DNA of 64,000 bases from Dechloromonas sp. H13 (GTDB taxonomy: Bacteria; Pseudomonadota; Gammaproteobacteria; Burkholderiales; Rhodocyclaceae). The position numbers and the translations under genes were made by a program. Within the stretch, counting starts at the first letter, position 1. The number at the start of each line of letters is the position of its first letter. The notes under the pieces were generated by a model, which ran no database searches, was not told the origin of the DNA, and saw only the letters and a program-made list of their open reading frames with translations. Where the stretch lies: the NCBI RefSeq assembly GCF_009469615.1, contig NZ_SSXX01000010.1:1-64000 (forward strand). The letters run 5' to 3'. Positions 1 through 64,000 of the stretch are shown piece by piece.

Positions 1-382
1 CGGTCTGGTTGGCGTCGTCGTCGATGGCTTGCTTGCCGCAGATGACGAGTTGCGGGGCTTCCTTGTCGCACAGCGCCTTCAGGAGCTTGGCGACGGCCAG
101 CGGCTGGAGGTCGACGTCGGTTTCGACGAGGATGCCGCGGTCGGCACCGATGGCCATCGCGGTGCGGAGCGTCTCCTGGCAGGCGGCGACGCCGCACGAG
201 ACGGCGACGACTTCCGTGGCAATCCCGGCTTCCTTCAGACGCACGGCTTCTTCCACGGCAATCTCGTCGAACGGGTTCATGCTCATCTTGACGTTCGCGA
301 GATCCACCCCCGAACCGTCCGCCTTCACCCGGACCTTCACGTTGTAGTCAATCACCCGCTTCACGGGTACCAATATCTTCAT
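1..382 (-). CDS. etfB: Electron transfer flavoprotein subunit beta (3' end beyond window)
   Basis: Translation begins [17 protein letters not shown] and continues with the conserved beta-subunit stretch around [17 protein letters not shown] and later [16 protein letters not shown], which is typical of EtfB. EtfB pairs with EtfA to carry electrons from acyl-CoA dehydrogenases to ETF-ubiquinone oxidoreductase in the cytoplasm. The ATG at 380-382 has a good ribosome site (GGAGAAGGAGAG) just upstream. About 127 codons, roughly half the usual length of about 250 residues, lie inside the window and the gene runs off the left edge. The acyl-CoA ligase immediately upstream on the same strand fits a fatty-acid or aromatic-acid beta-oxidation locus. 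Identity is confident; etfA is not visible. Confidence 0.93.
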
Positions 383-401
383 GGGTCTCTCCTTCTCCGG
401 A

Positions 402-440
402 CAAAAAGACCCCTGCCAGCGAGGGCATCGTGGCAAGGGG
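402..440 (-). terminator. Rho-independent terminator between the acyl-CoA ligase and etfB
   Basis: Read on the minus strand, CCCCTTGCCA and TGGCAGGGG form a stem with one bulge (plus-strand arms 431-440 and 410-418), followed by TCTTTTTG. It lies in the 66-base gap after the ligase stop and before the etfB ribosome site, so it should end or attenuate ligase transcription ahead of etfB. Confidence 0.7.
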
Positions 441-448
441 AAGGCGGA

Positions 449-2089
449 TTACTCGATGGCCAGCGCCGACTGGGCGTGCTGACGCAGGACGTACTTCTGG
501 ATCTTGCCGGTCGAGGTCTTGGGCAGCTCGCCGAAGACGACCTGCTTGGGCACCTTGAAGCGGGCCAGGTGGCCGCGGCAGTGCTCGATGATCTCGGCCT
601 CGGTGCAGCTCGCATCGGTCTTGAGCTCGACGAAGGCGGCCGGCACCTCGCCCCACTTCTCGTCGGGCTTGGCAACCACGGCGGCGGCGACCACCGCCGG
701 GTGGCGGTAGAGCACGTCCTCGACCTCCAGCGAGGAGATGTTCTCGCCGCCGGAGATGATGATGTCCTTGGAACGATCCTTGATCTTGACGTAGCCGTCG
801 CTATGGACGACCGCTAGGTCGCCGGTGTGGAACCAGCCGCCGGCGAAGGCTTCCTCGGTCGCCTTGGGGTTCTTCAGGTAGCCCTTCATGACCAGGTTGC
901 CGCGGAACATGATCTCGCCCATCGTTTCGCCATCCCAGGGCACGGGTTCCAGGCTGACCGGGTCGAGCACGGTGATCGCTTCCTGCATGTGGTAGCGCAC
1001 GCCCTGGCGGCCGTTGCGGGCGGCGCGCAGGTCGATCGGCAGCTTGTCCCATTCCGGGTGCTTGGCGCAGACCGAGGCCGGGCCGTAGGTTTCGGTCAAC
1101 CCGTAAACGTGGGTGATATTGAAGCCCATCTGCTCGGCGCCCTCGATGATGGCGGCCGGTGGCGCGGCGCCGGCGATCAGGCCGTTGACCTGGTGCTCGA
1201 TGCCCTCCTTGAGCGCTGCCGGGGCGTTGATCATCATGCCGTACACGATGGGCGCGCCGCACATGTGGCTGACCTTGTGTTCCTTGATCAGGCCGAAGAT
1301 GACCGCCGGGTCGACCTTGCGCAGGCAGACGCTGGTGCCGGCATTGGCCGCCAGCGTCCACGGGAAGCACCAGCCGTTGCAGTGGAACATCGGCAGCGTC
1401 CACAGATAGACGGAGTGCGGCGGCATGCCCCAGGAGATGATGTTGGAAGCCGAGTTCAGGTAGGCGCCACGATGGTGATAGACGACGCCCTTCGGATTGC
1501 CGGTGGTGCCCGAGGTGTAGTTGAGGGCGATGGCGTCCCACTCGTTGTCCGGCAGGCGCCAGGCGAAATCGGGGTCGCCCTCGGCCAGGAAGGCTTCGTA
1601 ATCCTTTTCGCCGAGGCGCTCGGCGCCCGGGTACTCGGCATCGACGATATCGATGACCAGCGGCTTCGGCCCTTCGAGCAGCGCCAGGGCCGCCTTGACG
1701 GTCTTCAGGAATTCGGGATCGGTGATCAGCACCTTGGCTTCGCCGTGCGCCAGCATCAAGGCGATGGCTTCGGCATCGAGGCGGGTGTTCAGCGTATTGA
1801 GCACAGCGCCGATCATCGGCACGCCGAAATGGCACTCGAACATCGGCGCCGAGTTCGGCAGCATGACGGCGACGGTATCGCCCTTGCCGATGCCGCGGCC
1901 CTGTAGCGCAGAAGCGAGCTGGCGGCAGCGGTCGTACGACTCCTTCCAGGTGTATTGGCGATCGCCCTGGATGACGGAAATGCGTTTCGGGTAAATGAAG
2001 GCCGAGCGCTCGAGAAAGCTCAGCGGGGACAGCGGGACGTAGTTGGCCGGATTCTGGTCGAGACCGACTGAATAGGGGTTAGCTGACAC
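449..2089 (-). CDS. Acyl-CoA synthetase (AMP-forming, fatty-acid or short-chain type)
   Basis: Member of the ANL superfamily, which activates a carboxylic acid to acyl-AMP and then acyl-CoA. The P-loop-like motif YTSGTTGNPKG lies near residue 190, the A5 motif is YGLTETYGPAS, the A7/A8 region is GWFHTGDLAV with KDRSKDIIISGGENIS, and the C-terminal catalytic Lys is in PKTSTGKIQK. Length (546 aa) and the motif around LPMFHCNGWCFPW fit the AlkK/DmdB-like medium- or short-chain acyl-CoA ligases; the exact substrate cannot be read. The GTG at 2087-2089 is chosen as start because GAGGAG sits six bases upstream, whereas the in-frame ATG at 2110 has no ribosome site and would put that GAGGAG inside the gene. 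Neighbours (etfB downstream) point to beta-oxidation. Confidence 0.88.
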   Translation of the reverse strand: MSANPYSVGLDQNPANYVPLSPLSFLERSAFIYPKRISVIQGDRQYTWKESYDRCRQLASALQGRGIGKGDTVAVMLPNSAPMFECHFGVPMIGAVLNTLNTRLDAEAIALMLAHGEAKVLITDPEFLKTVKAALALLEGPKPLVIDIVDAEYPGAERLGEKDYEAFLAEGDPDFAWRLPDNEWDAIALNYTSGTTGNPKGVVYHHRGAYLNSASNIISWGMPPHSVYLWTLPMFHCNGWCFPWTLAANAGTSVCLRKVDPAVIFGLIKEHKVSHMCGAPIVYGMMINAPAALKEGIEHQVNGLIAGAAPPAAIIEGAEQMGFNITHVYGLTETYGPASVCAKHPEWDKLPIDLRAARNGRQGVRYHMQEAITVLDPVSLEPVPWDGETMGEIMFRGNLVMKGYLKNPKATEEAFAGGWFHTGDLAVVHSDGYVKIKDRSKDIIISGGENISSLEVEDVLYRHPAVVAAAVVAKPDEKWGEVPAAFVELKTDASCTEAEIIEHCRGHLARFKVPKQVVFGELPKTSTGKIQKYVLRQHAQSALAIE

Positions 2090-2161
2090 AAATGTCTCCT
2101 CACGATTCATGCAAAAGTGCTGTTCTCGTTGTTGGGGTACCGCTATTTTTTTTAGGAGGAT

Positions 2162-2210
2162 CGCAAAACACTCTTGCGCAACTATTTTTGAAATGTAACG
2201 AATGGTTACA
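2162..2210. promoter_or_regulatory. Two 17-bp inverted repeats in a divergent promoter region (putative operators)
   Basis: The gap between the divergent acyl-CoA ligase and sensor kinase genes holds two perfect inverted repeats: CGCAA-N7-TTGCG at 2162-2178 and TGTAAC-N5-GTTACA at 2194-2210. Their centres are 32 bp apart, about three helical turns. Such spaced dyads are what dimeric regulators (TetR, GntR or MarR type) or a response regulator would bind. The regulator is not identifiable from the site alone. I did not find a convincing -35/-10 pair here. Confidence 0.5.
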
Positions 2211-2249
2211 AAGGCAGGTGGCGCGCCATGCCTGCCTTAGAATCGTCGG

Positions 2250-4271
2250 ATGAACTCCGGTCCGACCTCGCCCGATACCGCCCAGCGCTATGAAATGCTG
2301 CAGGCCGGGCTCGACCTGCTCGACCAGGGCATTACCGTGTTCGACGTCAATCTGCGCCTGGTGGCCTGGAACGAGCCCTTCCTCCGCCTGCTCGAGTTTC
2401 CGCGCGAACTGGCCTATGTCGGCGCGCCCTTCGAGAGTTTCATCCGCTTCAATGCCGAACGCAGCGAATACGGCCCCGGCGACCGCGAGACGCAGATCGC
2501 CGAACGCGTCGCGGCGGCCGCCAGCTTCGCGCCGCACGTGACCGAGCGCCAGCGCCCCAATGGCCGCACCCTGCTGCTGCGCGGCGAACCGCTGCCGCAC
2601 AAGGGCTTCGTCACCCTGTACAGCGACGTCACCGAGCAGCGCTACATCGAGAACCTGACCGAATACCAGAACATCCAGCTCGACGAGCGGGTGCGCCGGC
2701 GCACCGCCCAGCTGGAAAACGCCAACGCCAACCTGACGCGCGCCAACGACGAGAAGACGCGCATGGCCGTGGCGCTCAAGCGCAGCGAGGAACGCCTGCG
2801 CCTGATCAACGACACCATTCCCATCCTGATCGGCTATGTCGACCGGCACGAGGTCTACCAGTACGCCAACAAGGGCTATTCCGACTGGTACGGGCATCCG
2901 GAAGGCGGCGTCACCGGCCGCGCCGTCCTTGACGTGATCGGCCCCCATGTCTACGGACAGGTGCGCGACGCGGTGAAGAAGGCGCTTTCCGGGCAACAGG
3001 TGACCTACGAGTACCAGATGGAGCGGCAGGGGCAAACCGTCTTCGCGCGCAGCACGCTGGTCCCGGAAATCACGCCGGAAGGCGAGACGCTGGGGTTTTT
3101 CGTCTTCTCGCACGAGATCACCGAGCAGAAGCGCATGCAGGCGGCGCTGATCCAGGCCCAGAAAATGGAGGCCATCGGGCAGTTGACCGGAGGACTCGCC
3201 CATGACTTCAACAACCTGCTGACCGTCATCATCGGCAACCTGGCGGCGCTGCAGGATCACCGGCCCGACGATTCCGCCGTCCAGGAATTCGTCCAGCCCG
3301 CGCTTCAATCCGCCCGCCGCGGCGTGCAACTGATCAAGCGGCTGCTGACCTTTTCCCGCCAACAGCCGCTGGAGCCGCAGGCGGTCGATATCGGCCGGTT
3401 GATCGGCAACCTGGGCAAGCTGGTCCGTCGCTCGCTGCCGGAATCGATCGCCGTATCGACCGACCTCGCCGGGGCTTCGATCCATGCGCTGGTCGACCCC
3501 GGGCAACTGGAAAGCGCCCTCCTCAACTTCGCCCTCAACGCACGCGACGCCATGCCCGACGGCGGGCGCCTGCACATCGCAGCCCGTTCGGTCGAGCTCG
3601 CCGGCGACGCCGCGGCCTTCGACGTCCTGCCCGGCCGCTACGCGCTGCTCGAGGTGGCCGACAATGGCAGCGGCATGGATGCGGCAACGCTGGCCCGCGT
3701 TTTCGAGCCCTTCTTCACGACCAAGCGCTTCGGGCTGGGCAGCGGGCTGGGCTTGTCGATGGCCTATGGTTTCGTCAAGCAGTCGGGCGGCGGCATTTCG
3801 ATCCAGAGCCAGCCCGGACAGGGAACGACGGTGCTGATGGTGCTGCCGCTGACCACCCCCGAGGCCGATGACGATGCTGCGGGTGACGATGCGCCGCACG
3901 CGCCGGCCGGCGAACTGGTGCTGCTGGTCGAGGATGATCCCGACGTCCGGCGCGTCGTGCGCCAGCAGCTCGTCGATTTCGGCTACCCCGTCATCGAGGC
4001 GGAAAACGGCGTGCAGGCCATCGAGATGATCGAGCAGATCGCCGACATCGCCATCGTCGTCAGCGACGTCATAATGCCTGGCGGGGTCAACGGGCGCCAA
4101 CTGGCCGATTTCGTGCTAAGCGATCACCCGCACATGCGCATCGTGCTGATGAGCGGTTATACCGACGAAGCCGCCGGCGACGTCGCCAGCGAACTGCCCG
4201 TGCTGGCCAAGCCCTTCGCCCGCCAGGATCTGGCGCGCGCCCTGCAGGCGACAAAGCGAGAAAGGTCATGA
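2250..4271 (+). CDS. Hybrid sensor histidine kinase (PAS-PAS-HisKA-HATPase-REC)
   Basis: 673 aa with no transmembrane segment, so probably a cytoplasmic sensor. Two PAS-like regions (about residues 12-130 and 185-300) flank a predicted coiled coil (about 130-180, rich in E, N and R). The H-box contains LTGGLAHDFNNLL with the phospho-acceptor His318. The ATPase domain shows an N-box (NFALNARDAMPDGG), DNGSGM and GLGSGLGLSM. A C-terminal receiver domain (about 545-670) has EDD acidic residues and phospho-acceptor Asp606 in VSDVIMPGG. The next gene overlaps by four bases and encodes its probable partner regulator. The signal is unknown. The start at 2250 has only a weak ribosome site; an in-frame ATG at 2292 is an alternative. 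Confidence 0.88.
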   Translation: MNSGPTSPDTAQRYEMLQAGLDLLDQGITVFDVNLRLVAWNEPFLRLLEFPRELAYVGAPFESFIRFNAERSEYGPGDRETQIAERVAAAASFAPHVTERQRPNGRTLLLRGEPLPHKGFVTLYSDVTEQRYIENLTEYQNIQLDERVRRRTAQLENANANLTRANDEKTRMAVALKRSEERLRLINDTIPILIGYVDRHEVYQYANKGYSDWYGHPEGGVTGRAVLDVIGPHVYGQVRDAVKKALSGQQVTYEYQMERQGQTVFARSTLVPEITPEGETLGFFVFSHEITEQKRMQAALIQAQKMEAIGQLTGGLAHDFNNLLTVIIGNLAALQDHRPDDSAVQEFVQPALQSARRGVQLIKRLLTFSRQQPLEPQAVDIGRLIGNLGKLVRRSLPESIAVSTDLAGASIHALVDPGQLESALLNFALNARDAMPDGGRLHIAARSVELAGDAAAFDVLPGRYALLEVADNGSGMDAATLARVFEPFFTTKRFGLGSGLGLSMAYGFVKQSGGGISIQSQPGQGTTVLMVLPLTTPEADDDAAGDDAPHAPAGELVLLVEDDPDVRRVVRQQLVDFGYPVIEAENGVQAIEMIEQIADIAIVVSDVIMPGGVNGRQLADFVLSDHPHMRIVLMSGYTDEAAGDVASELPVLAKPFARQDLARALQATKRERS

Positions 4272-4996
4272 AAGAAGTCGAATCTCAGAAGCTGATCGTC
4301 ATCGTCGAGGACGACCCGGACGTCGCGCGCATCATCGAGCAGGTGCTCAACGACTTCGCTTTCCGCACCGTCTGGTGCCGCAGCGCCGGCGATCTCCTGC
4401 GCCGCCTGCGCAACCTGCAACCCGACCTCTGCATCATCGACCTCGGGCTGCCGGACATGGACGGTATCGAGGCCATGCAGCGGGTGCGCAGCCAGTCGCC
4501 CTGCGGCATCCTGATCCTGACCGGGCGCGCCCACGTCAGCGATCGCGTCATGGGCCTCGAGATGGGTGCCGACGACTACGTGCTGAAGCCGTTCGAACCG
4601 CGCGAACTGGTCGCCCGCGTGCGCAGCATCCTGCGCCGCCGGGAATCCGCCAGCAGCGGCCAGGCCCGGCAGATCGCCGAATTCGCCGGCTGGCGCTTCA
4701 ATCTCGCCAACAATACGCTGCATGCGCCGTCGGGCGAGGAACTCCTGCTGAGCACCTCGGAAGCCGACCTGCTGCGCATTTTCGTCAACCATCCGAACCG
4801 CATCCTGCAGCGCGAGCAGCTGATGGGGACGCGCGACCTGGCGCCGACCGACCGCAGCATCGACGTCCGCATTTCACGGCTGCGGCGCAAACTGGAACCG
4901 GACCAGGACAGCCCGGCCTTCATCAAGACCGTCTATGGCGCCGGCTACCTGTTCCTGGCGTCGGTGAGCTGGATGGCGCCGGTGGCCGACCAGTAA
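4268..4996 (+). CDS. OmpR/PhoB-family response regulator
   Basis: 242 aa. The N-terminal receiver domain has acidic pocket residues E14, D15 and D16, phospho-acceptor Asp58 (in CIIDLGLPDMDG) and the Lys of VLKPFEPRE. The C-terminal winged-helix DNA-binding domain (about 130-230) ends with the usual IRTVYGAGYLF-like motif (here IKTVYGAGYLF). The ATG overlaps the stop of the hybrid kinase (ATGA), so the two are translationally coupled and form a two-component pair. Target genes are unknown; the dyads upstream of the kinase operon are one possible site. A hairpin terminator follows 2-24 bases after the stop. Confidence 0.92.
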   Translation: MKEVESQKLIVIVEDDPDVARIIEQVLNDFAFRTVWCRSAGDLLRRLRNLQPDLCIIDLGLPDMDGIEAMQRVRSQSPCGILILTGRAHVSDRVMGLEMGADDYVLKPFEPRELVARVRSILRRRESASSGQARQIAEFAGWRFNLANNTLHAPSGEELLLSTSEADLLRIFVNHPNRILQREQLMGTRDLAPTDRSIDVRISRLRRKLEPDQDSPAFIKTVYGAGYLFLASVSWMAPVADQ

Positions 4997-5020
4997 AAAC
5001 GGGGACCACTGGTCCCCGTT
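4995..5020. terminator. Bidirectional terminator between the response regulator and hom
   Basis: Perfect 10-bp stem AACGGGGACC / GGTCCCCGTT with a 3-base loop at 4998-5020. The A-run just before it becomes a T-run on the minus strand, so it is a good intrinsic terminator for hom and also a hairpin end for the convergent plus-strand two-component operon. Confidence 0.8.
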
Positions 5021-5046
5021 CGTCGTACCGCCCTGCGACAGCCAGC

Positions 5047-6357
5047 TTACTGCAGTTCTTCCAGACGGATGCGCTTGACCTTGCCCTTTTGCGCCGGCAG
5101 GCCTTCGATCCCGGCGATGGCAGCATCGGCGGCGCTTTCCCGGCAGACATGGGTGAGGATGATGATGTCCGTCTCGCCCTCGCCCTCCTCCGGCTCGCGC
5201 TGCAGCAGGGCGTCGATGGAGATGCCCTGGTCGGCCAGGATGCGGGTGACGTCGGCCAGCACGCCAGGCTTGTCTTCGACGCGCAGGCGCAGATAGTAGC
5301 CGGTCTCGACCTCGCTCATCGGCAGGATGGGCAGATTGGACATGGAATCCGGCTGGAAGGCCAGGTGCGGCACGCGATGCTCGGGATCGGCCGTCGCCAG
5401 ACGCGTCACGTCGACAATGTCGGCGATCACCGCCGAGGCGGTCGGCTCGGCGCCAGCACCCTTGCCGTAATAAAGCGTCGTGCCGACGGCATCGCCCTTG
5501 ACGACGACGGCGTTCATCGCCCCCTCGACGTTGGCCAGCAGACGCTTGGCCGGAATCAGCGTCGGGTGCACGCGCAGTTCGACGCCATTGTCGCGGCGCT
5601 TGGCGATGCCGAGCAGCTTAATGCGGTAGCCGAGTTGTTCGGCGTACTTGATGTCGGAGGCTTCCAGCTTGGTGATGCCCTCGACGTAGGCCTTGTCGAA
5701 CTGGACCGGGATACCGAAGGCGATGGCGGAAATCAGGGTCGCCTTGTGCGCTGCATCGACACCCTCGATGTCGAAGGTGGGGTCGGCCTCGGCGTAGCCG
5801 AGACGCTGGGCTTCCTTCAGCACGTCATCGAAGGAGAGGCCCTTGTCGCGCATTTCGGACAGGATGAAGTTGGTGGTGCCATTGATGATGCCCGCCGCCC
5901 ATTCGATGCGATTGGCGCTCAGGCCCTCGCGCAACGCCTTGATGATGGGGATGCCGCCGGCGACGGCCGCTTCGAAGGCAACCATCACCCCCTTGTTCTG
6001 GGCGGCGGTGAAGATCTCGGTGCCATGCACCGCAAGCAGCGCCTTGTTGGCCGTCACGACGTGCTTGCCGTTGGCGATGGACTGCATGACCACTTCCTTG
6101 GCCACGCCGTAGCCGCCGATCAGTTCGACGATGATGTCGATTTCCGGATCGCTGACCAGCGCGAAGGCATCGTCGGTGACGCGGGCGGCACCGGCAGTCA
6201 CCTGCCTGGCCAGCTCGACGTTCTTGTCGGCCACGGCGGTAATTCGAATCGGACGGCCGGCGCGGCGGGTAATTTCCTCCGCGTTGCGCTTGAGAACGGT
6301 CCAGGTGCCACCGCCGACGGTGCCGATGCCGATAAGGCCAACATTGATGGGTTTCAT
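5047..6357 (-). CDS. hom: Homoserine dehydrogenase
   Basis: 436 aa, the monofunctional form with a C-terminal ACT domain. It reduces aspartate 4-semialdehyde to homoserine with NAD(P)H, the branch step to threonine and methionine. The Rossmann motif GLIGIGTVGGG lies at residues 7-17. The substrate-site Lys is in VTANKALLA, followed by FEAAVAGGIPII and the family signature around GIINGTTNFIL. The ACT domain (about 355-425, RVEDKPGVLADVTRILAD) probably gives feedback control by threonine. alaA lies nine bases upstream and probably shares its transcript. In many betaproteobacteria thrC follows hom; here a terminator follows instead. Confidence 0.96.
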   Translation of the reverse strand: MKPINVGLIGIGTVGGGTWTVLKRNAEEITRRAGRPIRITAVADKNVELARQVTAGAARVTDDAFALVSDPEIDIIVELIGGYGVAKEVVMQSIANGKHVVTANKALLAVHGTEIFTAAQNKGVMVAFEAAVAGGIPIIKALREGLSANRIEWAAGIINGTTNFILSEMRDKGLSFDDVLKEAQRLGYAEADPTFDIEGVDAAHKATLISAIAFGIPVQFDKAYVEGITKLEASDIKYAEQLGYRIKLLGIAKRRDNGVELRVHPTLIPAKRLLANVEGAMNAVVVKGDAVGTTLYYGKGAGAEPTASAVIADIVDVTRLATADPEHRVPHLAFQPDSMSNLPILPMSEVETGYYLRLRVEDKPGVLADVTRILADQGISIDALLQREPEEGEGETDIIILTHVCRESAADAAIAGIEGLPAQKGKVKRIRLEELQ

Positions 6358-6366
6358 GGTCTGACT

Positions 6367-7623
6367 TTACTTGGGTTGGTTAACTTGGGAAGTTGCTTGC
6401 GTGTGATGGCGTTTGCGGTAGTTTTCCAGGAAGCGGGCAATGCGCCCGATAGCGTCCTTCAGATCATCTTCGTGCGGCAGGAAAACCAGGCGGAAATGAT
6501 CCGGATGCGGCCAGTTGAAGCCGGTCCCCTGAACCAGCAACACCTTTTCTTCCTGCAGCAGTTCGGAAATGAACGCCTGGTCATCCCGAATCGGGTAAAC
6601 CTTCGGATCCAGACGCGGGAACATGTAGAGCGTCGCCTTCGGCTTGACGCAGGTGACGCCGGGAATCGCCGTGATCAGGTCGTAGGCGACATCCCGCTGG
6701 CGCCGCATGCGACCGCCTTCGGTGACCAGATCGTCGATGCTCTGATAGCCGCCCAGCGCCGTCTGGATGCCGTGCTGTCCCGGCGCGTTGGCGCACAGAC
6801 GCATCGAGGCCAGCATCTCGAGCCCCTCGATGTAATCCCTGGCGTGCCGCTTGTCGCCGGAAACGACCAGCCAGCCGGCACGATAGCCGCAGGAGCGGTA
6901 GTTCTTGGACAGTCCGTTGAAGGTGATGGTCAGCACGTCGTCGGACAACGCCGCGATCGACGTATGCTTCTCGCCATCGTAGAGCACCTTGTCGTACACC
7001 TCGTCGGCATAGATGATCAGGTGATGCTCGCGGGCAATGGCGATGATTTCCTTCAGCAACTCGTCCGGATAAAGGGCGCCGGTCGGATTATTGGGGTTGA
7101 TGATGACGATCGCCTTGGTGTGCTTGGTGATCTTGCTGCGGATATCGTCAAGATCGGGCAACCAGCCGTTGCCCTCATCGCACAGGTAATGCTTCGGCGT
7201 ACCGCCGGAGAGGCTGATCGCCGCCGTCCACAGGGGGTAATCCGGGGCCGGCACCAGCACTTCATCACCGGCATCGAGCAAGGCGTTCATGGCCATTACG
7301 ATCAGCTCGGAAACCCCGTTGCCGACATAGATGTCGTCCAGCGTCACACCCTTGATGTGCTTCTGCTGGCAGTAGTGCATGATCGCCTTGCGCGCCGCGA
7401 AAATCCCCTTGGAATCGGTATAGCCGGCGGCGCTCGGCAGGTTGCGAATGATGTCCTGCTGGATTTCTTCCGGCGAGTCGAAGCCGAACGCGGCCAGATT
7501 GCCGATGTTCAGCTTGATGATCTTGTGCCCCTCTTCCTCCATCTGCTTGGCCTTCTGCAACACGGGGCCGCGGATGTCGTAGCAGACGTTGGCCAGCTTG
7601 GCGGATTTCTTGATCGGTTTCAT
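6367..7623 (-). CDS. alaA: Alanine aminotransferase (class I/II, AlaA type)
   Basis: 418 aa, closely similar by eye to E. coli AlaA (YfbQ) along its length, including YDIRGPVL, HKIIKLNIGN, DYPLWTAA, INPNNPTGA and EGLEMLASMRLCAN. It transfers the amino group between glutamate and pyruvate using pyridoxal phosphate; the Schiff-base lysine is K240 in NGLSKNYRS. The start is ATG 7621-7623 with GGAACC upstream. An upstream in-frame extension to 7791 lacks homology and crosses the promoter, so it is rejected. hom follows after nine bases. In this clade the alaA-hom pairing is common, linking alanine and aspartate-family amino-acid metabolism. Confidence 0.93.
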   Translation of the reverse strand: MKPIKKSAKLANVCYDIRGPVLQKAKQMEEEGHKIIKLNIGNLAAFGFDSPEEIQQDIIRNLPSAAGYTDSKGIFAARKAIMHYCQQKHIKGVTLDDIYVGNGVSELIVMAMNALLDAGDEVLVPAPDYPLWTAAISLSGGTPKHYLCDEGNGWLPDLDDIRSKITKHTKAIVIINPNNPTGALYPDELLKEIIAIAREHHLIIYADEVYDKVLYDGEKHTSIAALSDDVLTITFNGLSKNYRSCGYRAGWLVVSGDKRHARDYIEGLEMLASMRLCANAPGQHGIQTALGGYQSIDDLVTEGGRMRRQRDVAYDLITAIPGVTCVKPKATLYMFPRLDPKVYPIRDDQAFISELLQEEKVLLVQGTGFNWPHPDHFRLVFLPHEDDLKDAIGRIARFLENYRKRHHTQATSQVNQPK

Positions 7624-7684
7624 GACGTGGTTCCATCGGAACAGCAGCCATTCGCAATCGGGCAGCCTGCTGTACACCAAAAGG

Positions 7685-7690
7685 TATAAT
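7685..7690 (+). promoter_or_regulatory. Candidate -10 box for the Mth938-like gene and perhaps the EPS operon
   Basis: A perfect TATAAT lies 58 bases before the GTG start at 7748. No good -35 hexamer is visible at 16-18 bases, so an activator or extended contacts would be needed. It is the only consensus-quality -10 between alaA and the tyrosine phosphatase gene. Confidence 0.4.
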
Positions 7691-7717
7691 CCTACTTTAT
7701 CGCATGGTGCACCGCAA
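7689..7717 (-). promoter_or_regulatory. Candidate promoter of alaA-hom
   Basis: On the minus strand TTGCGG (7712-7717) and TAGGAT (7689-7694) are separated by exactly 17 bases, about 60 bases before the alaA start codon. Matches to the sigma-70 consensus are partial (4/6 each). Its -10 overlaps that of the divergent plus-strand candidate. Confidence 0.4.
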
Positions 7718-7747
7718 TTTCGACGGGCTTTTCGGGCAGACAGCACA

Positions 7748-8119
7748 GTGAAACTCCACCTCTCCAATACCGCCGGGCTGAATCTATTCACCGCCTATGG
7801 CGAAGGCTTCGTTGCGGTCAACCACGAAAAATACGGAAAAAACCTGATTCTCCTGCCGGAATCGATCATCCCCGAGTGGTCGACCGCAACTCCCGCGACG
7901 CTGGACACCGCCGACATGGCGAAACTGCTCGGACTGGGCGTCGAAATCATATTGCTCGGCACCGGCAGGCAACTGCGGTTTCCCCCCGGCGCCCTGCTGC
8001 GCCCCTTCGCACCGGCCGGCATCGGTCTCGAAGTGATGGACCTGCAGGCCGCCTGCCGGACGTACAACATTCTCGCCGCCGAGGGCCGCAAGGTGGCAGC
8101 GGCTTTGCTCTTCGACTGA
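7748..8119 (+). CDS. Mth938-like domain protein (DUF498 / NDUFAF3 family)
   Basis: 123 aa. The pattern (KLHLSNTAGLNLFTAYGEGFVAVN near the start, and IEILLGTG-type sequence IEIILLGTGRQLRFPP in the middle) is that of the small Mth938-like proteins, related to mitochondrial complex I assembly factor NDUFAF3. Their bacterial function is not established. GTG at 7748 is chosen because homologs begin with a KLHL stretch; a longer in-frame extension to 7589 would overlap the alaA start and the promoter. The tyrosine phosphatase gene follows after 26 bases, so this small gene may be co-transcribed with the EPS locus by accident of position. Confidence 0.8.
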   Translation: MKLHLSNTAGLNLFTAYGEGFVAVNHEKYGKNLILLPESIIPEWSTATPATLDTADMAKLLGLGVEIILLGTGRQLRFPPGALLRPFAPAGIGLEVMDLQAACRTYNILAAEGRKVAAALLFD

Positions 8120-8145
8120 AGATCAACTCGTTGCTGGAGGCGACA

Positions 8146-8718
8146 ATGCCCGACACTCCGTCAAGCGCCCCGGCAACCCGAATCCTGTTCGTCTGCATGG
8201 CCAATATTTGTCGTTCTCCCATGGCGGAAGCGGTGGCCCGTTCGGTCGCGGAGGCCCAGGGCATCGCCAGGTCGTACACTTTCGATTCCGCCGGCACCAT
8301 CGCAAACTTCGCAGGCCAGGTGCCGGACGACCGTGCCCGGCGAGTAGCCGCCGGAAGGGGATATTCGATGAGCGGCATCAAGGCCCGGACCATAGCGCTC
8401 AGGGATTTCGAGAAATTCGACCTGATCCTCGCTATGGACCGAAAAATCCTTCTTTCCCTGCAGAGAATCTGCCCCGAAGTGCATCAATCCAAAATCCGAC
8501 TCTTCCTGGATTATGTGCCGGACGAAACGGGCGACGACGTCCCTGACCCCTACTACGGGAACCTCGCGGGGTTCGAGCATGTGTTGGATCTTTGTGAAAG
8601 GGCGGCGCAAACGCTACTTCCACACACTTCGCAAAGCGATTCTCTTTCGGACGAAGCCAATACGCAGGGAGGCTTCCTGTCGCGTATCAGGGAGTTCCTT
8701 GCCCGACACCGCCACTGA
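8146..8718 (+). CDS. Low-molecular-weight protein-tyrosine phosphatase (EPS-associated, Wzb-like)
   Basis: 190 aa. The N-terminal CX5R(S) catalytic loop is CMANICRS (nucleophile Cys17, Arg23) and the general acid Asp134 lies in VPDPYYG, both hallmarks of LMW-PTPs. It would dephosphorylate the tyrosine-rich tail of the kinase encoded downstream, resetting the EPS polymerisation and export machine in the cytoplasm. The start at 8146 has GGAGG five bases upstream; the ORF remains open upstream but overlaps the preceding gene. The C-terminus (about 165-190) is longer than the core fold and is basic. First gene of the EPS locus. Confidence 0.93.
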   Translation: MPDTPSSAPATRILFVCMANICRSPMAEAVARSVAEAQGIARSYTFDSAGTIANFAGQVPDDRARRVAAGRGYSMSGIKARTIALRDFEKFDLILAMDRKILLSLQRICPEVHQSKIRLFLDYVPDETGDDVPDPYYGNLAGFEHVLDLCERAAQTLLPHTSQSDSLSDEANTQGGFLSRIREFLARHRH

Positions 8719-8741
8719 TCAGCCAGCGGTCAAAATCGCTC

Positions 8742-8767
8742 CGGCGGGTGCTATGCTTCACCCGCCG
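8742..8767. other. Stem-loop upstream of the EPS export gene
   Basis: Perfect 9-bp inverted repeat CGGCGGGTG / CACCCGCCG with an 8-base loop, located 24 bases after the phosphatase stop and 137 bases before the export lipoprotein gene. It has no T-run, so it is a Rho-type pause, an mRNA stability element or a protein site rather than a simple terminator. The rest of the 185-base gap holds a TATATA at 8856-8861 without a clear -35. Confidence 0.4.
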
Positions 8768-8903
8768 CTTGCCGGACGCATCCGTGAAATACTTCCTCGG
8801 AAGACAGGAATAGTTGCGTTATCCTGAACCCGCTTCCGTTATGATATCGGTCTGTTATATAGATCTGCAGGCATTGCCTGCAAACTCACTGGGGGAAATT
8901 TTT

Positions 8904-9530
8904 ATGTCCATCATTCGTTCCACTGCAAAGATCGGGGTCAAGTGGATGACCACGGCGCTTGTCGCCCTGGCACTTGTCGCATGCTCGTCAACCCGTCCGC
9001 CAGCCCCGGCCGCAGGATCGTCTACGGACTACAACTACAAAATCGGGCCAGGCGACAACCTCAGCATCGTGGTCTGGCGCAATCCCGAATTGTCGATGAT
9101 CGTCCCCGTGCGTCCGGACGGGAAGATTTCCGCTCCGCTCGTCGACGATCTCAACGCCATGGGCAAGGATCCGACAACGCTGGCGCGCGATATCGAAAAG
9201 GAACTGGGGAAGTTCATTCGCGATCCGATCGTCACCGTCATCGTGACCGGATTCGTCGGCCCCTACAGCGAACAGGTGCGCGTCGTCGGCGAAGCCGCCA
9301 GGCCGCAGACCCTCCCCTACAAGCAGCAGATGACCCTGCTGGACGTCATGATCGCCGTTGGCGGCATCACCGATTTCGCCGATGGCAACCGTGCGACCAT
9401 TCTCCGCGCCTCGGAGAATAACCAGCAGTACAGCGTGCGCCTCAAGGATCTGGTCAAGCGCGGCGACGTATCCGCGAATGTCGACATGAAACCGGGCGAC
9501 ATTCTGATCATCCCGCAGAGCTGGTTCTGA
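8904..9530 (+). CDS. Polysaccharide export lipoprotein (Wza/EpsE-like, XrtA-system type)
   Basis: 208 aa. It has a lipoprotein signal with lipobox LVAC (Cys27), then a Poly_export domain (YNYKIGPGDNLSIVVWRNPELS...VRPDGKISAPLVDDLNAMG) and a SLBB-type region (VRVVGEAARPQTLPYKQQMTLLDVMIAVGG). These hallmarks match outer-membrane polysaccharide export proteins of exosortase-A EPS loci (pepcterm_export family). It is anchored in the outer membrane facing the periplasm, where it would form the export channel or its periplasmic ring with the downstream chain-length protein. It is shorter than E. coli Wza (about 380 aa), as usual for this family. ATG 8904 has GGGGGA upstream; an in-frame longer start at 8814 lacks a lipobox at a normal distance. 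Confidence 0.92.
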   Translation: MSIIRSTAKIGVKWMTTALVALALVACSSTRPPAPAAGSSTDYNYKIGPGDNLSIVVWRNPELSMIVPVRPDGKISAPLVDDLNAMGKDPTTLARDIEKELGKFIRDPIVTVIVTGFVGPYSEQVRVVGEAARPQTLPYKQQMTLLDVMIAVGGITDFADGNRATILRASENNQQYSVRLKDLVKRGDVSANVDMKPGDILIIPQSWF

Positions 9531-9600
9531 CACTCGCAATGTGACATCCACCGCCGCGGCAGCAATTTACCCGCGGCGGTTACAAGTTCGGACTTCTCAG

Positions 9601-11157
9601 ATGGAAGATATTCTTCGACAGGTCTTGGTCGCCTTGCGCGCGACCTGGAAATACCGTCGCCTGGGCATGATTGCAGCATGGTTGATCGGCGCCATCGCTG
9701 CCGGTGTGATCTTGCGTATTCCCGACAAATACGAGGCTTCAGCGCGGGTTTTCGTCGATACGCAATCAATTTTGAAACCGTTGATGTCTGGCCTCACGGT
9801 ACAGCCGAATGTCGAGCAGCAGGTAATGATGCTCAGTCGCACCCTGATCAGCCGGCCCAATGTCGAAAAGCTGATCGCCATGGCCGAACTCGACAAGAAT
9901 CCGGGTAACAAGAACTCGCATGAGGATCTGATCGATCGCCTGATGAAGTCGTTGTTAGTCACGAACACCAACCGCGACAACCTTTACACCATTTCGTATC
10001 GGGACACCGACCCGGAAAACGCCCGGAAAGTCGTCCAGGCGCTCACTTCAATCTTCGTCGAGTCGAGCCTGGGAGACAAGCAACAGGACTCCACCTCGGC
10101 GCGCAAATTCATCGAGGATCAGATCCGTAGCTATGAAAAGAAACTCGAGGAAGCCGAAAACCGCTTGAAGGAGTTCAAACTGCGCAATGTCGACATGCAG
10201 ACCGAAGGCAAAGACAGTATCGATCGACTTTCGGAAATCGTCGCCAATTTGAACAAATCCAAACTGGAACTGCGTGAAGCAGAAAATTCGCGCGATGCGC
10301 TACGTCGCCAGATTCTGGGTGAAGAGCCCGTTCTTCTCCCCGATTCCTCTGGCTCGGATTCAGGTTTGTCCCTGCCTGAAATTGATGGTCGAATCGAGGT
10401 ACAGAAACGAAACCTTGACAACCTGCTACAAAAATATACTGACAATCACCCGGATGTAGTTGGTACGCGGCGCCTGATCAAGGAGTTGGAAGAACAGAAG
10501 CGCCAGGAAGTGATTGCCCGCCGCAAATTCGCCCAGGCCAACCCTGGCGCCGCGGTCAGCAACAATCCGGTCTATCAGCAGCTGAAGGTCTCCCTGGCTG
10601 AATCCGAGGCAAATGTCGCTTCATTGCGTGCGCGGGTGAGTGAATACGAATCGCGCTACAAGCGAGTCGCCAATCAGATGAAAAACGCACCTCAACTTGA
10701 GGCGGAGTTTGTCCAACTCAATCGCGACTACGAAATTCATAAAAAGAATTACGAACAACTCGTCAGTCGCCGGGAGTCCGCGGAAATTACGGGTAACCTG
10801 GAGTCGGCGCCCGGTGTGACGAACTTCCGTCTGGTAGATCCGCCCCGCGTGTCGCCCAAACCGGTTTCGCCCAACCGTCTGGCCCTTCTGCCGCTCGGCC
10901 TGCTATTCGCACTCGCGGGTGGATTCTTTGTCGCCTTTATCGCCAGCCAGTTGCGCCCGGTCTTTTTCGATGGGAAATCCTTGCGCGATGCGACAGGCCT
11001 GCCTCTCCTGGGCGTCATTTCCCTAGTACCCAGCGATACACTCCTCCAGCAAGAGCGCGCAAGTCTGCGTCGCTTCATGCTGGCCGGTGCAGGGCTCGTT
11101 ACGGCTTATATTGCGGGCCTTTCATTGCTTACGATTCTCTCCCATCGTGCTGCCTGA
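9601..11157 (+). CDS. Polysaccharide chain-length determinant (Wzz/PCP type, XrtA-system)
   Basis: 518 aa inner-membrane polysaccharide co-polymerase. An N-terminal transmembrane helix (about 20-40) is followed by a Wzz domain (YEASARVFVDTQSILKPLM), a long periplasmic coiled-coil region (about 165-420), a Pro-rich stretch before the second helix (VSPKPVSPNRLALLPLGLLF) and a third hydrophobic helix at the C-terminus (about 490-512). It sets chain length and links the polymerase to the export lipoprotein; the tyrosine kinase follows as a separate protein nine bases downstream. Start ATG 9601 gives MEDILRQVLVALR, as in homologs; a GTG at 9541 is in frame but neither start has a strong ribosome site. 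Confidence 0.9.
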   Translation: MEDILRQVLVALRATWKYRRLGMIAAWLIGAIAAGVILRIPDKYEASARVFVDTQSILKPLMSGLTVQPNVEQQVMMLSRTLISRPNVEKLIAMAELDKNPGNKNSHEDLIDRLMKSLLVTNTNRDNLYTISYRDTDPENARKVVQALTSIFVESSLGDKQQDSTSARKFIEDQIRSYEKKLEEAENRLKEFKLRNVDMQTEGKDSIDRLSEIVANLNKSKLELREAENSRDALRRQILGEEPVLLPDSSGSDSGLSLPEIDGRIEVQKRNLDNLLQKYTDNHPDVVGTRRLIKELEEQKRQEVIARRKFAQANPGAAVSNNPVYQQLKVSLAESEANVASLRARVSEYESRYKRVANQMKNAPQLEAEFVQLNRDYEIHKKNYEQLVSRRESAEITGNLESAPGVTNFRLVDPPRVSPKPVSPNRLALLPLGLLFALAGGFFVAFIASQLRPVFFDGKSLRDATGLPLLGVISLVPSDTLLQQERASLRRFMLAGAGLVTAYIAGLSLLTILSHRAA

Positions 11158-11166
11158 GGAAAATCA

Positions 11167-12084
11167 ATGAGTCTGATTGAACAAGCAGCCAAGCGTCTCG
11201 AGCAACTCCGCCAGGCTGGCGTCGAACTACCCGAAGATGACGTCCAAACGCAGATCCAGGCACGGACGCCTGCAGCAGTCCGCATCGACAGCCCGGCCAA
11301 GGAATCTGCAGTTCCACCAGTTACCAATTCCATGCGCTCCAGGCAGGTTGACCTTAATCTCGATGCAATTGCCGCATCGGGTCTTTTGGTCCCTCAAACC
11401 ACCAGCACAAAACTGGCGAACGAATATCGCGTCATCAAGCGTCCACTGATCGCCAATGCCATGGGACGCGGCGCCGCACCAGTCGAAAATGGCAATCTCA
11501 TCATGGTCACCAGCGCGTTGCCGGGAGAAGGAAAGAGTTTTACTGCAATCAACCTGGCGATGAGCATCGCGATGGAACTGGACAATACCGTCATGCTCGT
11601 GGATGCGGACGTTGCCCGTCCATCGATTCTGAACATGTTGGGCCTTCCTCCCGCCGAAGGCCTGTTGGACGTCGTACAAGAAAATTCGGTGGATATCTCC
11701 CGCGTGCTGTTGCGAACGAACGTCGAAAAGCTCTCGATCCTACCCAGCGGTACGATGCACGCCCGTGCCACCGAACTGCTGTCGAGCGATGCCATGATCC
11801 GCTTGCTCGAGGACATGTCAAAACGCTATCAGGACCGGATCATCATTTTTGACTCCCCGCCGTTGTTGCTGACTACGGAAGCCAGGGCCCTGGCCACGCA
11901 CATGGGGCAGATCGTAATGGTCGTTCACGCCGGACAAACTGCTGAGGCTGCCGTCAAGGAAGCCATCGGAACCATCGATGCCTGCCCGGTGAAAATGATG
12001 GTCTTGAATCAGGTCCGCCAGGCTGCACCTGAAGGCTATGGGTACGGTTACTCGTTCGCTTACGGATATGGCAATGAAAAATAA
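11167..12084 (+). CDS. BY-type tyrosine kinase (CpsD/CapB-like, XrtA-system)
   Basis: 305 aa. Walker A is ALPGEGKSF (Lys123), Walker A' is VMLVDADVARPS and Walker B is IIIFDSPPLL, the bacterial tyrosine-kinase set. The C-terminus is a tyrosine cluster (GYGYGYSFAYGYG), the usual autophosphorylation site. It acts in the cytoplasm on the inner-membrane chain-length protein encoded just upstream; cycles of phosphorylation and dephosphorylation by the LMW phosphatase control EPS polymerisation. Residues 1-75 are a poorly conserved linker. The end of the gene overlaps the start of the outer-membrane protein gene by 11 bases. Confidence 0.92.
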   Translation: MSLIEQAAKRLEQLRQAGVELPEDDVQTQIQARTPAAVRIDSPAKESAVPPVTNSMRSRQVDLNLDAIAASGLLVPQTTSTKLANEYRVIKRPLIANAMGRGAAPVENGNLIMVTSALPGEGKSFTAINLAMSIAMELDNTVMLVDADVARPSILNMLGLPPAEGLLDVVQENSVDISRVLLRTNVEKLSILPSGTMHARATELLSSDAMIRLLEDMSKRYQDRIIIFDSPPLLLTTEARALATHMGQIVMVVHAGQTAEAAVKEAIGTIDACPVKMMVLNQVRQAAPEGYGYGYSFAYGYGNEK

Positions 12085-13822
12085 CCCCGTGCGGATTTGC
12101 TCGGCATCGGGCATCGTTTTTTTCTGTTTAACTTCCGTTGCTCCAGCACAGCAATTCGGTAGCACTTACGCCACACCCGCTTCTGCTACCACTGACCAGA
12201 ACATTCCAAGCGCTACGGCCTCGCAACCGCAAAATTTGACTTCCGTTGCACCGGCACCGCAATTTGGAGGTGCCTACGTTACACCGGTTTTCACAAACAC
12301 CAACCAGAACATCCCGGGCACCACAGCCTCGCAACTGCGCAGATACGGAGAAAGCAGATCACAACAGGACCCTCCCGCCATTCCTGCGCGCTCCTGGAGT
12401 GTCGTGCCTCGGGTGCGCTGGACGGAAACCCTGACGGACAATGTCAATCTGTCGGCCCAGAAGGAAGGCGACCTGGTCAGCACGCTCGCTCCCGGGGTTC
12501 GCATCAATGCCAATACCGCCCGGCTGAACATGGTCCTCGACTACGATTTGGTCGGCTATGCATATGCGCGAAATTCGGATTACAACAACTTTCAGAATTA
12601 TCTGAATACGTTCGGCACGCTTGAAGCGATAGACAACTGGTTCTTCGTCGATTTCAGCGGCTACGTTTCGCAACAGATGATTTCGCCGTTCGGAACCCAA
12701 TCTGTCAGTAATGCGAACATCAACGCAAACCGTGCCCAGACCCAAACCTACCAGGTCTCTCCCTATATCCGCGGCCAACTGGGTGGCGATATCGCTGAAT
12801 ACTTCCTGCGCTACAACGCCACCACGACGAGAACTTCAAATGGGTCCGTATCCGACGTGGACATCTCGCAGTGGATCGGTCAGGTTCGTGGCGGAACCCC
12901 CTTCCAGAATCTTGCCTGGACAATCGACGGCAGCCAGCAGAATACCGACTACTCGCTGGGACGGGATTACGATGATGAACGCGTTCGAGCCATCCTGACC
13001 TATCGCCTGTTTCCACAACTGCGCATCTCCGGTAGCGGTGGCCAGGAATCGAACAACTACATTACGATCAACAACGAAAGCTACTCGACCTACGGCTATG
13101 GACTCGACTGGCGGCCAACAGATCGTACGATCGTCGCCGGGTTCCAGGAAAAGCGCTTTTTTGGCTGGGGTCATAATGTCAACATCAGCCATCGCTTCCC
13201 CCTGACAGGTATCCAGTACACCGATGTGCAAGACGTGGCCTTTCTTTCCAGCGGATACACCCCGCCCGGCCAGGGAACGGTCTACGACCAATACGACGCC
13301 TTGCTCGCCAACCAGTATCCCGACCCCGTTGCCCGTGCCGCCTATATCAACAACCTCCTGAATCAGGCTGGCATTGCGCCGAATTCCCAGGCGGTATACG
13401 GCTACCTTAACAATCGGCCACAGGTGCGGCGTACCCAGCAGTTATCGCTTGTCCTTTATGGAGCCCGCAATTCCATTACTTTCCGCGGGACACGCATCAC
13501 CGACGAAACCTTGTGGGTGGCCGGCGGCATTGACGATCCCACCAATCCATTTTCGAAAGTCATTCAAACTGGCTACAGCGCCATTCTCGCCCATCGCCTT
13601 ACGCCGCTGACCAGCTTGAATGTTGGCGCTCTCTACCAAAAGACCGACGCTCCTTCGAACACGGCACTCAACAACGACCTGACGATGTTCCAGGTCGGCG
13701 TTTCGTCCCGTCTGGGCGCACGAACCGTCGGAACGATCAATGCACGCCGCTCGGTCTATAGCAGCGAGTCGAATCCCTACAACGAGAACGCCCTGAGCGC
13801 GTCGCTGATTTTTTCCTTCTGA
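12074..13822 (+). CDS. Outer-membrane beta-barrel protein of the XrtA EPS system (TIGR03016-like)
   Basis: About 582 aa. A signal peptide (hydrophobic SGIVFFCLTSVAPAQQ, cleavage after APA) is followed by a 36-residue tandem duplication and then a long run of alternating amphipathic strands (SWSVVPRVRWTETLTDNVNLS ... ending ENALSASLIFSF, with the terminal Phe typical of outer-membrane barrels). It matches the pepcterm outer-membrane family that sits between the kinase and ATPase in these loci, and would form the outer-membrane pore or polysaccharide exit channel. The ATG at 12074 is preferred; an ATG at 12068 is also in frame. Both lie inside the kinase gene. The role as exporter is inferred from position and fold. 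Confidence 0.85.
   Translation: MKNNPVRICSASGIVFFCLTSVAPAQQFGSTYATPASATTDQNIPSATASQPQNLTSVAPAPQFGGAYVTPVFTNTNQNIPGTTASQLRRYGESRSQQDPPAIPARSWSVVPRVRWTETLTDNVNLSAQKEGDLVSTLAPGVRINANTARLNMVLDYDLVGYAYARNSDYNNFQNYLNTFGTLEAIDNWFFVDFSGYVSQQMISPFGTQSVSNANINANRAQTQTYQVSPYIRGQLGGDIAEYFLRYNATTTRTSNGSVSDVDISQWIGQVRGGTPFQNLAWTIDGSQQNTDYSLGRDYDDERVRAILTYRLFPQLRISGSGGQESNNYITINNESYSTYGYGLDWRPTDRTIVAGFQEKRFFGWGHNVNISHRFPLTGIQYTDVQDVAFLSSGYTPPGQGTVYDQYDALLANQYPDPVARAAYINNLLNQAGIAPNSQAVYGYLNNRPQVRRTQQLSLVLYGARNSITFRGTRITDETLWVAGGIDDPTNPFSKVIQTGYSAILAHRLTPLTSLNVGALYQKTDAPSNTALNNDLTMFQVGVSSRLGARTVGTINARRSVYSSESNPYNENALSASLIFSF
12131..12346 (+). repeat. In-frame 108-bp tandem duplication in the outer-membrane protein gene
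   Basis: Two copies of a 108-base unit (36 codons) begin with ACTTCCGTTGC at 12131 and 12239. The encoded copies share LTSVAPA-QFG--Y-TP---TNQNIP-TTASQ-type sequence but differ at many positions, so the duplication is old or has been recombined. It repeats part of the signal-peptide end, so a second LTSVAPA lies in the mature protein. Confidence 0.85.
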
Positions 13823-13826
13823 GCGT

Positions 13827-15053
13827 ATGTACGAATCATTTTATGGTTTGACCAGCAAGCCATTCCAACTAAATCCCGACCCGGCTTTTTATTTCGCCAG
13901 CAAGCAGCACCGTCGCGCCACGGCCTACCTCGAATATGGGATGCACCAGAACGAAGGGTTCATCATCATCACCGGCGAGGTCGGCGCCGGGAAGACGACC
14001 ATCGTCCGAGGACTGCTCGACAGCCTGGACCAGGACAAGATCGTTGCAGCGCACCTGGTCAGCACGCAACTCGACGCAGATGACACCTTGCGTCTGGTTG
14101 CGGCCGCATTCGGAATTCGCACCAAGGATGTGTCGAAATCCGATGTGCTGATGTCGCTCGAAGCCTTTCTCATCAGCATGACCGGCAAGGGAAAACGTTG
14201 CCTGCTGATTGTCGACGAGGCGCAGAACCTGACATCGCGCGCTGTCGAAGAATTGCGGATGCTTTCCAATTTCCAGTTCGGCAACCACGCGCTGCTGCAA
14301 AGCTTCCTTATCGGCCAGCCCGAGTTTCGCGACATCCTGCAAAGTCCTCACATGATGCAGTTTCGTCAGCGCGTCATCGCTTCCTGTCATATCGGTCCGA
14401 TGGATGTCGAGGAAACCGCGGCGTATGTCGAACATCGCCTGAAATGCTCCGGGGCGGGTGAATGGCCCAAGATATTGCCCGATGCGCTTGAGGCGATATT
14501 CAAGGCGAGCAATGGCATTCCTCGCCGTATCAATGCCGTCTGTGATCGCCTACTGCTCTCGGGATACCTCAACGAAAAAAGAGAGTTTGGCGCAATCGAT
14601 GTCGAGGAGGTTGCACGGGAGATCCTGGAGGAAACCGAAGGCGGTCGTCCGGCTCCCCGAACACAGATGGAGATGGAGATGGGAATGGAGATCACCGCCA
14701 CAGAAGCGGTGCACCATGCCATACCAGATATCGATGCTCAGGTATCCCGGGTCATTTCCGGCCTGGTCCAGCCGCAACAGAAGTCGTCGCGGGGCAGAAA
14801 GAAGCAACTGGCTGCCCACTTGCAAGGCGTCAACACCGGCGACCTGCAACAACTTCTTGCTGGACTGAACGCCGGCCAGTTCAACGACCGTCTGGCGCGC
14901 CTCGAACGTGGCCTCCATCAACTCGAGCTCATCAACACGACGACCCTGGCCCTGCTTCACCAGGTGCTCGCCGCTGCTCCCGACACTGATCCACAGAATG
15001 CCAAGCCCCGCAAGGCCCCCAGGGACACCAAGGCCCCCAAGGAGCAAGAATGA
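13827..15053 (+). CDS. XrtA/PEP-CTERM-associated ATPase (ExeA-like AAA)
   Basis: 408 aa. It opens MYESFYGLTSKPFQLNPDPAFYF as in ExeA/GspA-type ATPases. Walker A is GEVGAGKTT (Lys56), Walker B is LLIVDEAQNL, and a sensor region follows (SFLIGQPEFRDIL, GIPRRINAVCDRLL). The family is a constant part of exosortase-A EPS loci; its exact job is not known, but an energy-using role in export or secretion is likely. Residues about 280-292 form a Met-Glu repeat encoded by GGAGAT units, and the C-terminus is a Lys/Pro-rich tail. Gene follows the outer-membrane protein gene by four bases and overlaps wecB by four (ATGA). Confidence 0.9.
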   Translation: MYESFYGLTSKPFQLNPDPAFYFASKQHRRATAYLEYGMHQNEGFIIITGEVGAGKTTIVRGLLDSLDQDKIVAAHLVSTQLDADDTLRLVAAAFGIRTKDVSKSDVLMSLEAFLISMTGKGKRCLLIVDEAQNLTSRAVEELRMLSNFQFGNHALLQSFLIGQPEFRDILQSPHMMQFRQRVIASCHIGPMDVEETAAYVEHRLKCSGAGEWPKILPDALEAIFKASNGIPRRINAVCDRLLLSGYLNEKREFGAIDVEEVAREILEETEGGRPAPRTQMEMEMGMEITATEAVHHAIPDIDAQVSRVISGLVQPQQKSSRGRKKQLAAHLQGVNTGDLQQLLAGLNAGQFNDRLARLERGLHQLELINTTTLALLHQVLAAAPDTDPQNAKPRKAPRDTKAPKEQE

Positions 15054-16222
15054 CGGCGTCGCAGTGGCCCGCCAGTCTCGGGCCTGTACTCTGTGTTGTT
15101 GGCGCGCGCCCGAATTTCATGAAAATGGCGCCGATCCTGCGTGCCTTGGCAGCAAACACACCTGTCATTCCCGCACTGCTTGTGCACACCGGCCAACATT
15201 ACGACCGTGAGATGAGTGACAAGTTGTTCGAAGACTTGAATCTGCCTCGCCCCGACATCAATCTCGACGTCGGTTCCGGTTCCCACGCCGTTCAGACGGC
15301 AGAGGTGATGCGCCGTTTTGAGCCGGTGCTGGACACGCATGTTCCGTCCTGCGTCATCGTGGTCGGCGACGTCAATTCGACGCTGGCCTGTACGCTGGTT
15401 GCTGCCAAGAAAGGCATCCCCGTGGTCCACGTCGAGGCCGGTCTGCGCAGTTATGACCGCGCAATGCCGGAGGAGATCAACCGCGTATTGACCGATCAGA
15501 TCGCCGATCGTCTATATACGACCGAACGCAGCGCCGAGGTCAATCTGGCACGCGAGGGCATCACGCCGGAACGCGTTCGTTTCGTGGGCAACGTCATGAT
15601 CGACTCACTGCTCTACAATCGGACCCTTGCACGGACTCCCCGGGAAACGCTGGCGGCGGCAGGCGCGAACCCGGCCTTGGTCGACCAGAAGTCGGGATAT
15701 GGCGTTGTTACCCTGCATCGCCCCGCCAATGTCGACGATCCGGAAACCCTGGCTGCATTGCTGGGTGTCCTGCGTGAAATTTCCGAACACCTGCCGCTGG
15801 TCTTCGCGATGCATCCGAGAACCCGGGCCAATATTCAGCGCTTCGGTCTCGCGAACCTGGTCGCGGGGCCACGGCTGGTCGTCCTGCCGCCGCAAGGTTA
15901 TCTTGAAATGCTCGGCCTGATGGCCGAATCCCGCATGGTATTAACCGATTCCGGCGGCCTTCAGGAAGAGACGACGGCGCTTGGCGTTCCCTGCCTGACG
16001 CTGCGCGAGAACACCGAACGTCCGATCACTGTCGAACAAGGTACCAATACGCTGGTCGGGCGCGATGTCGATGCCATTCGCGTTCAGGCTGGCGAAATCC
16101 TGTCGGGTCGGGGCAAGCAGGGACGCGTGCCGGAGCTTTGGGACGGACACGCCGCGGAACGCATTGCGGCCGATCTTGCGTCGTGGCTTGTTCGGGAAAT
16201 GCCGGCATCGTCAACGAACTGA
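15050..16222 (+). CDS. wecB: UDP-N-acetylglucosamine 2-epimerase (non-hydrolysing)
   Basis: 390 aa. It converts UDP-GlcNAc to UDP-ManNAc in the cytoplasm. Conserved stretches are VGARPNFMKMAPI, HTGQHYDREMSD, HVEAGLRSYDRAMPEEINRVLTDQIADRLYTTE, TLHRPANVD and the C-terminal TDSGGLQEE with ENTERPIT. The full length agrees with the family (about 370-390). It supplies a HexNAc precursor for EPS; the nucleotide-sugar dehydrogenase at 50755 could turn the product, or UDP-GlcNAc/GalNAc, into a uronic acid. Translationally coupled to the ATPase gene. Confidence 0.94.
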   Translation: MTASQWPASLGPVLCVVGARPNFMKMAPILRALAANTPVIPALLVHTGQHYDREMSDKLFEDLNLPRPDINLDVGSGSHAVQTAEVMRRFEPVLDTHVPSCVIVVGDVNSTLACTLVAAKKGIPVVHVEAGLRSYDRAMPEEINRVLTDQIADRLYTTERSAEVNLAREGITPERVRFVGNVMIDSLLYNRTLARTPRETLAAAGANPALVDQKSGYGVVTLHRPANVDDPETLAALLGVLREISEHLPLVFAMHPRTRANIQRFGLANLVAGPRLVVLPPQGYLEMLGLMAESRMVLTDSGGLQEETTALGVPCLTLRENTERPITVEQGTNTLVGRDVDAIRVQAGEILSGRGKQGRVPELWDGHAAERIAADLASWLVREMPASSTN

Positions 16223-16226
16223 TTTC

Positions 16227-17069
16227 ATGCAAGCGCCCATTGTTACAAACGCTTTGACGATTGACGTCGAGGACTATTTCCAGGTCTCGGCATTCGCACC
16301 GCATATTCCGCGCCATGAATGGCCGCAGCGCGAATGTCGCGTCGAACGTAACGTCGACCGCATCCTCGCTCTCTTGGACGAGAAGGAAACCAAGGCGACC
16401 TTCTTCACGCTTGGATGGATTGCCGAAAGATACCCCGAGATCGTCCGCAGGATTGTCACCGAAGGACACGAACTGGCCAGTCATGGCTATGGCCACGAGC
16501 GCGCCAGCGAGCAGACGGAATCCGCGTTTTTCTCGGACATCAACCTGGCCAAGCTGATACTGGAAGACCTGGTGGGCACCGAGGTCAAGGGTTACCGGGC
16601 GCCCAGCTTCTCCATTGGCGCAGACAACCTATGGGCATTCGAATGCCTGGAACGTGCCGGCTACCGCTACAGCTCCAGCATCTATCCCATTCGCCACGAT
16701 CATTACGGGATGCCCGAGGCCCCGCGCCACGCTCACGCCATCGGCGGACTGCTGGAAATCCCGGCCACCACCCTGCGCTTCCTGAACCGCAACTGGCCTG
16801 CCAGCGGTGGCGGCTATTTCCGCTTGATGCCCTACAGCCTCTCGCGTTGGATGCTCCAGCGGATCAACAATACCGACCAGCTTCCCGCGGTGTTCTATTT
16901 CCACCCTTGGGAAATCGATGTGGAGCAACCCAGGATTCCCGGAATCAGCCGCAAGACTCGTTTCCGGCATTATGTGAACATCAGCAGCATGGAAACGCGC
17001 CTGAAGCGCCTGCTGGGGGATTTCCGCTGGAGCCGGATGGACCACCTCTTCCTCTCTGAGCAACGCTGA
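16227..17069 (+). CDS. XrtA-system polysaccharide deacetylase (NodB-like, TIGR03006-like)
   Basis: 280 aa. It has the NodB fold with the first Asp motif TIDVEDYFQ near residue 12 (in place of TFDD), the metal-binding HxxxH-type motif SHGYGHE, RAPSFSI, and a C-terminal FYFHPWEIDV. It would remove N-acetyl groups from the growing EPS. The sequence, with DVEDYFQV near the start, is typical of the pepcterm_polyde family found right after wecB in these loci. No signal peptide is evident, so it may act in the cytoplasm or be exported in a non-classical way. Start ATG 16227, four bases after the wecB stop, is preferred over an upstream extension that overlaps wecB. Confidence 0.9.
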   Translation: MQAPIVTNALTIDVEDYFQVSAFAPHIPRHEWPQRECRVERNVDRILALLDEKETKATFFTLGWIAERYPEIVRRIVTEGHELASHGYGHERASEQTESAFFSDINLAKLILEDLVGTEVKGYRAPSFSIGADNLWAFECLERAGYRYSSSIYPIRHDHYGMPEAPRHAHAIGGLLEIPATTLRFLNRNWPASGGGYFRLMPYSLSRWMLQRINNTDQLPAVFYFHPWEIDVEQPRIPGISRKTRFRHYVNISSMETRLKRLLGDFRWSRMDHLFLSEQR

Positions 17070-17074
17070 ACGCC

Positions 17075-18112
17075 ATGCTGGAAATCAAGGTACTGGACCC
17101 GGCAGACAACGCCACGGCCCGACGGTGGGATGAATTCGTATTCGCCTGCCCGACGGCGACCTTCTTTCATCGCTCGTCCTGGCAAGCCGTGATACGCGAC
17201 GTATTCCGCCATCAGACCCATTTTCTGTACGCTACCGATGAAACCGGTATCCGTGGCGTTTTGCCGCTTGCGCACGTGAATAGTCGGCTTTTCGGCAATG
17301 CGTTGGTCTCACTGCCCTTCGCCGTCTATGGTGGTGTCGCCGCAAACGATGCCGGCGCCGCCGGAGCTCTGGAAAACGCGGCGCAACAACTGGCGGAACG
17401 CCTGGCGGTGGATCACCTGGAATTCCGCAATGTCGTCCAGCGGCATGCCGACTGGCCGATGCAGGACCTCTACGTCACCTTCCGCAAGGAGATCCTGCCG
17501 GAGGTCGAAGCCAACATGCTCGCCATTCCGCGCAAGCAGCGGGCTATGGTGCGCAAGGGCATCAAGAACGGCCTGGTCGGCACGGTCGACCGCAACACTG
17601 ACCGCTTTTTCGCGCTCTATGCGGACAACGTCCACCGTCACGGCACCCCGGCGATGCCCAAACGCTATTTCGATACCCTGCTCCATGTATTCGGCGAGGA
17701 CTGCGAAGTATTGACCGTCAGCGGGGCCGATGGGCGCCCCCTCAGCAGTGTGCTCTCATTTTATTTCCGCGACGAGGTATTGCCTTACTATGCCGGCGAC
17801 GATGAGAGCGCACGTCACCTTGCCGCCAACGATTTCAAGTACTGGGAACTGATGCGCAGGGCATGCGAGCGCGGACTCAAGGTTTTCGACTACGGGCGCA
17901 GCAAGCACGGCACGGGATCCTTCGCCTTCAAGAAGAACTGGGGCTTCGAGCCACAGCCGCTACACTACGAATACCGCCTCTACAAGCGCGACAGCGTCCC
18001 CCAGAACAATCCGTCGAACGCGAAGTACCGGTTTTTCATCGCTGCCTGGCGACGCCTGCCCATCGCCGTGGCCAATCGGCTGGGACCGCATATCGTCCGC
18101 AATCTCGGCTGA
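17075..18112 (+). CDS. FemAB-family protein of the XrtA system (TIGR03019-like)
   Basis: 345 aa. A GNAT/FemAB-like fold with HRSSWQAVIRDVF near the N-terminus, YVTFRKEILPEVEANMLAIPRKQRAMVRKGIKNGL in the middle and a C-terminal FDYGRSKHGTGSFAFKKNWGF motif. FemAB relatives transfer an amino acid from aminoacyl-tRNA to peptidoglycan; the exosortase-A version is constant in EPS loci and its substrate is unknown. It follows the deacetylase after five bases, which suggests it could acylate amines exposed by that enzyme (inference). A second GNAT/FemAB-like gene occurs at 42904. Confidence 0.88.
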   Translation: MLEIKVLDPADNATARRWDEFVFACPTATFFHRSSWQAVIRDVFRHQTHFLYATDETGIRGVLPLAHVNSRLFGNALVSLPFAVYGGVAANDAGAAGALENAAQQLAERLAVDHLEFRNVVQRHADWPMQDLYVTFRKEILPEVEANMLAIPRKQRAMVRKGIKNGLVGTVDRNTDRFFALYADNVHRHGTPAMPKRYFDTLLHVFGEDCEVLTVSGADGRPLSSVLSFYFRDEVLPYYAGDDESARHLAANDFKYWELMRRACERGLKVFDYGRSKHGTGSFAFKKNWGFEPQPLHYEYRLYKRDSVPQNNPSNAKYRFFIAAWRRLPIAVANRLGPHIVRNLG

Positions 18113-18119
18113 TCCGAAG

Positions 18120-19331
18120 ATGGCCAACATCCTCCTGCTTGTCCATCGCCTCCCCTATCCGCCGAACAAAGGCGACAAGGTGCGCTCCTATCACCTGCTC
18201 AAGCATCTGGCGAAACAGCACCGCGTATTCCTCGGCACCTTCATCGACGACCCCGAAGACCGCCAGCATATCGACACGGTACGCGCCCTCTGCGCCGATC
18301 TGCATGTCGCCGAACTCAACCCGCGATTCGCCAGGATTCGCAGCCTCAACGCGCTTCTGGCCGGGGAACCACTAACGCTACGCTACTACAGCGACGCATC
18401 CCTGCGCGCCTGGGTCGACGAAACGCTCAAGTCCCGCCGCATCGGCAGCATCGTGATCTTCTCGTCGGCCATGGCACAGTATGTGCATGGAATTCCCCGC
18501 TTGCGGACCATCGTCGATTTCGTCGATGTCGATTCCGCCAAATGGACCCAATACGCCCCGCAGCACCGCTGGCCGATGTCCTGGCTCTACCGGCGTGAGG
18601 GAAGGCTGTTGCTCGACTACGAAAAACGCGTCGCTGCCTCGGCCGCCCGTTCGTTTTTCGTCACCGACAACGAAGCGGCGCTCTTTCGCCGCCTGGCCCC
18701 GTCATGTGCGGTTCGCGTCGATGCCATGTGCAACGGCGTCGATGCCGATTATTTTGCTGCGGACGATGGCCGCGCGTCCCCCTATGCCGCGGACGAATTG
18801 CCCGTCGTGTTCACCGGGGCGATGGATTACTGGCCCAATGTCGACGCAGCCACCTGGTTCGCCAGCGAGGTCATGCCAGGCCTTCTGGAGCGCTGGCCAA
18901 GCGCGCGCTTCTACATCGTCGGCCGCAGCCCGACCCCGGAATTGCAGGCCCTGGCCAGCGACAAGGTGGTCGTGACCGGCACCGTTCCCGACGTGCGGCC
19001 CTACCTTCAGCATGCTTCCGTGGTCGTCGCCCCCCTGCGCATCGCGCGCGGCATCCAGAACAAGATTCTCGAGGCGATGGCGATGGCGCGGCCGGTCGTC
19101 GCCTCCGCCGAATGTGCCGCTGCGGTCGACGCCGTGGTCGGGCAGGAATTGCTGACGGCCACCAGCCCGGACGAATACCGGGCGCACATCGGTCACCTGC
19201 TGGAAAACCCCGAAACCGGCGCCGAGATCGGCCGTGCGGCACGCCAGCGGGTAATCGCGCGCTACAGCTGGGAAGCCCACATGGCCGGTATCGACCGCTA
19301 CATTGCACACACTGCCAGCCGTACCGGCTGA
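18120..19331 (+). CDS. Glycosyltransferase, GT4-like (XrtA-system, TIGR03087-like)
   Basis: 403 aa, cytoplasmic. N-terminal ANILLLVHRLPYPPNKGDKVRSYHLLKHL is characteristic of the TIGR03087 group; the middle has DFVDVDSAKWTQYA and the C-terminal nucleotide-sugar-binding half has FTGAMDYWPNVDA, YIVGRSPTPEL, VAPLRIARGIQNKILEAMAMARPVV. It would add a sugar to the lipid-linked EPS repeat; the donor cannot be read. Seven bases separate it from the FemAB gene. In typical loci exosortase (xrtA) lies in this neighbourhood, but none is found here. Confidence 0.9.
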   Translation: MANILLLVHRLPYPPNKGDKVRSYHLLKHLAKQHRVFLGTFIDDPEDRQHIDTVRALCADLHVAELNPRFARIRSLNALLAGEPLTLRYYSDASLRAWVDETLKSRRIGSIVIFSSAMAQYVHGIPRLRTIVDFVDVDSAKWTQYAPQHRWPMSWLYRREGRLLLDYEKRVAASAARSFFVTDNEAALFRRLAPSCAVRVDAMCNGVDADYFAADDGRASPYAADELPVVFTGAMDYWPNVDAATWFASEVMPGLLERWPSARFYIVGRSPTPELQALASDKVVVTGTVPDVRPYLQHASVVVAPLRIARGIQNKILEAMAMARPVVASAECAAAVDAVVGQELLTATSPDEYRAHIGHLLENPETGAEIGRAARQRVIARYSWEAHMAGIDRYIAHTASRTG

Positions 19332-19350
19332 CGCACCTGATCCGCTCCCG

Positions 19351-20523
19351 ATGAACAGCAAGCAAGTCGCCACCGATCCGCGCCCACTGGTTGCCCATGT
19401 CATGTACCGCTTCGACACCGGCGGACTCGAAAACGGCATCGTCAATCTCATCAACCACATGCCGACCGATGCCTACCGGCACGCAATCATCGCGCTGACC
19501 GAGGTCACGGATTTTCGCAAGCGCATTCAAAGGGACGATGTCGAATTCATTGCACTGAACAAGGCGCCCGGTCACGGCTTCCTGCTATTCCCCAGACTTT
19601 TCCGGCTATTTCGCGAACTGCGCCCGGCCATCGTCCATAGCCGCAACCTGGCTGCCCTCGAAGTCCAGCTGCCGGCCTGGGCGGCCGGCGTAAGAGTACG
19701 TATCCATGGCGAACATGGTCGCGATGTCGGCGACCTGGATGGCTCGAATGTCACCTACCAGCGCGTACGGCGATTTTATCGGCCATTCGTGAGTTATTAC
19801 CTCGCTCTGTCACGCGATCTCGCGGACTATCTAACCCATATCGTTCGCGTACCGGAAAACAAGGTGCTTCAAGTCTACAACGGCGTCGATGCCGATCGGT
19901 TCCATTCCGGAAGCATGGCCAGCGTCATGCCGGGCTGTCCCTTCGTGCGCCCCGATTGCTGGATAGTCGGCACCGTCGGGCGCATGCAGACCGTCAAGGA
20001 CCAGCCGACGCTGGCGCGCGCCTTCATCCGCGCCCTGCAACTCGACCCGACACTCGCCACCCGCCTGCGACTGGTGATGATCGGTGCCGGCCCGCTGCGC
20101 GACGAGTGCCTGCAGCTTCTGGCCACCGCCGGCGTCGCGGACCTGGCCTGGCTGCCGGGCGAGCGCAGCGACGTGCCCGATGTCATGCGCGGGCTCGATT
20201 GCTTCGTGCTCCCCTCGCTGGCCGAAGGCATTTCCAACACCATTCTCGAAGCGATGGCCTCCGGACTCCCGGTCATCGCCACCGACGTCGGCGGCAACGC
20301 CGATCTCGTGAGCGCCGGGGAGACCGGGGAAATCGTCCCCGCGGCCGATCCGGAAGCCATGGCGCAACAGATCGTCCGTCTGGCCAATCACCCGGTACTG
20401 GCCCGTCGCATGGGTGCCGCCGGACGCGCCACGGTCGAGCGGCAATTCAGCATGGAAGCGATGGTCGCCGCTTACCGCGGCACCTACGACAAACTTCTGC
20501 ACCGTCAAGGTGCCCCCGCTTAG
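19351..20523 (+). CDS. Glycosyltransferase, GT4-like (XrtA-system, TIGR03088-like)
   Basis: 390 aa. Opening of the core fold HVMYRFDTGGLENGIVNLI and the C-terminal block VLPSLAEGISNTILEAMASGLPVIATDVGGN are typical of the TIGR03088 subfamily. The E-x7-E motif is in the last block. It would be a retaining transferase for one EPS sugar. ATG 19351 is chosen; the ORF extends upstream into the previous gene. Lies 19 bases after the TIGR03087-like gene and 21 bases before the amidotransferase, leaving no space for an exosortase gene. Confidence 0.9.
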   Translation: MNSKQVATDPRPLVAHVMYRFDTGGLENGIVNLINHMPTDAYRHAIIALTEVTDFRKRIQRDDVEFIALNKAPGHGFLLFPRLFRLFRELRPAIVHSRNLAALEVQLPAWAAGVRVRIHGEHGRDVGDLDGSNVTYQRVRRFYRPFVSYYLALSRDLADYLTHIVRVPENKVLQVYNGVDADRFHSGSMASVMPGCPFVRPDCWIVGTVGRMQTVKDQPTLARAFIRALQLDPTLATRLRLVMIGAGPLRDECLQLLATAGVADLAWLPGERSDVPDVMRGLDCFVLPSLAEGISNTILEAMASGLPVIATDVGGNADLVSAGETGEIVPAADPEAMAQQIVRLANHPVLARRMGAAGRATVERQFSMEAMVAAYRGTYDKLLHRQGAPA

Positions 20524-20544
20524 CAAGGACAGGAGCAGCCCGAC

Positions 20545-22452
20545 ATGTGCGGCATCACCGGAATTTTCGATACTCGAGGCCAACGCGAAATCGATCGTGC
20601 AGTGCTCCATCGCATGAACGAATCGCAGTTCCATCGCGGCCCCGACGAGGGCGGCCTACACCTCGACCCGGGTGTCGGCCTCGGTCACCGGCGGCTCTCC
20701 ATCATCGACCTTTCCACCGGCCAGCAGCCGCTCTACAACGAAGACGGCGCAGTTTGCGTCGTCTTCAATGGCGAAATCTACAATTACCAAGAGCTGATTC
20801 CCGAGCTCCAGGCGCTTGGCCACGTCTTCCATACCCGCAGCGACACCGAAGTCATCGTCCACGCCTGGGAAGCCTGGGGCGAAGCCTGTGTCGAGCGCTT
20901 TCGCGGCATGTTTGCCTTCGCCCTCTGGGACCGCAATCGCCAGAGCCTCTTTCTGGCCCGCGACCGGCTCGGCGTCAAGCCGCTCTTCTATGCCCTGCTC
21001 GACGATGGCACCTTCCTCTTCGGCTCTGAACTCAAATCGCTCCTCGCCCATGGCGGGCTGAAGCGCGACATCGACCCCTGCGCCGTCGAGGAATATTTCG
21101 CCCTCGGCTACGTTGCCGAGCCGCGCAGCATCTTCCGTCAGGCGCGCAAGCTGCCGCCGGGCACCACCCTGCTGATCTGTCGCGGTCGACCGGTTCCCGA
21201 GCCCAGAATTTATTGGGATGTCCGATTCACGCTGGACAACCCGATCAGCCACCGGGATGCGCTCGGTGAACTCAACCGCCGCCTCGAGGAATCGATCCGC
21301 CTGCGCATGATTTCCGAAGTCCCGCTCGGCGCCTTTCTCTCCGGCGGGGTCGATTCGAGCGCCGTCGTCGCGCTGATGGCCGGCATCTCGGCGGAACCGG
21401 TCAACACTTGCTCCATCGCCTTTGCCGATCCGGCGTTCAACGAATCCGAGTTCGCGCAAATGGTGGCCGACCGCTACCACACCCGCCACCACGTCGACCG
21501 GGTGGAAAGCGACGATTTCGATCTTGTCGATACCCTCGCCCGTCTCTACGACGAACCCTACGCGGACAGTTCGGCCATCCCCACCTACCGCGTCTGCCAG
21601 CTGGCGAGAAAACACGTCACCGTCGCCCTCTCCGGCGATGGCGGCGACGAGAGCTTCGGCGGTTATCGCCGCTATCGCCTGCATCTGATGGAAGAAAAGA
21701 TGCGTGCCGCCCTGCCCCTCGGCCTGCGTCGCCCGCTGTTCGGCACCCTGGGCCGCCTCTATCCGAAAGCCGACTGGGCACCACGCGTTTTTCGCGCCAA
21801 GACGACCTTCGAGGGCATGGCCCGGACCTCGGTCGAGGCCTACTTCCATTCCCTCTCGATCCTGCGCGCCCCGATGCGCCGGCAGCTCTTCAGCGACGGC
21901 TTCCGCAGCGCGCTCGGCGGCTACGATGCCGGCGAGGTCTTCGCCCGCCATGCTGCCAACGCCGGCACCGACGATCCGCTGGCACTCATCCAATACATCG
22001 ACCTGAAAACCTACCTCGTCGGCGACATCAACACCAAGGTCGACCGCGCCAGCATGGCCCATTCGCTGGAAGTGCGCGAACCCCTGATGGATCACCCCCT
22101 CATCGAATGGCTCGCCACGCTGCGTTCCTCGGAAAAGATCAACGGTCAGGAGGGCAAGTACCTGCTCAAGAAGGCCATGGAGCCCCGCCTGCCGGACGAC
22201 GTGCTCTATCGCCCCAAGATGGGTTTCGCCGTGCCGCTCGCCCGCTGGTTCCGCGGGCCGCTCAAGACCCGCGTACAACAGGCCATCCTCGGCGACCGCC
22301 TGGCCGCCACCGGCTGGTTCAACCGCGACTACCTCAAGCATCTGGTCGACGCCCATAACAGCGGCGTGCGCGACTACAGTGCCTCGCTGTGGACCCTGCT
22401 GATGTTCGAAGCCTTTCTGCGCAACGTCATGGAAAACGGAGAACCCGCGTGA
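20545..22452 (+). CDS. Asparagine-synthase-like amidotransferase (XrtA-system, TIGR03108-like)
   Basis: 635 aa. The N-terminal class II glutaminase domain has the nucleophile Cys2 (MCGITGIFD) and the GPDEGG/HRRLSIIDL/FNGEIYNYQE signatures. The C-terminal synthetase domain has the PP-loop SGGVDS at 266-271, GDGGDESFGGYRRY and FAVPLARWF. These proteins amidate a carboxyl group with ammonia from glutamine; in exosortase loci the acceptor may be a uronic acid of the EPS. Both active sites look intact, unlike the second homolog at 28593. It overlaps the next glycosyltransferase gene by four bases (GTGA). Confidence 0.93.
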   Translation: MCGITGIFDTRGQREIDRAVLHRMNESQFHRGPDEGGLHLDPGVGLGHRRLSIIDLSTGQQPLYNEDGAVCVVFNGEIYNYQELIPELQALGHVFHTRSDTEVIVHAWEAWGEACVERFRGMFAFALWDRNRQSLFLARDRLGVKPLFYALLDDGTFLFGSELKSLLAHGGLKRDIDPCAVEEYFALGYVAEPRSIFRQARKLPPGTTLLICRGRPVPEPRIYWDVRFTLDNPISHRDALGELNRRLEESIRLRMISEVPLGAFLSGGVDSSAVVALMAGISAEPVNTCSIAFADPAFNESEFAQMVADRYHTRHHVDRVESDDFDLVDTLARLYDEPYADSSAIPTYRVCQLARKHVTVALSGDGGDESFGGYRRYRLHLMEEKMRAALPLGLRRPLFGTLGRLYPKADWAPRVFRAKTTFEGMARTSVEAYFHSLSILRAPMRRQLFSDGFRSALGGYDAGEVFARHAANAGTDDPLALIQYIDLKTYLVGDINTKVDRASMAHSLEVREPLMDHPLIEWLATLRSSEKINGQEGKYLLKKAMEPRLPDDVLYRPKMGFAVPLARWFRGPLKTRVQQAILGDRLAATGWFNRDYLKHLVDAHNSGVRDYSASLWTLLMFEAFLRNVMENGEPA

Positions 22453-23666
22453 CCCGCGTCCTGCACATTCTCGACCACTCGATCCCGCTGCACAGCGGCT
22501 ACACTTTCCGCACCCTCTCGATTCTCCGCGAACAGCGCAAGCTCGGCTGGGAAACCGAGCACCTGACCACACCCAAGCATATCGGCTGCGACAAGGCCGA
22601 AGAAGACGTCGAAGGCTGGCATTTCTACCGTACGGCAGCCGCCGCCTCCCCCGCGCTGCCCGGTCTGGGCGAAATCGCCCTCATGCGCCAGGTCGAAAAC
22701 CGCCTGCTGGAAGTGGTCGACCGCACCAGACCGGACATCCTGCACGCCCACTCGCCGGTCCTCAACGCCATTCCCGCCCTGCGCGTCGGTCGCCGCCTCG
22801 GCATCCCGGTCATCTACGAAATCCGCGCCTTCTGGGAAGATGCCGCGGTCGACCACGGCACCACCCGCGAAGGTAGCCTGCGCTACCGCCTGACCCGGGC
22901 GCTCGAAACCTACGCCCTCAGGCGCGTCGACCACGCATTCACCATCTGCGAAGGCCTGCGCAGCGACATCGTCGGGCGCGGCATTCCGTCCGGCAAGGTC
23001 AACGTCATCCCGAACGCTGTCGATATCGAATCCTTCGACCCCGGCGGCGAGCCGGATGCCGAACTCAAGGCGAAGCTGGGCCTGAACGGCGCTACCGTAA
23101 TCGGCTTCATCGGCTCCTTCTACGCCTACGAAGGCCTCGATCTGCTGGTGGACGCCCTGCCCCTGATCCTCGCCCGACGCCCGGAAGTGAAACTCCTGCT
23201 CGTCGGCGGCGGTCCGCAGGACGCGGCGCTCAAGGCCCAGGTCGCGCGTCTCGGCATGCAGGACAAGGTGGTCTTCACCGGGCGTGTCCCGCACGATCAG
23301 GTCCAGCGCTACTACGATCTCGTCGACGTGCTGGCCTACCCCCGTCATTCCATGCGCCTGACCGAACTGGTCACCCCGCTGAAACCGCTGGAAGCCATGG
23401 CCCAGGGGCGCCTGCTCATCGCTTCGGATGTCGGCGGGCACAAGGAACTCATTCGCCACGGAGAAACCGGCATGCTGTTCCAGGCCGGCAATGCGCAGGC
23501 GCTGACTGACACCTTGATCGAACTGCTCGCCCAGGAATCCCGCTGGCCAGAAATTCGCCGTGCCGGTCGCCGGTTTGTCGAAAACGAGCGCAACTGGGCA
23601 CGCAGTGTTGCCAACTACAAGCCGGTGTACGCCCAACTGATGCAAAACCACGGTCGCCGCCCCTGA
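22449..23666 (+). CDS. Glycosyltransferase, GT4-like (XrtA-system, TIGR04063-like)
   Basis: 405 aa. N-terminus VLHILDHSIPLHSGYTFRTLSILREQRKLGW with HILDHS.P.HSGY is the mark of the TIGR04063 group. C-terminal GT4 block has FIGSFYAYEGLDLLV, LLLVGGGPQ and TPLKPLEAMAQGRLLIASDVGGHKELI. GTG 22449 overlaps the stop of the amidotransferase gene and gives MTRVLHILDHS; an upstream in-frame ATG would lie inside that gene. Probably another step in EPS repeat assembly. Confidence 0.9.
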   Translation: MTRVLHILDHSIPLHSGYTFRTLSILREQRKLGWETEHLTTPKHIGCDKAEEDVEGWHFYRTAAAASPALPGLGEIALMRQVENRLLEVVDRTRPDILHAHSPVLNAIPALRVGRRLGIPVIYEIRAFWEDAAVDHGTTREGSLRYRLTRALETYALRRVDHAFTICEGLRSDIVGRGIPSGKVNVIPNAVDIESFDPGGEPDAELKAKLGLNGATVIGFIGSFYAYEGLDLLVDALPLILARRPEVKLLLVGGGPQDAALKAQVARLGMQDKVVFTGRVPHDQVQRYYDLVDVLAYPRHSMRLTELVTPLKPLEAMAQGRLLIASDVGGHKELIRHGETGMLFQAGNAQALTDTLIELLAQESRWPEIRRAGRRFVENERNWARSVANYKPVYAQLMQNHGRRP

Positions 23667-23667
23667 T

Positions 23668-24888
23668 ATGCCGTCCAAGATCCGCACCCTGCTCTTCTCG
23701 ACGCTCTACCCGAGCAGCACGCGGCCTGGCCACGGGATCTTCGTTGAAACACGCTTGCGCGAACTGCAAAAAAGCGGGGCGGTGGAAACGAAGGTCGTGG
23801 CGCCCGTTCCGTGGTTTTATTCGACCGCCGCGAAATACGGCGACTACGCCAGGATGGCGGCGACGCCACGGCACGAGGTCAGGAACGGAATCGAGGTCTG
23901 GCACCCGCGGTATTTTCTGCCACCCAAGGTCGGCATGAACATCGCGCCCTACGCCCTCGCCCTTGGTGCGTTGCCGACCATTCGCCGCCTGCAGCAAGAA
24001 GGTTTCGACTTCGACCTGATCGATGCCCATTACTACTACCCGGACGGAGTTGCCGCCGGGCTGCTCGCCGCCCACTTCGGAAAACCCTTCGTCGTCACCG
24101 CCCGGGGGACCGATCTCAACCTGATCCCCCAATACCCGTTCCCGCGCCGACTCATCCTGTCCACCGCGCGCAAGGCCGCCGCCTCGATCTCGGTCTGTCG
24201 CGCCCTGAGCGACGAACTCGCGCAATTGGGTGCCGATCCCGCCCGGCTCAAGGTACTGAGGAACGGTGTCGATCTCGTGCGCTTTCATCCCCAGTCTCCC
24301 GCCGAAGCGCGCATGCAGATCGGCATCGAGGGCGACAGGATCCTCCTTTCCGTCGGTCATCTGGTCGAACGCAAGGGACATCATCTGGTCATCGGCATGC
24401 TGCCGTTGCTGCCCGGCTACCGGCTCGTCATCGTCGGCGACGGCCCCGAACGGGGAGCGCTCGAAAACCTCGCCCGCCAGTCGGGTGTCGCCGACCGCGT
24501 CCGTTTTACCGGTGCCGTGGCGCAGGCGGAACTCGTCAGCTATTACTCAGCCGCCGACGTCCTCGTCCTCGCCTCCAGCCGCGAAGGCTGGGCCAATGTG
24601 CTGCTCGAAGCGATGGCCTGCGGCACGCCGGTAGTGGCAACCAGGATATGGGGCACGCCGGAAGTGGTGTCCTCGCCGGTCGCCGGTCGCCTGGCCGAGG
24701 AAAGGACGTCGGCCAGCCTGACGGCCGCCGTCAGCGCCCTGATGGCCGATTACCCGGACCGCGCCGAAGTGAGAAGATATGCTGAAAGCTTTTCATGGGA
24801 GCCGACGACCCGTGGCCAAGTCGAACTTTTCCATCAAGTAATCACCGCCGGCGATACCTCCCGGGCTGTCAAACCGAATCATGCGTGA
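23668..24888 (+). CDS. Glycosyltransferase, GT4-like
   Basis: 406 aa. N-terminal Rossmann-like half (TLLFSTLYPSSTRPGHGIFVETRLRELQ) and C-terminal donor-binding half (LLSVGHLVERKGHHLVI, LVIVGDGPERGALE, ASSREGWANVLLEAMACGTPVVATRIWGTPEVV). The E-x7-E motif is REGWANVLLE. It is one base after the preceding transferase gene and overlaps the O-ligase gene by eight bases. Sugar and linkage unknown; the fold is of the GT4 family. In several exosortase loci a similar transferase precedes the O-glycosylation-ligase-like gene. Confidence 0.88.
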   Translation: MPSKIRTLLFSTLYPSSTRPGHGIFVETRLRELQKSGAVETKVVAPVPWFYSTAAKYGDYARMAATPRHEVRNGIEVWHPRYFLPPKVGMNIAPYALALGALPTIRRLQQEGFDFDLIDAHYYYPDGVAAGLLAAHFGKPFVVTARGTDLNLIPQYPFPRRLILSTARKAAASISVCRALSDELAQLGADPARLKVLRNGVDLVRFHPQSPAEARMQIGIEGDRILLSVGHLVERKGHHLVIGMLPLLPGYRLVIVGDGPERGALENLARQSGVADRVRFTGAVAQAELVSYYSAADVLVLASSREGWANVLLEAMACGTPVVATRIWGTPEVVSSPVAGRLAEERTSASLTAAVSALMADYPDRAEVRRYAESFSWEPTTRGQVELFHQVITAGDTSRAVKPNHA

Positions 24889-26170
24889 CATAACCATTCT
24901 CGGCGTCATTGCCGCACTCGCTGCCTATGCACTGGTCCACCCGTGGGTCGGTATCATGGGCTGGACCTGGCTCAGTCTGATGAATCCCCACGCACTGGCC
25001 TGGGAACTGCGCTTCATGCCGGTCGCAGCCGTGATGGCGGCCGCCACCCTGATCGGCGTCTTCATCTCGCGGGACCGGAAATCCTTCTACGTGACGCCTG
25101 AAACGGCCGTCCTCATCGCCTTCATGCTATGGATGAGCTTCACGTTGATTTTCGCCTTTTATTACGAGTGGAGCACTTTCATGTGGAAGCGGGTCATGAA
25201 GATCGACTTCATGATCCTTGTCGCACTGGTTGTTCTTTACAGCAAGAAGCACATCATGACCCTGGCTTGGGTCGTAGCCGGCTCCATCGGCTTCTACGGC
25301 TTTAAGGGTGGATTATTCACCATCGCTACCGGTGGCAGCTATCTCGTCTGGGGCCCGGCCGGCACCTATATCGAAGGCAATAACGAACTGGCGCTCGCCA
25401 TGATTCTTGTCATCCCGCTGATCAACTTCCTGTACCTGACACAGGACAACAAGTGGATGAAGCGCGGGCTCCTAGTCTGGATGCTGTTATGCGCCGTCGC
25501 GGCGCTCGGCAGCCACTCGCGTGGCGCGCTGCTGGCCATCGGTGCAATGGGGTCGGTTCTCTGGTGGCGCTCGCCGGGCAAGCTCCGTTCCGGGCTGATC
25601 GTTCTGGTGATCGGCCTAATAGCGCTATTTTTCATGCCGGAGCAATGGATGGAGCGGATGACATCCATCGGTGAGTACAAGACCGACGCCTCGGCGATGG
25701 GGCGCATCAATGCCTGGTGGATGGCCTGGAACCTGGCCTCCGACCGTTTCCTCGGCGGCGGCTTCGAGATCTACACGCCGGAGATTTTCAGCGCCTACGC
25801 CCCGAATCCGCTTGACCTGCACCAGGCGCACAGCATCTACTTTCAGGTTCTCGGCGAACACGGCTTCGTCGGCCTCTTCCTTTTCCTGCTGATGTGGTGG
25901 ATGGTATGGCGTCAGGCCGGGAAACTCAGGAAGGAAGGCCGCGCCAATCCCGAAACACAATGGATATCGCATCTCGGCAGCATGTGCCAGGTCAGCCTGG
26001 CCGGCTATGCTGTCGGCGGCGCCTTCCTCAGCCTCGCCTACTTCGACCTCCCCTATAACATCCTCCTGCTCGTCGTACTGGCACGACGCTGGCTAGACCG
26101 CAAGGCCTGGATCGAAGAAGCCGCTGCCGGTAAGACGATGCCCAACGTGGCGCCTGCGAGGGCAAGCTGA
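24881..26170 (+). CDS. O-antigen ligase/polymerase-like membrane protein (XrtA-associated, TIGR03097-like)
   Basis: 429 aa, about ten to twelve transmembrane helices. The start MRDITILGVIAALAAYALVHPWVGIMGWTWLSLMNPH is typical of the exosortase-A-associated O-glycosylation-ligase-like family (PEP_O_lig_1). The Wzy_C-type periplasmic loop contains GRINAWWMAWNLASDRFLGGGFEIYTPE and LHQAHSIYFQVLGEHG. It could act as the EPS polymerase (Wzy) or as a ligase moving glycan to protein or lipid. No other clear Wzy candidate exists in the locus, so the polymerase role is plausible (inference). Confidence 0.87.
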   Translation: MRDITILGVIAALAAYALVHPWVGIMGWTWLSLMNPHALAWELRFMPVAAVMAAATLIGVFISRDRKSFYVTPETAVLIAFMLWMSFTLIFAFYYEWSTFMWKRVMKIDFMILVALVVLYSKKHIMTLAWVVAGSIGFYGFKGGLFTIATGGSYLVWGPAGTYIEGNNELALAMILVIPLINFLYLTQDNKWMKRGLLVWMLLCAVAALGSHSRGALLAIGAMGSVLWWRSPGKLRSGLIVLVIGLIALFFMPEQWMERMTSIGEYKTDASAMGRINAWWMAWNLASDRFLGGGFEIYTPEIFSAYAPNPLDLHQAHSIYFQVLGEHGFVGLFLFLLMWWMVWRQAGKLRKEGRANPETQWISHLGSMCQVSLAGYAVGGAFLSLAYFDLPYNILLLVVLARRWLDRKAWIEEAAAGKTMPNVAPARAS

Positions 26171-26172
26171 CC

Positions 26173-27123
26173 ATGCTCCGTACCGCATTTTCGATCGCCT
26201 CGCCCGGCGGCCCGCATGGTCGGCTGACGACCTTCATCTTCCATCGCGTACTTCCGGAGAGCGATCCTCTCTTCCCTGACGAACCGGATACGCGGTGCTT
26301 TTCCGAAGTGCTCGGCTGGATCGCCTCCTGGTTCAACGTCCTGCCCCTGCCTGTCGCGGTCGACTGCCTGAAAGAGGCAAAATTGCCGCCCCGCGCCGCG
26401 GCGATTACCTTCGACGACGGCTACGCCGACAACTTCACGCTAGCTCGCCCGATTCTTCGGCAGCACGGATTGAGCGCCACCTTCTTCATCGCGACCGGCT
26501 TTCTCGACGGCGGCCGCATGTGGAACGACACGGTGATCGAATCGCTTCGCCAGTGCCGGGAAACAGTACTCGATCTCGAGCCGCTGGCGCTCGGCCGGCA
26601 CGATATCGCGGACCTCGCCGGAAAACGCGCTGCCATCCATGCCATCATCGGCAGGATCAAATACCTGCCGGTCGCCGAACGCGCTGCACTCAGCGAACGC
26701 ATCGCCGAAATCGCCGGCGCGACACCTCCCGACGATCTCATGATGACCTCCGCCCAGGTCGTTGAAATGCGCAAGTCCGGCATGCAGATCGGCGCCCACA
26801 CCCTGACCCACCCTATCCTTGCCCGCCTCGACCCGACCCGGGCGCGGGAGGAAATCGGCGGCAGCAAGCGGATTCTGGAAAAGCTGCTCGGTGAAGAAGT
26901 CCCGCTGTTCGCCTACCCCAATGGCAAGCCGGGTGAAGACTACCGAGCCGAACATGCCGCAATCGTTCGCGACGCCGGCTTCACTGCCGCGGTCTCCACT
27001 GCCTGGGGTGCCGCCGATGCCGCCTCGGATCTTTATCAGCTACCGCGCTTTACCCCGTGGGACAAGACACGGGTGCGTTTCGGCATGCGACTTCTCGGGA
27101 ACCTGCGCAAAACTGGGCGATAA
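26173..27123 (+). CDS. Polysaccharide deacetylase (second, NodB domain)
   Basis: 316 aa. NodB motifs: ITFDDGYADNFTLA (motif 1), GAHTLTHP (motif 2) and FAYPNGKPGEDY (motif 3). It would be a metal-dependent de-N-acetylase of EPS or its precursors. No signal peptide; N-terminal TFIFHRVL is a common feature of CE4 proteins in glycan loci. It is the last gene of the plus-strand EPS block, two bases after the ligase gene, and is convergent with the DUF4038 gene 34 bases away. Distinct from the deacetylase at 16227 in sequence and motif spacing. Confidence 0.88.
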   Translation: MLRTAFSIASPGGPHGRLTTFIFHRVLPESDPLFPDEPDTRCFSEVLGWIASWFNVLPLPVAVDCLKEAKLPPRAAAITFDDGYADNFTLARPILRQHGLSATFFIATGFLDGGRMWNDTVIESLRQCRETVLDLEPLALGRHDIADLAGKRAAIHAIIGRIKYLPVAERAALSERIAEIAGATPPDDLMMTSAQVVEMRKSGMQIGAHTLTHPILARLDPTRAREEIGGSKRILEKLLGEEVPLFAYPNGKPGEDYRAEHAAIVRDAGFTAAVSTAWGAADAASDLYQLPRFTPWDKTRVRFGMRLLGNLRKTGR

Positions 27124-27157
27124 CTCGGCCAGTCGAGCAACAGGGAGGCCTCTTCCG

Positions 27158-28531
27158 CTACCTGCCGGACTCCAGCAACAACACCCAGTCACCCTGCCCG
27201 GCGGCGTTGTTGCGCTCCGGCTGGAAAGCATGCGTCCCAACTCCCGGAAACGGTGAGTCCGGCGCGTCCAGCAATCTGCCGTTCGATGGGTCAAACCAGT
27301 GCGCGCGCACCTGCGGCCCCGCCAGACGTGCCAGATTGAGCGAAACCTTGCGGATGGAAGGAAGATAGACCAGTCCGAAAGAACCATCGTTGGCCAGCGC
27401 CGCCACGGCCCGATCTTCGCTTCCCCGTATACCTCCGGTCAGGAAGGAGTTGGCGGCATCGGGCACCAGCCTGGTCCAGGCATGCGCCTCCAGCAAGCTG
27501 CGCAGATAACCGATGGTGTAAGCCCCCTCGCTGCCCAACGCCCGCTCCCAGCCACCGCTGAATTGCCAGACCACCCAGTTTCCCATCACCTGCCCGCATC
27601 CGCCCGACAACAGCGTCTGATAGGCCTGCAGGCGCACGGTATGCGCATCGAATCCTTCAATCCCCTCGTAACGACCTTCGATCAGGAAAAACGGCTTCCG
27701 TGAATGTCCATGGGCCTGCAAGGCCTTGCTCACGACGTTATTCGCTTCCGTATAGATGTTGTCGACCTGGAGCCAGCTTTCCGCTGTGCCCAGAAAATCG
27801 CTCGCTCCGGTATTGCGTGCCCCGTGAAAGGTATTGAGCGACGTGCCATCGACTTCACGGATACCGGCCACGAGCGCCCGCAACAAGACTAACTCCGGCG
27901 GATTGAAATCGCCGCCAAGGACCCAGAGAATGTTGGCATGGTGCCGGAAGCGCCGGGCAACATAGCGACCGTAAGCGCGCATCCTGGCCGCCCCGTTGGC
28001 CGCCATTTCCCGATACCAGCCTTCGCTCCCGCCTCCGAAGCCCATGTAAGCCGGGGCGAGCATCACCAGGATACCGCGCTCCGCCGCCATGCCGATGACC
28101 AGATCGGCATGGGAAAAATAGCGCTCGTTGGGCGTGCCGAAATCCCCGGAAACGAGGAACGGTGCTTCGCCATAGCGGTTCTTGGGCCGCGCGTCGGCAA
28201 ATTCGTGTTCGATCAGGTTGACGAGAACCGCATTGAATCCCTTCCGGCGGCGGTCGTCGAGGTAATCAATCGCCTGCTCGCGCGACAGGCGAGCGATAAG
28301 CGACCATGCGGCATCGCCCTGGATCAGGAATGGCCGGCCCGCGGCATCGACGAGGTAGCGCTTCCCCGCCTCGCTCCGCAGTGGAAAGAGCCCGGAAGCC
28401 GGACCCGGCCGCACATCGAGCCGGACGCCACCTGACTGCGCGTCGGGAGAGCCGAAAGCAGGCAACACGGGCATCGTGCCGAGCATGGTTGCGGCAGCCA
28501 ATAAACGACGACGGTTCACGGGAATGGCCAT
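27158..28531 (-). CDS. DUF4038 (apiosidase-like glycoside hydrolase) exported protein
   Basis: 457 aa. The start MAIPVNRRRLLAAATMLG is a signal peptide that could also be Tat (twin-arginine-like RRR before the hydrophobic stretch). The core shows PFLIQGDAAWSLIARLSREQAIDYLDDRRRKGFNAVLVNL and NILWVLGGDFNPPE, matching the DUF4038/GH140-like (beta/alpha)8 fold with a C-terminal Ig-like domain. Likely a periplasmic glycosidase acting on the EPS made here. Adjacent to and downstream of the asparagine synthase gene (61-base gap). Start 28531 chosen because it opens the signal peptide; an in-frame start at 28561 is also possible. Confidence 0.82.
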   Translation of the reverse strand: MAIPVNRRRLLAAATMLGTMPVLPAFGSPDAQSGGVRLDVRPGPASGLFPLRSEAGKRYLVDAAGRPFLIQGDAAWSLIARLSREQAIDYLDDRRRKGFNAVLVNLIEHEFADARPKNRYGEAPFLVSGDFGTPNERYFSHADLVIGMAAERGILVMLAPAYMGFGGGSEGWYREMAANGAARMRAYGRYVARRFRHHANILWVLGGDFNPPELVLLRALVAGIREVDGTSLNTFHGARNTGASDFLGTAESWLQVDNIYTEANNVVSKALQAHGHSRKPFFLIEGRYEGIEGFDAHTVRLQAYQTLLSGGCGQVMGNWVVWQFSGGWERALGSEGAYTIGYLRSLLEAHAWTRLVPDAANSFLTGGIRGSEDRAVAALANDGSFGLVYLPSIRKVSLNLARLAGPQVRAHWFDPSNGRLLDAPDSPFPGVGTHAFQPERNNAAGQGDWVLLLESGR

Positions 28532-28592
28532 CGCAGCACTCCAGATCGGGACGACGACCACCTGCGGACAACCGTCCCGGATGAAACCAACT

Positions 28593-30329
28593 CTATACGC
28601 CTACCACCTCTCCTGCCACCGACAGCCTGTTGCCGGCACGCCGCTCTTCAAACCCGCGTAGCCACTGCTCGAGCATCATCGAAATCCAGATCATTTCCCC
28701 GTAATAGCCCGGGTGGTCGCCGAGGTAGCTCCTGAACAGCGTATCGACGAACTCACCACGCAGAATGTTGCGGTCGACCAGTCCATGAAGCGAATTTTCA
28801 GCCAGTTCGCGCAAGTCGCTGTTTTTCGTAACCCAGACGCCAAACGGCAAACCGAAGCCTTGTTTCTTCTTGGTAATGATCTCGTCCGGCAAAAAGCCCT
28901 TGAGCGCTTCCTTGAAAAACCAGCGTAATTGCAGACCATTCAGTTTCATTGAAGTCGGCAAGCGCTGCGAGAAGGCCAGCAAATCGTCATCCAGCAGCGG
29001 AAAGCCGACTGCCAGTCCCGCCAGCGACGTGGTTCCGACAATCTTCGGCAAATCGCTCTCCGCCAGCGTGTAGCGCCAGTCGAATGCGAGCTGCCGGTTG
29101 ACTTCACTGCACGGGCCCTTGGCAAGGCCCCAGACTTCGCGCTGCTGGACAAGGGGCAGGCCGGTATCGACCTGGCCCAGGAATTCACCCTGGAATACCG
29201 AGTCCATCCCAAGTCGCATGATCAGGTTGTACATCTGCAAACGATCCGGCATCGGCACCCGGGCCTGCTCGACATAACTGGCCGCCTTGCCGATACCCGG
29301 CAGTCCCGCCACACCCTGGTTGCCTAGAAGCGGCTCCAGGAGGCCGCGACGCAATAGACCGGGGAACAGGCCGTACCAGCCAAAAACTTTCTGCTTTGCA
29401 TAACGTGTATTGCCCCCGAACAACTCGTCGCCGCCGTCGCCCCCCAGAATCCGCATTACGCCATCTTCGCGGGCCATTCGGGCACAGTAATACGCCGGCA
29501 ATGCCGAGGAATTGCCGAAAGGCTGATCGTAATGGCGAGCAACGGCGGGAATGCTGCGCACCAGATCGTCCGGCGTCACGTAGTATTCATGGTGCTCGGT
29601 ACCGAACTTGCGCGCCGCAATCCGGGCGAACTCCATTTCGTCATAGCCCTCGGCTGCGAAACCGATGGAATAGGTCGCCGCCGGCCGCCCGCAGACCTCG
29701 CCGATCATGCCGGCAACGGTGGAACTGTCCGTACCGCCACTCAGAAAACAGGCTGCCTTGCCTCCATCCAGCTGGCGCGCAACTCCCTGCTGCAGGAGGT
29801 GCCTGAATTCATCGCGCAGGGCCTTGAACGAGACATCGCGGGACTCATTGAACTCCGGCGTCCAATAAGGAGATACGGTGACCACACCACGCACGAAGTG
29901 AGCGACACACCCGGGTGGCAGGCGATATATCCCCTTGAAAATCGTTCGCGGCGACGGAATGCAATGAAAATAGAAGTAATCGAATATGGCCTGCTGGTCG
30001 ATGCCTGTCGTTTCGTCCGCAAGTTCGTCGGCCCGCAAGGCAAAACGGAGCCTCCCGTCGACGACCCGATAGCACAGCGAGCGAACCGCAAAGCGGTCCA
30101 CGGCCATGAAGGCATCGCCTCCCGGCAATTGCACCCCTACGGCAAAATCGCCATGCACCGAATTGGCAAGGTCAGGTTTACTACCGGCAAAAATCTTCCG
30201 CCAGACGGCCTCTGCACCGTCGCTGGCAGCAAGTGCGGCGAGATGCGGATCGACGTAACGGGGATGGCCGGCCAGCAGGAATTCGTTTGCCATGATTTTC
30301 TGTGCGCTAAGTTGTATTCGGGCATTCAT
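28593..30329 (-). CDS. Asparagine-synthase-related protein lacking Cys2 of the glutaminase domain
   Basis: 578 aa. The synthetase half is well kept (PP-loop SGGTDS at 197-202, LGGDGGDELFGGNTRY, KKKQGFGLPF). The N-terminal half resembles a class II glutaminase (NSVHGDFAVGVQLPGGDAFMAVDRFAVRSLCYRV...PGCVAHF) but starts MNARIQLSAQKIMANEF, with no Met-Cys-Gly start and thus no nucleophile. It therefore probably uses free ammonia or condenses another amine, as beta-lactam synthetases do. The start ATG overlaps the stop of the beta-helix gene by four bases. Role in the EPS locus: amide or amine-linked decoration (inference). Confidence 0.85.
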   Translation of the reverse strand: MNARIQLSAQKIMANEFLLAGHPRYVDPHLAALAASDGAEAVWRKIFAGSKPDLANSVHGDFAVGVQLPGGDAFMAVDRFAVRSLCYRVVDGRLRFALRADELADETTGIDQQAIFDYFYFHCIPSPRTIFKGIYRLPPGCVAHFVRGVVTVSPYWTPEFNESRDVSFKALRDEFRHLLQQGVARQLDGGKAACFLSGGTDSSTVAGMIGEVCGRPAATYSIGFAAEGYDEMEFARIAARKFGTEHHEYYVTPDDLVRSIPAVARHYDQPFGNSSALPAYYCARMAREDGVMRILGGDGGDELFGGNTRYAKQKVFGWYGLFPGLLRRGLLEPLLGNQGVAGLPGIGKAASYVEQARVPMPDRLQMYNLIMRLGMDSVFQGEFLGQVDTGLPLVQQREVWGLAKGPCSEVNRQLAFDWRYTLAESDLPKIVGTTSLAGLAVGFPLLDDDLLAFSQRLPTSMKLNGLQLRWFFKEALKGFLPDEIITKKKQGFGLPFGVWVTKNSDLRELAENSLHGLVDRNILRGEFVDTLFRSYLGDHPGYYGEMIWISMMLEQWLRGFEERRAGNRLSVAGEVVGV

Positions 30330-31540
30330 GAACGTGCCCCGACCGACTGCATCGCACCGGGACTGTAGGGTGGAACGCTGATCGAGCGTGTGCCGCGCGG
30401 CTGGGCGAATTCGCGGCCCGGCTTGAGAACCACACCGTCGAGATGTTTGGGAGCGACAGCCTTGCCGAGCAAACGCGAGTTCGCCCTGAGTCGATAATCC
30501 TGGCCAGCAAGATTGACGAATTCGGTGGCATCCACATTGAAATTGTTCGAATAATCGCCGGGACCGGCTGAATCGAGCTGGCCTTTCCCGATCAACAGGT
30601 TATTCACCGCGTACACCGGGCTGGCGCCCTGTTTCACCTTGAGGAAAACGCCCGGTTGGCCTCGTCGGTCGACCAGCGTGTTGTTGACCAGATAGAGCTC
30701 GTTTTTCGGCCATCTCAGGCCTTCGCTTCCAAACGAGATCAGATGATAGTTTTCCGTCGTCGCCGACTGATCGACGACATTGCCGATCACGTAGGCAACG
30801 CCGCCGTTCGGAAACTCCAGTTCGTAGCTCGCCTCGCCATTCGTCCCATCCGCCAGGCGGTTGTATAGCACGAAATTCTCGGCAGCCCGCGATTTGAACA
30901 AATGCCCGGAACGCGCATGGTGGAAATAACTGCCAGTGACATGCAGATGCCGGATCCCACCGACATAGATATTGTGCGACTGCCCATCGCCAGCACCATT
31001 ATGACCAAATTCGCTGTTGCGGATTTTCAGAACGATGTCGGGATTATTGGCGGTCAGGATGCCGTTTTCGTTATCCCGGAAAATGCAGTTGTCGACGGTC
31101 AACTCCCCTTTCTCCAGGCGAATCCCCGCACCATTCCGGTCACTGACCTGCGCCCCGACAAAATCGAATCCCTCGACGGACACCAGCCCTCCACGGATGA
31201 CCCAGATCCCCTTGTCTTCGGCATTCGCGCCGGAGGCAATCAGGCGCACCCGACCACCAACGGCGCGCAACGTTAAACGGTCTTGCCGCCAGACAGCGAC
31301 ATCCCCCACATAATCACCAGCGTCGACCTCGACAACGTCGCCGTCGCCCACGATGCGCGCCGCCGCCGCCACGGTTTTCACGTCGCGCTCCGGGCCGACC
31401 CGGATAATCCGCCCTCCCTCGGCGACGCGCCCGGTCTGCGCCAACGCCTGCTGCAACGGAATCACGAATAAAGCAGCCAGACACAGCAAGACGCCGACCC
31501 ACCGGCAATACAACCTGTCAAGCAATTTTTCGCTCCCCAT
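30326..31540 (-). CDS. Exported right-handed parallel beta-helix protein
   Basis: 404 aa. A signal peptide (VGVLLCLAALFVIPLQQALA) is followed by a PbH1/NosD-like fold with repeated turns such as KGIWVIRGGLVSVEGFDFVGAQVSDRNGAGIRLEKGELTVDNCIFRDNENGI and NSEFGHNG. Such proteins in EPS loci are often lyases, epimerases or binding proteins in the periplasm; no catalytic residue can be assigned. GGAGGATAGGA precedes the ATG, and the gene lies two bases after the pyruvyltransferase stop. It overlaps the asparagine synthase gene downstream. Confidence 0.83.
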   Translation of the reverse strand: MGSEKLLDRLYCRWVGVLLCLAALFVIPLQQALAQTGRVAEGGRIIRVGPERDVKTVAAAARIVGDGDVVEVDAGDYVGDVAVWRQDRLTLRAVGGRVRLIASGANAEDKGIWVIRGGLVSVEGFDFVGAQVSDRNGAGIRLEKGELTVDNCIFRDNENGILTANNPDIVLKIRNSEFGHNGAGDGQSHNIYVGGIRHLHVTGSYFHHARSGHLFKSRAAENFVLYNRLADGTNGEASYELEFPNGGVAYVIGNVVDQSATTENYHLISFGSEGLRWPKNELYLVNNTLVDRRGQPGVFLKVKQGASPVYAVNNLLIGKGQLDSAGPGDYSNNFNVDATEFVNLAGQDYRLRANSRLLGKAVAPKHLDGVVLKPGREFAQPRGTRSISVPPYSPGAMQSVGARS

Positions 31541-31542
31541 TC

Positions 31543-32835
31543 CTATCCTCCGGAGCGCTTGGCATCAAGGGCGGTGTCATGTGGCGCCATGTGCCATCCG
31601 GAACCGTCCGCCAACTGCGCCACCTCGTCGAAAACCTTGTCCAGGCGCATCCGGAATTCAGTTGCCACCCGCTGCACATGCAGCCGCAGATCCCGGGAGT
31701 TTTCAAGCGCCCGGCGAACGAGCGGAAGCACGGCGTCGCCCTGTACCTCTTGTAAGGGCTGGCAATATTCGCCCAGTTCGAAGTCATCCATCACCGCACG
31801 CACCTTGTCGAGATGTGCCAACGCGACAACGGGGCAACCGGTAACGAGCGAGAGGATTACGCCGTGCAAACGCGACGCGATGACCAGATCAGCCCCGTGG
31901 ACAGCCGTGATGAAATCGTCCACGCGCGGTGCATCACGCACTTCGACGTTGCTGGCGCCCCCCTGACGCAATTCCGTGGCGAGTGCAACGGCATCTCCCA
32001 TGTCCATCGCCGACTGGGAGCAAACGATCCTCACCGCATAGCCGCGACCGAGAAGATCCCGTCCAATATTCGCCAATGCCGACAGGTAGCCGGTATGCAG
32101 ATCGGTTTCGTTTCGTGACCATGTCTTGTGGGAAATCGGACTGATGACGACGAAGCGACTGTCCGCAGGCGTTCCCCCACCCTTCCACCCGGAGTCCAGG
32201 GCGAAGACCAGATCGGGACACACTTCGCAAGGCTGCTCGAGTCCCATCGCCCGCATGACCTCGTATGAGCGCGAGTCGCGAAAAAGCCGCCTTTGCGCAA
32301 TGCGTAAGGCCATGATGGAAAAACGCCGGCTGAGGTTTTCTTTCAGCCCATCGACGCCAACGGCGAGATAGATGACGGGGATGCGATAACGGCGGGCCAG
32401 TGCGGTCCATATCAACATCGACCATGGGTGGTTCCATGCCCCCCCCCAGAAGTCATCAAGTTGCCCGCCGCCAGAGATGATCAAAAGGTCCAGCGTACGC
32501 ACGAAGCGGGCAATCCGGCGAATGACGATGGGCGAATACGGCCGCCGCCAGGCCTCGGATTGCGCAGCCGACGGCAAATCGACATAAGGCATCAGGTTCC
32601 CGGCCGTCGGTCCGAGGCCGGAAAGCGGGAAGGCAGGAATACCAAGCGACTGCAGGGTGTTATCTGGTTCCGGGGATATACCCAGAATATCGATCGCCTT
32701 ACAACGCCGCTGCAGGTTCTGAATCACCGCCATCTGCGTGGCAGTGTCGCCAAGGTTGCGGCTGACGTAAGGGCCAAATAGCCCAACGCGACGCGGCTCG
32801 GCGTGCTGCCCGGGCATCGTGCCCCGATGCTTCAT
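31543..32835 (-). CDS. Polysaccharide pyruvyl transferase family protein
   Basis: 430 aa, with VGLFGPYVSRNLGDTATQMAVI at the start, the GxGxxNxGD-type glycine/asparagine loop of PS_pyruv_trans enzymes. Later parts include LLIISGGGQLDDFWGGAWNHPWSML, VSPISHKTW and VIASRLHGVILSLVTGCPVVAL, a highly conserved family motif. It would ketal-link pyruvate (from PEP) to an EPS sugar, adding negative charge. Cytoplasmic. Directly before the beta-helix gene (two-base gap), after the GT2 gene. Confidence 0.87.
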   Translation of the reverse strand: MKHRGTMPGQHAEPRRVGLFGPYVSRNLGDTATQMAVIQNLQRRCKAIDILGISPEPDNTLQSLGIPAFPLSGLGPTAGNLMPYVDLPSAAQSEAWRRPYSPIVIRRIARFVRTLDLLIISGGGQLDDFWGGAWNHPWSMLIWTALARRYRIPVIYLAVGVDGLKENLSRRFSIMALRIAQRRLFRDSRSYEVMRAMGLEQPCEVCPDLVFALDSGWKGGGTPADSRFVVISPISHKTWSRNETDLHTGYLSALANIGRDLLGRGYAVRIVCSQSAMDMGDAVALATELRQGGASNVEVRDAPRVDDFITAVHGADLVIASRLHGVILSLVTGCPVVALAHLDKVRAVMDDFELGEYCQPLQEVQGDAVLPLVRRALENSRDLRLHVQRVATEFRMRLDKVFDEVAQLADGSGWHMAPHDTALDAKRSGG

Positions 32836-32836
32836 G

Positions 32837-33751
32837 CTAGCGCGCCCCGAAGTTCTGACGGAGATCCTGCATCACGTTCTCTCTGTCCCAGGCGAGGCGG
32901 CGAAGCGCCACCTTCAGCGAAGCCAGTTTTTCCGACCAATTGGCTGGCAAGCGCAAGGCAGCGCCCATGATCTCCAAATGCTGCCGCAAGCGATGACTGC
33001 CCACCGTCTGCGCCGCCTGATCACCATAAAAGGCACCAAATTGCTCCTTCGCCAACAGGCAGGCAAAAGTCGATGGTCCCATGCGTCGATAGAGCATGAC
33101 CTCGGGCAAGACGATAAACTTTCCTAACAATGCGAGTTCTGCCATGAGCGGGATATCGCCATCCGGATAAGGGCGGTCCAACCCGGTGCGGCGCAGTGCC
33201 GAGAGCCTGATCAAACCAGACTGGCCATTGTTGAGAGCGAGACGCACACAGAGATCATAGAGGCGACTACTTGGCCGTTCGTCCAGGAGGGCAAGATCTT
33301 TATGGTATATCTCGCGCGCATCGCTTTCCTCATCCACCAGACAGGTCTTGCCCTGGCAAAGCACCGCCGATGGGTCAGCCTCAAGCGCCTTGACGCATTC
33401 TTCTATCATGTCGGGTGAGCACTCATCGTTGGCCGTTGCCCACTTGAAATACTTTCCTTCCGCCTGGTCGGCGACAAAATTCCAGTTGGCCGGCGCACCG
33501 ATATTTTTCGGTTGCCTGATGTAGCGTATGCGTTCGTCGCTGGCTGCATAGCGCTCGCAAAGGGCCTGTGTCTCGTCATTTGACGCGTTATCGGAAATCA
33601 GCAATGTGAAGTTGCGATAACGCTGGGCAAGCAGCGAATCGACGGCTTTCGCCAGAAACCTCGCTCCGTTGTAAACCGGCAAGCCGATGAAGACGTGTGG
33701 CGACCGGCCGGCGGCATTGATGCCGGAAAGCGAATGCGGGGAATTCACCAT
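32837..33751 (-). CDS. Glycosyltransferase family 2
   Basis: 304 aa. GT-A fold: VFIGLPVYNGARFLAKAVDSLLAQRYRNFTLLISDNASND at the start, then YFKWATANDECSP, which provides the acidic metal-binding motif in place of the usual DxD. A hydrophobic region is missing, so it is a soluble or peripheral enzyme. It would add one sugar, possibly the CDP-linked deoxysugar made by the neighbouring genes. Four bases separate it from the epimerase gene and one base from the pyruvyl transferase gene. Confidence 0.88.
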   Translation of the reverse strand: MVNSPHSLSGINAAGRSPHVFIGLPVYNGARFLAKAVDSLLAQRYRNFTLLISDNASNDETQALCERYAASDERIRYIRQPKNIGAPANWNFVADQAEGKYFKWATANDECSPDMIEECVKALEADPSAVLCQGKTCLVDEESDAREIYHKDLALLDERPSSRLYDLCVRLALNNGQSGLIRLSALRRTGLDRPYPDGDIPLMAELALLGKFIVLPEVMLYRRMGPSTFACLLAKEQFGAFYGDQAAQTVGSHRLRQHLEIMGAALRLPANWSEKLASLKVALRRLAWDRENVMQDLRQNFGAR

Positions 33752-33755
33752 GCCC

Positions 33756-34286
33756 TCATTGCCCCAGAAGGGGCCAGGTCATGTCGCGGGGAGCGACGTC
33801 ACGCGGCGGCAACGGCCAGGGAATGGCCAGCGAGGGATCGTCGAAGCGAACCCCCTTTTCGAGTCCCGCCACGTAGTATTGATCAGTCATGTATAGGAAT
33901 TCGGTATGGTCGACAAGTGCCTGATAACCGTGTGCGACGCCACCGGGAATGAACAAGGCCTGACGCGCTTGCGGATCAAGCCTCACCCAGAACGTGCGGC
34001 GAAAGGTATGGGAATCGGGTCGCATATCCACCAGCACATCGAACACCCCGCCCGACACGCAGCGAACAAGCTTGCTGTCGCCATTCGGGGCTTCCTGAAA
34101 ATGCAGGCCACGTACCACGCCGGCATGGTCGGTATGGGCAAGGTTGCACTGGACGATATCGAATGCAATGCCGGCAGCGGCAAACTCCCGCTTGCAAAAA
34201 GCCCTCGCGAAGGATCCGCGATGATCTCCTCTGGGTTCCAGGTCGATCAGGTACGCCCCGTCGATGGTTGTCCGGGTAAATATCAT
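33756..34286 (-). CDS. Nucleotide-deoxysugar 3,5-epimerase (RmlC-like cupin)
   Basis: 176 aa with the RmlC features DHRGSFARAFCKREF, RGLHFQEAPNGDSKLVRCVSGGVFDVLVDMR and IPGGVAHGYQALVDHTEFLYMTDQYYV. It epimerises C3 and/or C5 of a 4-keto-6-deoxy nucleotide sugar. Next to CDP-glucose 4,6-dehydratase, the substrate is more likely CDP-4-keto-6-deoxyglucose than the dTDP form (no rmlA, rmlB or rmlD here). Cys in FCKREF and His in RGLHFQ fit the catalytic pocket. It may epimerise only one position; this cannot be told. Confidence 0.88.
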   Translation of the reverse strand: MIFTRTTIDGAYLIDLEPRGDHRGSFARAFCKREFAAAGIAFDIVQCNLAHTDHAGVVRGLHFQEAPNGDSKLVRCVSGGVFDVLVDMRPDSHTFRRTFWVRLDPQARQALFIPGGVAHGYQALVDHTEFLYMTDQYYVAGLEKGVRFDDPSLAIPWPLPPRDVAPRDMTWPLLGQ

Positions 34287-34336
34287 GAGAGCGCTCCCAT
34301 ATGGAATGCGGGGAAATTGGGTTCTCGGGAATCTGG

Positions 34337-35416
34337 CTAGCTGCCGGCCTTGATCGCCATGAAACGCCTGATGTCCGCGAGACTGACTTCCCTCACATCG
34401 TCGCCCGCCTGATAGCTGCGGAACCAGTCAACGATCCATTGCAGAGTCGTTTCGAGGTCAAGCTTCGGGCTCCAGCCAAGATAGGCGTGCGCCTTAGAGG
34501 CGTCGAGCTTCAGGAAGGTACACTCGGGAGGTCCGGGATTGTGGTCACGCTGCCACTCGAACTTCGCATCCCAGAGTGTATAGAGCTTCTCGATGATCCA
34601 GCCCACGGTGCGCTCGCTTTCCGCAGGCGGGCCAAAATTCCAGCCGCTGGCGAATTGGTGCTGATCGGCATATAGGCGTTCAGCCAGCATGAGGTAGCCA
34701 TGCAGTGGCTCCAGTACATGCTGCCACGGCCGCGTCGCCTGCGGGTTGCGGATCAGGGTCGGCTGATCCTGCAACAACGAGCGCATGATATCCGGCACCA
34801 GGCGATCGAGCGCCCAGTCCCCACCGCCGATAACGTTTCCGGCGCGCGCACTCCCAACCGCTGCGAGCCCCGGGTTGCGTTCCTTGTCGAAAAAGGAATT
34901 CTGATAGGAGGTGACTACGAGTTCTGCCGCCCCCTTGCTGCCACTGTACGGGTCATGGCCACCAAGGCGAGAATCCTCACGATAGCCCCAAACCCATTCC
35001 TCGTTGTAATAACACTTGTCCGAGGTAACCACGACTACCGAGCGAACGCTTGGAACCCGACGGGCAGCATCGAGTACATGAACCGTCCCCATGACGTTCG
35101 TCGAAAAAGTCTCGACCGGTTCCTGGTAGGAATAACGTACCAGCGATTGTGCCGCCATATGGATGACCACCTCGGGCCGGCTTTCCTGCATCGCGGCCTC
35201 CATAGCGGCAAGATCGCGAACATCGCCGATGCGATGATCGACCAGTTCGGATATTCTCGCCAGTTCGAACAAGGACGGATCGGTCGGCGGTGGCAGGGCA
35301 AAGCCGGTAACCTTTGCCCCCATGTGATCGAGCCAAAGGCAGAGCCAACTGCCCTTGAAGCCCGTATGACCAGTGATGAAAACGCGGCGATTGCGCCAGA
35401 ATTCGGGATTTAGCAT
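34337..35416 (-). CDS. rfbG: CDP-glucose 4,6-dehydratase
   Basis: 359 aa, SDR family. NAD-binding GHTGFKGSWL near residue 15, and the active-site Tyr-x3-Lys in DPYSGSKGAAELV. WNFGPPAESERTVGWIIEKL and GNVIGGGDWALDRLVPDIMRS are characteristic of CDP-glucose dehydratases. It converts CDP-glucose to CDP-4-keto-6-deoxyglucose, following rfbF at 37434. Length agrees with RfbG (about 357-360 aa). The downstream E1/E3 enzymes for 3,6-dideoxysugars (ddhC/ddhD-type) are not in the window, so another end product is made. Confidence 0.94.
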   Translation of the reverse strand: MLNPEFWRNRRVFITGHTGFKGSWLCLWLDHMGAKVTGFALPPPTDPSLFELARISELVDHRIGDVRDLAAMEAAMQESRPEVVIHMAAQSLVRYSYQEPVETFSTNVMGTVHVLDAARRVPSVRSVVVVTSDKCYYNEEWVWGYREDSRLGGHDPYSGSKGAAELVVTSYQNSFFDKERNPGLAAVGSARAGNVIGGGDWALDRLVPDIMRSLLQDQPTLIRNPQATRPWQHVLEPLHGYLMLAERLYADQHQFASGWNFGPPAESERTVGWIIEKLYTLWDAKFEWQRDHNPGPPECTFLKLDASKAHAYLGWSPKLDLETTLQWIVDWFRSYQAGDDVREVSLADIRRFMAIKAGS

Positions 35417-35461
35417 GGAAGATTAGTAAGTCACGTCACGGTTGATGAAGTGATCGCCAAT

Positions 35462-36769
35462 TCAGGCGAACGGTCGGATGGCAGGCTTCACCGGGCGGCC
35501 AAGAAGGTATTTTTCGATCCCCTCGTCAAGTGCCCGGCGGTACACGAAGAAGGCCTCGGAAAAGATTTCTACGGTGCGATCGATATCTGCCTCGGTATGG
35601 CTGTAGTTGACAACGAGCGAGGTGGCGAGCACGCCCCGCCGCAGTATCTCCTGCATCAGCAATGTTCTGAATGGCTGCGATGGCTGCCCATCTGTGTCGC
35701 GCGAACCGAACACGAGGCAGCATGGCTGGCCAAGGATGGGCACATGGTCGGCGACACCGGCATCGGCGGCAGCTGCTTTCAACCCGTCAGCCAGTGACTG
35801 CCCTCGCTGCCAGAGCACATCGATGACCGGCTCTTCGCGGTAGACTTTCATGGTAGCAATCGCTGCAGCAAGACCGTGGGTTTCCGCCCCATGCGTGGTC
35901 GAAAGCAGGAAGACACGCTCGCGATCATGATCAAAACCACCAAGTTGCATCAATTCGCGCTTACCGGTCAGTGCCGATACCGAAAAACCGTTGGCTAGCG
36001 CCTTGCCGAAGGAAGAAAGGTCCGGCTTGATTCCGTAACGCGTTTGCGCGCCACCGACATGCCAACGGAAACCCGTAATCATCTCGTCCAGGATGAATAC
36101 CGCACCGTGACGGTCGCATAACGCCCGGACCCCGTCGAAGAAGCCGGGCGCCGGTGGCGTTTCCTTCTCTGCTTCGAGCAACACCGCAGCAATATTCCCC
36201 GAATGCTCGTCGAACAGCTTTTCTAGACTGCCGAGATCGTTGTAGTTGAATTTCAAGGTCATTGCACGCGTGGTAGCTGGTACCCCGCCCGGCATGCCGC
36301 TGACACCGATGGCCCAATCGTCGACCGAAAAAAAGGGATGGTTGCCGCAGATCGCCACCATGTCTTTCCCGGTATGGGCGCGGGCCAGCTTGACAGCTCC
36401 CGACACCGCATCGGATCCATCCTTGCAGAACTTGACCATCTCCGCATTCGGGATGAGCTCCAGAAAGGATTCGGCGCATTCGAGTTCGATCAGCGAAGGA
36501 CGGACAAAATTGGAGCCAAACTCGAGCTGACGGCGCACCGCTTCGACAACGGGAGGATATGCGTGGCCGAGTGCGACCGCCCGCAAACCCGATCCATATT
36601 CGATAAACTCGTTGCCGTCGACATCCCAGACGCGACATCCCTTGCCACACACGATGACCGGCGCCATTTCCTGCGGAAACTGGTCATCGCCCTTGGCGTA
36701 GGTATGTGCTCCGCCCGGTATCAGCCGGTGCAGGCGTGCGCGTAGCGCACAGGATTTATCGAAATTCAT
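35462..36769 (-). CDS. Class III aminotransferase (glutamate-1-semialdehyde aminomutase-like)
   Basis: 435 aa. PLP enzyme: RLIPGGAHTYAKGDDQFP, GCRVWDVDGNEFIEYGSGLRAVALGHAYP, FCKDGSDAVSGAVKLARAHTG, ILDEMITGFRW and the Schiff-base Lys256 in SSFGKALANGFS. It resembles glutamate-1-semialdehyde aminomutase but lies inside a CDP-sugar operon, so it probably aminates or deaminates a sugar or a sugar-linked acyl group. The start ATG 36769 overlaps the PIG-L gene stop (ATGA); a longer ORF start at 36835 is rejected. Class III enzymes are unusual for sugar nucleotides, which mostly use DegT-type aminotransferases. Confidence 0.85.
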   Translation of the reverse strand: MNFDKSCALRARLHRLIPGGAHTYAKGDDQFPQEMAPVIVCGKGCRVWDVDGNEFIEYGSGLRAVALGHAYPPVVEAVRRQLEFGSNFVRPSLIELECAESFLELIPNAEMVKFCKDGSDAVSGAVKLARAHTGKDMVAICGNHPFFSVDDWAIGVSGMPGGVPATTRAMTLKFNYNDLGSLEKLFDEHSGNIAAVLLEAEKETPPAPGFFDGVRALCDRHGAVFILDEMITGFRWHVGGAQTRYGIKPDLSSFGKALANGFSVSALTGKRELMQLGGFDHDRERVFLLSTTHGAETHGLAAAIATMKVYREEPVIDVLWQRGQSLADGLKAAAADAGVADHVPILGQPCCLVFGSRDTDGQPSQPFRTLLMQEILRRGVLATSLVVNYSHTEADIDRTVEIFSEAFFVYRRALDEGIEKYLLGRPVKPAIRPFA

Positions 36770-37431
36770 GTTGCACCACCCAGAAGCAGTTTGCGCGAAT
36801 AAAAGGCTTCGGCGTAGCCGCTCGGCGCGTTGCACTCGATGCCGCGCAATCGCATCAAGCCCTGGAACGTCTCCGGAGTAAACCAGCGCTTGTTGTGCTG
36901 GGTCTTGAATACGCGCATCAACAAGGCAATCTTGCGCTTCATCGCCGCGGCTGAAACCGGCATGAAAACGGAAGGCGCGCCGAGATCGCCGTCGTATTTG
37001 GGAATCTCGTACTCGAGGATCACGTGGTCGCGAAAGGTGTTCCAGGCCAGCTCACCGACAATGCGGTGATCCTGATGCGAATCCTTGCGATTGTGGGCAA
37101 AGATGATGTCGGGTGACGCCATCTGCTTCAGCTCCTCGAAGCAATCCTTGATCGCCGGCGCCTCGGAAGGAAAATAGGCGCCGCGGAATTCCTTGATCGT
37201 CACCGTGCGGTCGCGCACGCCACGCAGCATCGCGTTGGCAGCGCTCCTAGCCTCCTGCTTGCGCTCACCTTCCGAACTAAGGACCACCCAATGCACGGTC
37301 GCATCAGGGTAACGGTTCAGCAATTCGATGACGGTTCCGCCGCAACCAATCTCGATATCGTCGCAATGGGCGCCAATGAACATCAGCCGCGGCGGCCGAT
37401 TGGCCGGAAAATTGAAACAGAAATCCAGCAC
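36766..37431 (-). CDS. PIG-L family deacetylase (LmbE-like)
   Basis: 221 aa. Zinc-binding motif GAHCDDIEIGCGG (AHxDD at residues 21-25) and later HNRKDSHQDHRIVGEL give the His ligands. It would remove an acetyl group from an N-acetylated sugar or related amine. I chose the GTG at 37429-37431 because AGGAAG lies seven bases upstream; the longer start at 37461 is a TTG with poor spacing. The gene begins two bases after the rfbF stop and overlaps the aminotransferase gene by four, so the three are translationally coupled. Confidence 0.85.
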   Translation of the reverse strand: MLDFCFNFPANRPPRLMFIGAHCDDIEIGCGGTVIELLNRYPDATVHWVVLSSEGERKQEARSAANAMLRGVRDRTVTIKEFRGAYFPSEAPAIKDCFEELKQMASPDIIFAHNRKDSHQDHRIVGELAWNTFRDHVILEYEIPKYDGDLGAPSVFMPVSAAAMKRKIALLMRVFKTQHNKRWFTPETFQGLMRLRGIECNAPSGYAEAFYSRKLLLGGAT

Positions 37432-37433
37432 GA

Positions 37434-38210
37434 TTACTTCCTGTGAAGCATCCAGGGACAATCCCCGCGAGCTTCCATGCGGTCGTAAATTATCTTTTCC
37501 CGGAAGGTGTCCATCTGTTGCCAGAACCCCGAGTAGTGGTTCACATGAAGAAGACGTCTCTCAACCAAACGGTTGAATGGTTCCTCGACCAGTTCATCGC
37601 CCTCCTCGATATAGTTGAATATCTCCGGTCTAAATACGAAATACCCCCCATTCACCCAGAAATCCGTGTCCTTGATGCGACCGATACTGGACACCCACCC
37701 GTTATCGTCACTCTGCACGGAGTGAAAACTCTGGGAAGTGCGAACTGCGATGAAACTGCCTACCGCATTGGTCGCCTTGAACTTGTCGATATGATCGTTG
37801 AGCGGAAGATCGGTCAAGGCATCGGCATAGTTCGCCATGAACATCGGCTCATCCTTGAGGTACTGGCGGACACGCAGCAGTCGCTGACCGAGATTCGAGT
37901 GCAGACCAGTGTCGACGAAGGTGATTCGCCAGTCCTGAATATCGCTCTTGATCAACTCGATCTTTTTCCCACCCTCGGACATGACGAAATCGTTGCTCAG
38001 GCACTCGTTGTAGTTGAGGAAATATTCACGAATCATGTCGCCGCGGTAACCCAGGCAGAGAACGAAATCCTTGTGTCCGAAATGGGCGTAATAGCGCATC
38101 AGGTGCCAGACGATGGGTCGGTAGCCAATATTCACCAGAGGTTTGGGAATCACCTCCGAATGCTCCCTGAGACGCGTGCCGAGGCCACCGCAGAAAAGTA
38201 CGACTTTCAT
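37434..38210 (-). CDS. rfbF: Glucose-1-phosphate cytidylyltransferase
   Basis: 258 aa. N-terminal nucleotide-binding signature VVLFCGGLGTRLREHSEVIPKPLVNIGYRPIVWH, followed by CLGYRGDMIREYFLNYNECLSNDFV and FWVNGGYFVFRPEIFNYI; all typical of RfbF. It makes CDP-glucose from CTP and glucose 1-phosphate, the first step of the CDP-deoxysugar route completed by rfbG. Lower GC than the plus-strand EPS genes, suggesting separate origin. The gene precedes the PIG-L gene with no real gap and follows the COG4091 gene after 26 bases. Confidence 0.95.
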   Translation of the reverse strand: MKVVLFCGGLGTRLREHSEVIPKPLVNIGYRPIVWHLMRYYAHFGHKDFVLCLGYRGDMIREYFLNYNECLSNDFVMSEGGKKIELIKSDIQDWRITFVDTGLHSNLGQRLLRVRQYLKDEPMFMANYADALTDLPLNDHIDKFKATNAVGSFIAVRTSQSFHSVQSDDNGWVSSIGRIKDTDFWVNGGYFVFRPEIFNYIEEGDELVEEPFNRLVERRLLHVNHYSGFWQQMDTFREKIIYDRMEARGDCPWMLHRK

Positions 38211-38236
38211 TATTCCTCCATCGAATTCGGATTTGG

Positions 38237-39532
38237 TTAAGCTCGATCCACTGAGCCGAAGTACTGGACCTGTTCGGCTCGCAAGCGGTCAACCAGGCGG
38301 CCGGGTGGCAGGTCTACATCGTCATAGGTTATTGGCTGGTCCTTGGCGATATCGCGCTTGAGGCGACAATCCAGCGAAACGGCGATCGGTAGCGTGTTCT
38401 CACGACAGCACACGTCATAACGTTCTACCAGCCCATAGCAAGTGAAGCCCCCGACGCCATCAAGCAACTCGCCTGCCTTGAGGTCTCGTTTGGCGTAACT
38501 GACCGTATCGCATACCGGCGCGCCCCTAGGCGTTATGGTCGGATCCCCGAAAAGCGCGGCGCGTGCCACGGAATGTGTAATCTGCCAGGGTGGCAGATGG
38601 TAGGGCTGATAGAACATGTAAAGTGGTCCCTCGCCCATTTTCAGGTAAGCCATCAATTTGCGCTTTTCCGGGTGGTCGTTGTGACAGATCACGAACGCGC
38701 CGGTGTGCGGCGCTGCGCCAAGCGCATACTCCACGTAGCCCTCGGTCGCAAAATCGTCGGGGGTGAACGATTTCAGCATGTCGTTGACATGAGCACACGG
38801 ATAGCCCTGCATCCCGCGTACCTTTGGAACGAAGCCGGACGCGTTTCCCATGATGGCAGCCTCCAGCGCAAGCTTTGAACCGTCCGCAAAACAGGCGAGA
38901 ACCGCCGGATTCTGCCCGAGGCGCGTGGCAAGTTCGAGCTGTGTCTGTGGATTACGGTAGCGGTCCAGAAAACCTTTCAACTGCCCCATGAGGACCGGTC
39001 GGTAGCCCATGCTATCGACAAAGCGGTAAAGGTTCATCGCCACGCCTGGTTCATCGCCGTCGGTATAGCTGAACACGACGCCGGCCCGGTCGGCATAGGT
39101 CTTGAGTATCGGTCCGACCGACGCGTCGATTTCGGCGCCGATCAGGATTGTGTGCTTTCCGTGAAGAATGGCATCCAGACAGACGGATGTCCCGAATTCG
39201 ACGTGACCGGTAGCCTCGATGACCACATCGACGTTGCCGGCCCGGCAAACAGCCTCGGCGCTGTCGGTGATTGCGTAGCCCCCGCTTTCGACGACTCGCT
39301 CAAGTTCAGCGGATGTTTCCACCGGAACAGGATCGAGACAGCCAGCATCGCAATATGCACGTCGCGCCTTGTCGATGCTGCGGTTGGCAATGGCTACCAG
39401 GCGCATTCCCTTGGCGGCAGTCAGGAACTGGAGGGCAATGCAGCGTGCAATATAGCCGCCGCCGACCAACGCCACCCGCACCGGACGGTTGCTTGCAGCT
39501 CGTTCAGCAAGCGCAGTATCAATAATTATCAA
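38237..39532 (-). CDS. NAD(P)-dependent oxidoreductase with C-terminal SAF domain (COG4091, DRL-like)
   Basis: 431 aa. The Rossmann motif ALVGGGYIARCIALQ near residue 22 and NVDVVIEATGHVEFG precede a central domain with MNLYRFVDSMGYRPVLMGQLKGFLDRYRNPQTQ and a C-terminal SAF domain (SYAKRDLKAGELLDGVGGFTCYGLVE). This is the homoserine-dehydrogenase-like COG4091 family, whose known member in Brucella is DRL, a 1-deoxyxylulose-5-phosphate reductoisomerase-like enzyme; others are uncharacterised. As the first gene of the CDP-sugar operon, it may reduce or rearrange a ketosugar (inference). It is not the cell's homoserine dehydrogenase, which is hom at 5047. Confidence 0.82.
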   Translation of the reverse strand: MIIIDTALAERAASNRPVRVALVGGGYIARCIALQFLTAAKGMRLVAIANRSIDKARRAYCDAGCLDPVPVETSAELERVVESGGYAITDSAEAVCRAGNVDVVIEATGHVEFGTSVCLDAILHGKHTILIGAEIDASVGPILKTYADRAGVVFSYTDGDEPGVAMNLYRFVDSMGYRPVLMGQLKGFLDRYRNPQTQLELATRLGQNPAVLACFADGSKLALEAAIMGNASGFVPKVRGMQGYPCAHVNDMLKSFTPDDFATEGYVEYALGAAPHTGAFVICHNDHPEKRKLMAYLKMGEGPLYMFYQPYHLPPWQITHSVARAALFGDPTITPRGAPVCDTVSYAKRDLKAGELLDGVGGFTCYGLVERYDVCCRENTLPIAVSLDCRLKRDIAKDQPITYDDVDLPPGRLVDRLRAEQVQYFGSVDRA

Positions 39533-39590
39533 CGATCACCCCCACCGCAGGAAAATTCAACACTCATCGCAAAAATACCAAACGCATAAT

Positions 39591-39618
39591 TTTATAATCA
39601 TGAAATCAAACAGAGCAA
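39591..39618 (-). promoter_or_regulatory. Candidate promoter of the CDP-sugar operon
   Basis: In the AT-rich 189-base gap between the two minus-strand operons, TTGCTC (39613-39618) and TATAAA (39591-39596) on the minus strand are 16 bases apart and 59 bases before the first start codon. The same spot contains TATAAT on the plus strand, but no gene follows in that direction. Confidence 0.4.
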
Positions 39619-39721
39619 GTAAGTTGAAAGTACTCCAAACTGGCTCGGCGAAAAACTGAAAAACTTCGTCTGCCGAGAAGTAATTCACGAAGCGCGCAAG
39701 ATGGCCGCGTAATTGACACCG

Positions 39722-40417
39722 CTACTCCGGCCTAGCGCCCTTCGACGCCGACGTTGAAGGAGAATCGACGGACCTGCCCACCGGCTCCGTCCATTTTCCT
39801 ACTCTCTTCAATTTCTCACGCAACCCCGGTAGCGGGAAACCCGAGGCATACGCCCGTTGCGCATAATCCAGCGCCTTGTCATATTCCCTCATGTCGAAAT
39901 AGATCAGACCGGTGTTGTAGTTGATATTTGCATTGTCTCCCTCAAGGCTCGCTGCCCCCTCCAACTGACTCAAGGCCTCCACCCGATTTCCATTCTTCAC
40001 CAGATAGGAGGCGTAGAGCATCTTGACCGTGGCATCATCGTTGCGGAATCTCAGCGCCCTATGAAAGTAGCACTGGACAGAATACTTCGCGCCCTTGGGT
40101 CGCGCCGCCTTCTCCCTCTCGCCTAGTTTTGTCATCGTCATCAAGGCGACGTGATGATTCGGAAACGCGCGCAGGGTGTAATCGAGATCGCCGCCGATGC
40201 TTCCCGCCGATTGCGAACTTATAAGATTGACCACATTGGACGTCAGATGGAAGCTCTCCACGATCGCCAGCTTGTCCTTGTCGGTACGGTAGTCAAATGG
40301 ACCATAGGCGTTCTGCAGGCTGCCGCAAATATAATCGTCGACCTCGGCGCCCGCCCTGGCCCAGAAGAAGAGCCCAATCAGAAAAATCAACAGTAACGAA
40401 GAGTTTCGTGCATTCAT
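39722..40417 (-). CDS. Exported TPR-repeat protein, function unknown
   Basis: 231 aa from ATG 40415-40417, which overlaps the flippase stop (ATGA). An N-terminal hydrophobic segment (SLLLIFLIGLFFWARAGA) is a signal peptide or anchor. TPR-like helices are seen at ATVKMLYASYLVKNGNRVEALSQLEGA and NINYNTGLIYFDMREYDKALDYAQRAYASGFPLPGLREKL. It has two Cys (GSLQ flank and QCYF). The family is not recognised; similar small TPR proteins accompany flippases in EPS loci and may organise the assembly complex. The longer ORF start at 40711 overlaps the flippase gene and is rejected. Confidence 0.7.
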   Translation of the reverse strand: MNARNSSLLLIFLIGLFFWARAGAEVDDYICGSLQNAYGPFDYRTDKDKLAIVESFHLTSNVVNLISSQSAGSIGGDLDYTLRAFPNHHVALMTMTKLGEREKAARPKGAKYSVQCYFHRALRFRNDDATVKMLYASYLVKNGNRVEALSQLEGAASLEGDNANINYNTGLIYFDMREYDKALDYAQRAYASGFPLPGLREKLKRVGKWTEPVGRSVDSPSTSASKGARPE

Positions 40418-41913
40418 TTTCCACATCGCATCAATACGAGAAACCTCTCTTTCAAGCGAAGCTTCTCCAAAAAATAGGATTCGGCACCGTCGCAACATCC
40501 GGATATCCTCCAAAAAATCAGTATGGCGCACAAATAGACGCCGGCACCAAACGCAATCGACAAGAGTACATGCGCAAACAGTGCAAGAGCATCGAACCTG
40601 GGAAAGATGCTCAGGGCAAAAGCCATTATCGCGGTCGACAATAGCGGCCGCCATGTATTTCTCAAAAAATCCATCAACCTGATCGACTCGACATAATACA
40701 AAACCAGGCAAACGAAAAAGACAAACCCCAAGGCAGTTGTCGCCAACCGTATCATGGCAATGCCCTGCGCGCCGGCAGCGGGAAATGCGACAATGACCAA
40801 CATCGCCATCAGCGCCAACCTCATCCAGGTACCGAACGCCAGCAGGTTAACCCTTCCCAGGGTCATGAGCAGATAGCTGCTGCTGTATGTCAATGCGGAA
40901 AAAATGCTGATCAACGCCAGGATTCTGATCAAGGGAATCGCTTCCAGCCATCGCTCCCCGAGCAACAGCGGAACAACATCGCCGGCGACCATGCACAGGC
41001 CGACACCGGCAGGCAATGCAAGCAGGCTCTGGACTCCGACCGCCATGCAGTACGCAGCACGAAGCCGCTCCGGATTGTTCGCGGCATCGACGAATACCGG
41101 GAAAAGTACGCGACTCAGAGGTGAAAGCAATTCGGTCGTCGGCATGGCGGCAATATCGTCGGCAAGGGCGTAAGCGCCCATCGTTGACGCATCCGTTCTC
41201 CTGCCCACCAGGAATTTGTCTATCTGCTTCAACCCATAATCACCTATGTTGGCAATAAGAATCCACTGCGAAAACGACCATATCTGCCCTAGGGAAGCTT
41301 TTGAAAATCTTGGGCGATAGTCGTGCAGCACGTAACTGATCGCGACGCCCGCCGCACGTCCGACCGCAGCCCCAATCACCATGGCCCAATATGATTGAAG
41401 CAGAACAGCCAGTGCAATGGTCACCACAAAGCCGGCGATGCGTCGGAAAAAGAAAAACTGGAAATCACGTCCGAACTCCATGTTCTTCTGGAAAGCGACG
41501 ATGCCAATATTTTCGAAACCACTAATCAGTGCGGACAGCGCCATTACCCGGAGCACGTCGATTACTCTCGGATCATGGAAATATTCCGCCGCAAAAGGCG
41601 CCGAAAGGAAAATCAATAACGCGACCAAGGCAGACTGAAGCAAACGCAACGTCCACGCTGTATCGAATTCGTCACGTCCGGCCTGCCGGTTCTGAACAAG
41701 TGCCGAACCGACACCCAGATCCAGAATGATATCGACCAACCCGACGACGATCGAAGCCATGGCGACGATGCCAAAATCCTCCGGCAACAGCAGGCGAGCG
41801 AGAATCAGCGTACTCACCAAGCCGATGAGACGATCCGTCCAGCGCATGCCCACCATCAGCACCGCGCCCCTCGCGACGGACACCCTTTTGATTTGGCGCT
41901 CGGATATGGACAT
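40414..41913 (-). CDS. Lipid-linked oligosaccharide flippase (Wzx-like, MOP superfamily)
   Basis: 499 aa with about 12-14 hydrophobic helices. The start VARGAVLMVGMRWTDRLIGLVSTLILARLLLPEDFGIVAMASIVVGL and the middle VQNRQAGRDEFDTAWTLRLLQSA are typical of the polysaccharide flippase family. It would move the undecaprenyl-linked EPS repeat from the cytoplasmic to the periplasmic face. It is the only clear Wzx-type protein in the window. Two bases from the GT2 gene and overlapping the TPR gene. Lower GC than most plus-strand genes here. Confidence 0.9.
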   Translation of the reverse strand: MSISERQIKRVSVARGAVLMVGMRWTDRLIGLVSTLILARLLLPEDFGIVAMASIVVGLVDIILDLGVGSALVQNRQAGRDEFDTAWTLRLLQSALVALLIFLSAPFAAEYFHDPRVIDVLRVMALSALISGFENIGIVAFQKNMEFGRDFQFFFFRRIAGFVVTIALAVLLQSYWAMVIGAAVGRAAGVAISYVLHDYRPRFSKASLGQIWSFSQWILIANIGDYGLKQIDKFLVGRRTDASTMGAYALADDIAAMPTTELLSPLSRVLFPVFVDAANNPERLRAAYCMAVGVQSLLALPAGVGLCMVAGDVVPLLLGERWLEAIPLIRILALISIFSALTYSSSYLLMTLGRVNLLAFGTWMRLALMAMLVIVAFPAAGAQGIAMIRLATTALGFVFFVCLVLYYVESIRLMDFLRNTWRPLLSTAIMAFALSIFPRFDALALFAHVLLSIAFGAGVYLCAILIFWRISGCCDGAESYFLEKLRLKERFLVLMRCGK

Positions 41914-41915
41914 GG

Positions 41916-42914
41916 TCAGCTCCCAGACCCCCGGGGATTGTTGAGTCCAGAAAGACCTGCTTTAGCCAAAAAGATGCGGGCATAGAGAATCATGCCCTCG
42001 ATGCCGAGACCATATTCCCTGCGCAAACGATCCAGGAGGTCCAGTCCAGTCCCGGGATTACCCCATTTCCAGTGACTCGAAGCGAAATTGCATGCAGCCC
42101 GTCTAATCCTCTTGACCACTACCGCCTTCCCTGGCGTTCGGCCATCCGGCCCGGTCACGCCCCAGCGCTTGACGGCATTGGAAACGATCTCGTATTCGAA
42201 GCATCGAGAATTTGGCGCGTGCGTGATGCTTTCACCATGTGTCCGATAGAGCGCGGTCACCTGGGCCAGCGATGCCATTTGCAATTCACGCGACAATCGG
42301 AGCCACAAATCGTAGTCCTGCCCCTTCCTCAGATCTTCGTCGAAGCCACCGATTTGCAACAAGGCATCCCGTTCAACCACTACCGTCGACGTCCAGACTA
42401 GGCAATCAAGCAGTAAATCGGCGTATACCCATTTGGGTTCTGCAAACGCCTCCATCGAACGGGATCCAGACTTCTCGGCCAGCACGTACTCCGGTTCCGG
42501 CCAGATACCTTTGTCATCGGCACACCAGAACAGGAACTGCGAAAACGACATCCTGCATCCCGTTTCCCGCAAGGCTGCCATCTGCGCGCTGATCTTTCCC
42601 GGGAACCAGTAATCATCTGCATCGATAAAGGCGATGAATGCCCCTTCCGCCACTCTTGTTCCCATGTTCCGAGCCGCGGCCGAACCCTTGTTTGGCTGAC
42701 TGAACACCCGGATTCGATCCCCGTAATCCGCCAGGACTTGCAGCGTAGCGTCCGAAGACCCATCGTCGACGACAATGATCTCGAGCGGACGGTAATCTTG
42801 CGCCAGTACGCTGTCTATGGCGCAACGTATGTATTTCTCGCCGTTGTAGACTGGCACTACGACCGACACAAGCGGTGCTGCCAAATTAGTGCTCCGGAAT
42901 TCGTCAGTTTGCAT
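41916..42914 (-). CDS. Glycosyltransferase family 2
   Basis: 332 aa. GT-A fold: VSVVVPVYNGEKYIRCAIDSVLAQDYRPLEIIVVDDGSSD, then FIDADDYWFPGK as the DxD metal site and GQDYDLWLRLSRE. It would be a cytoplasmic EPS transferase with an unknown donor. The start ATG 42914 overlaps the end of the upstream GNAT gene by 11 bases; a longer in-frame start at 42938 is possible but less likely. The gene ends two bases before the flippase start. Confidence 0.9.
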   Translation of the reverse strand: MQTDEFRSTNLAAPLVSVVVPVYNGEKYIRCAIDSVLAQDYRPLEIIVVDDGSSDATLQVLADYGDRIRVFSQPNKGSAAARNMGTRVAEGAFIAFIDADDYWFPGKISAQMAALRETGCRMSFSQFLFWCADDKGIWPEPEYVLAEKSGSRSMEAFAEPKWVYADLLLDCLVWTSTVVVERDALLQIGGFDEDLRKGQDYDLWLRLSRELQMASLAQVTALYRTHGESITHAPNSRCFEYEIVSNAVKRWGVTGPDGRTPGKAVVVKRIRRAACNFASSHWKWGNPGTGLDLLDRLRREYGLGIEGMILYARIFLAKAGLSGLNNPRGSGS

Positions 42915-43998
42915 GATGAGCCGCCTTGCCACGCACACGCTCGAGGATTGGCTTTACGGCACGCCCGAGGTACTCGCGCAGCGCCCGGCCCGCTCCCCGC
43001 AACGAACGCGGGTTGTAGGCGATGATGCCCCATCGCTCCCGCCGTTTGGTCATCCAGGAAGCCTTGTACGGATCATCGCCGATCAGGTAGTCCACCTCCT
43101 TCACGCCGTCGGCGTCGATCGCTTGCGCCATCAGGGCGGCCGTCAGCAGTGTTCCGGCGGAATAGCGCTTGAACTCCTCATGGTAGGCCAGCTTGAAAAT
43201 GCTGGCACGGCCATGTGCGACGATCCAGATCTGGGCGGCGATGGGCTGTCCGCCCAGCGTCGCAACCCCAAGGCGCAGCCAGCGCCTGGCTGCCAGCATC
43301 CGGATCAGTGAAGGCACGAATTCGGGATAGGGTTCCGGCACCTTCCAGCTCGCGGCATAGACGGCCTCGTAGGCGCCGATGCCGAATTCGACTCGCGCCG
43401 GGTCGGAAATGATCTCCAGAACCCCGCCCGCCTGCTGGAAATCGCGTGATTTCCGCTTGACCGAATTTCTTATCTGACTGGACCTTCCAGCGAAATAGGA
43501 TGACCAGTCTGCTTCGACCGGCAGATGCCAGTTCCCGAAACAAAAAAATGGAAAGGCGATCAATCCTGCCTGGCGCGAGGCTGCGAGCAGAAGTTGATAA
43601 CATCGCCCGTCGACATCCATTGGCGCGAAACGCATCGCGGAAATCGTGCCGTGAATGTCGCGAATGCCGGCCAGCAGGCAGGCGAGCGATTGGGCGCTCA
43701 ACCCGGCTGCAAGGTACGGCTGATAAAGTGAAGTGTAGAAATTGCCGAGCGACCAAACCTGGCCGTCGTCGGCAAGACGTGTCGGCAGCACCGCGAGCAC
43801 TTCGTGGCCACCGTAGAGCACATGAAATGCCACCCCGGGATCCGAAGCGTAGACGCTATGGATCAGATTGTTCAGCCATGCCCAACCCTGCTCGATATCG
43901 GAAGTTTCAGCATGTTCGAGAGCGGCGAGCACCGGTTCCGGCAAGTCACCGACTTCGCGATAGGTTTCCACCCGCAGGTTCATAGCGCTGGTAGTCAT
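42904..43998 (-). CDS. GNAT/FemAB-like acyltransferase (BioF2-like, Acetyltransf_6)
   Basis: 364 aa. A two-part GNAT-type fold with RSSQIRNSVKRKSRDFQQAGGVLEIISD in the N-terminal half and LGGQPIAAQIWIVAHGRASIFKLAYHEEFKRYSAGTLLTAALMAQAID plus DYLIGDDPYKASWMTKRRERWGI at the end, matching the Acetyltransf_6 group. It could move an acyl or aminoacyl group from the ACP encoded nearby to a sugar amine (inference). ATG 43998 overlaps the hydrolase-1 stop (ATGA) and has GGGAG upstream. Not the same group as the FemAB-like gene at 17075. Confidence 0.84.
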   Translation of the reverse strand: MTTSAMNLRVETYREVGDLPEPVLAALEHAETSDIEQGWAWLNNLIHSVYASDPGVAFHVLYGGHEVLAVLPTRLADDGQVWSLGNFYTSLYQPYLAAGLSAQSLACLLAGIRDIHGTISAMRFAPMDVDGRCYQLLLAASRQAGLIAFPFFCFGNWHLPVEADWSSYFAGRSSQIRNSVKRKSRDFQQAGGVLEIISDPARVEFGIGAYEAVYAASWKVPEPYPEFVPSLIRMLAARRWLRLGVATLGGQPIAAQIWIVAHGRASIFKLAYHEEFKRYSAGTLLTAALMAQAIDADGVKEVDYLIGDDPYKASWMTKRRERWGIIAYNPRSLRGAGRALREYLGRAVKPILERVRGKAAHHAN

Positions 43999-44891
43999 CG
44001 GCTTGCACTCCCGGATATTCCAGTTGCGGACAATGCAGCTCCCTGCCCCAGGCCGGATTGGCGCAACCAGTCCAGGGTGCCTTGGGCGACCTTTTCGCGC
44101 CAGACTGCCGACGAAAAGGTATGGTCGGCTTCCGGCAACGACTGGGTGGTGACCAGCGGTCTTGCTAGCAGGCCGTCCCATGCCGGATCGTCACCGGCGA
44201 ATTGCAGGAACTCCTTCGCCGTATAGTCATTCCCGCTCAGTACCAGCATGACCGGCCCATCGAACGCCCCAAGCGCACTTGCCATGCGCCCCTGAAAACT
44301 CCTGGACTCCGCCTTGGCGACCTTCCGGGTCAGCAGCAGGTTCGAGAACAACCCTCCCAGGGCGTGGAGCACATTGGCTTTCCCCGACAGCAGCTTTGTC
44401 CAGAATTCGCGCTGCAGAAGACGTTGACCGTAGTAATGCCTGATATGGGTCTTGGCCAGAGTAGCTTCGGAGCGCACCCAGGGATTGAGCAGACACATTC
44501 CGCACACCCGCCGATCTCGCCTGGCTTCCCAATAGAGCAGGCTGGCCGAGGCGGCATCGCACAGGCCCCAAAGCACGATCCGCTCGATTCCAGGATGGCG
44601 CGCCGTGAAGGCATCGATCGCGGCGCCGATGTCATCCTCGACGGACTCGAAATTGCGTGCCACGCCGCTGCTATCGCCCATCCCCCGAAAATCGAATCGC
44701 AGCACCGGGAAACCCGCCCGCGCCAGGCTACGGGAAAGCAATAGAAACTGGCGATGACTGCCCACGCGATATTGCGGCCCGCCCACGACGATGACGATTC
44801 CGGTCGATGTCGCCATCTCCGGCACGCAGGCGATACCAAGCAAAGCCTCGTCGGCGCATGGAAACAGGAAGGCGTGTTCGTCGATCCTCAT
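43995..44891 (-). CDS. Exosortase-A-associated alpha/beta hydrolase 1 (TIGR03100-like)
   Basis: 298 aa. Alpha/beta hydrolase with VIVVGGPQYRVGSHRQFLLLSRSLARAGFPVLRFDFRGMGDS and the nucleophile elbow GLCDA, with Cys111 in place of Ser. These features match the hydr1_PEP family. Likely a thioesterase or acyltransferase acting on acyl groups held by the ACP encoded upstream (inference from position). The start overlaps hydrolase 2 by four bases. Cys nucleophiles are rarer than Ser in this fold. Confidence 0.87.
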   Translation of the reverse strand: MRIDEHAFLFPCADEALLGIACVPEMATSTGIVIVVGGPQYRVGSHRQFLLLSRSLARAGFPVLRFDFRGMGDSSGVARNFESVEDDIGAAIDAFTARHPGIERIVLWGLCDAASASLLYWEARRDRRVCGMCLLNPWVRSEATLAKTHIRHYYGQRLLQREFWTKLLSGKANVLHALGGLFSNLLLTRKVAKAESRSFQGRMASALGAFDGPVMLVLSGNDYTAKEFLQFAGDDPAWDGLLARPLVTTQSLPEADHTFSSAVWREKVAQGTLDWLRQSGLGQGAALSATGISGSASR

Positions 44892-45706
44892 TGCCAGCTT
44901 CTCATTACATCCAGCGTCGCATCGATCAATGCCGGCACCTCTTCAATTTCGCTGGTCTGCCAGAACGCAGGTCCGCTTGTCGTCCTGGCATCGACCTGCC
45001 AGCCCGCCGAACGCCATGCCTCGATCCGCTGCTGCGCGACAGGGGAAATTTCGCCCGACGGACGCGATGACATCTCAAGCCAAGCCACACGCCCGCCCTG
45101 CCCGGCACCTGAGAGCAACTCGGCAGCGGCAAGCCCTTCAGCCATCTGCGGGCTGATCGAATAGCCGGCAATTTCCACGTTGTTTCCCGCGTTCAGCTGC
45201 TGCCGCAGACCGTCGAGGACATCCTTCCCGTTTCCCGCCCCGAGCGCCGCGGCCGCCTTCAGGCGCATGAACTGCTGCCAGTGCTGTTTTCCGGAAATCA
45301 CCGGCTGCCAGAAAACGAAATTCGGCCTTTTCTTGAGGTCGACCGCAACAGACGCCGTCAGCAGGCACCCGGCGCGCAGCCCCCAAAGCGTCAACGGCAG
45401 CGGAAGACGGTCCTGAAGCCAGGCGACCCCAGTGGCGATATCCGCCCGCCAGTCCTCCCAACGCGCATCGCCAAACTCTCCGCTGCTGTCGCCGCAGCCC
45501 AGCATGTCGAGTTGCAACACCCCGTACCCGGCCTCGCCGAGCGCCCGCGAAAACAGGGCGGCCATGCGTCGCGCCTTGTTCATCTCCTCGGCAAAAGGGT
45601 GGACGTACAACACCGCGCCACGCGCCACGGAGCCCCGGGGTGGGTGAAAGATGCAGAAGCGCTGCCCGCCTGCAACCGGGAGAAAGAAGGCCTCTTGCAC
45701 TGCCAT
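44888..45706 (-). CDS. Exosortase-A-associated hydrolase 2 (TIGR03101-like), Arg at the nucleophile position
   Basis: 272 aa. Alpha/beta-hydrolase fold with VLYVHPFAEEMNKARRMAALFSRALGEAGYGVLQLDMLGCGDSSGEF, matching the hydr2_PEP family. The nucleophile elbow reads GLRAG, so Arg111 stands where hydrolase 1 has Cys111, and the protein probably has no hydrolytic activity by the usual mechanism. It may act as a partner or regulator of hydrolase 1. The gene is five bases after the ACP stop and overlaps hydrolase 1 (ATGA). Confidence 0.85.
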   Translation of the reverse strand: MAVQEAFFLPVAGGQRFCIFHPPRGSVARGAVLYVHPFAEEMNKARRMAALFSRALGEAGYGVLQLDMLGCGDSSGEFGDARWEDWRADIATGVAWLQDRLPLPLTLWGLRAGCLLTASVAVDLKKRPNFVFWQPVISGKQHWQQFMRLKAAAALGAGNGKDVLDGLRQQLNAGNNVEIAGYSISPQMAEGLAAAELLSGAGQGGRVAWLEMSSRPSGEISPVAQQRIEAWRSAGWQVDARTTSGPAFWQTSEIEEVPALIDATLDVMRSWQ

Positions 45707-45711
45707 CGCGC

Positions 45712-45963
45712 TCAGGCAGCAACCTTTCGTTCGACAAAGTCGACCAGCGAGCCAAGCGTGGCAAATGTCGCCCCGTCGATTTCATCATCGTCTATCGAGA
45801 ATCCGAAACGCTCTTCCAGCGTCGTGATGACCGCGATGACCGCCATCGAATCCAGTTCAGGTATTGCCCCCAGAAGCGGGGTTTTGTCGGAAAAGCCGGC
45901 GCTGCGCCCGTTGAGGCTGAGAATTTCTTCCAGAACGGCGACAGTTTCTTGCTTGATGTTCAA
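45712..45963 (-). CDS. Acyl carrier protein (exosortase-associated)
   Basis: 83 aa. The phosphopantetheine site is Ser39 in PELDSMAVIAVI, and the rest (VLEEILSL, ERFGFSIDDDEIDGATFATLGSLVDFV) is ACP-like. The start is a TTG (45961-45963) with GGAG six bases upstream; the in-frame ATG at 45999 overlaps a perfect -10 box and would lie at or before the transcription start. The gene heads a minus-strand operon with the two hydrolases and is divergent from the exosortase-associated acyl ligase, which probably loads it. Confidence 0.88.
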   Translation of the reverse strand: MNIKQETVAVLEEILSLNGRSAGFSDKTPLLGAIPELDSMAVIAVITTLEERFGFSIDDDEIDGATFATLGSLVDFVERKVAA

Positions 45964-45997
45964 GGCTAACTCCAAGGGGTTTGATTCCGGAGGCGCC

Positions 45998-46003
45998 ATT
46001 ATA
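45998..46003 (-). promoter_or_regulatory. Candidate -10 box for the ACP-hydrolase operon
   Basis: A perfect TATAAT on the minus strand, about 35 bases before the TTG start of the ACP. The -35 region at 17-18 bases is GC-rich without a good match, so activation may be needed. The 134-base gap to the divergent acyl ligase gene also has to hold that gene's promoter, which I could not place. Confidence 0.45.
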
Positions 46004-46097
46004 GGCGGGGCATCCGGGACGGGGCTGTGAGATACTACACACTGTCATACGTCCGGTCAGCCGAGAATCCCAGAATATTTCACTCCCCTCTGACTTC

Positions 46098-47696
46098 ATG
46101 CGAAATTCCAACCTGCTTCCCGAACTGATCGCCATTGCGGCAGAGCGTTCACCCGATGCAACCGCCCTTGTCTTCGGCAAGGAGAACCAGACCTACGAAG
46201 GCTTGCAAGGAGCCGTCGCCGACTTTGCGGGCGGATTGATGCACCTCGGACTCCAGCGTGGCGAACGTGTCGCGATCTACCTGGAGAAGCGCTTCGAGAC
46301 TGTCATTGCCAGTTTCGGCGCCCCGGCAGCGGGCGGAGTATTCGTCCCGCTCAATCCCTTGCTGAAACCCGAGCAGATCGGCTACATCCTGCGCGACTGC
46401 AACGTTCGTGTTCTGGTCACTTCGCCGGAACGCCTCGCCCTGCTGTCGGAGACGCTGAATCAATGCCACGACCTGCGCCACGTGGTCGTTCTGGATTCGC
46501 ATGATCCCCTTCCATCGGGAGGACCCGTCGCCTTTTTCCGATGGAGCGAACTCCTGTCACTGCCCCGGAAAACCGGTCATCGCGTCATCGATACCGATGT
46601 CGTAGGCATTCTCTACACATCCGGGAGCACCGGCAAGCCCAAGGGAGTCGTGCTTTCCCACCGCAATATGGTCGCTGGCGCCAAGAGCGTGGCCAGTTAT
46701 CTTGAAAACCGTGCGGACGATACGCTGCTGGCCGCCCTCCCCTTATCATTCGACGCGGGTTTCAGCCAATTGACCACCGCCTTTCACGTCGGCGCCCGGG
46801 TCGTGCTGCTCAACTACCTGCTGCCCCGCGACGTACTGAAGGCCATCGGACGGGAGAAAGTCACCGGATTGACTGCTGTGCCGCCGCTTTACATCCAGCT
46901 GACCCAACTCGAATGGCCTGCAGACATCACCGAACACCTGCGTTACTTTGCCAACACCGGCGGGCGCATGCCGCGCGAAACACTGGCGTTGCTGCGCAAG
47001 AACCTGCCCAAGTCAAAACCCTACCTGATGTACGGACTGACCGAGGCATTCCGCTCGACCTATCTGCCACCCGCCGAAGTCGACCGGCGGCCGGATTCGA
47101 TCGGCAAGGCCATTCCGAATGCCGAAATCCTGGTATTGCGTGAGGATGGCTCCCCCTGCGCCCCCAACGAGCCGGGGGAACTGGTTCATCGGGGGGCGCT
47201 GGTCGGCATGGGTTACTGGAACGATCCGGAAAAAACCGCCGAGCGTTACAAGCCATTGCCGGCTCATACCCCGGGACGCGAGGCAGGGCTGGTCCTTCCG
47301 GAAATTGCCGTATTTTCCGGAGACACCGTTCGAATGGATGAAGACGGTTTTCTCTACTTCATCGGCCGCCGGGACGAAATGATGAAGACTTCCGGTTACC
47401 GGGTCAGCCCGACCGAGGTGGAAGAAATTCTCTATGCCACCCGACTGGTTGGCGAATGCGTCGCCTTCGGTGTCGATAACGATGTGCTGGGACAGGCAAT
47501 TCAGGTCATTGCGACGCCACCCGCCGGCAACACGCTCGATACCGCAGCGCTGCTGGCGGAATGCCGCGCCCGTATGCCGGCTTACATGGTGCCCGCCGGA
47601 ATCGAGGTACGCGAAGGACCATTGCCACGCAACCCGAACGGAAAAATCGACCGAAAAACCCTATCGACCGAGTGGGTCGAGAAAAACACCGCCTGA
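46098..47696 (+). CDS. Exosortase-A-associated acyl-CoA/acyl-ACP ligase (TIGR03098-like)
   Basis: 532 aa, ANL superfamily. Motifs: YTSGSTGKPKGVVLSHRNM at 173-191, YGLTEAFRSTYLPP, SGDTVRMDEDGFLYFIGRRDEMMKTSGYRVSPTEVEE and the Lys in NPNGKIDRKTL. It matches the ligase_PEP_1 family found in exosortase-A loci. It adenylates a carboxylate and passes it to CoA or, given the ACP next door, to the ACP phosphopantetheine. Substrate unknown. Divergent from the ACP operon and 29 bases before the PLP decarboxylase gene. Confidence 0.9.
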   Translation: MRNSNLLPELIAIAAERSPDATALVFGKENQTYEGLQGAVADFAGGLMHLGLQRGERVAIYLEKRFETVIASFGAPAAGGVFVPLNPLLKPEQIGYILRDCNVRVLVTSPERLALLSETLNQCHDLRHVVVLDSHDPLPSGGPVAFFRWSELLSLPRKTGHRVIDTDVVGILYTSGSTGKPKGVVLSHRNMVAGAKSVASYLENRADDTLLAALPLSFDAGFSQLTTAFHVGARVVLLNYLLPRDVLKAIGREKVTGLTAVPPLYIQLTQLEWPADITEHLRYFANTGGRMPRETLALLRKNLPKSKPYLMYGLTEAFRSTYLPPAEVDRRPDSIGKAIPNAEILVLREDGSPCAPNEPGELVHRGALVGMGYWNDPEKTAERYKPLPAHTPGREAGLVLPEIAVFSGDTVRMDEDGFLYFIGRRDEMMKTSGYRVSPTEVEEILYATRLVGECVAFGVDNDVLGQAIQVIATPPAGNTLDTAALLAECRARMPAYMVPAGIEVREGPLPRNPNGKIDRKTLSTEWVEKNTA

Positions 47697-47725
47697 TTTC
47701 GCCATCTTTCGAGGCCCGAAACCCC

Positions 47726-48970
47726 ATGTCGCTTTCTGAACGTCCGCTTCCCGTTCATGCACCGATGAATCAATTCGGCGTTGCTGCCGGCCAGTTGCTG
47801 GTTGGTGGCATCCCCCTGGAACGCCTTGCAGCACGAGTCGGCCAGACCCCGTTCTACGCGTATGACCGGCAAATGCTGAAGACTCGCGTCGCCGAGTTGC
47901 GCACTGCACTTCCGCAAGCCGTCAAGTTGCATTATGCGATGAAGGCCAATCCGATGCCGGCGCTAGTAGGGGTCATGGCGGGCCTGGTCGATGGTATCGA
48001 CGTCGCTTCCGGTGGCGAATTGAAGGTCGCGCTGGATGCCGGGGCGGCCCCGAGGGAAATCAGCTTTGCCGGACCGGGCAAGCGGCGGACAGAATTGACG
48101 CAGGCGGTCGCTGCCGGCGTTCTGGTAAATATCGAATCGCTCCGTGAGGTTCATGAGCTGGCAAGCATTTCTGCCGAGACTGGCTGTGCCGCTCGGGTAG
48201 CGGTTCGCGTCAATCCCGATTTCGAACTCAAGGGATCCGGCATGAAGATGGGGGGCGGCCCCAAGCAATTTGGCGTCGATGCCGAAGCCGTACCGGAATT
48301 GCTGGCCGAAGTCGGGCGCGCAGGCCTGAGTTTTGAGGGTTTCCATCTCTTCGCCGGCTCGCAGAATCTCAGCGCGCAATCGATCTGCGAGGCGCAACGG
48401 CAATCATATGAGTTGGCCTTGAGGCTTGCCGCAAGCGCTCCGGCACCGGTTCGCTTCCTCAATTTGGGAGGGGGCTTCGGCATTCCCTATTTTCCCGGCG
48501 AACGGCGCCTCGACCTGACACCGATCGGCGAAAATCTCGAGAAACTTCTTCACCGTGCCAGTGCCGACATGCCGGCAGCAGAACTGGTCATCGAACTGGG
48601 GCGTTACCTGGTCGGCGAGGCCGGAATTTACGTCTCCCGGGTAGTCGACCGCAAGATTTCGCGTGGCCAGATTTTCCTTGTGGTCGACGGCGGGTTGAAC
48701 CATCACCTTTCTGCTTCCGGAAACTTCGGCCAAGTGATCCGCAAGAATTACCCCGTGGCAATCGGGAATCGCATGGAATCCGGGCCGACGATCACCGCGT
48801 CCGTCGTCGGCCCCCTATGCACCCCGCTCGATGTGCTGGCAGACCGCATGCAACTCGCGGATGCCTGCCCGGGCGATTTGGTGGTCGTATTCCAGTCCGG
48901 CGCCTACGGTGCCAGCGCCAGTCCGCAACAGTTCCTCGGGCACCCTGGGCCAATCGAGGTACTGGTCTAA
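47726..48970 (+). CDS. Exosortase-A-associated PLP-dependent decarboxylase (TIGR03099-like)
   Basis: 414 aa, fold type III (alanine racemase/diaminopimelate decarboxylase) family. PLP Lys73 is in HYAMKANPM; other marks are NPDFELKGSGMKMGGGPKQFG, NLGGGFGIPYF, ELGRYLVGEAGIYVSRVVDRK and QSGAYGASASPQQFLGHP. It matches dCO2ase_PEP1. By analogy to butirosin BtrK, which decarboxylates a glutamyl group on an ACP, it might act on an aminoacyl-ACP formed by the ligase (inference). ATG 47726 has a GAGG 11 bases upstream; a longer ORF overlaps the ligase gene. Confidence 0.9.
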   Translation: MSLSERPLPVHAPMNQFGVAAGQLLVGGIPLERLAARVGQTPFYAYDRQMLKTRVAELRTALPQAVKLHYAMKANPMPALVGVMAGLVDGIDVASGGELKVALDAGAAPREISFAGPGKRRTELTQAVAAGVLVNIESLREVHELASISAETGCAARVAVRVNPDFELKGSGMKMGGGPKQFGVDAEAVPELLAEVGRAGLSFEGFHLFAGSQNLSAQSICEAQRQSYELALRLAASAPAPVRFLNLGGGFGIPYFPGERRLDLTPIGENLEKLLHRASADMPAAELVIELGRYLVGEAGIYVSRVVDRKISRGQIFLVVDGGLNHHLSASGNFGQVIRKNYPVAIGNRMESGPTITASVVGPLCTPLDVLADRMQLADACPGDLVVVFQSGAYGASASPQQFLGHPGPIEVLV

Positions 48971-49248
48971 GGGGCATCCCGCATATTGCGATAGTGTGTC
49001 CGCGGCCGTCTCGGTCCTTCCCTGGCCGGACTCGACCCGAACCCGTTTGGCATCACGACCACCGCGCAGAGGCAGCAAAATCAAGGCGTCCGAAGTGTTT
49101 GTCGGACACCGTGAAATACTGCACAGGCCGTCCTTACTCACCCCGATATCATTGTCAGCAACATGGTAGCGGTACTGGACGGACATCCGGACAAGCCGCC
49201 TTATGCGTACCGAATCCCGCTCGACGGGTTGCGCACAGAGGAATGAAC

Positions 49249-50631
49249 ATGCTTCAAATATTCAACGGCTGGTTTCGATGGCGCCATCTGGCCCAGATGC
49301 TCTTCGACTTCTCGTTTGTCATCGTCGGCATCCTCATCGCGGTGATGTGGGTGGGCAACGGCCTGCCGATCAATTACAAGCATGTGATTCTGTTTGCGCT
49401 GATTCTCGCTGCCACCATGTTGCTGATCAATTCGTTGCTTGGCCTCTATCAGCGAGTTCACAACCGCACCGTGACCGAATCCAGGGCTCGGGCCGTACTT
49501 TCTCTGTATCTGTCGGTACCGCTAGCCTATGGAATTTTCGGCCTGTTTCCCGTCACGACCTTCAGCCGGGAGTTCATGCAACTCTCCGCGCTGTCGGCAA
49601 TTTTCGGCATGCTGGTCAATCGCGTGAGCGCCCCGCGGGAATCGTCCTCGGGACTGCTTTCGCGGCGTATTCTGGTATTCGGCACCGGCGCTCGCGCCCT
49701 TGCGGTAAAAAATGCACTGAACAAATCCGATCCCTCGGCCCAGATCGTCGGCTTCTTCCCCAGCCCGAATGAAGACGGCGCAGCAGTGCCGATCGATCAG
49801 ATCCTTTCGCGCAGCCATTCCCTGCTTGACACCGCCAAGGCGCTCGACGTCCATGAGATCGTCGTCGCACTGAGCGAGCGTCGCGGTGGTTCCATGCCTC
49901 TGCGGGAACTCCTCGACTGCAAGCTGCACGGCATCCGTGTTATGGATCTGGCCAGCTACTTCGAGCAGGCCCTCGGCCAGATCCGCCTCGAATCGCTCTA
50001 TGCGGGATGGCTCATATTTGGTGACGGATTTAGACAAGGCCTGTTCCGCAGCGCCGTGAAGCGCTTGTTCGACATCGTTTCCGCGTTGATCCTGCTGATT
50101 CTTGCCGCCCCAGTCATCCTCGTGACCTCCTTGCTGATCATCATCGAGAGCGGGACGCCCGTGCTGTATCTTCAGGAACGCGTCGGACGCAACGGGCGAT
50201 TGTTCAAGGTCATAAAATTCCGCAGCATGCGTACGGATGCTGAAAAGGATGGCAAACCGATCTGGGCACAGAAACAGGATGACCGCACGACGAAAATCGG
50301 CCGCATCATACGAAAGCTGCGCATTGACGAACTCCCGCAACTCTATTGTGTGTTGCGTGGCGACATGAGCCTGGTGGGCCCGCGCCCGGAACGTCAATTC
50401 TTCGTCGACCAGCTCACCAACGAAATTCCGTTCTATGCCGTCCGCCACAGCGTCAAGCCAGGCCTGACCGGCTGGGCTCAAGTACGCTACCACTATGGCG
50501 CGACCGTCGAGGACTCGGCCGAGAAGCTGCAATACGATCTCTATTACGTTAAGAACCACTCCCTCCTGCTGGACCTGATCATCATGTTCGAAACGGTCGT
50601 TGTCGTACTGACGGGAAAGGGGGCACACTGA
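49249..50631 (+). CDS. EPS priming sugar transferase (undecaprenyl-phosphate, TIGR03013/EpsB-like)
   Basis: 460 aa. N-terminal four to five transmembrane helices (about 10-125), a CoA-binding-like domain (RRILVFGTGARALAVKNAL), another helix near 275-300 and the C-terminal PF02397 domain (KRLFDIVSALILLILAAP, YLQERVGRNGRLFKVIKFRSMRTDAEKDG, IGRIIRKLRIDELPQL, MSLVGPRPE, PGLTGWAQV). It transfers a sugar phosphate to undecaprenyl phosphate and starts the repeat unit. Start ATG 49249 is six bases after AGAGGA; the ATG at 49243 is too close. The 278-base gap before it is noncoding apart from a small dyad (GTCCGA-N8-TCGGAC at 49088-49107). Confidence 0.92.
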   Translation: MLQIFNGWFRWRHLAQMLFDFSFVIVGILIAVMWVGNGLPINYKHVILFALILAATMLLINSLLGLYQRVHNRTVTESRARAVLSLYLSVPLAYGIFGLFPVTTFSREFMQLSALSAIFGMLVNRVSAPRESSSGLLSRRILVFGTGARALAVKNALNKSDPSAQIVGFFPSPNEDGAAVPIDQILSRSHSLLDTAKALDVHEIVVALSERRGGSMPLRELLDCKLHGIRVMDLASYFEQALGQIRLESLYAGWLIFGDGFRQGLFRSAVKRLFDIVSALILLILAAPVILVTSLLIIIESGTPVLYLQERVGRNGRLFKVIKFRSMRTDAEKDGKPIWAQKQDDRTTKIGRIIRKLRIDELPQLYCVLRGDMSLVGPRPERQFFVDQLTNEIPFYAVRHSVKPGLTGWAQVRYHYGATVEDSAEKLQYDLYYVKNHSLLLDLIIMFETVVVVLTGKGAH

Positions 50632-50754
50632 TGCCGTCGACATCGCGTTTACCCCGCTGAAACGTCACCGAGCAAGAGGCTCTTGCAGGAACTACCCAAA
50701 GACCGGGAGCATCTTGCTTCCAAGAATTATCGTAACTGTTGAATGAGACCAACA

Positions 50755-52035
50755 ATGAAAACAATCGCCGTAGTCGGACTTGGTTATGTAGGACTTCCGC
50801 TTGCCGTCGAATTCGGCAAGAAATTCCGCACGATCGGGGTCGACCTCTCCGCAGAAAAAGTAGCCTGCTACAAGGAACACTACGATCCAACCGGCGAAGT
50901 CAGCACCGATGACCTAAAGGCGGCCACCTTCCTGGAAGTCGGCACCGATCCCGCAGCCCTCAAGCAGGCCGATTTTGTGATCGTCGCCGTTCCCACACCG
51001 GTGGATGATGCACGTCAACCCGATTTCAGCCCTTTGGTGAGTTCGTCGAAGGCTGTGGGTCAAAACCTGAAGGACGGCGCCATCGTTGTCTTCGAATCGA
51101 CGGTGTATCCGGGAGCAACCGAAGAGGTCTGTATCCCGATCATCGAGCAGCATTCCGGCAAGAAATGGAAAAAGGACTTCTTCGTTGGCTACTCTCCGGA
51201 ACGCATCAATCCCGGCGACAAGGAACGGACCGTCACGAAGATCGTCAAGGTGGTTTCCGGCGACACCCCGGAAACGCTCGCCACGGTCGCCGAGATTTAC
51301 GGAAGCGTAATCACTGCGGGGGTCTTCCCAGCCTCCAGCATCAAGGTGGCGGAAGCTGCGAAGGTCATCGAAAACACGCAACGTGACCTGAATATCGCCC
51401 TGATGAATGAACTGGCGATCATTTTCGACAAGATCGGTATCGATACGCTCGAAGTACTGCAGGCGGCGGGAACCAAATGGAACTTCCTGCCCTTCCGCCC
51501 CGGCCTGGTTGGCGGTCACTGCATCGGTGTCGACCCCTATTATCTGACGCACAAGGCGCAGAAACTTGGCTACCACCCGGAGGTGATTCTCGCTGGTCGC
51601 CGCATCAACGACGGCATGGGCAAATTCATCGCCGAACAAACCATCAAGCTGTTGGTGCGCAATGGGCATCCGATCAAGGATTGCCCGATCATCGTTCTTG
51701 GTCTAACGTTCAAAGAAGACTGTCCGGATCTTCGCAACTCCCGGGTCATAGATGTCATACGGGAACTCGAGTCCTATGGTGCGAAGGTAATCGTCCACGA
51801 CCCGGTCGCGGAGCACCGGGAAGCGCAACATGAATATGGGGTTGATTTGCTGCCATGGGAACAGTTACCGAAAGCCGGAGCAATCGTCGCTGCGGTCGGC
51901 CATGCGGAATTCAAGGCACGCCCGGCCAGCGACTTCGTTGCCAAACTGCAAAGCGGAGGGGTCATTACCGACGTCAAGTGCATGCTCGATGCTCCGTCCT
52001 TCAAGGCACAAGGCATAAACATCTGGCGACTGTAA
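50755..52035 (+). CDS. Nucleotide-sugar dehydrogenase (TviB/WbpO-like UDP-HexNAc 6-dehydrogenase)
   Basis: 426 aa. The NAD motif is VVGLGYVGLPLAVEFGKKF at the start, the catalytic Cys256 lies in GGHCIGVDPYYLTHKAQ, and FVGYSPERINPGDKERTV plus GLTFKEDCPDLRNS are family marks. The sequence is closer to Vi-antigen TviB and WbpO than to UDP-glucose dehydrogenases. It oxidises C6 of a UDP-HexNAc to the uronic acid, giving an acidic EPS sugar which the amidotransferase could amidate. The 123-base gap before it holds a small GC-poor hairpin (50672-50686) and no gene. Confidence 0.92.
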   Translation: MKTIAVVGLGYVGLPLAVEFGKKFRTIGVDLSAEKVACYKEHYDPTGEVSTDDLKAATFLEVGTDPAALKQADFVIVAVPTPVDDARQPDFSPLVSSSKAVGQNLKDGAIVVFESTVYPGATEEVCIPIIEQHSGKKWKKDFFVGYSPERINPGDKERTVTKIVKVVSGDTPETLATVAEIYGSVITAGVFPASSIKVAEAAKVIENTQRDLNIALMNELAIIFDKIGIDTLEVLQAAGTKWNFLPFRPGLVGGHCIGVDPYYLTHKAQKLGYHPEVILAGRRINDGMGKFIAEQTIKLLVRNGHPIKDCPIIVLGLTFKEDCPDLRNSRVIDVIRELESYGAKVIVHDPVAEHREAQHEYGVDLLPWEQLPKAGAIVAAVGHAEFKARPASDFVAKLQSGGVITDVKCMLDAPSFKAQGINIWRL

Positions 52036-52045
52036 CCCGTTGTCC

Positions 52046-52942
52046 ATGAAATCCCGTCCCGCAAACTACTTTCAGCTTCGCCCGTTGGCCTTCGGCTCGG
52101 CAATGTTGCTGAGTAGTTTTGGCGGGAATGCATTGGCCGATGTAATCAAGCCTCCCTCGACCCAATTGGCTGCTTTGCGCAATGAAGCCAGGACTTACGA
52201 ACATGGCGAGGGAGTAAAGCGGGACACTGCCAAAGCCATCCAGCTTTATTGCGAAGCTTCCCGACTTGGCGATGCAGAATCCCAGTACAGCCTTGGCTGG
52301 ATGTATGCAAATGGTCGCGGCATGCCCCGCGATGATGCCACGGCTGCATACTTCTTCAATCTGGCGGCAAAACAGGGCCACCCGCAGGCGCAGCGCATGC
52401 TGCGACAGGTAGGCGACCCGGTAACCAAGCCGCCTGAGTGCCTGTTCGACAGCGACGGCCATGACATTGTCGCCAGGGCCGCGCCGGATCACCGCAAGGT
52501 AATGGAATTGGTGATGAGACTGGCGCCTGAATACGGCGTGTATCCTCGCTTGGCAATGGCAGTCATCCGCACCGAATCGAATTTCAATCCAGGCGCCGTT
52601 TCACCCAAAAACGCCCAGGGCCTGATGCAGTTGATCCCCGAAACAGCGGCACGCTTCAACGTAAAGAAACCCTTCGACCCGGAGGAAAACATTCGCGGCG
52701 GCCTGGCTTATCTGAGATGGCTATTGGCCTATTTCAAAGGCAATGTCGCACTGGTAGCTGCTGCCTACAACGCCGGCGAAGGCGCGGTAAACCGCTACGC
52801 CGGTATTCCGCCCTATGCCGAGACCCAGGGCTACGTCAAACGCATCCGCGAGACGTTCAAACGCGATGAGCACCCGTTCGATCCGTCGGTCACCGAACCC
52901 TCTCCCGAACTGCCGCGCATTGCCAGTCGCAAGTCGATGTAG
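52046..52942 (+). CDS. Lytic transglycosylase with Sel1-like repeats
   Basis: 298 aa. A signal peptide (LAFGSAMLLSSFGGNALA) is followed by two Sel1 repeats (about 50-130: SQYSLGWMYANGRGMPRDDATAAYFFNLAAKQGH) and a C-terminal SLT domain with catalytic Glu177 in RTESNFNPGAVSPKNAQGLMQLIPETA and later AAYNAGEGAVNRYAGIPPYAETQGYV. It would cut peptidoglycan in the periplasm, making room for the EPS export complex. Such enzymes are common in exosortase-type EPS loci. It directly follows the dehydrogenase gene and is the last plus-strand gene of the locus. Confidence 0.9.
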   Translation: MKSRPANYFQLRPLAFGSAMLLSSFGGNALADVIKPPSTQLAALRNEARTYEHGEGVKRDTAKAIQLYCEASRLGDAESQYSLGWMYANGRGMPRDDATAAYFFNLAAKQGHPQAQRMLRQVGDPVTKPPECLFDSDGHDIVARAAPDHRKVMELVMRLAPEYGVYPRLAMAVIRTESNFNPGAVSPKNAQGLMQLIPETAARFNVKKPFDPEENIRGGLAYLRWLLAYFKGNVALVAAAYNAGEGAVNRYAGIPPYAETQGYVKRIRETFKRDEHPFDPSVTEPSPELPRIASRKSM

Positions 52943-53496
52943 CCGACACCATGGTTGCTCCCTCACTCGGGCCGAACCCAGGAGTCGCAAACCGGGAGAA
53001 CGTCTGACGTTTGCCCTACGCCACGTTGCCAAGAGTACGCCAATGTTGCGTATCAGCATGGACTTGTTGTGTCAGATTGAATCTGGCGAATCCAAGTAGT
53101 ACAAACCAAACAAGCCTCCCGGCCAGCGGGAACGACGCCCCAACTTTCACGGAATGAACACGAGGTCTTAAGATAGATTCCGGCGATCAGTATGAATAAG
53201 GCATATGGAAAGAGAATATTATTCTTGCAACCTCCTTCAATTCATTTTCCACTACCCAGTTGTGTCCGAGTACAACCAAGATAATTCCAATACCCGTGGC
53301 GATATCGACAATAGCCTTTCTTTTATTTTCAGGCATTCAGCGAGTCGGTTATTTTTCTCAGAGAAAACGCACGCAAAAATATCATTGGTTATGTACCCGT
53401 TGCGGCAAGGCCTACGATTAAATAAATAAGCCATTCACTAAGCACACTCCAGACAATTCAAGAATCGGTCCCTTCAAGAGCGATATTTCATGGAGA
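52943..53496. other. AT-rich gap without intact gene
   Basis: 554 bases between the transglycosylase and acyltransferase genes, with base composition clearly more AT-rich from about 53150 on. No intact gene is credible; a 74-codon plus-strand frame at 53205 has no family features. The minus strand holds the acyltransferase remnant listed separately. I see no terminal inverted repeats or transposase. The region looks like an old insertion/deletion scar. Confidence 0.6.
53187..53336 (-). pseudogene. Remnant of an acyltransferase-3 family gene (N-terminal fragment)
   Basis: A 49-codon minus-strand frame reads MPENKRKAIVDIATGIGI then ILVVLGHNW and IIFSFHMPYSY before a stop. R-x-x-x-DIA-GIGIILVVLGHN and FSFHMP are the N-terminal hallmarks of the OafA/NolL-type acyltransferase 3 family. 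Shifting by one base after FHMP continues as FILIAGIYLKTS and SFRESW, the expected next helix, so the gene carries a frameshift and then decays by about 53100. It is distinct from the intact acyltransferase 160 bases downstream, suggesting replacement of one O-acyltransferase by another. Confidence 0.75.
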
Positions 53497-54567
53497 CTAT
53501 TGAACAATCTCTCTTGTGAAACTGAATTTCGACAATATCTTCGTGGCTGCCAACGAAAGAAGCAGTACCAGCGACGCATAGGCGAACGACCATGCAGGGC
53601 CACTGAAAACCCAGCCAAGCGGTTTCAGAAGGTCGACAAAGATGAAATGTATCGCGTAAATACCAAGGGAAAACGTTCCGATAACCGAGATCGTACTGCT
53701 CTTGTTAACCATCATTGAATGATTCGACAGCGCCACCATTGCAGCACCCAGGCCCATCAGATACGTTCCGAAAACGTAGTCCTGCATGAGGTTTATTCCG
53801 TATTCACGCCAGAGAATATAAAGCTCCGTGAGGTGTAACGTGAACCCGAGGAGGAATATCATGCTTCCCTTCAATGCCCAACTGCCATTGGGCCTCATTT
53901 GTGAAATGAGGTATCCGGAAACGAAAAAGACAGTGCTAAAAAATGGTCCGTTCCTAGTGTCGACTTGACTGTGAAATCCCAAGCCTGTATTCGCATAAGC
54001 CTTCCCGAAAACACCGATAATGTATAGCGTCACAGAAACTGCAATCAGAGTACGGATATGATTTCTGCTGGCAAATAGTGATGTAATTGCCAATGCCCAT
54101 AGCAAGGCGATCAAATACCAAAGATGAACCCTAGTCCCCTGCAGCATCAATCTCATTGGATTTGCCACGTGATCGATAAATCGCCAGTACGCCACTTTCA
54201 ATGGCCAGACCGGCCCGTCGACGAACATCTTTGGCACTAGATCGAAGGGAAACAGGTAAATCGCGGACCACGCCACAAAGACAAAGAAAATTCTCTTGGC
54301 CCTCTTGACGACGACCGGAGATGCGGGTGCCAAATTAACACCTTTATTAGCCTTTTGGCCCCAAAGATAGCCAGATAAAACAAAAAAGCACGGAACGGAA
54401 AAACGTGCCGCCTGGCTGAACAAGAACACAAGGTTCTGCCAAATGCCGTCCTCCCACTTCATGTAGGCACGAAATAACTCCGTATCGTCCATCAAGACCG
54501 CATGCCCGGAGATAACGCAGATGATGGCGAGTGTTTTAACTAAATCTACGCTCCCCGAGGGTCTCAT
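53497..54567 (-). CDS. Acyltransferase 3 family membrane protein (O-acetylase)
   Basis: 356 aa with about ten hydrophobic helices. The N-terminus SVDLVKTLAIICVISGHAVLM and VFLFSQAARFSVPCFFVLSGYLWG are the family marks (His in ISGH, and the SVPCFFVLSGYL helix). It would transfer an acetyl or succinyl group to EPS or another glycan in the inner membrane. It is clearly more AT-rich than its neighbours, a sign of recent transfer. It lies on the opposite strand to the transglycosylase gene, with the acyltransferase remnant between. Confidence 0.88.
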   Translation of the reverse strand: MRPSGSVDLVKTLAIICVISGHAVLMDDTELFRAYMKWEDGIWQNLVFLFSQAARFSVPCFFVLSGYLWGQKANKGVNLAPASPVVVKRAKRIFFVFVAWSAIYLFPFDLVPKMFVDGPVWPLKVAYWRFIDHVANPMRLMLQGTRVHLWYLIALLWALAITSLFASRNHIRTLIAVSVTLYIIGVFGKAYANTGLGFHSQVDTRNGPFFSTVFFVSGYLISQMRPNGSWALKGSMIFLLGFTLHLTELYILWREYGINLMQDYVFGTYLMGLGAAMVALSNHSMMVNKSSTISVIGTFSLGIYAIHFIFVDLLKPLGWVFSGPAWSFAYASLVLLLSLAATKILSKFSFTREIVQ

Positions 54568-54645
54568 GGAACTATCCGAATATACTCAGCACAAAATTGT
54601 CGATTGCCGGCCACTTGGGCAACCCAAGCGCACCAGGTCGGCATC

Positions 54646-55869
54646 TCAGGCCTCCCGGGAAACGAGATGCTCGATAACCAACGCCGCCAGTACTGAAACG
54701 AGCGGCATGATCGGCTCCCGATAGCGGAATATCACGTAGAAAAGCATATGCACGGCTGTGTAGCTACCGATCGCCAGCCATAACAGCCCCACGCCACCTC
54801 TCCTGCGCAGAGGCTGGATCAGGACTGTTCCCGACGCCGCCAATATCAGGGCCACGAATTGCACAGCCCACAGGGCACGGACAAGAATTTCGGCTTTCGA
54901 TTGCTCTCCAGCCCCCCGATGAAATGGCGGCATCCAGAAGTACGCCAGCTTCTGCAGCGCCAACGCCGCAAACTGCCTCGGGTTTTCCTCTATCCAGGAA
55001 ATAGCTTCCTTACGGAGCAGTTCAGACGCATACACCTCACCCTGCTGACGAATGGACTGCCAGCTTTCGCCGCGCGGCGTGTCCCCGATTGATACGAACA
55101 TGCCGGTCGCCGCTGGATTGTTTCCGACATAAAGATTGAAACCACCATTCGTATTCAAGAGCGGGACGCCTAACGCATGCATGTTGCGCATTACCCAAGG
55201 CGCCGGGATGGCAATGGCAACGATCAGTACCAGCACGCCGAGTTGAATGCGGTCGACCCCGGCTTCCCGTGAGAAATATAGCGCCACCGGCACAACGATC
55301 AGGAGTGAAAGCGCAGCATTTCCGGTCAACGCCAGTCCGCCGAAACACGCACCGCAGCCGATGGCGGCGGAACGTCCGGCGCCGTTCAGGAGGCGCAATG
55401 AAAAATACACGCTCCCGAGAACGAGCAGAGTCATGAGATTTTCCTTGGCCAGATAGACCACATAAATCGCCGCAGGCAGATAAAACGCCCACAGAACTGC
55501 CGCAACCAACCGGCCGATCACGCCGCTCCCCACTTCACGGGCGATCGCATGGCAAACAAAAATACCGCCGGTACCGAGCAGTGCATTGAATACACGAGCA
55601 ACCAGCAATTCATTCGAATCAACGAGAAATGCCGGCGCGAGGATGAACAACGGATAGCAGACGTTGTACATCGCCAGATTTCCCATGTGATCGACAATCC
55701 CTTTTCCGGCCAGCAGGTTCAGGGCCATGCTGCGATAAGCCAATTCGTCGCTTTCAGGCGAATGCCCGAACGTAGCGATGGCTACAAGTCTGAAGACCAG
55801 ACCTGCGATGGCGACCCTCCAAAGAAGGGACGACTCATGCGCCGACACCCCCTTCAGACGCCACAACAT
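54646..55869 (-). CDS. GT39/ArnT-like membrane glycosyltransferase
   Basis: 407 aa with about ten helices. The first periplasmic loop contains the acidic motif SPESDELAYRSMALNLL, as in GT-C enzymes (D/E-D/E close to the first helix), and later NTNGGFNLYVGNNPAATG and YFWMPPFH. It would use a polyprenyl-phosphate sugar to glycosylate a periplasmic target. Neighbouring UbiA-like and EamA-like genes suggest the donor comes from that pathway (inference). The gene lies 78 bases downstream of nothing else on the strand and 40 bases after the next upstream gene. Confidence 0.82.
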   Translation of the reverse strand: MLWRLKGVSAHESSLLWRVAIAGLVFRLVAIATFGHSPESDELAYRSMALNLLAGKGIVDHMGNLAMYNVCYPLFILAPAFLVDSNELLVARVFNALLGTGGIFVCHAIAREVGSGVIGRLVAAVLWAFYLPAAIYVVYLAKENLMTLLVLGSVYFSLRLLNGAGRSAAIGCGACFGGLALTGNAALSLLIVVPVALYFSREAGVDRIQLGVLVLIVAIAIPAPWVMRNMHALGVPLLNTNGGFNLYVGNNPAATGMFVSIGDTPRGESWQSIRQQGEVYASELLRKEAISWIEENPRQFAALALQKLAYFWMPPFHRGAGEQSKAEILVRALWAVQFVALILAASGTVLIQPLRRRGGVGLLWLAIGSYTAVHMLFYVIFRYREPIMPLVSVLAALVIEHLVSREA

Positions 55870-55909
55870 CCAGTCTCCCCTGCGCGGACCAAGTTCCCTC
55901 CCATTTCAG

Positions 55910-57055
55910 TTACCGCAAGTTGCGCTCATCGCTGAAATACCTGATCCAGGTGTGTACCGCAGCCAAATACAGGAACGGGAATGTCAGCGAAAGATTGCGG
56001 TATTCATCCTGCCAGCAGAACAGGATGAATAGCGGCAAATTGATTCCCGCAGTGACAAGCAGAGGCCAGCGCACGCAATCCGGCTTTTCTCGCCAATAGC
56101 CGAAAATGGCCATCAACAATGTGCCGAGCACTACAACATTTGTCGGTTTCGGCAATGGAAGCAGCCCGAAATGCGGTGCGGTAACCGCTAGCCAGGGTTT
56201 CAGGGAAAACCAGAAATCGATATTGGTGAAGAAATGGAATTCTGTGGCGCCCCCCGGATGATCCTTCAGAATAATGCGGATGGCGACGAAACCAATCAAT
56301 ACCACTGCAAACTCACGGGCCGCCGCCCGATAATCCGCTGAGCGCAAACGCCGCTCAAGCCCCCAACGAACCACGGCACCGAACAGGGGAAAGAACACTG
56401 CGGTCTCCTTGTTTAGGATCGCCAGCGCCAATACCGGAAGCGTCAGGACTTGCTGCCTGGTCAGCACGAGCAGCAGGTACAGCAGTAAGATGAATAGTTC
56501 GAAGTGATCGTAGATGTAACCGTTGTTGGCGCGATAACTGATGGTCAGGAGCAGCGCAAATACAATGGGCGCAGCATCCAGGACAACCCTGGAAACCATC
56601 GTCACCGGAAAGACGATTCGTGAGATTCTGCGCAGAAGGAAAAGCGAAATCAGAAGGAATACAAAGGCTCCCAACAAAATTATCGCGTATGCCAGCGCGA
56701 GGTGGTCGCTCATCTGCACCGCATAGGATGCGCCCTGCGTCGCGTCAAGCGCCTGCCGGCTGCGTTCTATCAATGGGATCGCCAGTACATCGGGCATCTT
56801 GTTGGCCGTCCATTCAACCACATTCCGCATCAATAGACGAAACGCATAGGGTTTTGGCCAGGCACCGTTCAGTATCTTTTCCAGCGAATATTCCGGATGC
56901 GCAACGATGGTCGTCCATTTGTAGGCAAAGCTCGCCACTGCCTGCGAAGCGGCAGTCGCATACAGGAGCAGCAGCAGCGAACCGTAGACCAACCGGGGAA
57001 ACCTCGTGCTGGAGTTCCCCAAGGCGGATTGCCGACCGATTTCGTTCGCTTTCAT
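55910..57055 (-). CDS. Polytopic membrane protein, possibly GT-C fold
   Basis: 381 aa with about nine or ten transmembrane segments. A large loop after the first helix (YKWTTIVAHPEYSLEKILNG ... SRQALDATQG) precedes the remaining helices, including NNGYIYDHFELFILLLYLLLVL and LALAILNKETAVFFPL. The LNKET motif occurs in some GT-C-like proteins of unknown function. I cannot name the family. The ATG overlaps the stop of the EamA/SMR-like gene (ATGA), so it belongs to the same operon as the UbiA-like gene; a much longer ORF upstream is rejected for this reason. Confidence 0.65.
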   Translation of the reverse strand: MKANEIGRQSALGNSSTRFPRLVYGSLLLLLYATAASQAVASFAYKWTTIVAHPEYSLEKILNGAWPKPYAFRLLMRNVVEWTANKMPDVLAIPLIERSRQALDATQGASYAVQMSDHLALAYAIILLGAFVFLLISLFLLRRISRIVFPVTMVSRVVLDAAPIVFALLLTISYRANNGYIYDHFELFILLLYLLLVLTRQQVLTLPVLALAILNKETAVFFPLFGAVVRWGLERRLRSADYRAAAREFAVVLIGFVAIRIILKDHPGGATEFHFFTNIDFWFSLKPWLAVTAPHFGLLPLPKPTNVVVLGTLLMAIFGYWREKPDCVRWPLLVTAGINLPLFILFCWQDEYRNLSLTFPFLYLAAVHTWIRYFSDERNLR

Positions 57056-57417
57056 GTCCGACTCACGATAAATACGCCGCAACAGATCAGGAGGACCCCC
57101 ATCCCCCTCAGAACGCCAACCTGCTCCCCAAGTGCAAATCCGACGACCACCGTGATTGCAAACCCAAGCCCCACCAAGGGGTATGCCTTGCTGACATCCC
57201 ATTTGGACAAGACCGCCAGCCAGACCACGGCGCCCAAACCGTAAAGCAGGAAGCCACCAAATACGTACTTGTTGGTCAGGACGGTGAAGACCGTACGCAA
57301 AGCCGCAGGATTTCCCAGCGCCTCGCGCACTTCCAGACTGGACATACCGGCTTTCAAGGAAAACTGTGCAGCAACGGATAACAGAATGCTGAGAATGGCA
57401 ACGATCAAAGTTCTCAC
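57052..57417 (-). CDS. Small four-helix EamA/SMR-like membrane protein (possible lipid-sugar flippase)
   Basis: 121 aa with four hydrophobic helices. RTLIVAILSILLSVAAQFSLKAGM and VAVLSKWDVSKAYPLVGLGFAITVVVGFALGEQ-like sequence (WLAVLSKWDVSKAYPLVGLGF) match the SMR/EamA small transporters, such as ArnE/ArnF, which flip undecaprenyl-linked sugars. GTG start at 57415-57417 overlaps the UbiA-like gene stop (GTGA) with GGAAG nearby. A longer in-frame ORF (to 57702) lies within the UbiA gene and is rejected. It fits between a lipid-sugar synthase and the membrane glycosyltransferases. Confidence 0.8.
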   Translation of the reverse strand: MRTLIVAILSILLSVAAQFSLKAGMSSLEVREALGNPAALRTVFTVLTNKYVFGGFLLYGLGAVVWLAVLSKWDVSKAYPLVGLGFAITVVVGFALGEQVGVLRGMGVLLICCGVFIVSRT

Positions 57418-58865
57418 AGCAGAAACTTCCAAAAATCGACGAACTGGGCGAGCAACAACAGGACAATCATGGCCGCGACAGTAATCCGGCTTCCCCGATT
57501 CTTGATGGCGTAGACCACCGGATCGTCGTGCATTTCGCCGCGCGAAGTCTTGATCCAGAGGCGAGCGATCCAGTAGATCAGGCACAAGGCGACGAGCCAC
57601 AACAACTCCGGCGTCGCATAACTGACATGCGTACTCGGTGCATTGATGAATAGACCGAACACGACGACCGCGCACAGTGCCGATCCGACACCGAGCGGCC
57701 ACAGCACGACCAGATCCTTCACACGGTAATCCCGGCCGCGCGTCGCCGACTTGCCGCCATTATCCTGGACCACCAGTTCCGAACAGCGCTTGACCAGCGC
57801 CAGACTGAGGAAGAAGAAAACTGAAAACGCGAGCAGCCATGAACTGGTCATGACACCGATCGCCACCGAACCGGCGACGATGCGCAGCGTGTAGAGCAGC
57901 GAGAGCATCAAAACGTCGATCAACACGTACTGCTTGAGAACCCAACTGTATGCGCTGGTGAGAACCAGGTAGAGCAGAAGCATCAGGAAGAATTTCAGGG
58001 ATACGACCGATGCCATGACCAGCGCCGCCGCGAGGAGCATTCCGGCCATGGCGACACCGTTCAATATGGGCAATCGCGCACTGGCGAAGGGACGCGATTT
58101 CTTGCGCGGATGGGCGCGATCGTTTTCCAGGTCCCAAAGATCGTTGACCATGTAGGTCGCCGATGCAGCGAACGAAAAGGCAAAAAAACCCAGCAACAGG
58201 GTCAGGAAAGTTGTAGGCCCAATAAAGGAGAATGCCGTCAGAACTGGAACGAATAGGAGCAGGTTCTTCATCCACTGATGGACACGGAGGGCGCGCAACC
58301 ACATGGAGAATCCCGCGGCTTCGTTGGAGAACTCCCTTTCTATCGGCACTTTCTTGCCAACGCTCGCTGCCACCTCGGGAGACACACCGACCAGCACGGC
58401 AGCCTGCGCCGCATCCCATATCGGCAGGTCGGCGGAACTGTCCCCCGCATAAACGAACTCCTTGCCCAGGCGCAACTGGATCAGTTCAAGCTTGTTTTTA
58501 CCCTTGAGATTTAACCCCTCCTCAGTCGCCAGAACCACGTCGAACACCCCCACCTGCTGGGCGACACGATCGGCAATAGAACGATGCGCCGCAGTCGCCA
58601 GGACTATCTTTCGCCCCCTTGCCTTTTCTTCCTGCAGATAAGCGACCAATGGTTCGCGCAAAGGCAGGTTTTGCGGTGCGAAATTCGCATGGCGGGCGAT
58701 TGCCGCCTTGAATGCAGCCTTTCCGCCGAGCAACCAGAAAGGAAGTTTCAGCGCGCACGTCGGCGCGGACTTCACAAGATGGACCACCGACTCGACCAAG
58801 GTATCGGTCGGCGTCAAGGTTCCATCCAGATCAACCACTAACGGCACATTCGCAACAGCTTGCAT
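57414..58865 (-). CDS. HAD-UbiA fusion, decaprenyl-phosphate phosphoribosyltransferase-like
   Basis: 483 aa. The N-terminal HAD phosphatase domain (about 8-190) has the catalytic motif DLDGT at 12-16, and KNKLELIQ...YAGDSSADLPIW. The C-terminal UbiA domain (about 200-483, eight or nine helices) has NDLWDLENDRAHPRKKSRPFA at 241 on (the NDxxDxxxD site) and a second region around SAYSWVLKQYVLIDVLMLS. It resembles Rv3806c and rhizobial NoeC, which make polyprenyl-phospho-ribose. The HAD part could remove the 5-phosphate in the next step. ATG 58865 has AGGG nine bases upstream; upstream TTG/ATG are less well spaced. Confidence 0.84.
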   Translation of the reverse strand: MQAVANVPLVVDLDGTLTPTDTLVESVVHLVKSAPTCALKLPFWLLGGKAAFKAAIARHANFAPQNLPLREPLVAYLQEEKARGRKIVLATAAHRSIADRVAQQVGVFDVVLATEEGLNLKGKNKLELIQLRLGKEFVYAGDSSADLPIWDAAQAAVLVGVSPEVAASVGKKVPIEREFSNEAAGFSMWLRALRVHQWMKNLLLFVPVLTAFSFIGPTTFLTLLLGFFAFSFAASATYMVNDLWDLENDRAHPRKKSRPFASARLPILNGVAMAGMLLAAALVMASVVSLKFFLMLLLYLVLTSAYSWVLKQYVLIDVLMLSLLYTLRIVAGSVAIGVMTSSWLLAFSVFFFLSLALVKRCSELVVQDNGGKSATRGRDYRVKDLVVLWPLGVGSALCAVVVFGLFINAPSTHVSYATPELLWLVALCLIYWIARLWIKTSRGEMHDDPVVYAIKNRGSRITVAAMIVLLLLAQFVDFWKFLL

Positions 58866-59176
58866 TGGCATCAACCCTGAGTACGGACAAAATCGTTAAC
58901 CAACAATCAAGCCAAAAACTTCTCTGGATGGGCGACTAACGAGCGCTGGAAGACGAACTGTTCTCAGGCTCCCCGTTCCCAATACCACACGAGACGATTG
59001 CAAAATCATGGCCTCGCCATAATGCCATTAGCAAATTTTGAAAAACGAGGAAATATTGCACACTCATGCAAAAAGACGTCCACAACGCCGCCACGCGACG
59101 GCACGATACGACGCATTTCGCAAGACATTGACGGAGAGCGATCAGCATCTTCCCTAGCGGGCAAAACGTAACGAAG
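58866..59176. other. Gap without recognised gene
   Basis: 311 bases between the UbiA-like gene and tRNA-Arg. Short frames on the minus strand are not convincing. The promoter of the UbiA operon should lie near the left end, but I could not identify a good -35/-10 pair. No terminator-like hairpin with T-run was seen after the tRNAs. Confidence 0.5.
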
Positions 59177-59253
59177 TGGCGTGCCCGGAGGGACTCGAAC
59201 CCCCAACCTGCTGCTTAGAAGGCAGCTGCTCTATCCAGTTGAGCTACGGGCAC
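59177..59253 (-). tRNA. tRNA-Arg (TCT)
   Basis: 77 nt including an encoded CCA. Acceptor stem GTGCCCG/CGGGCAC, D-arm with AGCTCAACTGGATAGAGC, anticodon loop CTTCTAA (anticodon TCT) in the stem GCTGC/GCAGC, and a T-arm GGTTCGAGTCC. The tRNA-Pro gene lies 24 bases upstream on the same strand, so the two are probably one transcript. Confidence 0.95.
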
Positions 59254-59277
59254 CCGAGGGTGAAGCAGGAAGGAAAT

Positions 59278-59354
59278 TGGTCGGGGCGGTGGGATTCGAA
59301 CTCACGACCCTCTGCTCCCAAAGCAGATGCGCTACCAGACTGCGCTACGCCCCG
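59278..59354 (-). tRNA. tRNA-Pro (TGG)
   Basis: 77 nt with encoded CCA. Acceptor stem CGGGGCG/CGCCCCG, D-arm TAGCGCAGTCTGGTAGCGCA, anticodon loop TTTGGGA (anticodon TGG), T-arm GAGTTCGAATCC. It precedes tRNA-Arg and is divergent from dksA. Confidence 0.95.
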
Positions 59355-59408
59355 ACACGAGGAAGCGGATTCTATCATCACGCAGAAACCCGCACCAGAT
59401 CAAAGGCC

Positions 59409-59414
59409 TATAAT
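59409..59414 (+). promoter_or_regulatory. Candidate -10 box for dksA
   Basis: A perfect TATAAT 80 bases upstream of the dksA ATG. No good -35 is present at 16-18 bases. Because dksA is constitutively expressed in most bacteria, this is the best site in the 139-base gap after tRNA-Pro. Confidence 0.4.
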
Positions 59415-59493
59415 GTCAAAATAAACATTCCTTGCAGGCCGGGCGCCTTTCTGATATTTAATCGCTTTTTTCGTCACTGGGACGTACAAGAAA

Positions 59494-59919
59494 ATGGCAG
59501 ACGAACTGCTCCATAAACACTTCGCACCGTATGAGCCAAAGCCGGGCGAGGATTACATGAGCGCGAAGCAACTCGCGCATTTCCGCAAGATCCTGGAAAC
59601 GCTCAAGAAGGAGTTGAGCGAGGATATCGACCGCACGGTCCATACCATGCAGGACGAAGCCACGGTTTTTGCCGACCCTAACGATCGCGCCAGCCAGGAA
59701 ACGGACATCGCCATCGAACTCCGTAACCGCGACCGCGAACGCAAGCTGATCAAGAAGATCGACGAGACCCTCGGCAGCATCGAAAGCGGCGACTACGGCT
59801 TCTGCAACAAGTGCGGCGTCGAGATCGGCATCAAGCGTCTGGAAGCGCGCCCCACGGCGACCCTGTGCATCGACTGCAAGACGCTGGACGAAATGAAGGA
59901 ACGGCAGATGGCGAAGTAA
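59494..59919 (+). CDS. dksA: RNA polymerase-binding transcription factor DksA
   Basis: 141 aa. The coiled-coil tip has DPNDRASQETD (the two acidic residues in the polymerase secondary channel) and the zinc finger is CNKCG ... CIDC. It tunes transcription with ppGpp in the cytoplasm, acting on rRNA and amino-acid promoters. The length and AHFRKILETLKKEL match E. coli DksA. Followed by a bidirectional hairpin terminator. Confidence 0.97.
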   Translation: MADELLHKHFAPYEPKPGEDYMSAKQLAHFRKILETLKKELSEDIDRTVHTMQDEATVFADPNDRASQETDIAIELRNRDRERKLIKKIDETLGSIESGDYGFCNKCGVEIGIKRLEARPTATLCIDCKTLDEMKERQMAK

Positions 59920-59960
59920 GCCTGCCGTTCGTCTTGTTGCGGTCGACCTCCGGAAAACCG

Positions 59961-59996
59961 CAAAAACAAAGGGCACCGCAAGGGTGCCCTTTGTTC
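59961..59996. terminator. Bidirectional terminator between dksA and pnp
   Basis: Perfect 12-bp stem ACAAAGGGCACC / GGTGCCCTTTGT (59966-59977 and 59983-59994) with a 5-base loop. A-run on its left serves as T-run for pnp on the minus strand; T-rich end on the right serves dksA. Confidence 0.85.
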
Positions 59997-60014
59997 ATTC
60001 AGAAAGCTTCCTGC

Positions 60015-62150
60015 TTACTGCTGCTGTTGTTGCTGTGCCACCGCTTCCGGCGCTGCGGCGCCCTCCTCCGCAGCAACTGCCTTCATCGACAGCTTGACGC
60101 GGCCACGGTCGTCGGTTTCGAGAACCTTGACGCGCACAACCTGGCCTTCCTTGACGTAGTCCTCGACCTTGTTGACGCGTTCCTGGGCGATCTGCGAAAT
60201 GTGCAGCAGACCGTCCTTGCCCGGCAATACGGAAACGATGGCGCCGAAATCGAGAATCTTCAGCACGGTGCCTTCGTAGATCTTGCCGATCTCGACTTCC
60301 GCAGTAATCGCGTCGATGCGCGAACGGGCGGCAGCGGCCGCATCGCCGCTGGTGGCAGCGATGGTGATCGTGCCGTCGTCCTGGATGTCGATCGTGGTCC
60401 CGGTTTCTTCGGTCAGTGCACGGATCACGGCGCCGCCCTTGCCGATCACGTCGCGGATCTTTTCCGGATTGATCTTGAAGGTATAGAGACGCGGTGCGTA
60501 GGCCGACATTTCCTCGCGCGGGCCGGCAGCCGACTGCTGCATCAGGTTCAGGATGTGCAGACGCGCTTCCCTGGCCTGCGCCAGCGCGACCTGCATGATT
60601 TCCTTGGTGATGCCCTGGATCTTGATATCCATCTGCAGCGCGGTGATGCCGGTCGTCGAGCCGGCCACCTTGAAGTCCATGTCACCGAGGTGATCTTCGT
60701 CGCCGAGGATGTCGGTCAGCACGGCGAAACGGTTGCCTTCCTTGATCAGGCCCATGGCAATGCCGGCAACGTGCGCCTTGAGCGGCACGCCGGCATCGAG
60801 CAACGCCAGACAGCCGCCGCAGACCGACGCCATCGACGAGGAGCCGTTGGATTCAGTGATTTCCGAAACCAGGCGCATCGAGTAGGAGAAGTCTTCCGGC
60901 TTCGGCAGAACCGCGAGCAGCGCGCGCTTGGCCAGACGGCCATGGCCGACTTCGCGACGCTTCGGCGTACCGACACGACCGCATTCGCCGGTGGCATACG
61001 GCGGCATGTTGTAATGCAGCATGAAGCGGTCGCGGTATTCGCCGGCCAGCGCGTCGATGATCTGCTCGTCGCGATTGGTGCCAAGGGTGGCGACGGCCAG
61101 GGCTTGGGTTTCGCCACGGGTGAACAGCGCCGAACCATGGGTGCGCGGCAGGACGCCGGAGCGCATGGTGATCGGGCGCACGGTGCGGGTGTCGCGCCCG
61201 TCGATGCGCGGCGCGCCGGACAGGATGCGGCCACGCACGATGCTGGCTTCCAACTCGTGGAACAGGTTGCCGACGGTATTTTCGTCCGGCGCAGCTTCAC
61301 CCTGGCACAGGGCGGCGACGACTTCGGCGCGGATTTCCTTGACGGCCTGGCTGCGCGTTTGCTTGACGGTAATGTTGTAGGCCTCTTCCAGCCTGACGCC
61401 ACAGACTTCCTTGATGCGGCCGACCAGGGCTTCGTCGGTAGCCGGCGCCTGCCAATCCCATTCCGGCTTCCCGGCTTCCTCGACCAGCGCGTTGATGGCC
61501 TCGATCGCCTTCTGCATTTCGGTGTGGCCGAAGACGACGGCGCCGAGCATGACGTCTTCCGGCAGTTCCTGGGCTTCCGATTCGACCATCAGCACGGCAG
61601 CTTCGGTACCGGCAACGACCAAGTCGAGCTGGCTGGTCTTGAGCTGGCTCAGGGTCGGGCACAGTACGTACTGGCCGTCGATGTAGCCGACGCGGGCGGC
61701 ACCGATCGGGCCGTTGAAGGGCACGCCGGAAATGGCCAGGGCGGCGGAGGCGCCGATCAGGGCGGGAATATCGGAATCGACTTCCGGATTCAGCGACACC
61801 ACCGTGGCGATGACCTGGACTTCATTGTAGAAACCATCCGGGAACAAGGGGCGGATCGGACGGTCGATCAGGCGGCAAGTCAACGTTTCCTTTTCGGACG
61901 GACGGCCTTCGCGCTTGAAGAACCCGCCGGGAATACGGCCGGCGGCATAGACTTTTTCCTGGTAATCGACGGTCAGCGGGAAGAAATCCTGGCCCGGCTT
62001 GGCATTCTTGGCGGCCACGACGGTGACCAGCACCACGGTTTCCTCCATGGAAACGAGAACTGCACCGCCTGCCTGGCGGGCGATTTCGCCGGTCTCGATG
62101 GTGACCTGATGGGCACCGTAGGCGAAGGTCTTTTTCACGACATTAAACAT
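60015..62150 (-). CDS. pnp: Polyribonucleotide nucleotidyltransferase (PNPase)
   Basis: 711 aa. Two RNase PH domains ([32 protein letters not shown] ... and [21 protein letters not shown]...), a KH domain ([24 protein letters not shown]) and an S1 domain ([30 protein letters not shown]). It degrades RNA 3'-5' phosphorolytically, with RNase E in the degradosome. GAAAGGAAG precedes the ATG. It ends in six Gln, encoded by a short CAG/CAA run. rpsO lies upstream, the usual arrangement. Confidence 0.97.
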
Positions 62151-62229
62151 GGCTTCCTTTCACTCTCATCACAATTAACAACGATAACAACAACTTACAA
62201 CGACAACAAAAATCTTGGACACAACAAAC
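62151..62229 (-). promoter_or_regulatory. GUU-rich pnp leader with weak promoter-like match
   Basis: The minus strand reads as repeated GTTGT/TTGTT units between the rpsO terminator and the pnp ribosome site, giving a G/U-only leader. TTGTTG (62204-62209) and TATCGT (62181-62186) are 17 bases apart, a possible promoter, but the repetitive sequence makes chance matches likely. The usual RNase III hairpin of enteric pnp leaders is not seen. Confidence 0.3.
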
Positions 62230-62260
62230 AAAAAAGCGGCCGGGATATTTCCGGGCCGCT
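62230..62260 (-). terminator. Rho-independent terminator after rpsO
   Basis: Minus-strand stem AGCGGCCCGGA / TCCCGGCCGCT with a short AT loop followed by TTTTTT. It starts about 20 bases after the rpsO stop and should end most rpsO transcripts before pnp. Confidence 0.85.
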
Positions 62261-62280
62261 CCTTCGGGGCTTCGCCTGCC

Positions 62281-62550
62281 TTACTTGCGCAGACCGAGCC
62301 TGGTAATCAGGGTACGGTAAGAATCGATGTTCTTGCCCTTGAGGTAGTCCAGCAGCTTGCGACGCTGGCTGACCAGGCGCAGCAGACCACGACGCGAGTG
62401 GTGGTCCTTCTTGTGCTCCTTGAAGTGCGGCGTCAGGTCGTTGATGCGTGCCGTCAGCAGCGCGATCTGCACTTCCGGGGAACCGGTGTCGCCCTTGGCG
62501 CGCTGATATTCGGCAACGATGCCGGCCTTCATTTCGGTGGTAAATGCCAT
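62281..62550 (-). CDS. rpsO: 30S ribosomal protein S15
   Basis: 89 aa, standard size. [53 protein letters not shown] is the S15 signature. It binds 16S rRNA in the platform of the small subunit. Start ATG 62550 is preferred over the in-frame TTG six bases upstream. Between truB and pnp, as in most proteobacteria. Confidence 0.97.
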
Positions 62551-62589
62551 TTTCAAAACCCTCTTTCATGGTGACGACGCCGCCCCGGT

Positions 62590-62617
62590 TTGATAGAGCA
62601 GGCGCCAGATTGAACAA
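62590..62617 (-). promoter_or_regulatory. Candidate rpsO promoter
   Basis: On the minus strand TTGTTC (62612-62617) and TATCAA (62590-62595) are separated by 16 bases, 40 bases before the rpsO start. Partial matches only. Confidence 0.35.
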
Positions 62618-62657
62618 AATTTTCCGCTGGCGACGGAAAGCGGCGAAGTATACCAGC

Positions 62658-63557
62658 TTAAGTTGCCGAATGCACCACCCGCCGCGGCCACAGACGCCCG
62701 TCCGGCCCCGGCTCGCCGATGCCGAGCAGTCGCTCATCGGCATAAACGCGAATCTTTCCGCCCAGGCCGCTCGCCAGATCGACCGGATTGCCGTGAACGA
62801 AGCGATCCGCGGCATCGGCGCCCAGGGCAACCCTGGGCAGGCCCTGCAGCAGCGCATCCACCGCCAGGAGATGCCCTGCCCGTTCGCTTTCATCAAGCGC
62901 CGCCAGTTGATCCAGCGTCACGGCACGGGTGAGGTCGAGGTCGCCGACGACAGTGCGGCGCAGGGCCGCCAGATGGGCGCCGCAGCCCAGCGCCCGGCCG
63001 ATGTCGGCCGCCAGCACGCGAATGTAGGTGCCCTTGCTGCAGGCAACGCGCAAGGTCAGCGTATCCCCGGCGAAAGCCAGGCACTCGATGGCATGGATGT
63101 TCACCGGGCGCGGCGCGCGCTCGACTTCGATGCCCTGCCGCGCGAGTTCGTAAAGCGGCCGGCCATTGCGCTTCAACGCCGAGTGCATGGGCGGAATTTG
63201 CAGGATGGGGCCGGTGAATTGCGGCAGCACCCTGGAAATATCGCTATTTTCGACGTCGACCGCAGCCGTCGCGACAATCTCGCCTTCGGCGTCGCCGGAA
63301 TCGGTCGTCACCCCCAGTTTGAGGACGGCCTCGTAGGTCTTGTCGGCGTCGAGCAGATCGGCGGAGAACTTGGTCGCCTCGCCGAAGCACATGGGCAACA
63401 GGCCGCTGGCGAGCGGATCGAGCGTCCCCGTGTGACCGCCCTTGGCCGCGGAGAACAGCCGGCGCGCCTTCTGCAGGGCGTCGTTGGAAGTCATGCCGTG
63501 CGGCTTGTCGAGCAACAGAACGCCATCGACCTGTTTCCAGGTCTTTTTGACCTGCAT
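62658..63557 (-). CDS. truB: tRNA pseudouridine(55) synthase TruB
   Basis: 299 aa. Motif II GHTGTLDPLASGLLP has the catalytic Asp47; GVLLLDKPHGMTSN is motif I, and a C-terminal PUA-like domain follows (GADAADRFVHGNPVDL). It isomerises U55 of the T-loop of tRNAs. Six bases after rbfA. Confidence 0.96.
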   Translation of the reverse strand: MQVKKTWKQVDGVLLLDKPHGMTSNDALQKARRLFSAAKGGHTGTLDPLASGLLPMCFGEATKFSADLLDADKTYEAVLKLGVTTDSGDAEGEIVATAAVDVENSDISRVLPQFTGPILQIPPMHSALKRNGRPLYELARQGIEVERAPRPVNIHAIECLAFAGDTLTLRVACSKGTYIRVLAADIGRALGCGAHLAALRRTVVGDLDLTRAVTLDQLAALDESERAGHLLAVDALLQGLPRVALGADAADRFVHGNPVDLASGLGGKIRVYADERLLGIGEPGPDGRLWPRRVVHSAT

Positions 63558-63563
63558 GGAAAC

Positions 63564-63932
63564 TCAGTCTTCCGGCGTCTGGTCGCTCAGCGCCGCCGCC
63601 TTGTCGATCAGCTGCGAGAGGCTGGAACCGCGCTCGAGCGAATTGTCGTAGATGAAATGCAACTCGGGCAGCGTGTGAATGTGGATCCGGCGCCCCAGTT
63701 CGCGGCGCAGGAATCCCGAGGCTCGCTTCAGGCCGCGCTGGACGTCTTCCAGATGCTCGGCATCGAGCGTCGTGAAGAAGACCTTGGCGTGGGCGTAATC
63801 CGGCGTCAGCTCGACCGCCGTGAGGCTGATCATGCCGACGCGGGGATCCTTCAGCTCGCTGCGAATCAGATCGGCGAGATCGCGGCGCACCTGCTCCGCG
63901 ACCCGGTCGCTGCGCTGGAAACCCTTCTTCAT
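63564..63932 (-). CDS. rbfA: Ribosome-binding factor A
   Basis: 122 aa, the normal size. KKGFQRSDRVAEQVRRDLADLI, LKDPRVGMISLTAVELTPDYAHAKVFF and the KH-like fold are typical. It binds the immature 30S subunit and helps process 16S rRNA 5' ends. Its ATG overlaps the infB stop by one base (TAATG), so it is translated with infB. Confidence 0.96.
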   Translation of the reverse strand: MKKGFQRSDRVAEQVRRDLADLIRSELKDPRVGMISLTAVELTPDYAHAKVFFTTLDAEHLEDVQRGLKRASGFLRRELGRRIHIHTLPELHFIYDNSLERGSSLSQLIDKAAALSDQTPED

Positions 63933-64000
63933 TACAGACTGCGCGCCACTTCCTGAATTTCGTAGACTTCGAGCTGGTCGCCTTCCTGGATGTCGTTGTT
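63932..64000 (-). CDS. infB: Translation initiation factor IF-2, C-terminal end (5' part beyond window)
   Basis: The last 22 codons read NNDIQEGDQLEVYEIQEVARSL, which matches the C-terminus of IF-2 (domain IV). The gene enters from the right edge. In proteobacteria infB-rbfA-truB-rpsO-pnp is a standard order. Confidence 0.9.
   Translation of the reverse strand, partial: NNDIQEGDQLEVYEIQEVARSL

Follow-up and report, generated by a model that had tools for sequence, protein, structure and literature searches.

The EPS locus of Dechloromonas sp. H13

The window (the whole stretch of 64,000 nucleotides analysed here) lies on a 121.7-kb contig and holds an exopolysaccharide (EPS) locus of the XrtA type. 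Companion families were scored against NCBIfam curated cut-offs, with Pfam profiles for PF09721, PF07589, PF01522, PF04932 and PF02585. The first-pass annotation had claimed that nearly all families that accompany the exosortase XrtA are present, and all 17 that it named do score over cut-off (TIGR03027, 03007, 03018, 03016, 03015, 03006, 03019, 03087, 03088, 03108, 04063, 03097, 03100, 03101, 03098, 03099 and 03013). The genes and two junctions discussed below are as follows (bit scores, with cut-offs, in brackets).

7876–8718, +, low-molecular-weight protein-tyrosine phosphatase, Wzb-like (NF007520 68.6, below cut-off 243; longest ORF, start probably internal)
8814–9530, +, EPS export lipoprotein (TIGR03027 241.4, cut-off 180)
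9541–11157, +, chain-length determinant (TIGR03007 551.4, cut-off 278.85)
11167–12084, +, tyrosine autokinase (TIGR03018 283.9, cut-off 230.65)
12038–13822, +, outer-membrane protein (TIGR03016 363.9, cut-off 90.85)
13827–15053, +, ATPase (TIGR03015 418.5, cut-off 324.5)
15050–16222, +, UDP-GlcNAc 2-epimerase WecB (TIGR00236 308.7, cut-off 210.15)
16065–17069, +, polysaccharide deacetylase (TIGR03006 451.3, cut-off 276.2)
17075–18112, +, FemAB-family protein (TIGR03019 525.9, cut-off 260.35)
18120–19331, +, glycosyltransferase stp1 (TIGR03087 574.1, cut-off 316.65)
19332–19350, no strand, deletion junction 1, from comparison with relatives: xrtA site there (about 1.5–1.6 kb), 19 bases here
19351–20523, +, glycosyltransferase stp2 (TIGR03088 552.8, cut-off 409.05; start read as ATG)
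20545–22452, +, amidotransferase (TIGR03108 1079, cut-off 816.9)
22389–23666, +, glycosyltransferase stp3 (TIGR04063 671.9, cut-off 442.05)
23668–24888, +, GT4-type glycosyltransferase (among the best 25 families all below cut-off; top TuaC, 176)
24881–26170, +, O-antigen-ligase/Wzy-type protein, proposed polymerase (TIGR03097 488.3, cut-off 188.1; PF04932 Wzy_C 74.7, cut-off 31.7)
26173–27123, +, second polysaccharide deacetylase (PF01522 85.2, cut-off 23.1)
28593–30329, –, asparagine-synthase-like amidotransferase, second copy (TIGR03108 206.3, below cut-off 816.9)
34337–38210, –, CDP-sugar module: CDP-glucose 4,6-dehydratase (TIGR02622 492.7), PLP aminotransferase-like enzyme (NF004856 694.4) and PIG-L deacetylase (PF02585 53.7), all over cut-off, and a glucose-1-P cytidylyltransferase-like protein (TIGR02623 217.3, below cut-off 300.25)
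40414–41913, –, MOP/Wzx-type flippase-like protein (NF007773 197, below cut-off 273)
43995–44891, –, hydrolase 1 (TIGR03100 350.6, cut-off 168.45)
44888–45706, –, hydrolase 2 (TIGR03101 308.9, cut-off 202.75)
46098–47696, +, acyl-CoA ligase (TIGR03098 796.8, cut-off 592.35)
47561–48970, +, PLP decarboxylase (TIGR03099 627.1, cut-off 478.45)
48817–50631, +, priming sugar transferase EpsB_2 (TIGR03013 514.9, cut-off 393.35)
50632–50742, no strand, deletion junction 2, from comparison with relatives: prsK-prsR-prsT site there (about 6.3 kb), 111 bases here
50743–52035, +, nucleotide-sugar dehydrogenase, ugd (TIGR03026 386.3, cut-off 189.8)
52040–52942, +, lytic-transglycosylase-like protein with a TPR-like part (all families below cut-off; best NF047373, 79.1)

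The Wzx/Wzy pathway is represented over cut-off by the priming transferase (TIGR03013), the proposed polymerase (TIGR03097/PF04932), the Wzz-type protein (TIGR03007) and the lipoprotein (TIGR03027). Sigma-54-like sites, sought in the window with a consensus, number 16 against 12.2 expected, and 18 of 100 shuffles reach 16.

H13 lacks a recognizable exosortase

In seven relatives (G014, G046, G065, G068, G051, G020 and G024) xrtA lies immediately 3' of stp1. The intervals around this position in the window, FemAB stop (18112) to stp1 (18120), stp1 stop (19331) to stp2 ATG (19351) and stp2 stop (20523) to amidotransferase (20545), are 7, 19 and 21 bases, exactly as first reported, and leave no room for xrtA. 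Eight window frames of at least 120 codons have at least four hydrophobic segments, and none carries a Cys-Arg-His pattern (a regular expression of our own, based in part on what we take to be the active-site residues). This speaks against an exosortase hidden in the window and agrees with the earlier failure to see an eight-helix exosortase there. Genome-wide searches used PF09721, TIGR04178 (E ≤ 10) and a profile built from 12 XrtA/XrtB sequences (E ≤ 10); all three returned no match in H13, while the positive controls were matched by TIGR04178 (G014 and G059) and by the XrtA/XrtB profile (G014 and G027). The earlier suggestion that xrtA sits elsewhere in the genome finds no support in these searches.

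A second deletion, overlooked in the first-pass annotation, lies between epsB and ugd. In all five relatives read (G065, G014, G068, G059 and G020), three genes that by family or by size correspond to PrsK, PrsR and PrsT occupy this interval; those of G065 score 911.6 (TIGR02916), 756.8 (TIGR02915) and 919.4 bits (TIGR02917). A search of the 121.7-kb contig for PrsK, PrsR and PrsT gave just generic two-component similarity (69 and 45 bits). The histidine kinase/regulator pair at 2250–4996 was rejected as PrsK/PrsR; it reaches 82.4 bits with the PrsK model against a cut-off of 300, and its regulator is OmpR-like.

H13 lacks recognizable PEP-CTERM proteins

PF07589 at E ≤ 0.1 matched 71 of 120 genomes and nothing in H13, the relatives serving as control. 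At E ≤ 1, PF07589 gave two matches and TIGR02595 one in the H13 genome, all below cut-off. We read all three and dismissed them, as none is a C-terminal tail: one is the end of an Lgt-looking protein, one falls out of frame within an ABC permease, and one is the nucleotide-binding N-terminal part of a protein resembling oxidoreductases. A credible tail is absent from the H13 assembly, which extends to the whole genome what had been noted for the window; the combined PF09721 and PF07589 search proposed as a check found neither partner.

The exosortase-free state is derived by loss

The relatives set comprises 120 genomes, and the GTDB genus includes Dechloromonas agitata and D. denitrificans. 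Exosortase and PEP-CTERM matches occur in 36 of the 37 FemAB-positive genomes of the genus; H13 alone has neither. In a midpoint-rooted FastTree tree of four proteins the window groups with L093, L103 and L090 (support 0.99) inside a 14-locus clade (support 1.0); apart from the window, all loci of this clade that no contig end truncates have an exosortase. Because the window locus is nested among xrtA-bearing loci, its state is derived by loss: the sorting module has gone and the polysaccharide genes stay open. One exosortase query of the locus survey (from G115) was a wrong-frame ORF, which could only add false presences; every printed exosortase label was on the + strand. Six xrt-free stretches (L089, L090, L104, L120, L132 and L141) break off at a contig end close to stp1 or FemAB and so carry no information on absence, and in G096 FemAB is found only on a 5.3-kb contig. 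L150 and L161 are loci without xrtA whose genomes encode an exosortase elsewhere.

At class level, 10 of 80 FemAB-bearing genomes have no PF09721 match, nor does the XrtA/XrtB profile match any of the 10. Five of them have clear PEP-CTERM matches (G176, G190, G223, G309 and G404), which speaks against any simple requirement of the tails for a detectable exosortase, unless the exosortases are absent from those assemblies. The other five (G273, G282, G303, G320 and G393) have no PF07589 match over cut-off, with one TIGR02595 match each in G273 and G320 (16.4 and 16.9 bits, barely above the 16-bit cut-off); since their FemAB proteins are more distant and the loci seen are partial or rearranged, we do not class them with H13.

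Comparison with known systems

The locus of D. agitata is5 (G065; NZ_KI912532.1) shares two stretches of gene order with the window, one running from the export lipoprotein as far as the second deacetylase, the other from hydrolase 1 as far as the lytic-transglycosylase-like gene. The central block of D. agitata is reversed and partly reordered; flippase, second amidotransferase, beta-helix, TPR and GNAT genes are common to both, and among the matches listed there is none to the CDP-sugar genes of the window. D. agitata differs from the window in having both xrtA (between stp1 and stp2) and prsK-prsR-prsT (between epsB and ugd), and its genome gives 8 PEP-CTERM matches. D. denitrificans ATCC BAA-841 (G059/G491) has likewise lost xrtA between stp1 and stp2, where ∼ 140 bases are left, but has a divergent XrtA 3' of the TIGR03097 gene, a separate XrtB, three PrsKRT-size genes and PEP-CTERM proteins.

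Hydrogenophaga sp. TGS_PRO26 (L168), Hydrogenophaga bin-2 (L157) and Acidovorax delafieldii 2AN (L127) resemble the window in having EPS genes with stp1 adjoining the amidotransferase and no xrtA; their loci differ in belonging to another part of the tree and in their central sugar genes. None of the three genomes matches the XrtA/XrtB profile (E ≤ 10) or has a PEP-CTERM match over cut-off. PF09721 has no match in either Hydrogenophaga genome and one partial match in A. delafieldii (32.3 bits, cut-off 25.7, in a 201-codon frame). Both Hydrogenophaga genomes, and probably that of A. delafieldii, show a comparable absence, and the exosortase-free state is not unique to H13.

In the titles and abstract openings of the open-licence papers surveyed, we found no report of a naturally exosortase-free locus of the XrtA type. 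According to Haft's account, disruption of EpsH (exosortase) in Methylobacillus 12S left methanolan production unaffected (PMC1569441), which makes a polysaccharide without sorting plausible; the parallel is inexact, since another paper describes the methanolan system as a PEP-CTERM system 'of a distinct type' (PMC9850573). In Aquincola, according to that paper, EPS is still made by an rpoN1 mutant but is released, and PepA overexpression converts it into bound EPS (PMC9850573).

Discussion

We consider it very probable that H13 carries an XrtA-type EPS locus that has lost its protein-sorting module, with the polymer presumably still made and exported but unbound. In the ancestor, xrtA would have separated stp1 from stp2, and prsK-prsR-prsT would have separated epsB from the sugar dehydrogenase gene; both would have been cleanly removed in the H13 lineage, leaving a genome without XrtA, XrtB or a PEP-CTERM substrate. 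What was kept looks like a complete Wzx/Wzy-type line: a priming transferase, glycosyltransferases and a flippase-like protein, a Wzy_C protein (TIGR03097) that probably acts as the polymerase, the chain-length protein with its kinase, and for export the lipoprotein and the outer-membrane protein. Judged from these genes, EPS is most likely made. It is also most likely unbound, as the exported polymer would meet no PEP-CTERM proteins to hold it on cells and would form a soluble or loosely bound slime. The earlier proposal of an EPS machine that works without protein sorting is thereby favoured and sharpened: the state arose by loss, includes prsKRT at the locus and has parallels elsewhere.

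Could the whole cluster instead be decaying, with the exosortase among the first genes gone? Several genes have indeed been lost, but the observed losses affect a single functional module, and all 17 companion families have open frames that span nearly the full models (EpsB_2 from model position 24). Rough pairwise dN/dS values against D. agitata, averages that include the time before the loss, are purifying in all 12 genes (∼ 0.11 to 0.41); of the 12 comparisons made with each of G024 and G020, 8 and 11, respectively, yielded no value. We regard decay as improbable.

It is slightly less probable still that xrtA and the PEP-CTERM genes lie on contigs missing from the assembly. The 3.66 Mb assembly is in 62 contigs, and 12 of the 120 relatives show clear PEP-CTERM matches with neither exosortase nor FemAB; 10 of these 12 are 70–88% complete, so binning may miss loci of this kind. 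H13, however, is rated 100% complete with 0.12% contamination, its cluster is continuous over both junctions, the sites at which relatives have the genes, and PEP-CTERM genes, which are scattered in relatives (27 TIGR02595 matches on many contigs in G014), are found nowhere in it. Equally slight is the chance that an unrecognized sorting enzyme with a different C-terminal signal has replaced XrtA, for although profiles detect known families only, xrtA has been moved or exchanged in relatives (G059, G060 and G027) and the window ORF at 54646–55869 has about nine hydrophobic segments and no family match, prsKRT has gone from its place too and the eight multi-helix frames of the window lack the Cys-Arg-His pattern.

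Many families are labelled 'XrtA/PEP-CTERM system' since they travel with the exosortase. If H13 has shed its sorting module, as we favour, the locus suggests that the two halves, EPS synthesis and protein sorting, are separable, and H13 is a natural experiment: exosortase, neighbouring regulators and substrates are lost and the other 17 families kept, which points to a role of the latter in polysaccharide synthesis. The lineage also offers natural strains in which to ask what part PEP-CTERM proteins play in polysaccharide binding and flocculation, a question of practical use in wastewater treatment. Tentatively, and leaning somewhat against it ourselves, we raise the broader idea that selection has repeatedly stripped XrtA-type EPS loci of the full module (exosortase, PrsKRT and every tagged protein), so that a matrix-binding floc-former becomes a releaser of soluble polymer. 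If true, most 'XrtA/PEP-CTERM-associated' families, FemAB, stp1–3, the amidotransferase and the 'O-glycosylation ligase' TIGR03097 included, would be polysaccharide genes and not sorting genes.

The EPS gene set and the genome-wide search

Between 8814 and 50631 lie matches above the curated cut-off to 17 NCBIfam families whose names tie them to XrtA, PEP-CTERM or exosortase-A, which bears out the companion set described in the first-pass annotation. The parts of the window referred to here are as follows; ORF coordinates run from the first possible start codon (except for the glycosyltransferase stp2, TIGR03088), and several true starts are probably internal.

19332-19350, junction of stp1 (TIGR03087) and stp2, the place of xrtA in relatives
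27158-28561, within the cluster, apiosidase-like glycoside hydrolase with a putative collagen-binding domain
34337-38210, CDP-sugar module, including an aminotransferase-like PLP enzyme and a PIG-L deacetylase
50632-50742, interval between epsB (priming sugar transferase) and ugd (nucleotide-sugar dehydrogenase)
54646-55869, just beyond the cluster, membrane protein without NCBIfam or Pfam match, ∼ 9 hydrophobic segments

The CDP-sugar module probably makes an unusual amino- or deoxysugar for the polymer of the cluster.

The first-pass annotation had seen neither an exosortase nor a PEP-CTERM tail, and the genome-wide profile search that it proposed found neither. The genome (3,664,442 bases, 62 contigs; rated 100% complete with 0.12% contamination) has no match to the exosortase profile PF09721, and none up to E = 10 to TIGR04178 (controls G014 and G059, two relatives, match) or to a profile built from 12 exosortases, six of them typed as XrtA (two subtypes) or XrtB (controls G014 and G027 match). 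For PEP-CTERM tails, an initial PF07589 search returned nothing from this genome or from the controls. At E ≤ 0.1 the profile matches 71 of the 120 genomes of the relatives set, which includes the window's own genome, and that genome is not among the 71. At E ≤ 1 the genome has two PF07589 matches and one TIGR02595 match, all three below cut-off; G014 has 27 TIGR02595 matches. All three were rejected on reading. One is the end of an apparent Lgt and another lies off frame in an ABC permease; the third covers the N-terminal nucleotide-binding stretch of an oxidoreductase-like protein.

Two gene intervals are empty

The GTDB genus of the window takes in Dechloromonas agitata is5, D. denitrificans ATCC BAA-841 (G059) and MAGs labelled Azonexus and Dechloromonas. 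Its usual gene order is export lipoprotein, chain length, kinase, outer-membrane protein, ATPase, WecB, deacetylase, FemAB (TIGR03019), stp1, xrtA, stp2, amidotransferase, stp3 (TIGR04063), glycosyltransferase and TIGR03097. In G014 and G046 the stp1 stop and the xrtA start overlap in ATGA, as do the xrtA stop and the stp2 start. In the window this entire place measures 19 bases, and the gaps around the expected position (7, 19 and 21 bases) leave no room for xrtA, as had been noticed from the sequence. The place spans ∼ 140 bases in D. denitrificans and G060, and in G027 it is filled by another ORF of ∼ 1.2 kb. Unlike the window, these three genomes carry a divergent XrtA behind TIGR03097, typed in two of them:

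L043, 8123-9769, divergent XrtA after TIGR03097 (D. denitrificans)
L048, 1195-1941, divergent XrtA after TIGR03097 (G027)

Within one genus, the exosortase has been either relocated or exchanged.

Extending the comparison with relatives brought to light a second deletion, between epsB and ugd. The locus of D. agitata has the gene order of the window at both ends. The central block is reversed; it has several genes in common with the window, partly in a different order, and shows no match to the window's CDP-sugar genes. Its epsB-ugd interval encodes PrsK, PrsR and PrsT (911.6, 756.8 and 919.4 bits, NCBIfam). Genes of the corresponding sizes lie there in G014, G068 and D. denitrificans, and homologues of all three in G020, so that the three-gene interval occurs in all five relatives read; G046 and G024 are outside this count, having no epsB in the stretches examined. 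The corresponding interval of the window spans 111 bases, and a PrsKRT search of the window's contig gave generic two-component similarity alone (69 and 45 bits). Since PrsKRT were proposed as regulators of PEP-CTERM genes by Haft and colleagues (PMC1569441), their absence fits loss of the substrates.

The combination is rare

FemAB exceeds its cut-off in 50 of the 120 genomes of the relatives set, and PF09721 matches 53. An exosortase is present in 48 of the 50, the exceptions being the window's genome and G096, whose FemAB lies on a 5.3-kb contig. Within the GTDB genus, 36 of 37 FemAB-positive genomes have exosortase and PEP-CTERM matches; the window's genome alone has neither. In a class-level draw, FemAB matches 86 of 369 genomes, and PF09721 is present in 70 of the 80 tested (from 83 FemAB-positive genomes outside the relatives tests). 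Clear PEP-CTERM tails occur in five of the other ten; in the remaining five nothing exceeds the PF07589 cut-off, although two of them show a TIGR02595 match just over cut-off. In the latter five FemAB is more distant, and the loci, where seen, are partial or rearranged. Genomes with FemAB and neither partner are thus rare, and those with the full gene set rarer still.

Other combinations were observed. The five class-level genomes with FemAB and clear PEP-CTERM matches (G176, G190, G223, G309, G404) have no exosortase by PF09721 or the XrtA/XrtB profile; theirs may lie on missing contigs or be of an unrecognised kind. The reverse case, clear PEP-CTERM matches with no PF09721 exosortase and no FemAB, occurs in 12 of the 120 genomes (G001, G003, G007, G012, G023, G029, G048, G057, G063, G066, G069, G081). 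Ten are 70–88% complete; G057, at 99%, matches TIGR02595 11 times, and three profiles find no exosortase in it. Short frames of 183–227 codons weakly match the exosortase profile over its C-terminal part (19.5 to 40.9 bits):

G486:C447:6328-6819, short exosortase-like frame
G062, G047, G098, G445, G428, G287, G331, further such frames

Direction of change

A midpoint-rooted FastTree tree was built from four neighbouring proteins of 80 named loci plus the window. In it the window groups with L093, L103 and L090 (support 0.99) inside a 14-locus clade (support 1.0); leaving aside loci cut by a contig end, all other members of this clade have an exosortase. Because the window nests among exosortase-bearing loci, the direction of change is loss.

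In the same tree, xrtA is also missing from L127 (Acidovorax delafieldii), from L161 (Zoogloea) and from a group made up of L150, L157 and L168 (Hydrogenophaga and Comamonadaceae; support 0.99). Searches of the whole genomes found XrtB elsewhere for L150, XrtA elsewhere for L161 and no exosortase for L157 and L168; the L127 genome has a partial exosortase match (32.3 bits, cut-off 25.7) in a 201-codon frame. The L127, L157 and L168 genomes have no match to the XrtA/XrtB profile and no PEP-CTERM match over cut-off, which suggests that states similar to that of the window probably arose two or three times, a reading that does not imply an ancestral prsKRT in these loci. The 160 kb around L168 contain epsB and no PrsKRT homologue.

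Classification and proposed function

The window has the EPS-side features of an XrtA-type EPS locus and its genome lacks the two defining features of the XrtA/PEP-CTERM sorting system; we therefore classify the locus as an XrtA-type EPS cluster without the sorting module. Searches of open-licence papers brought up no earlier report of a natural example; that an exosortase can be dispensable for EPS production was already on record.

The genes kept would form a Wzx/Wzy-type polysaccharide line. The TIGR03097 protein, named a putative O-glycosylation ligase, has a Wzy_C domain and is the only such protein recognised in the cluster; as no tagged protein remains to be glycosylated, polymerase would be its simpler role. 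Rough pairwise dN/dS values against D. agitata, ∼ 0.11 to 0.41 for all 12 kept genes compared, speak for function, although they come from longest ORFs, in part overlapping adjacent genes, and include time preceding the loss.

Haft and colleagues (PMC1569441) report that methanolan production by Methylobacillus sp. 12S is unaffected by disruption of EpsH and needs several genes neighbouring it. The parallel is inexact, because PMC9850573 terms the Methylobacillus PEP-CTERM system ‘of a distinct type’. The same paper describes Aquincola without RpoN1, in which EPS synthesis continues and the polymer is released; overexpression of the PEP-CTERM protein PepA restores binding and flocs. For a freshwater Sphingomonas, a table in PMC11340318 lists an ‘exosortase associated’ amidotransferase among colony-morphology genes. 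Together with the genes kept, these reports suggest that the likeliest phenotype of the strain would be a polymer that is synthesized and exported, and is not retained by PEP-CTERM proteins.
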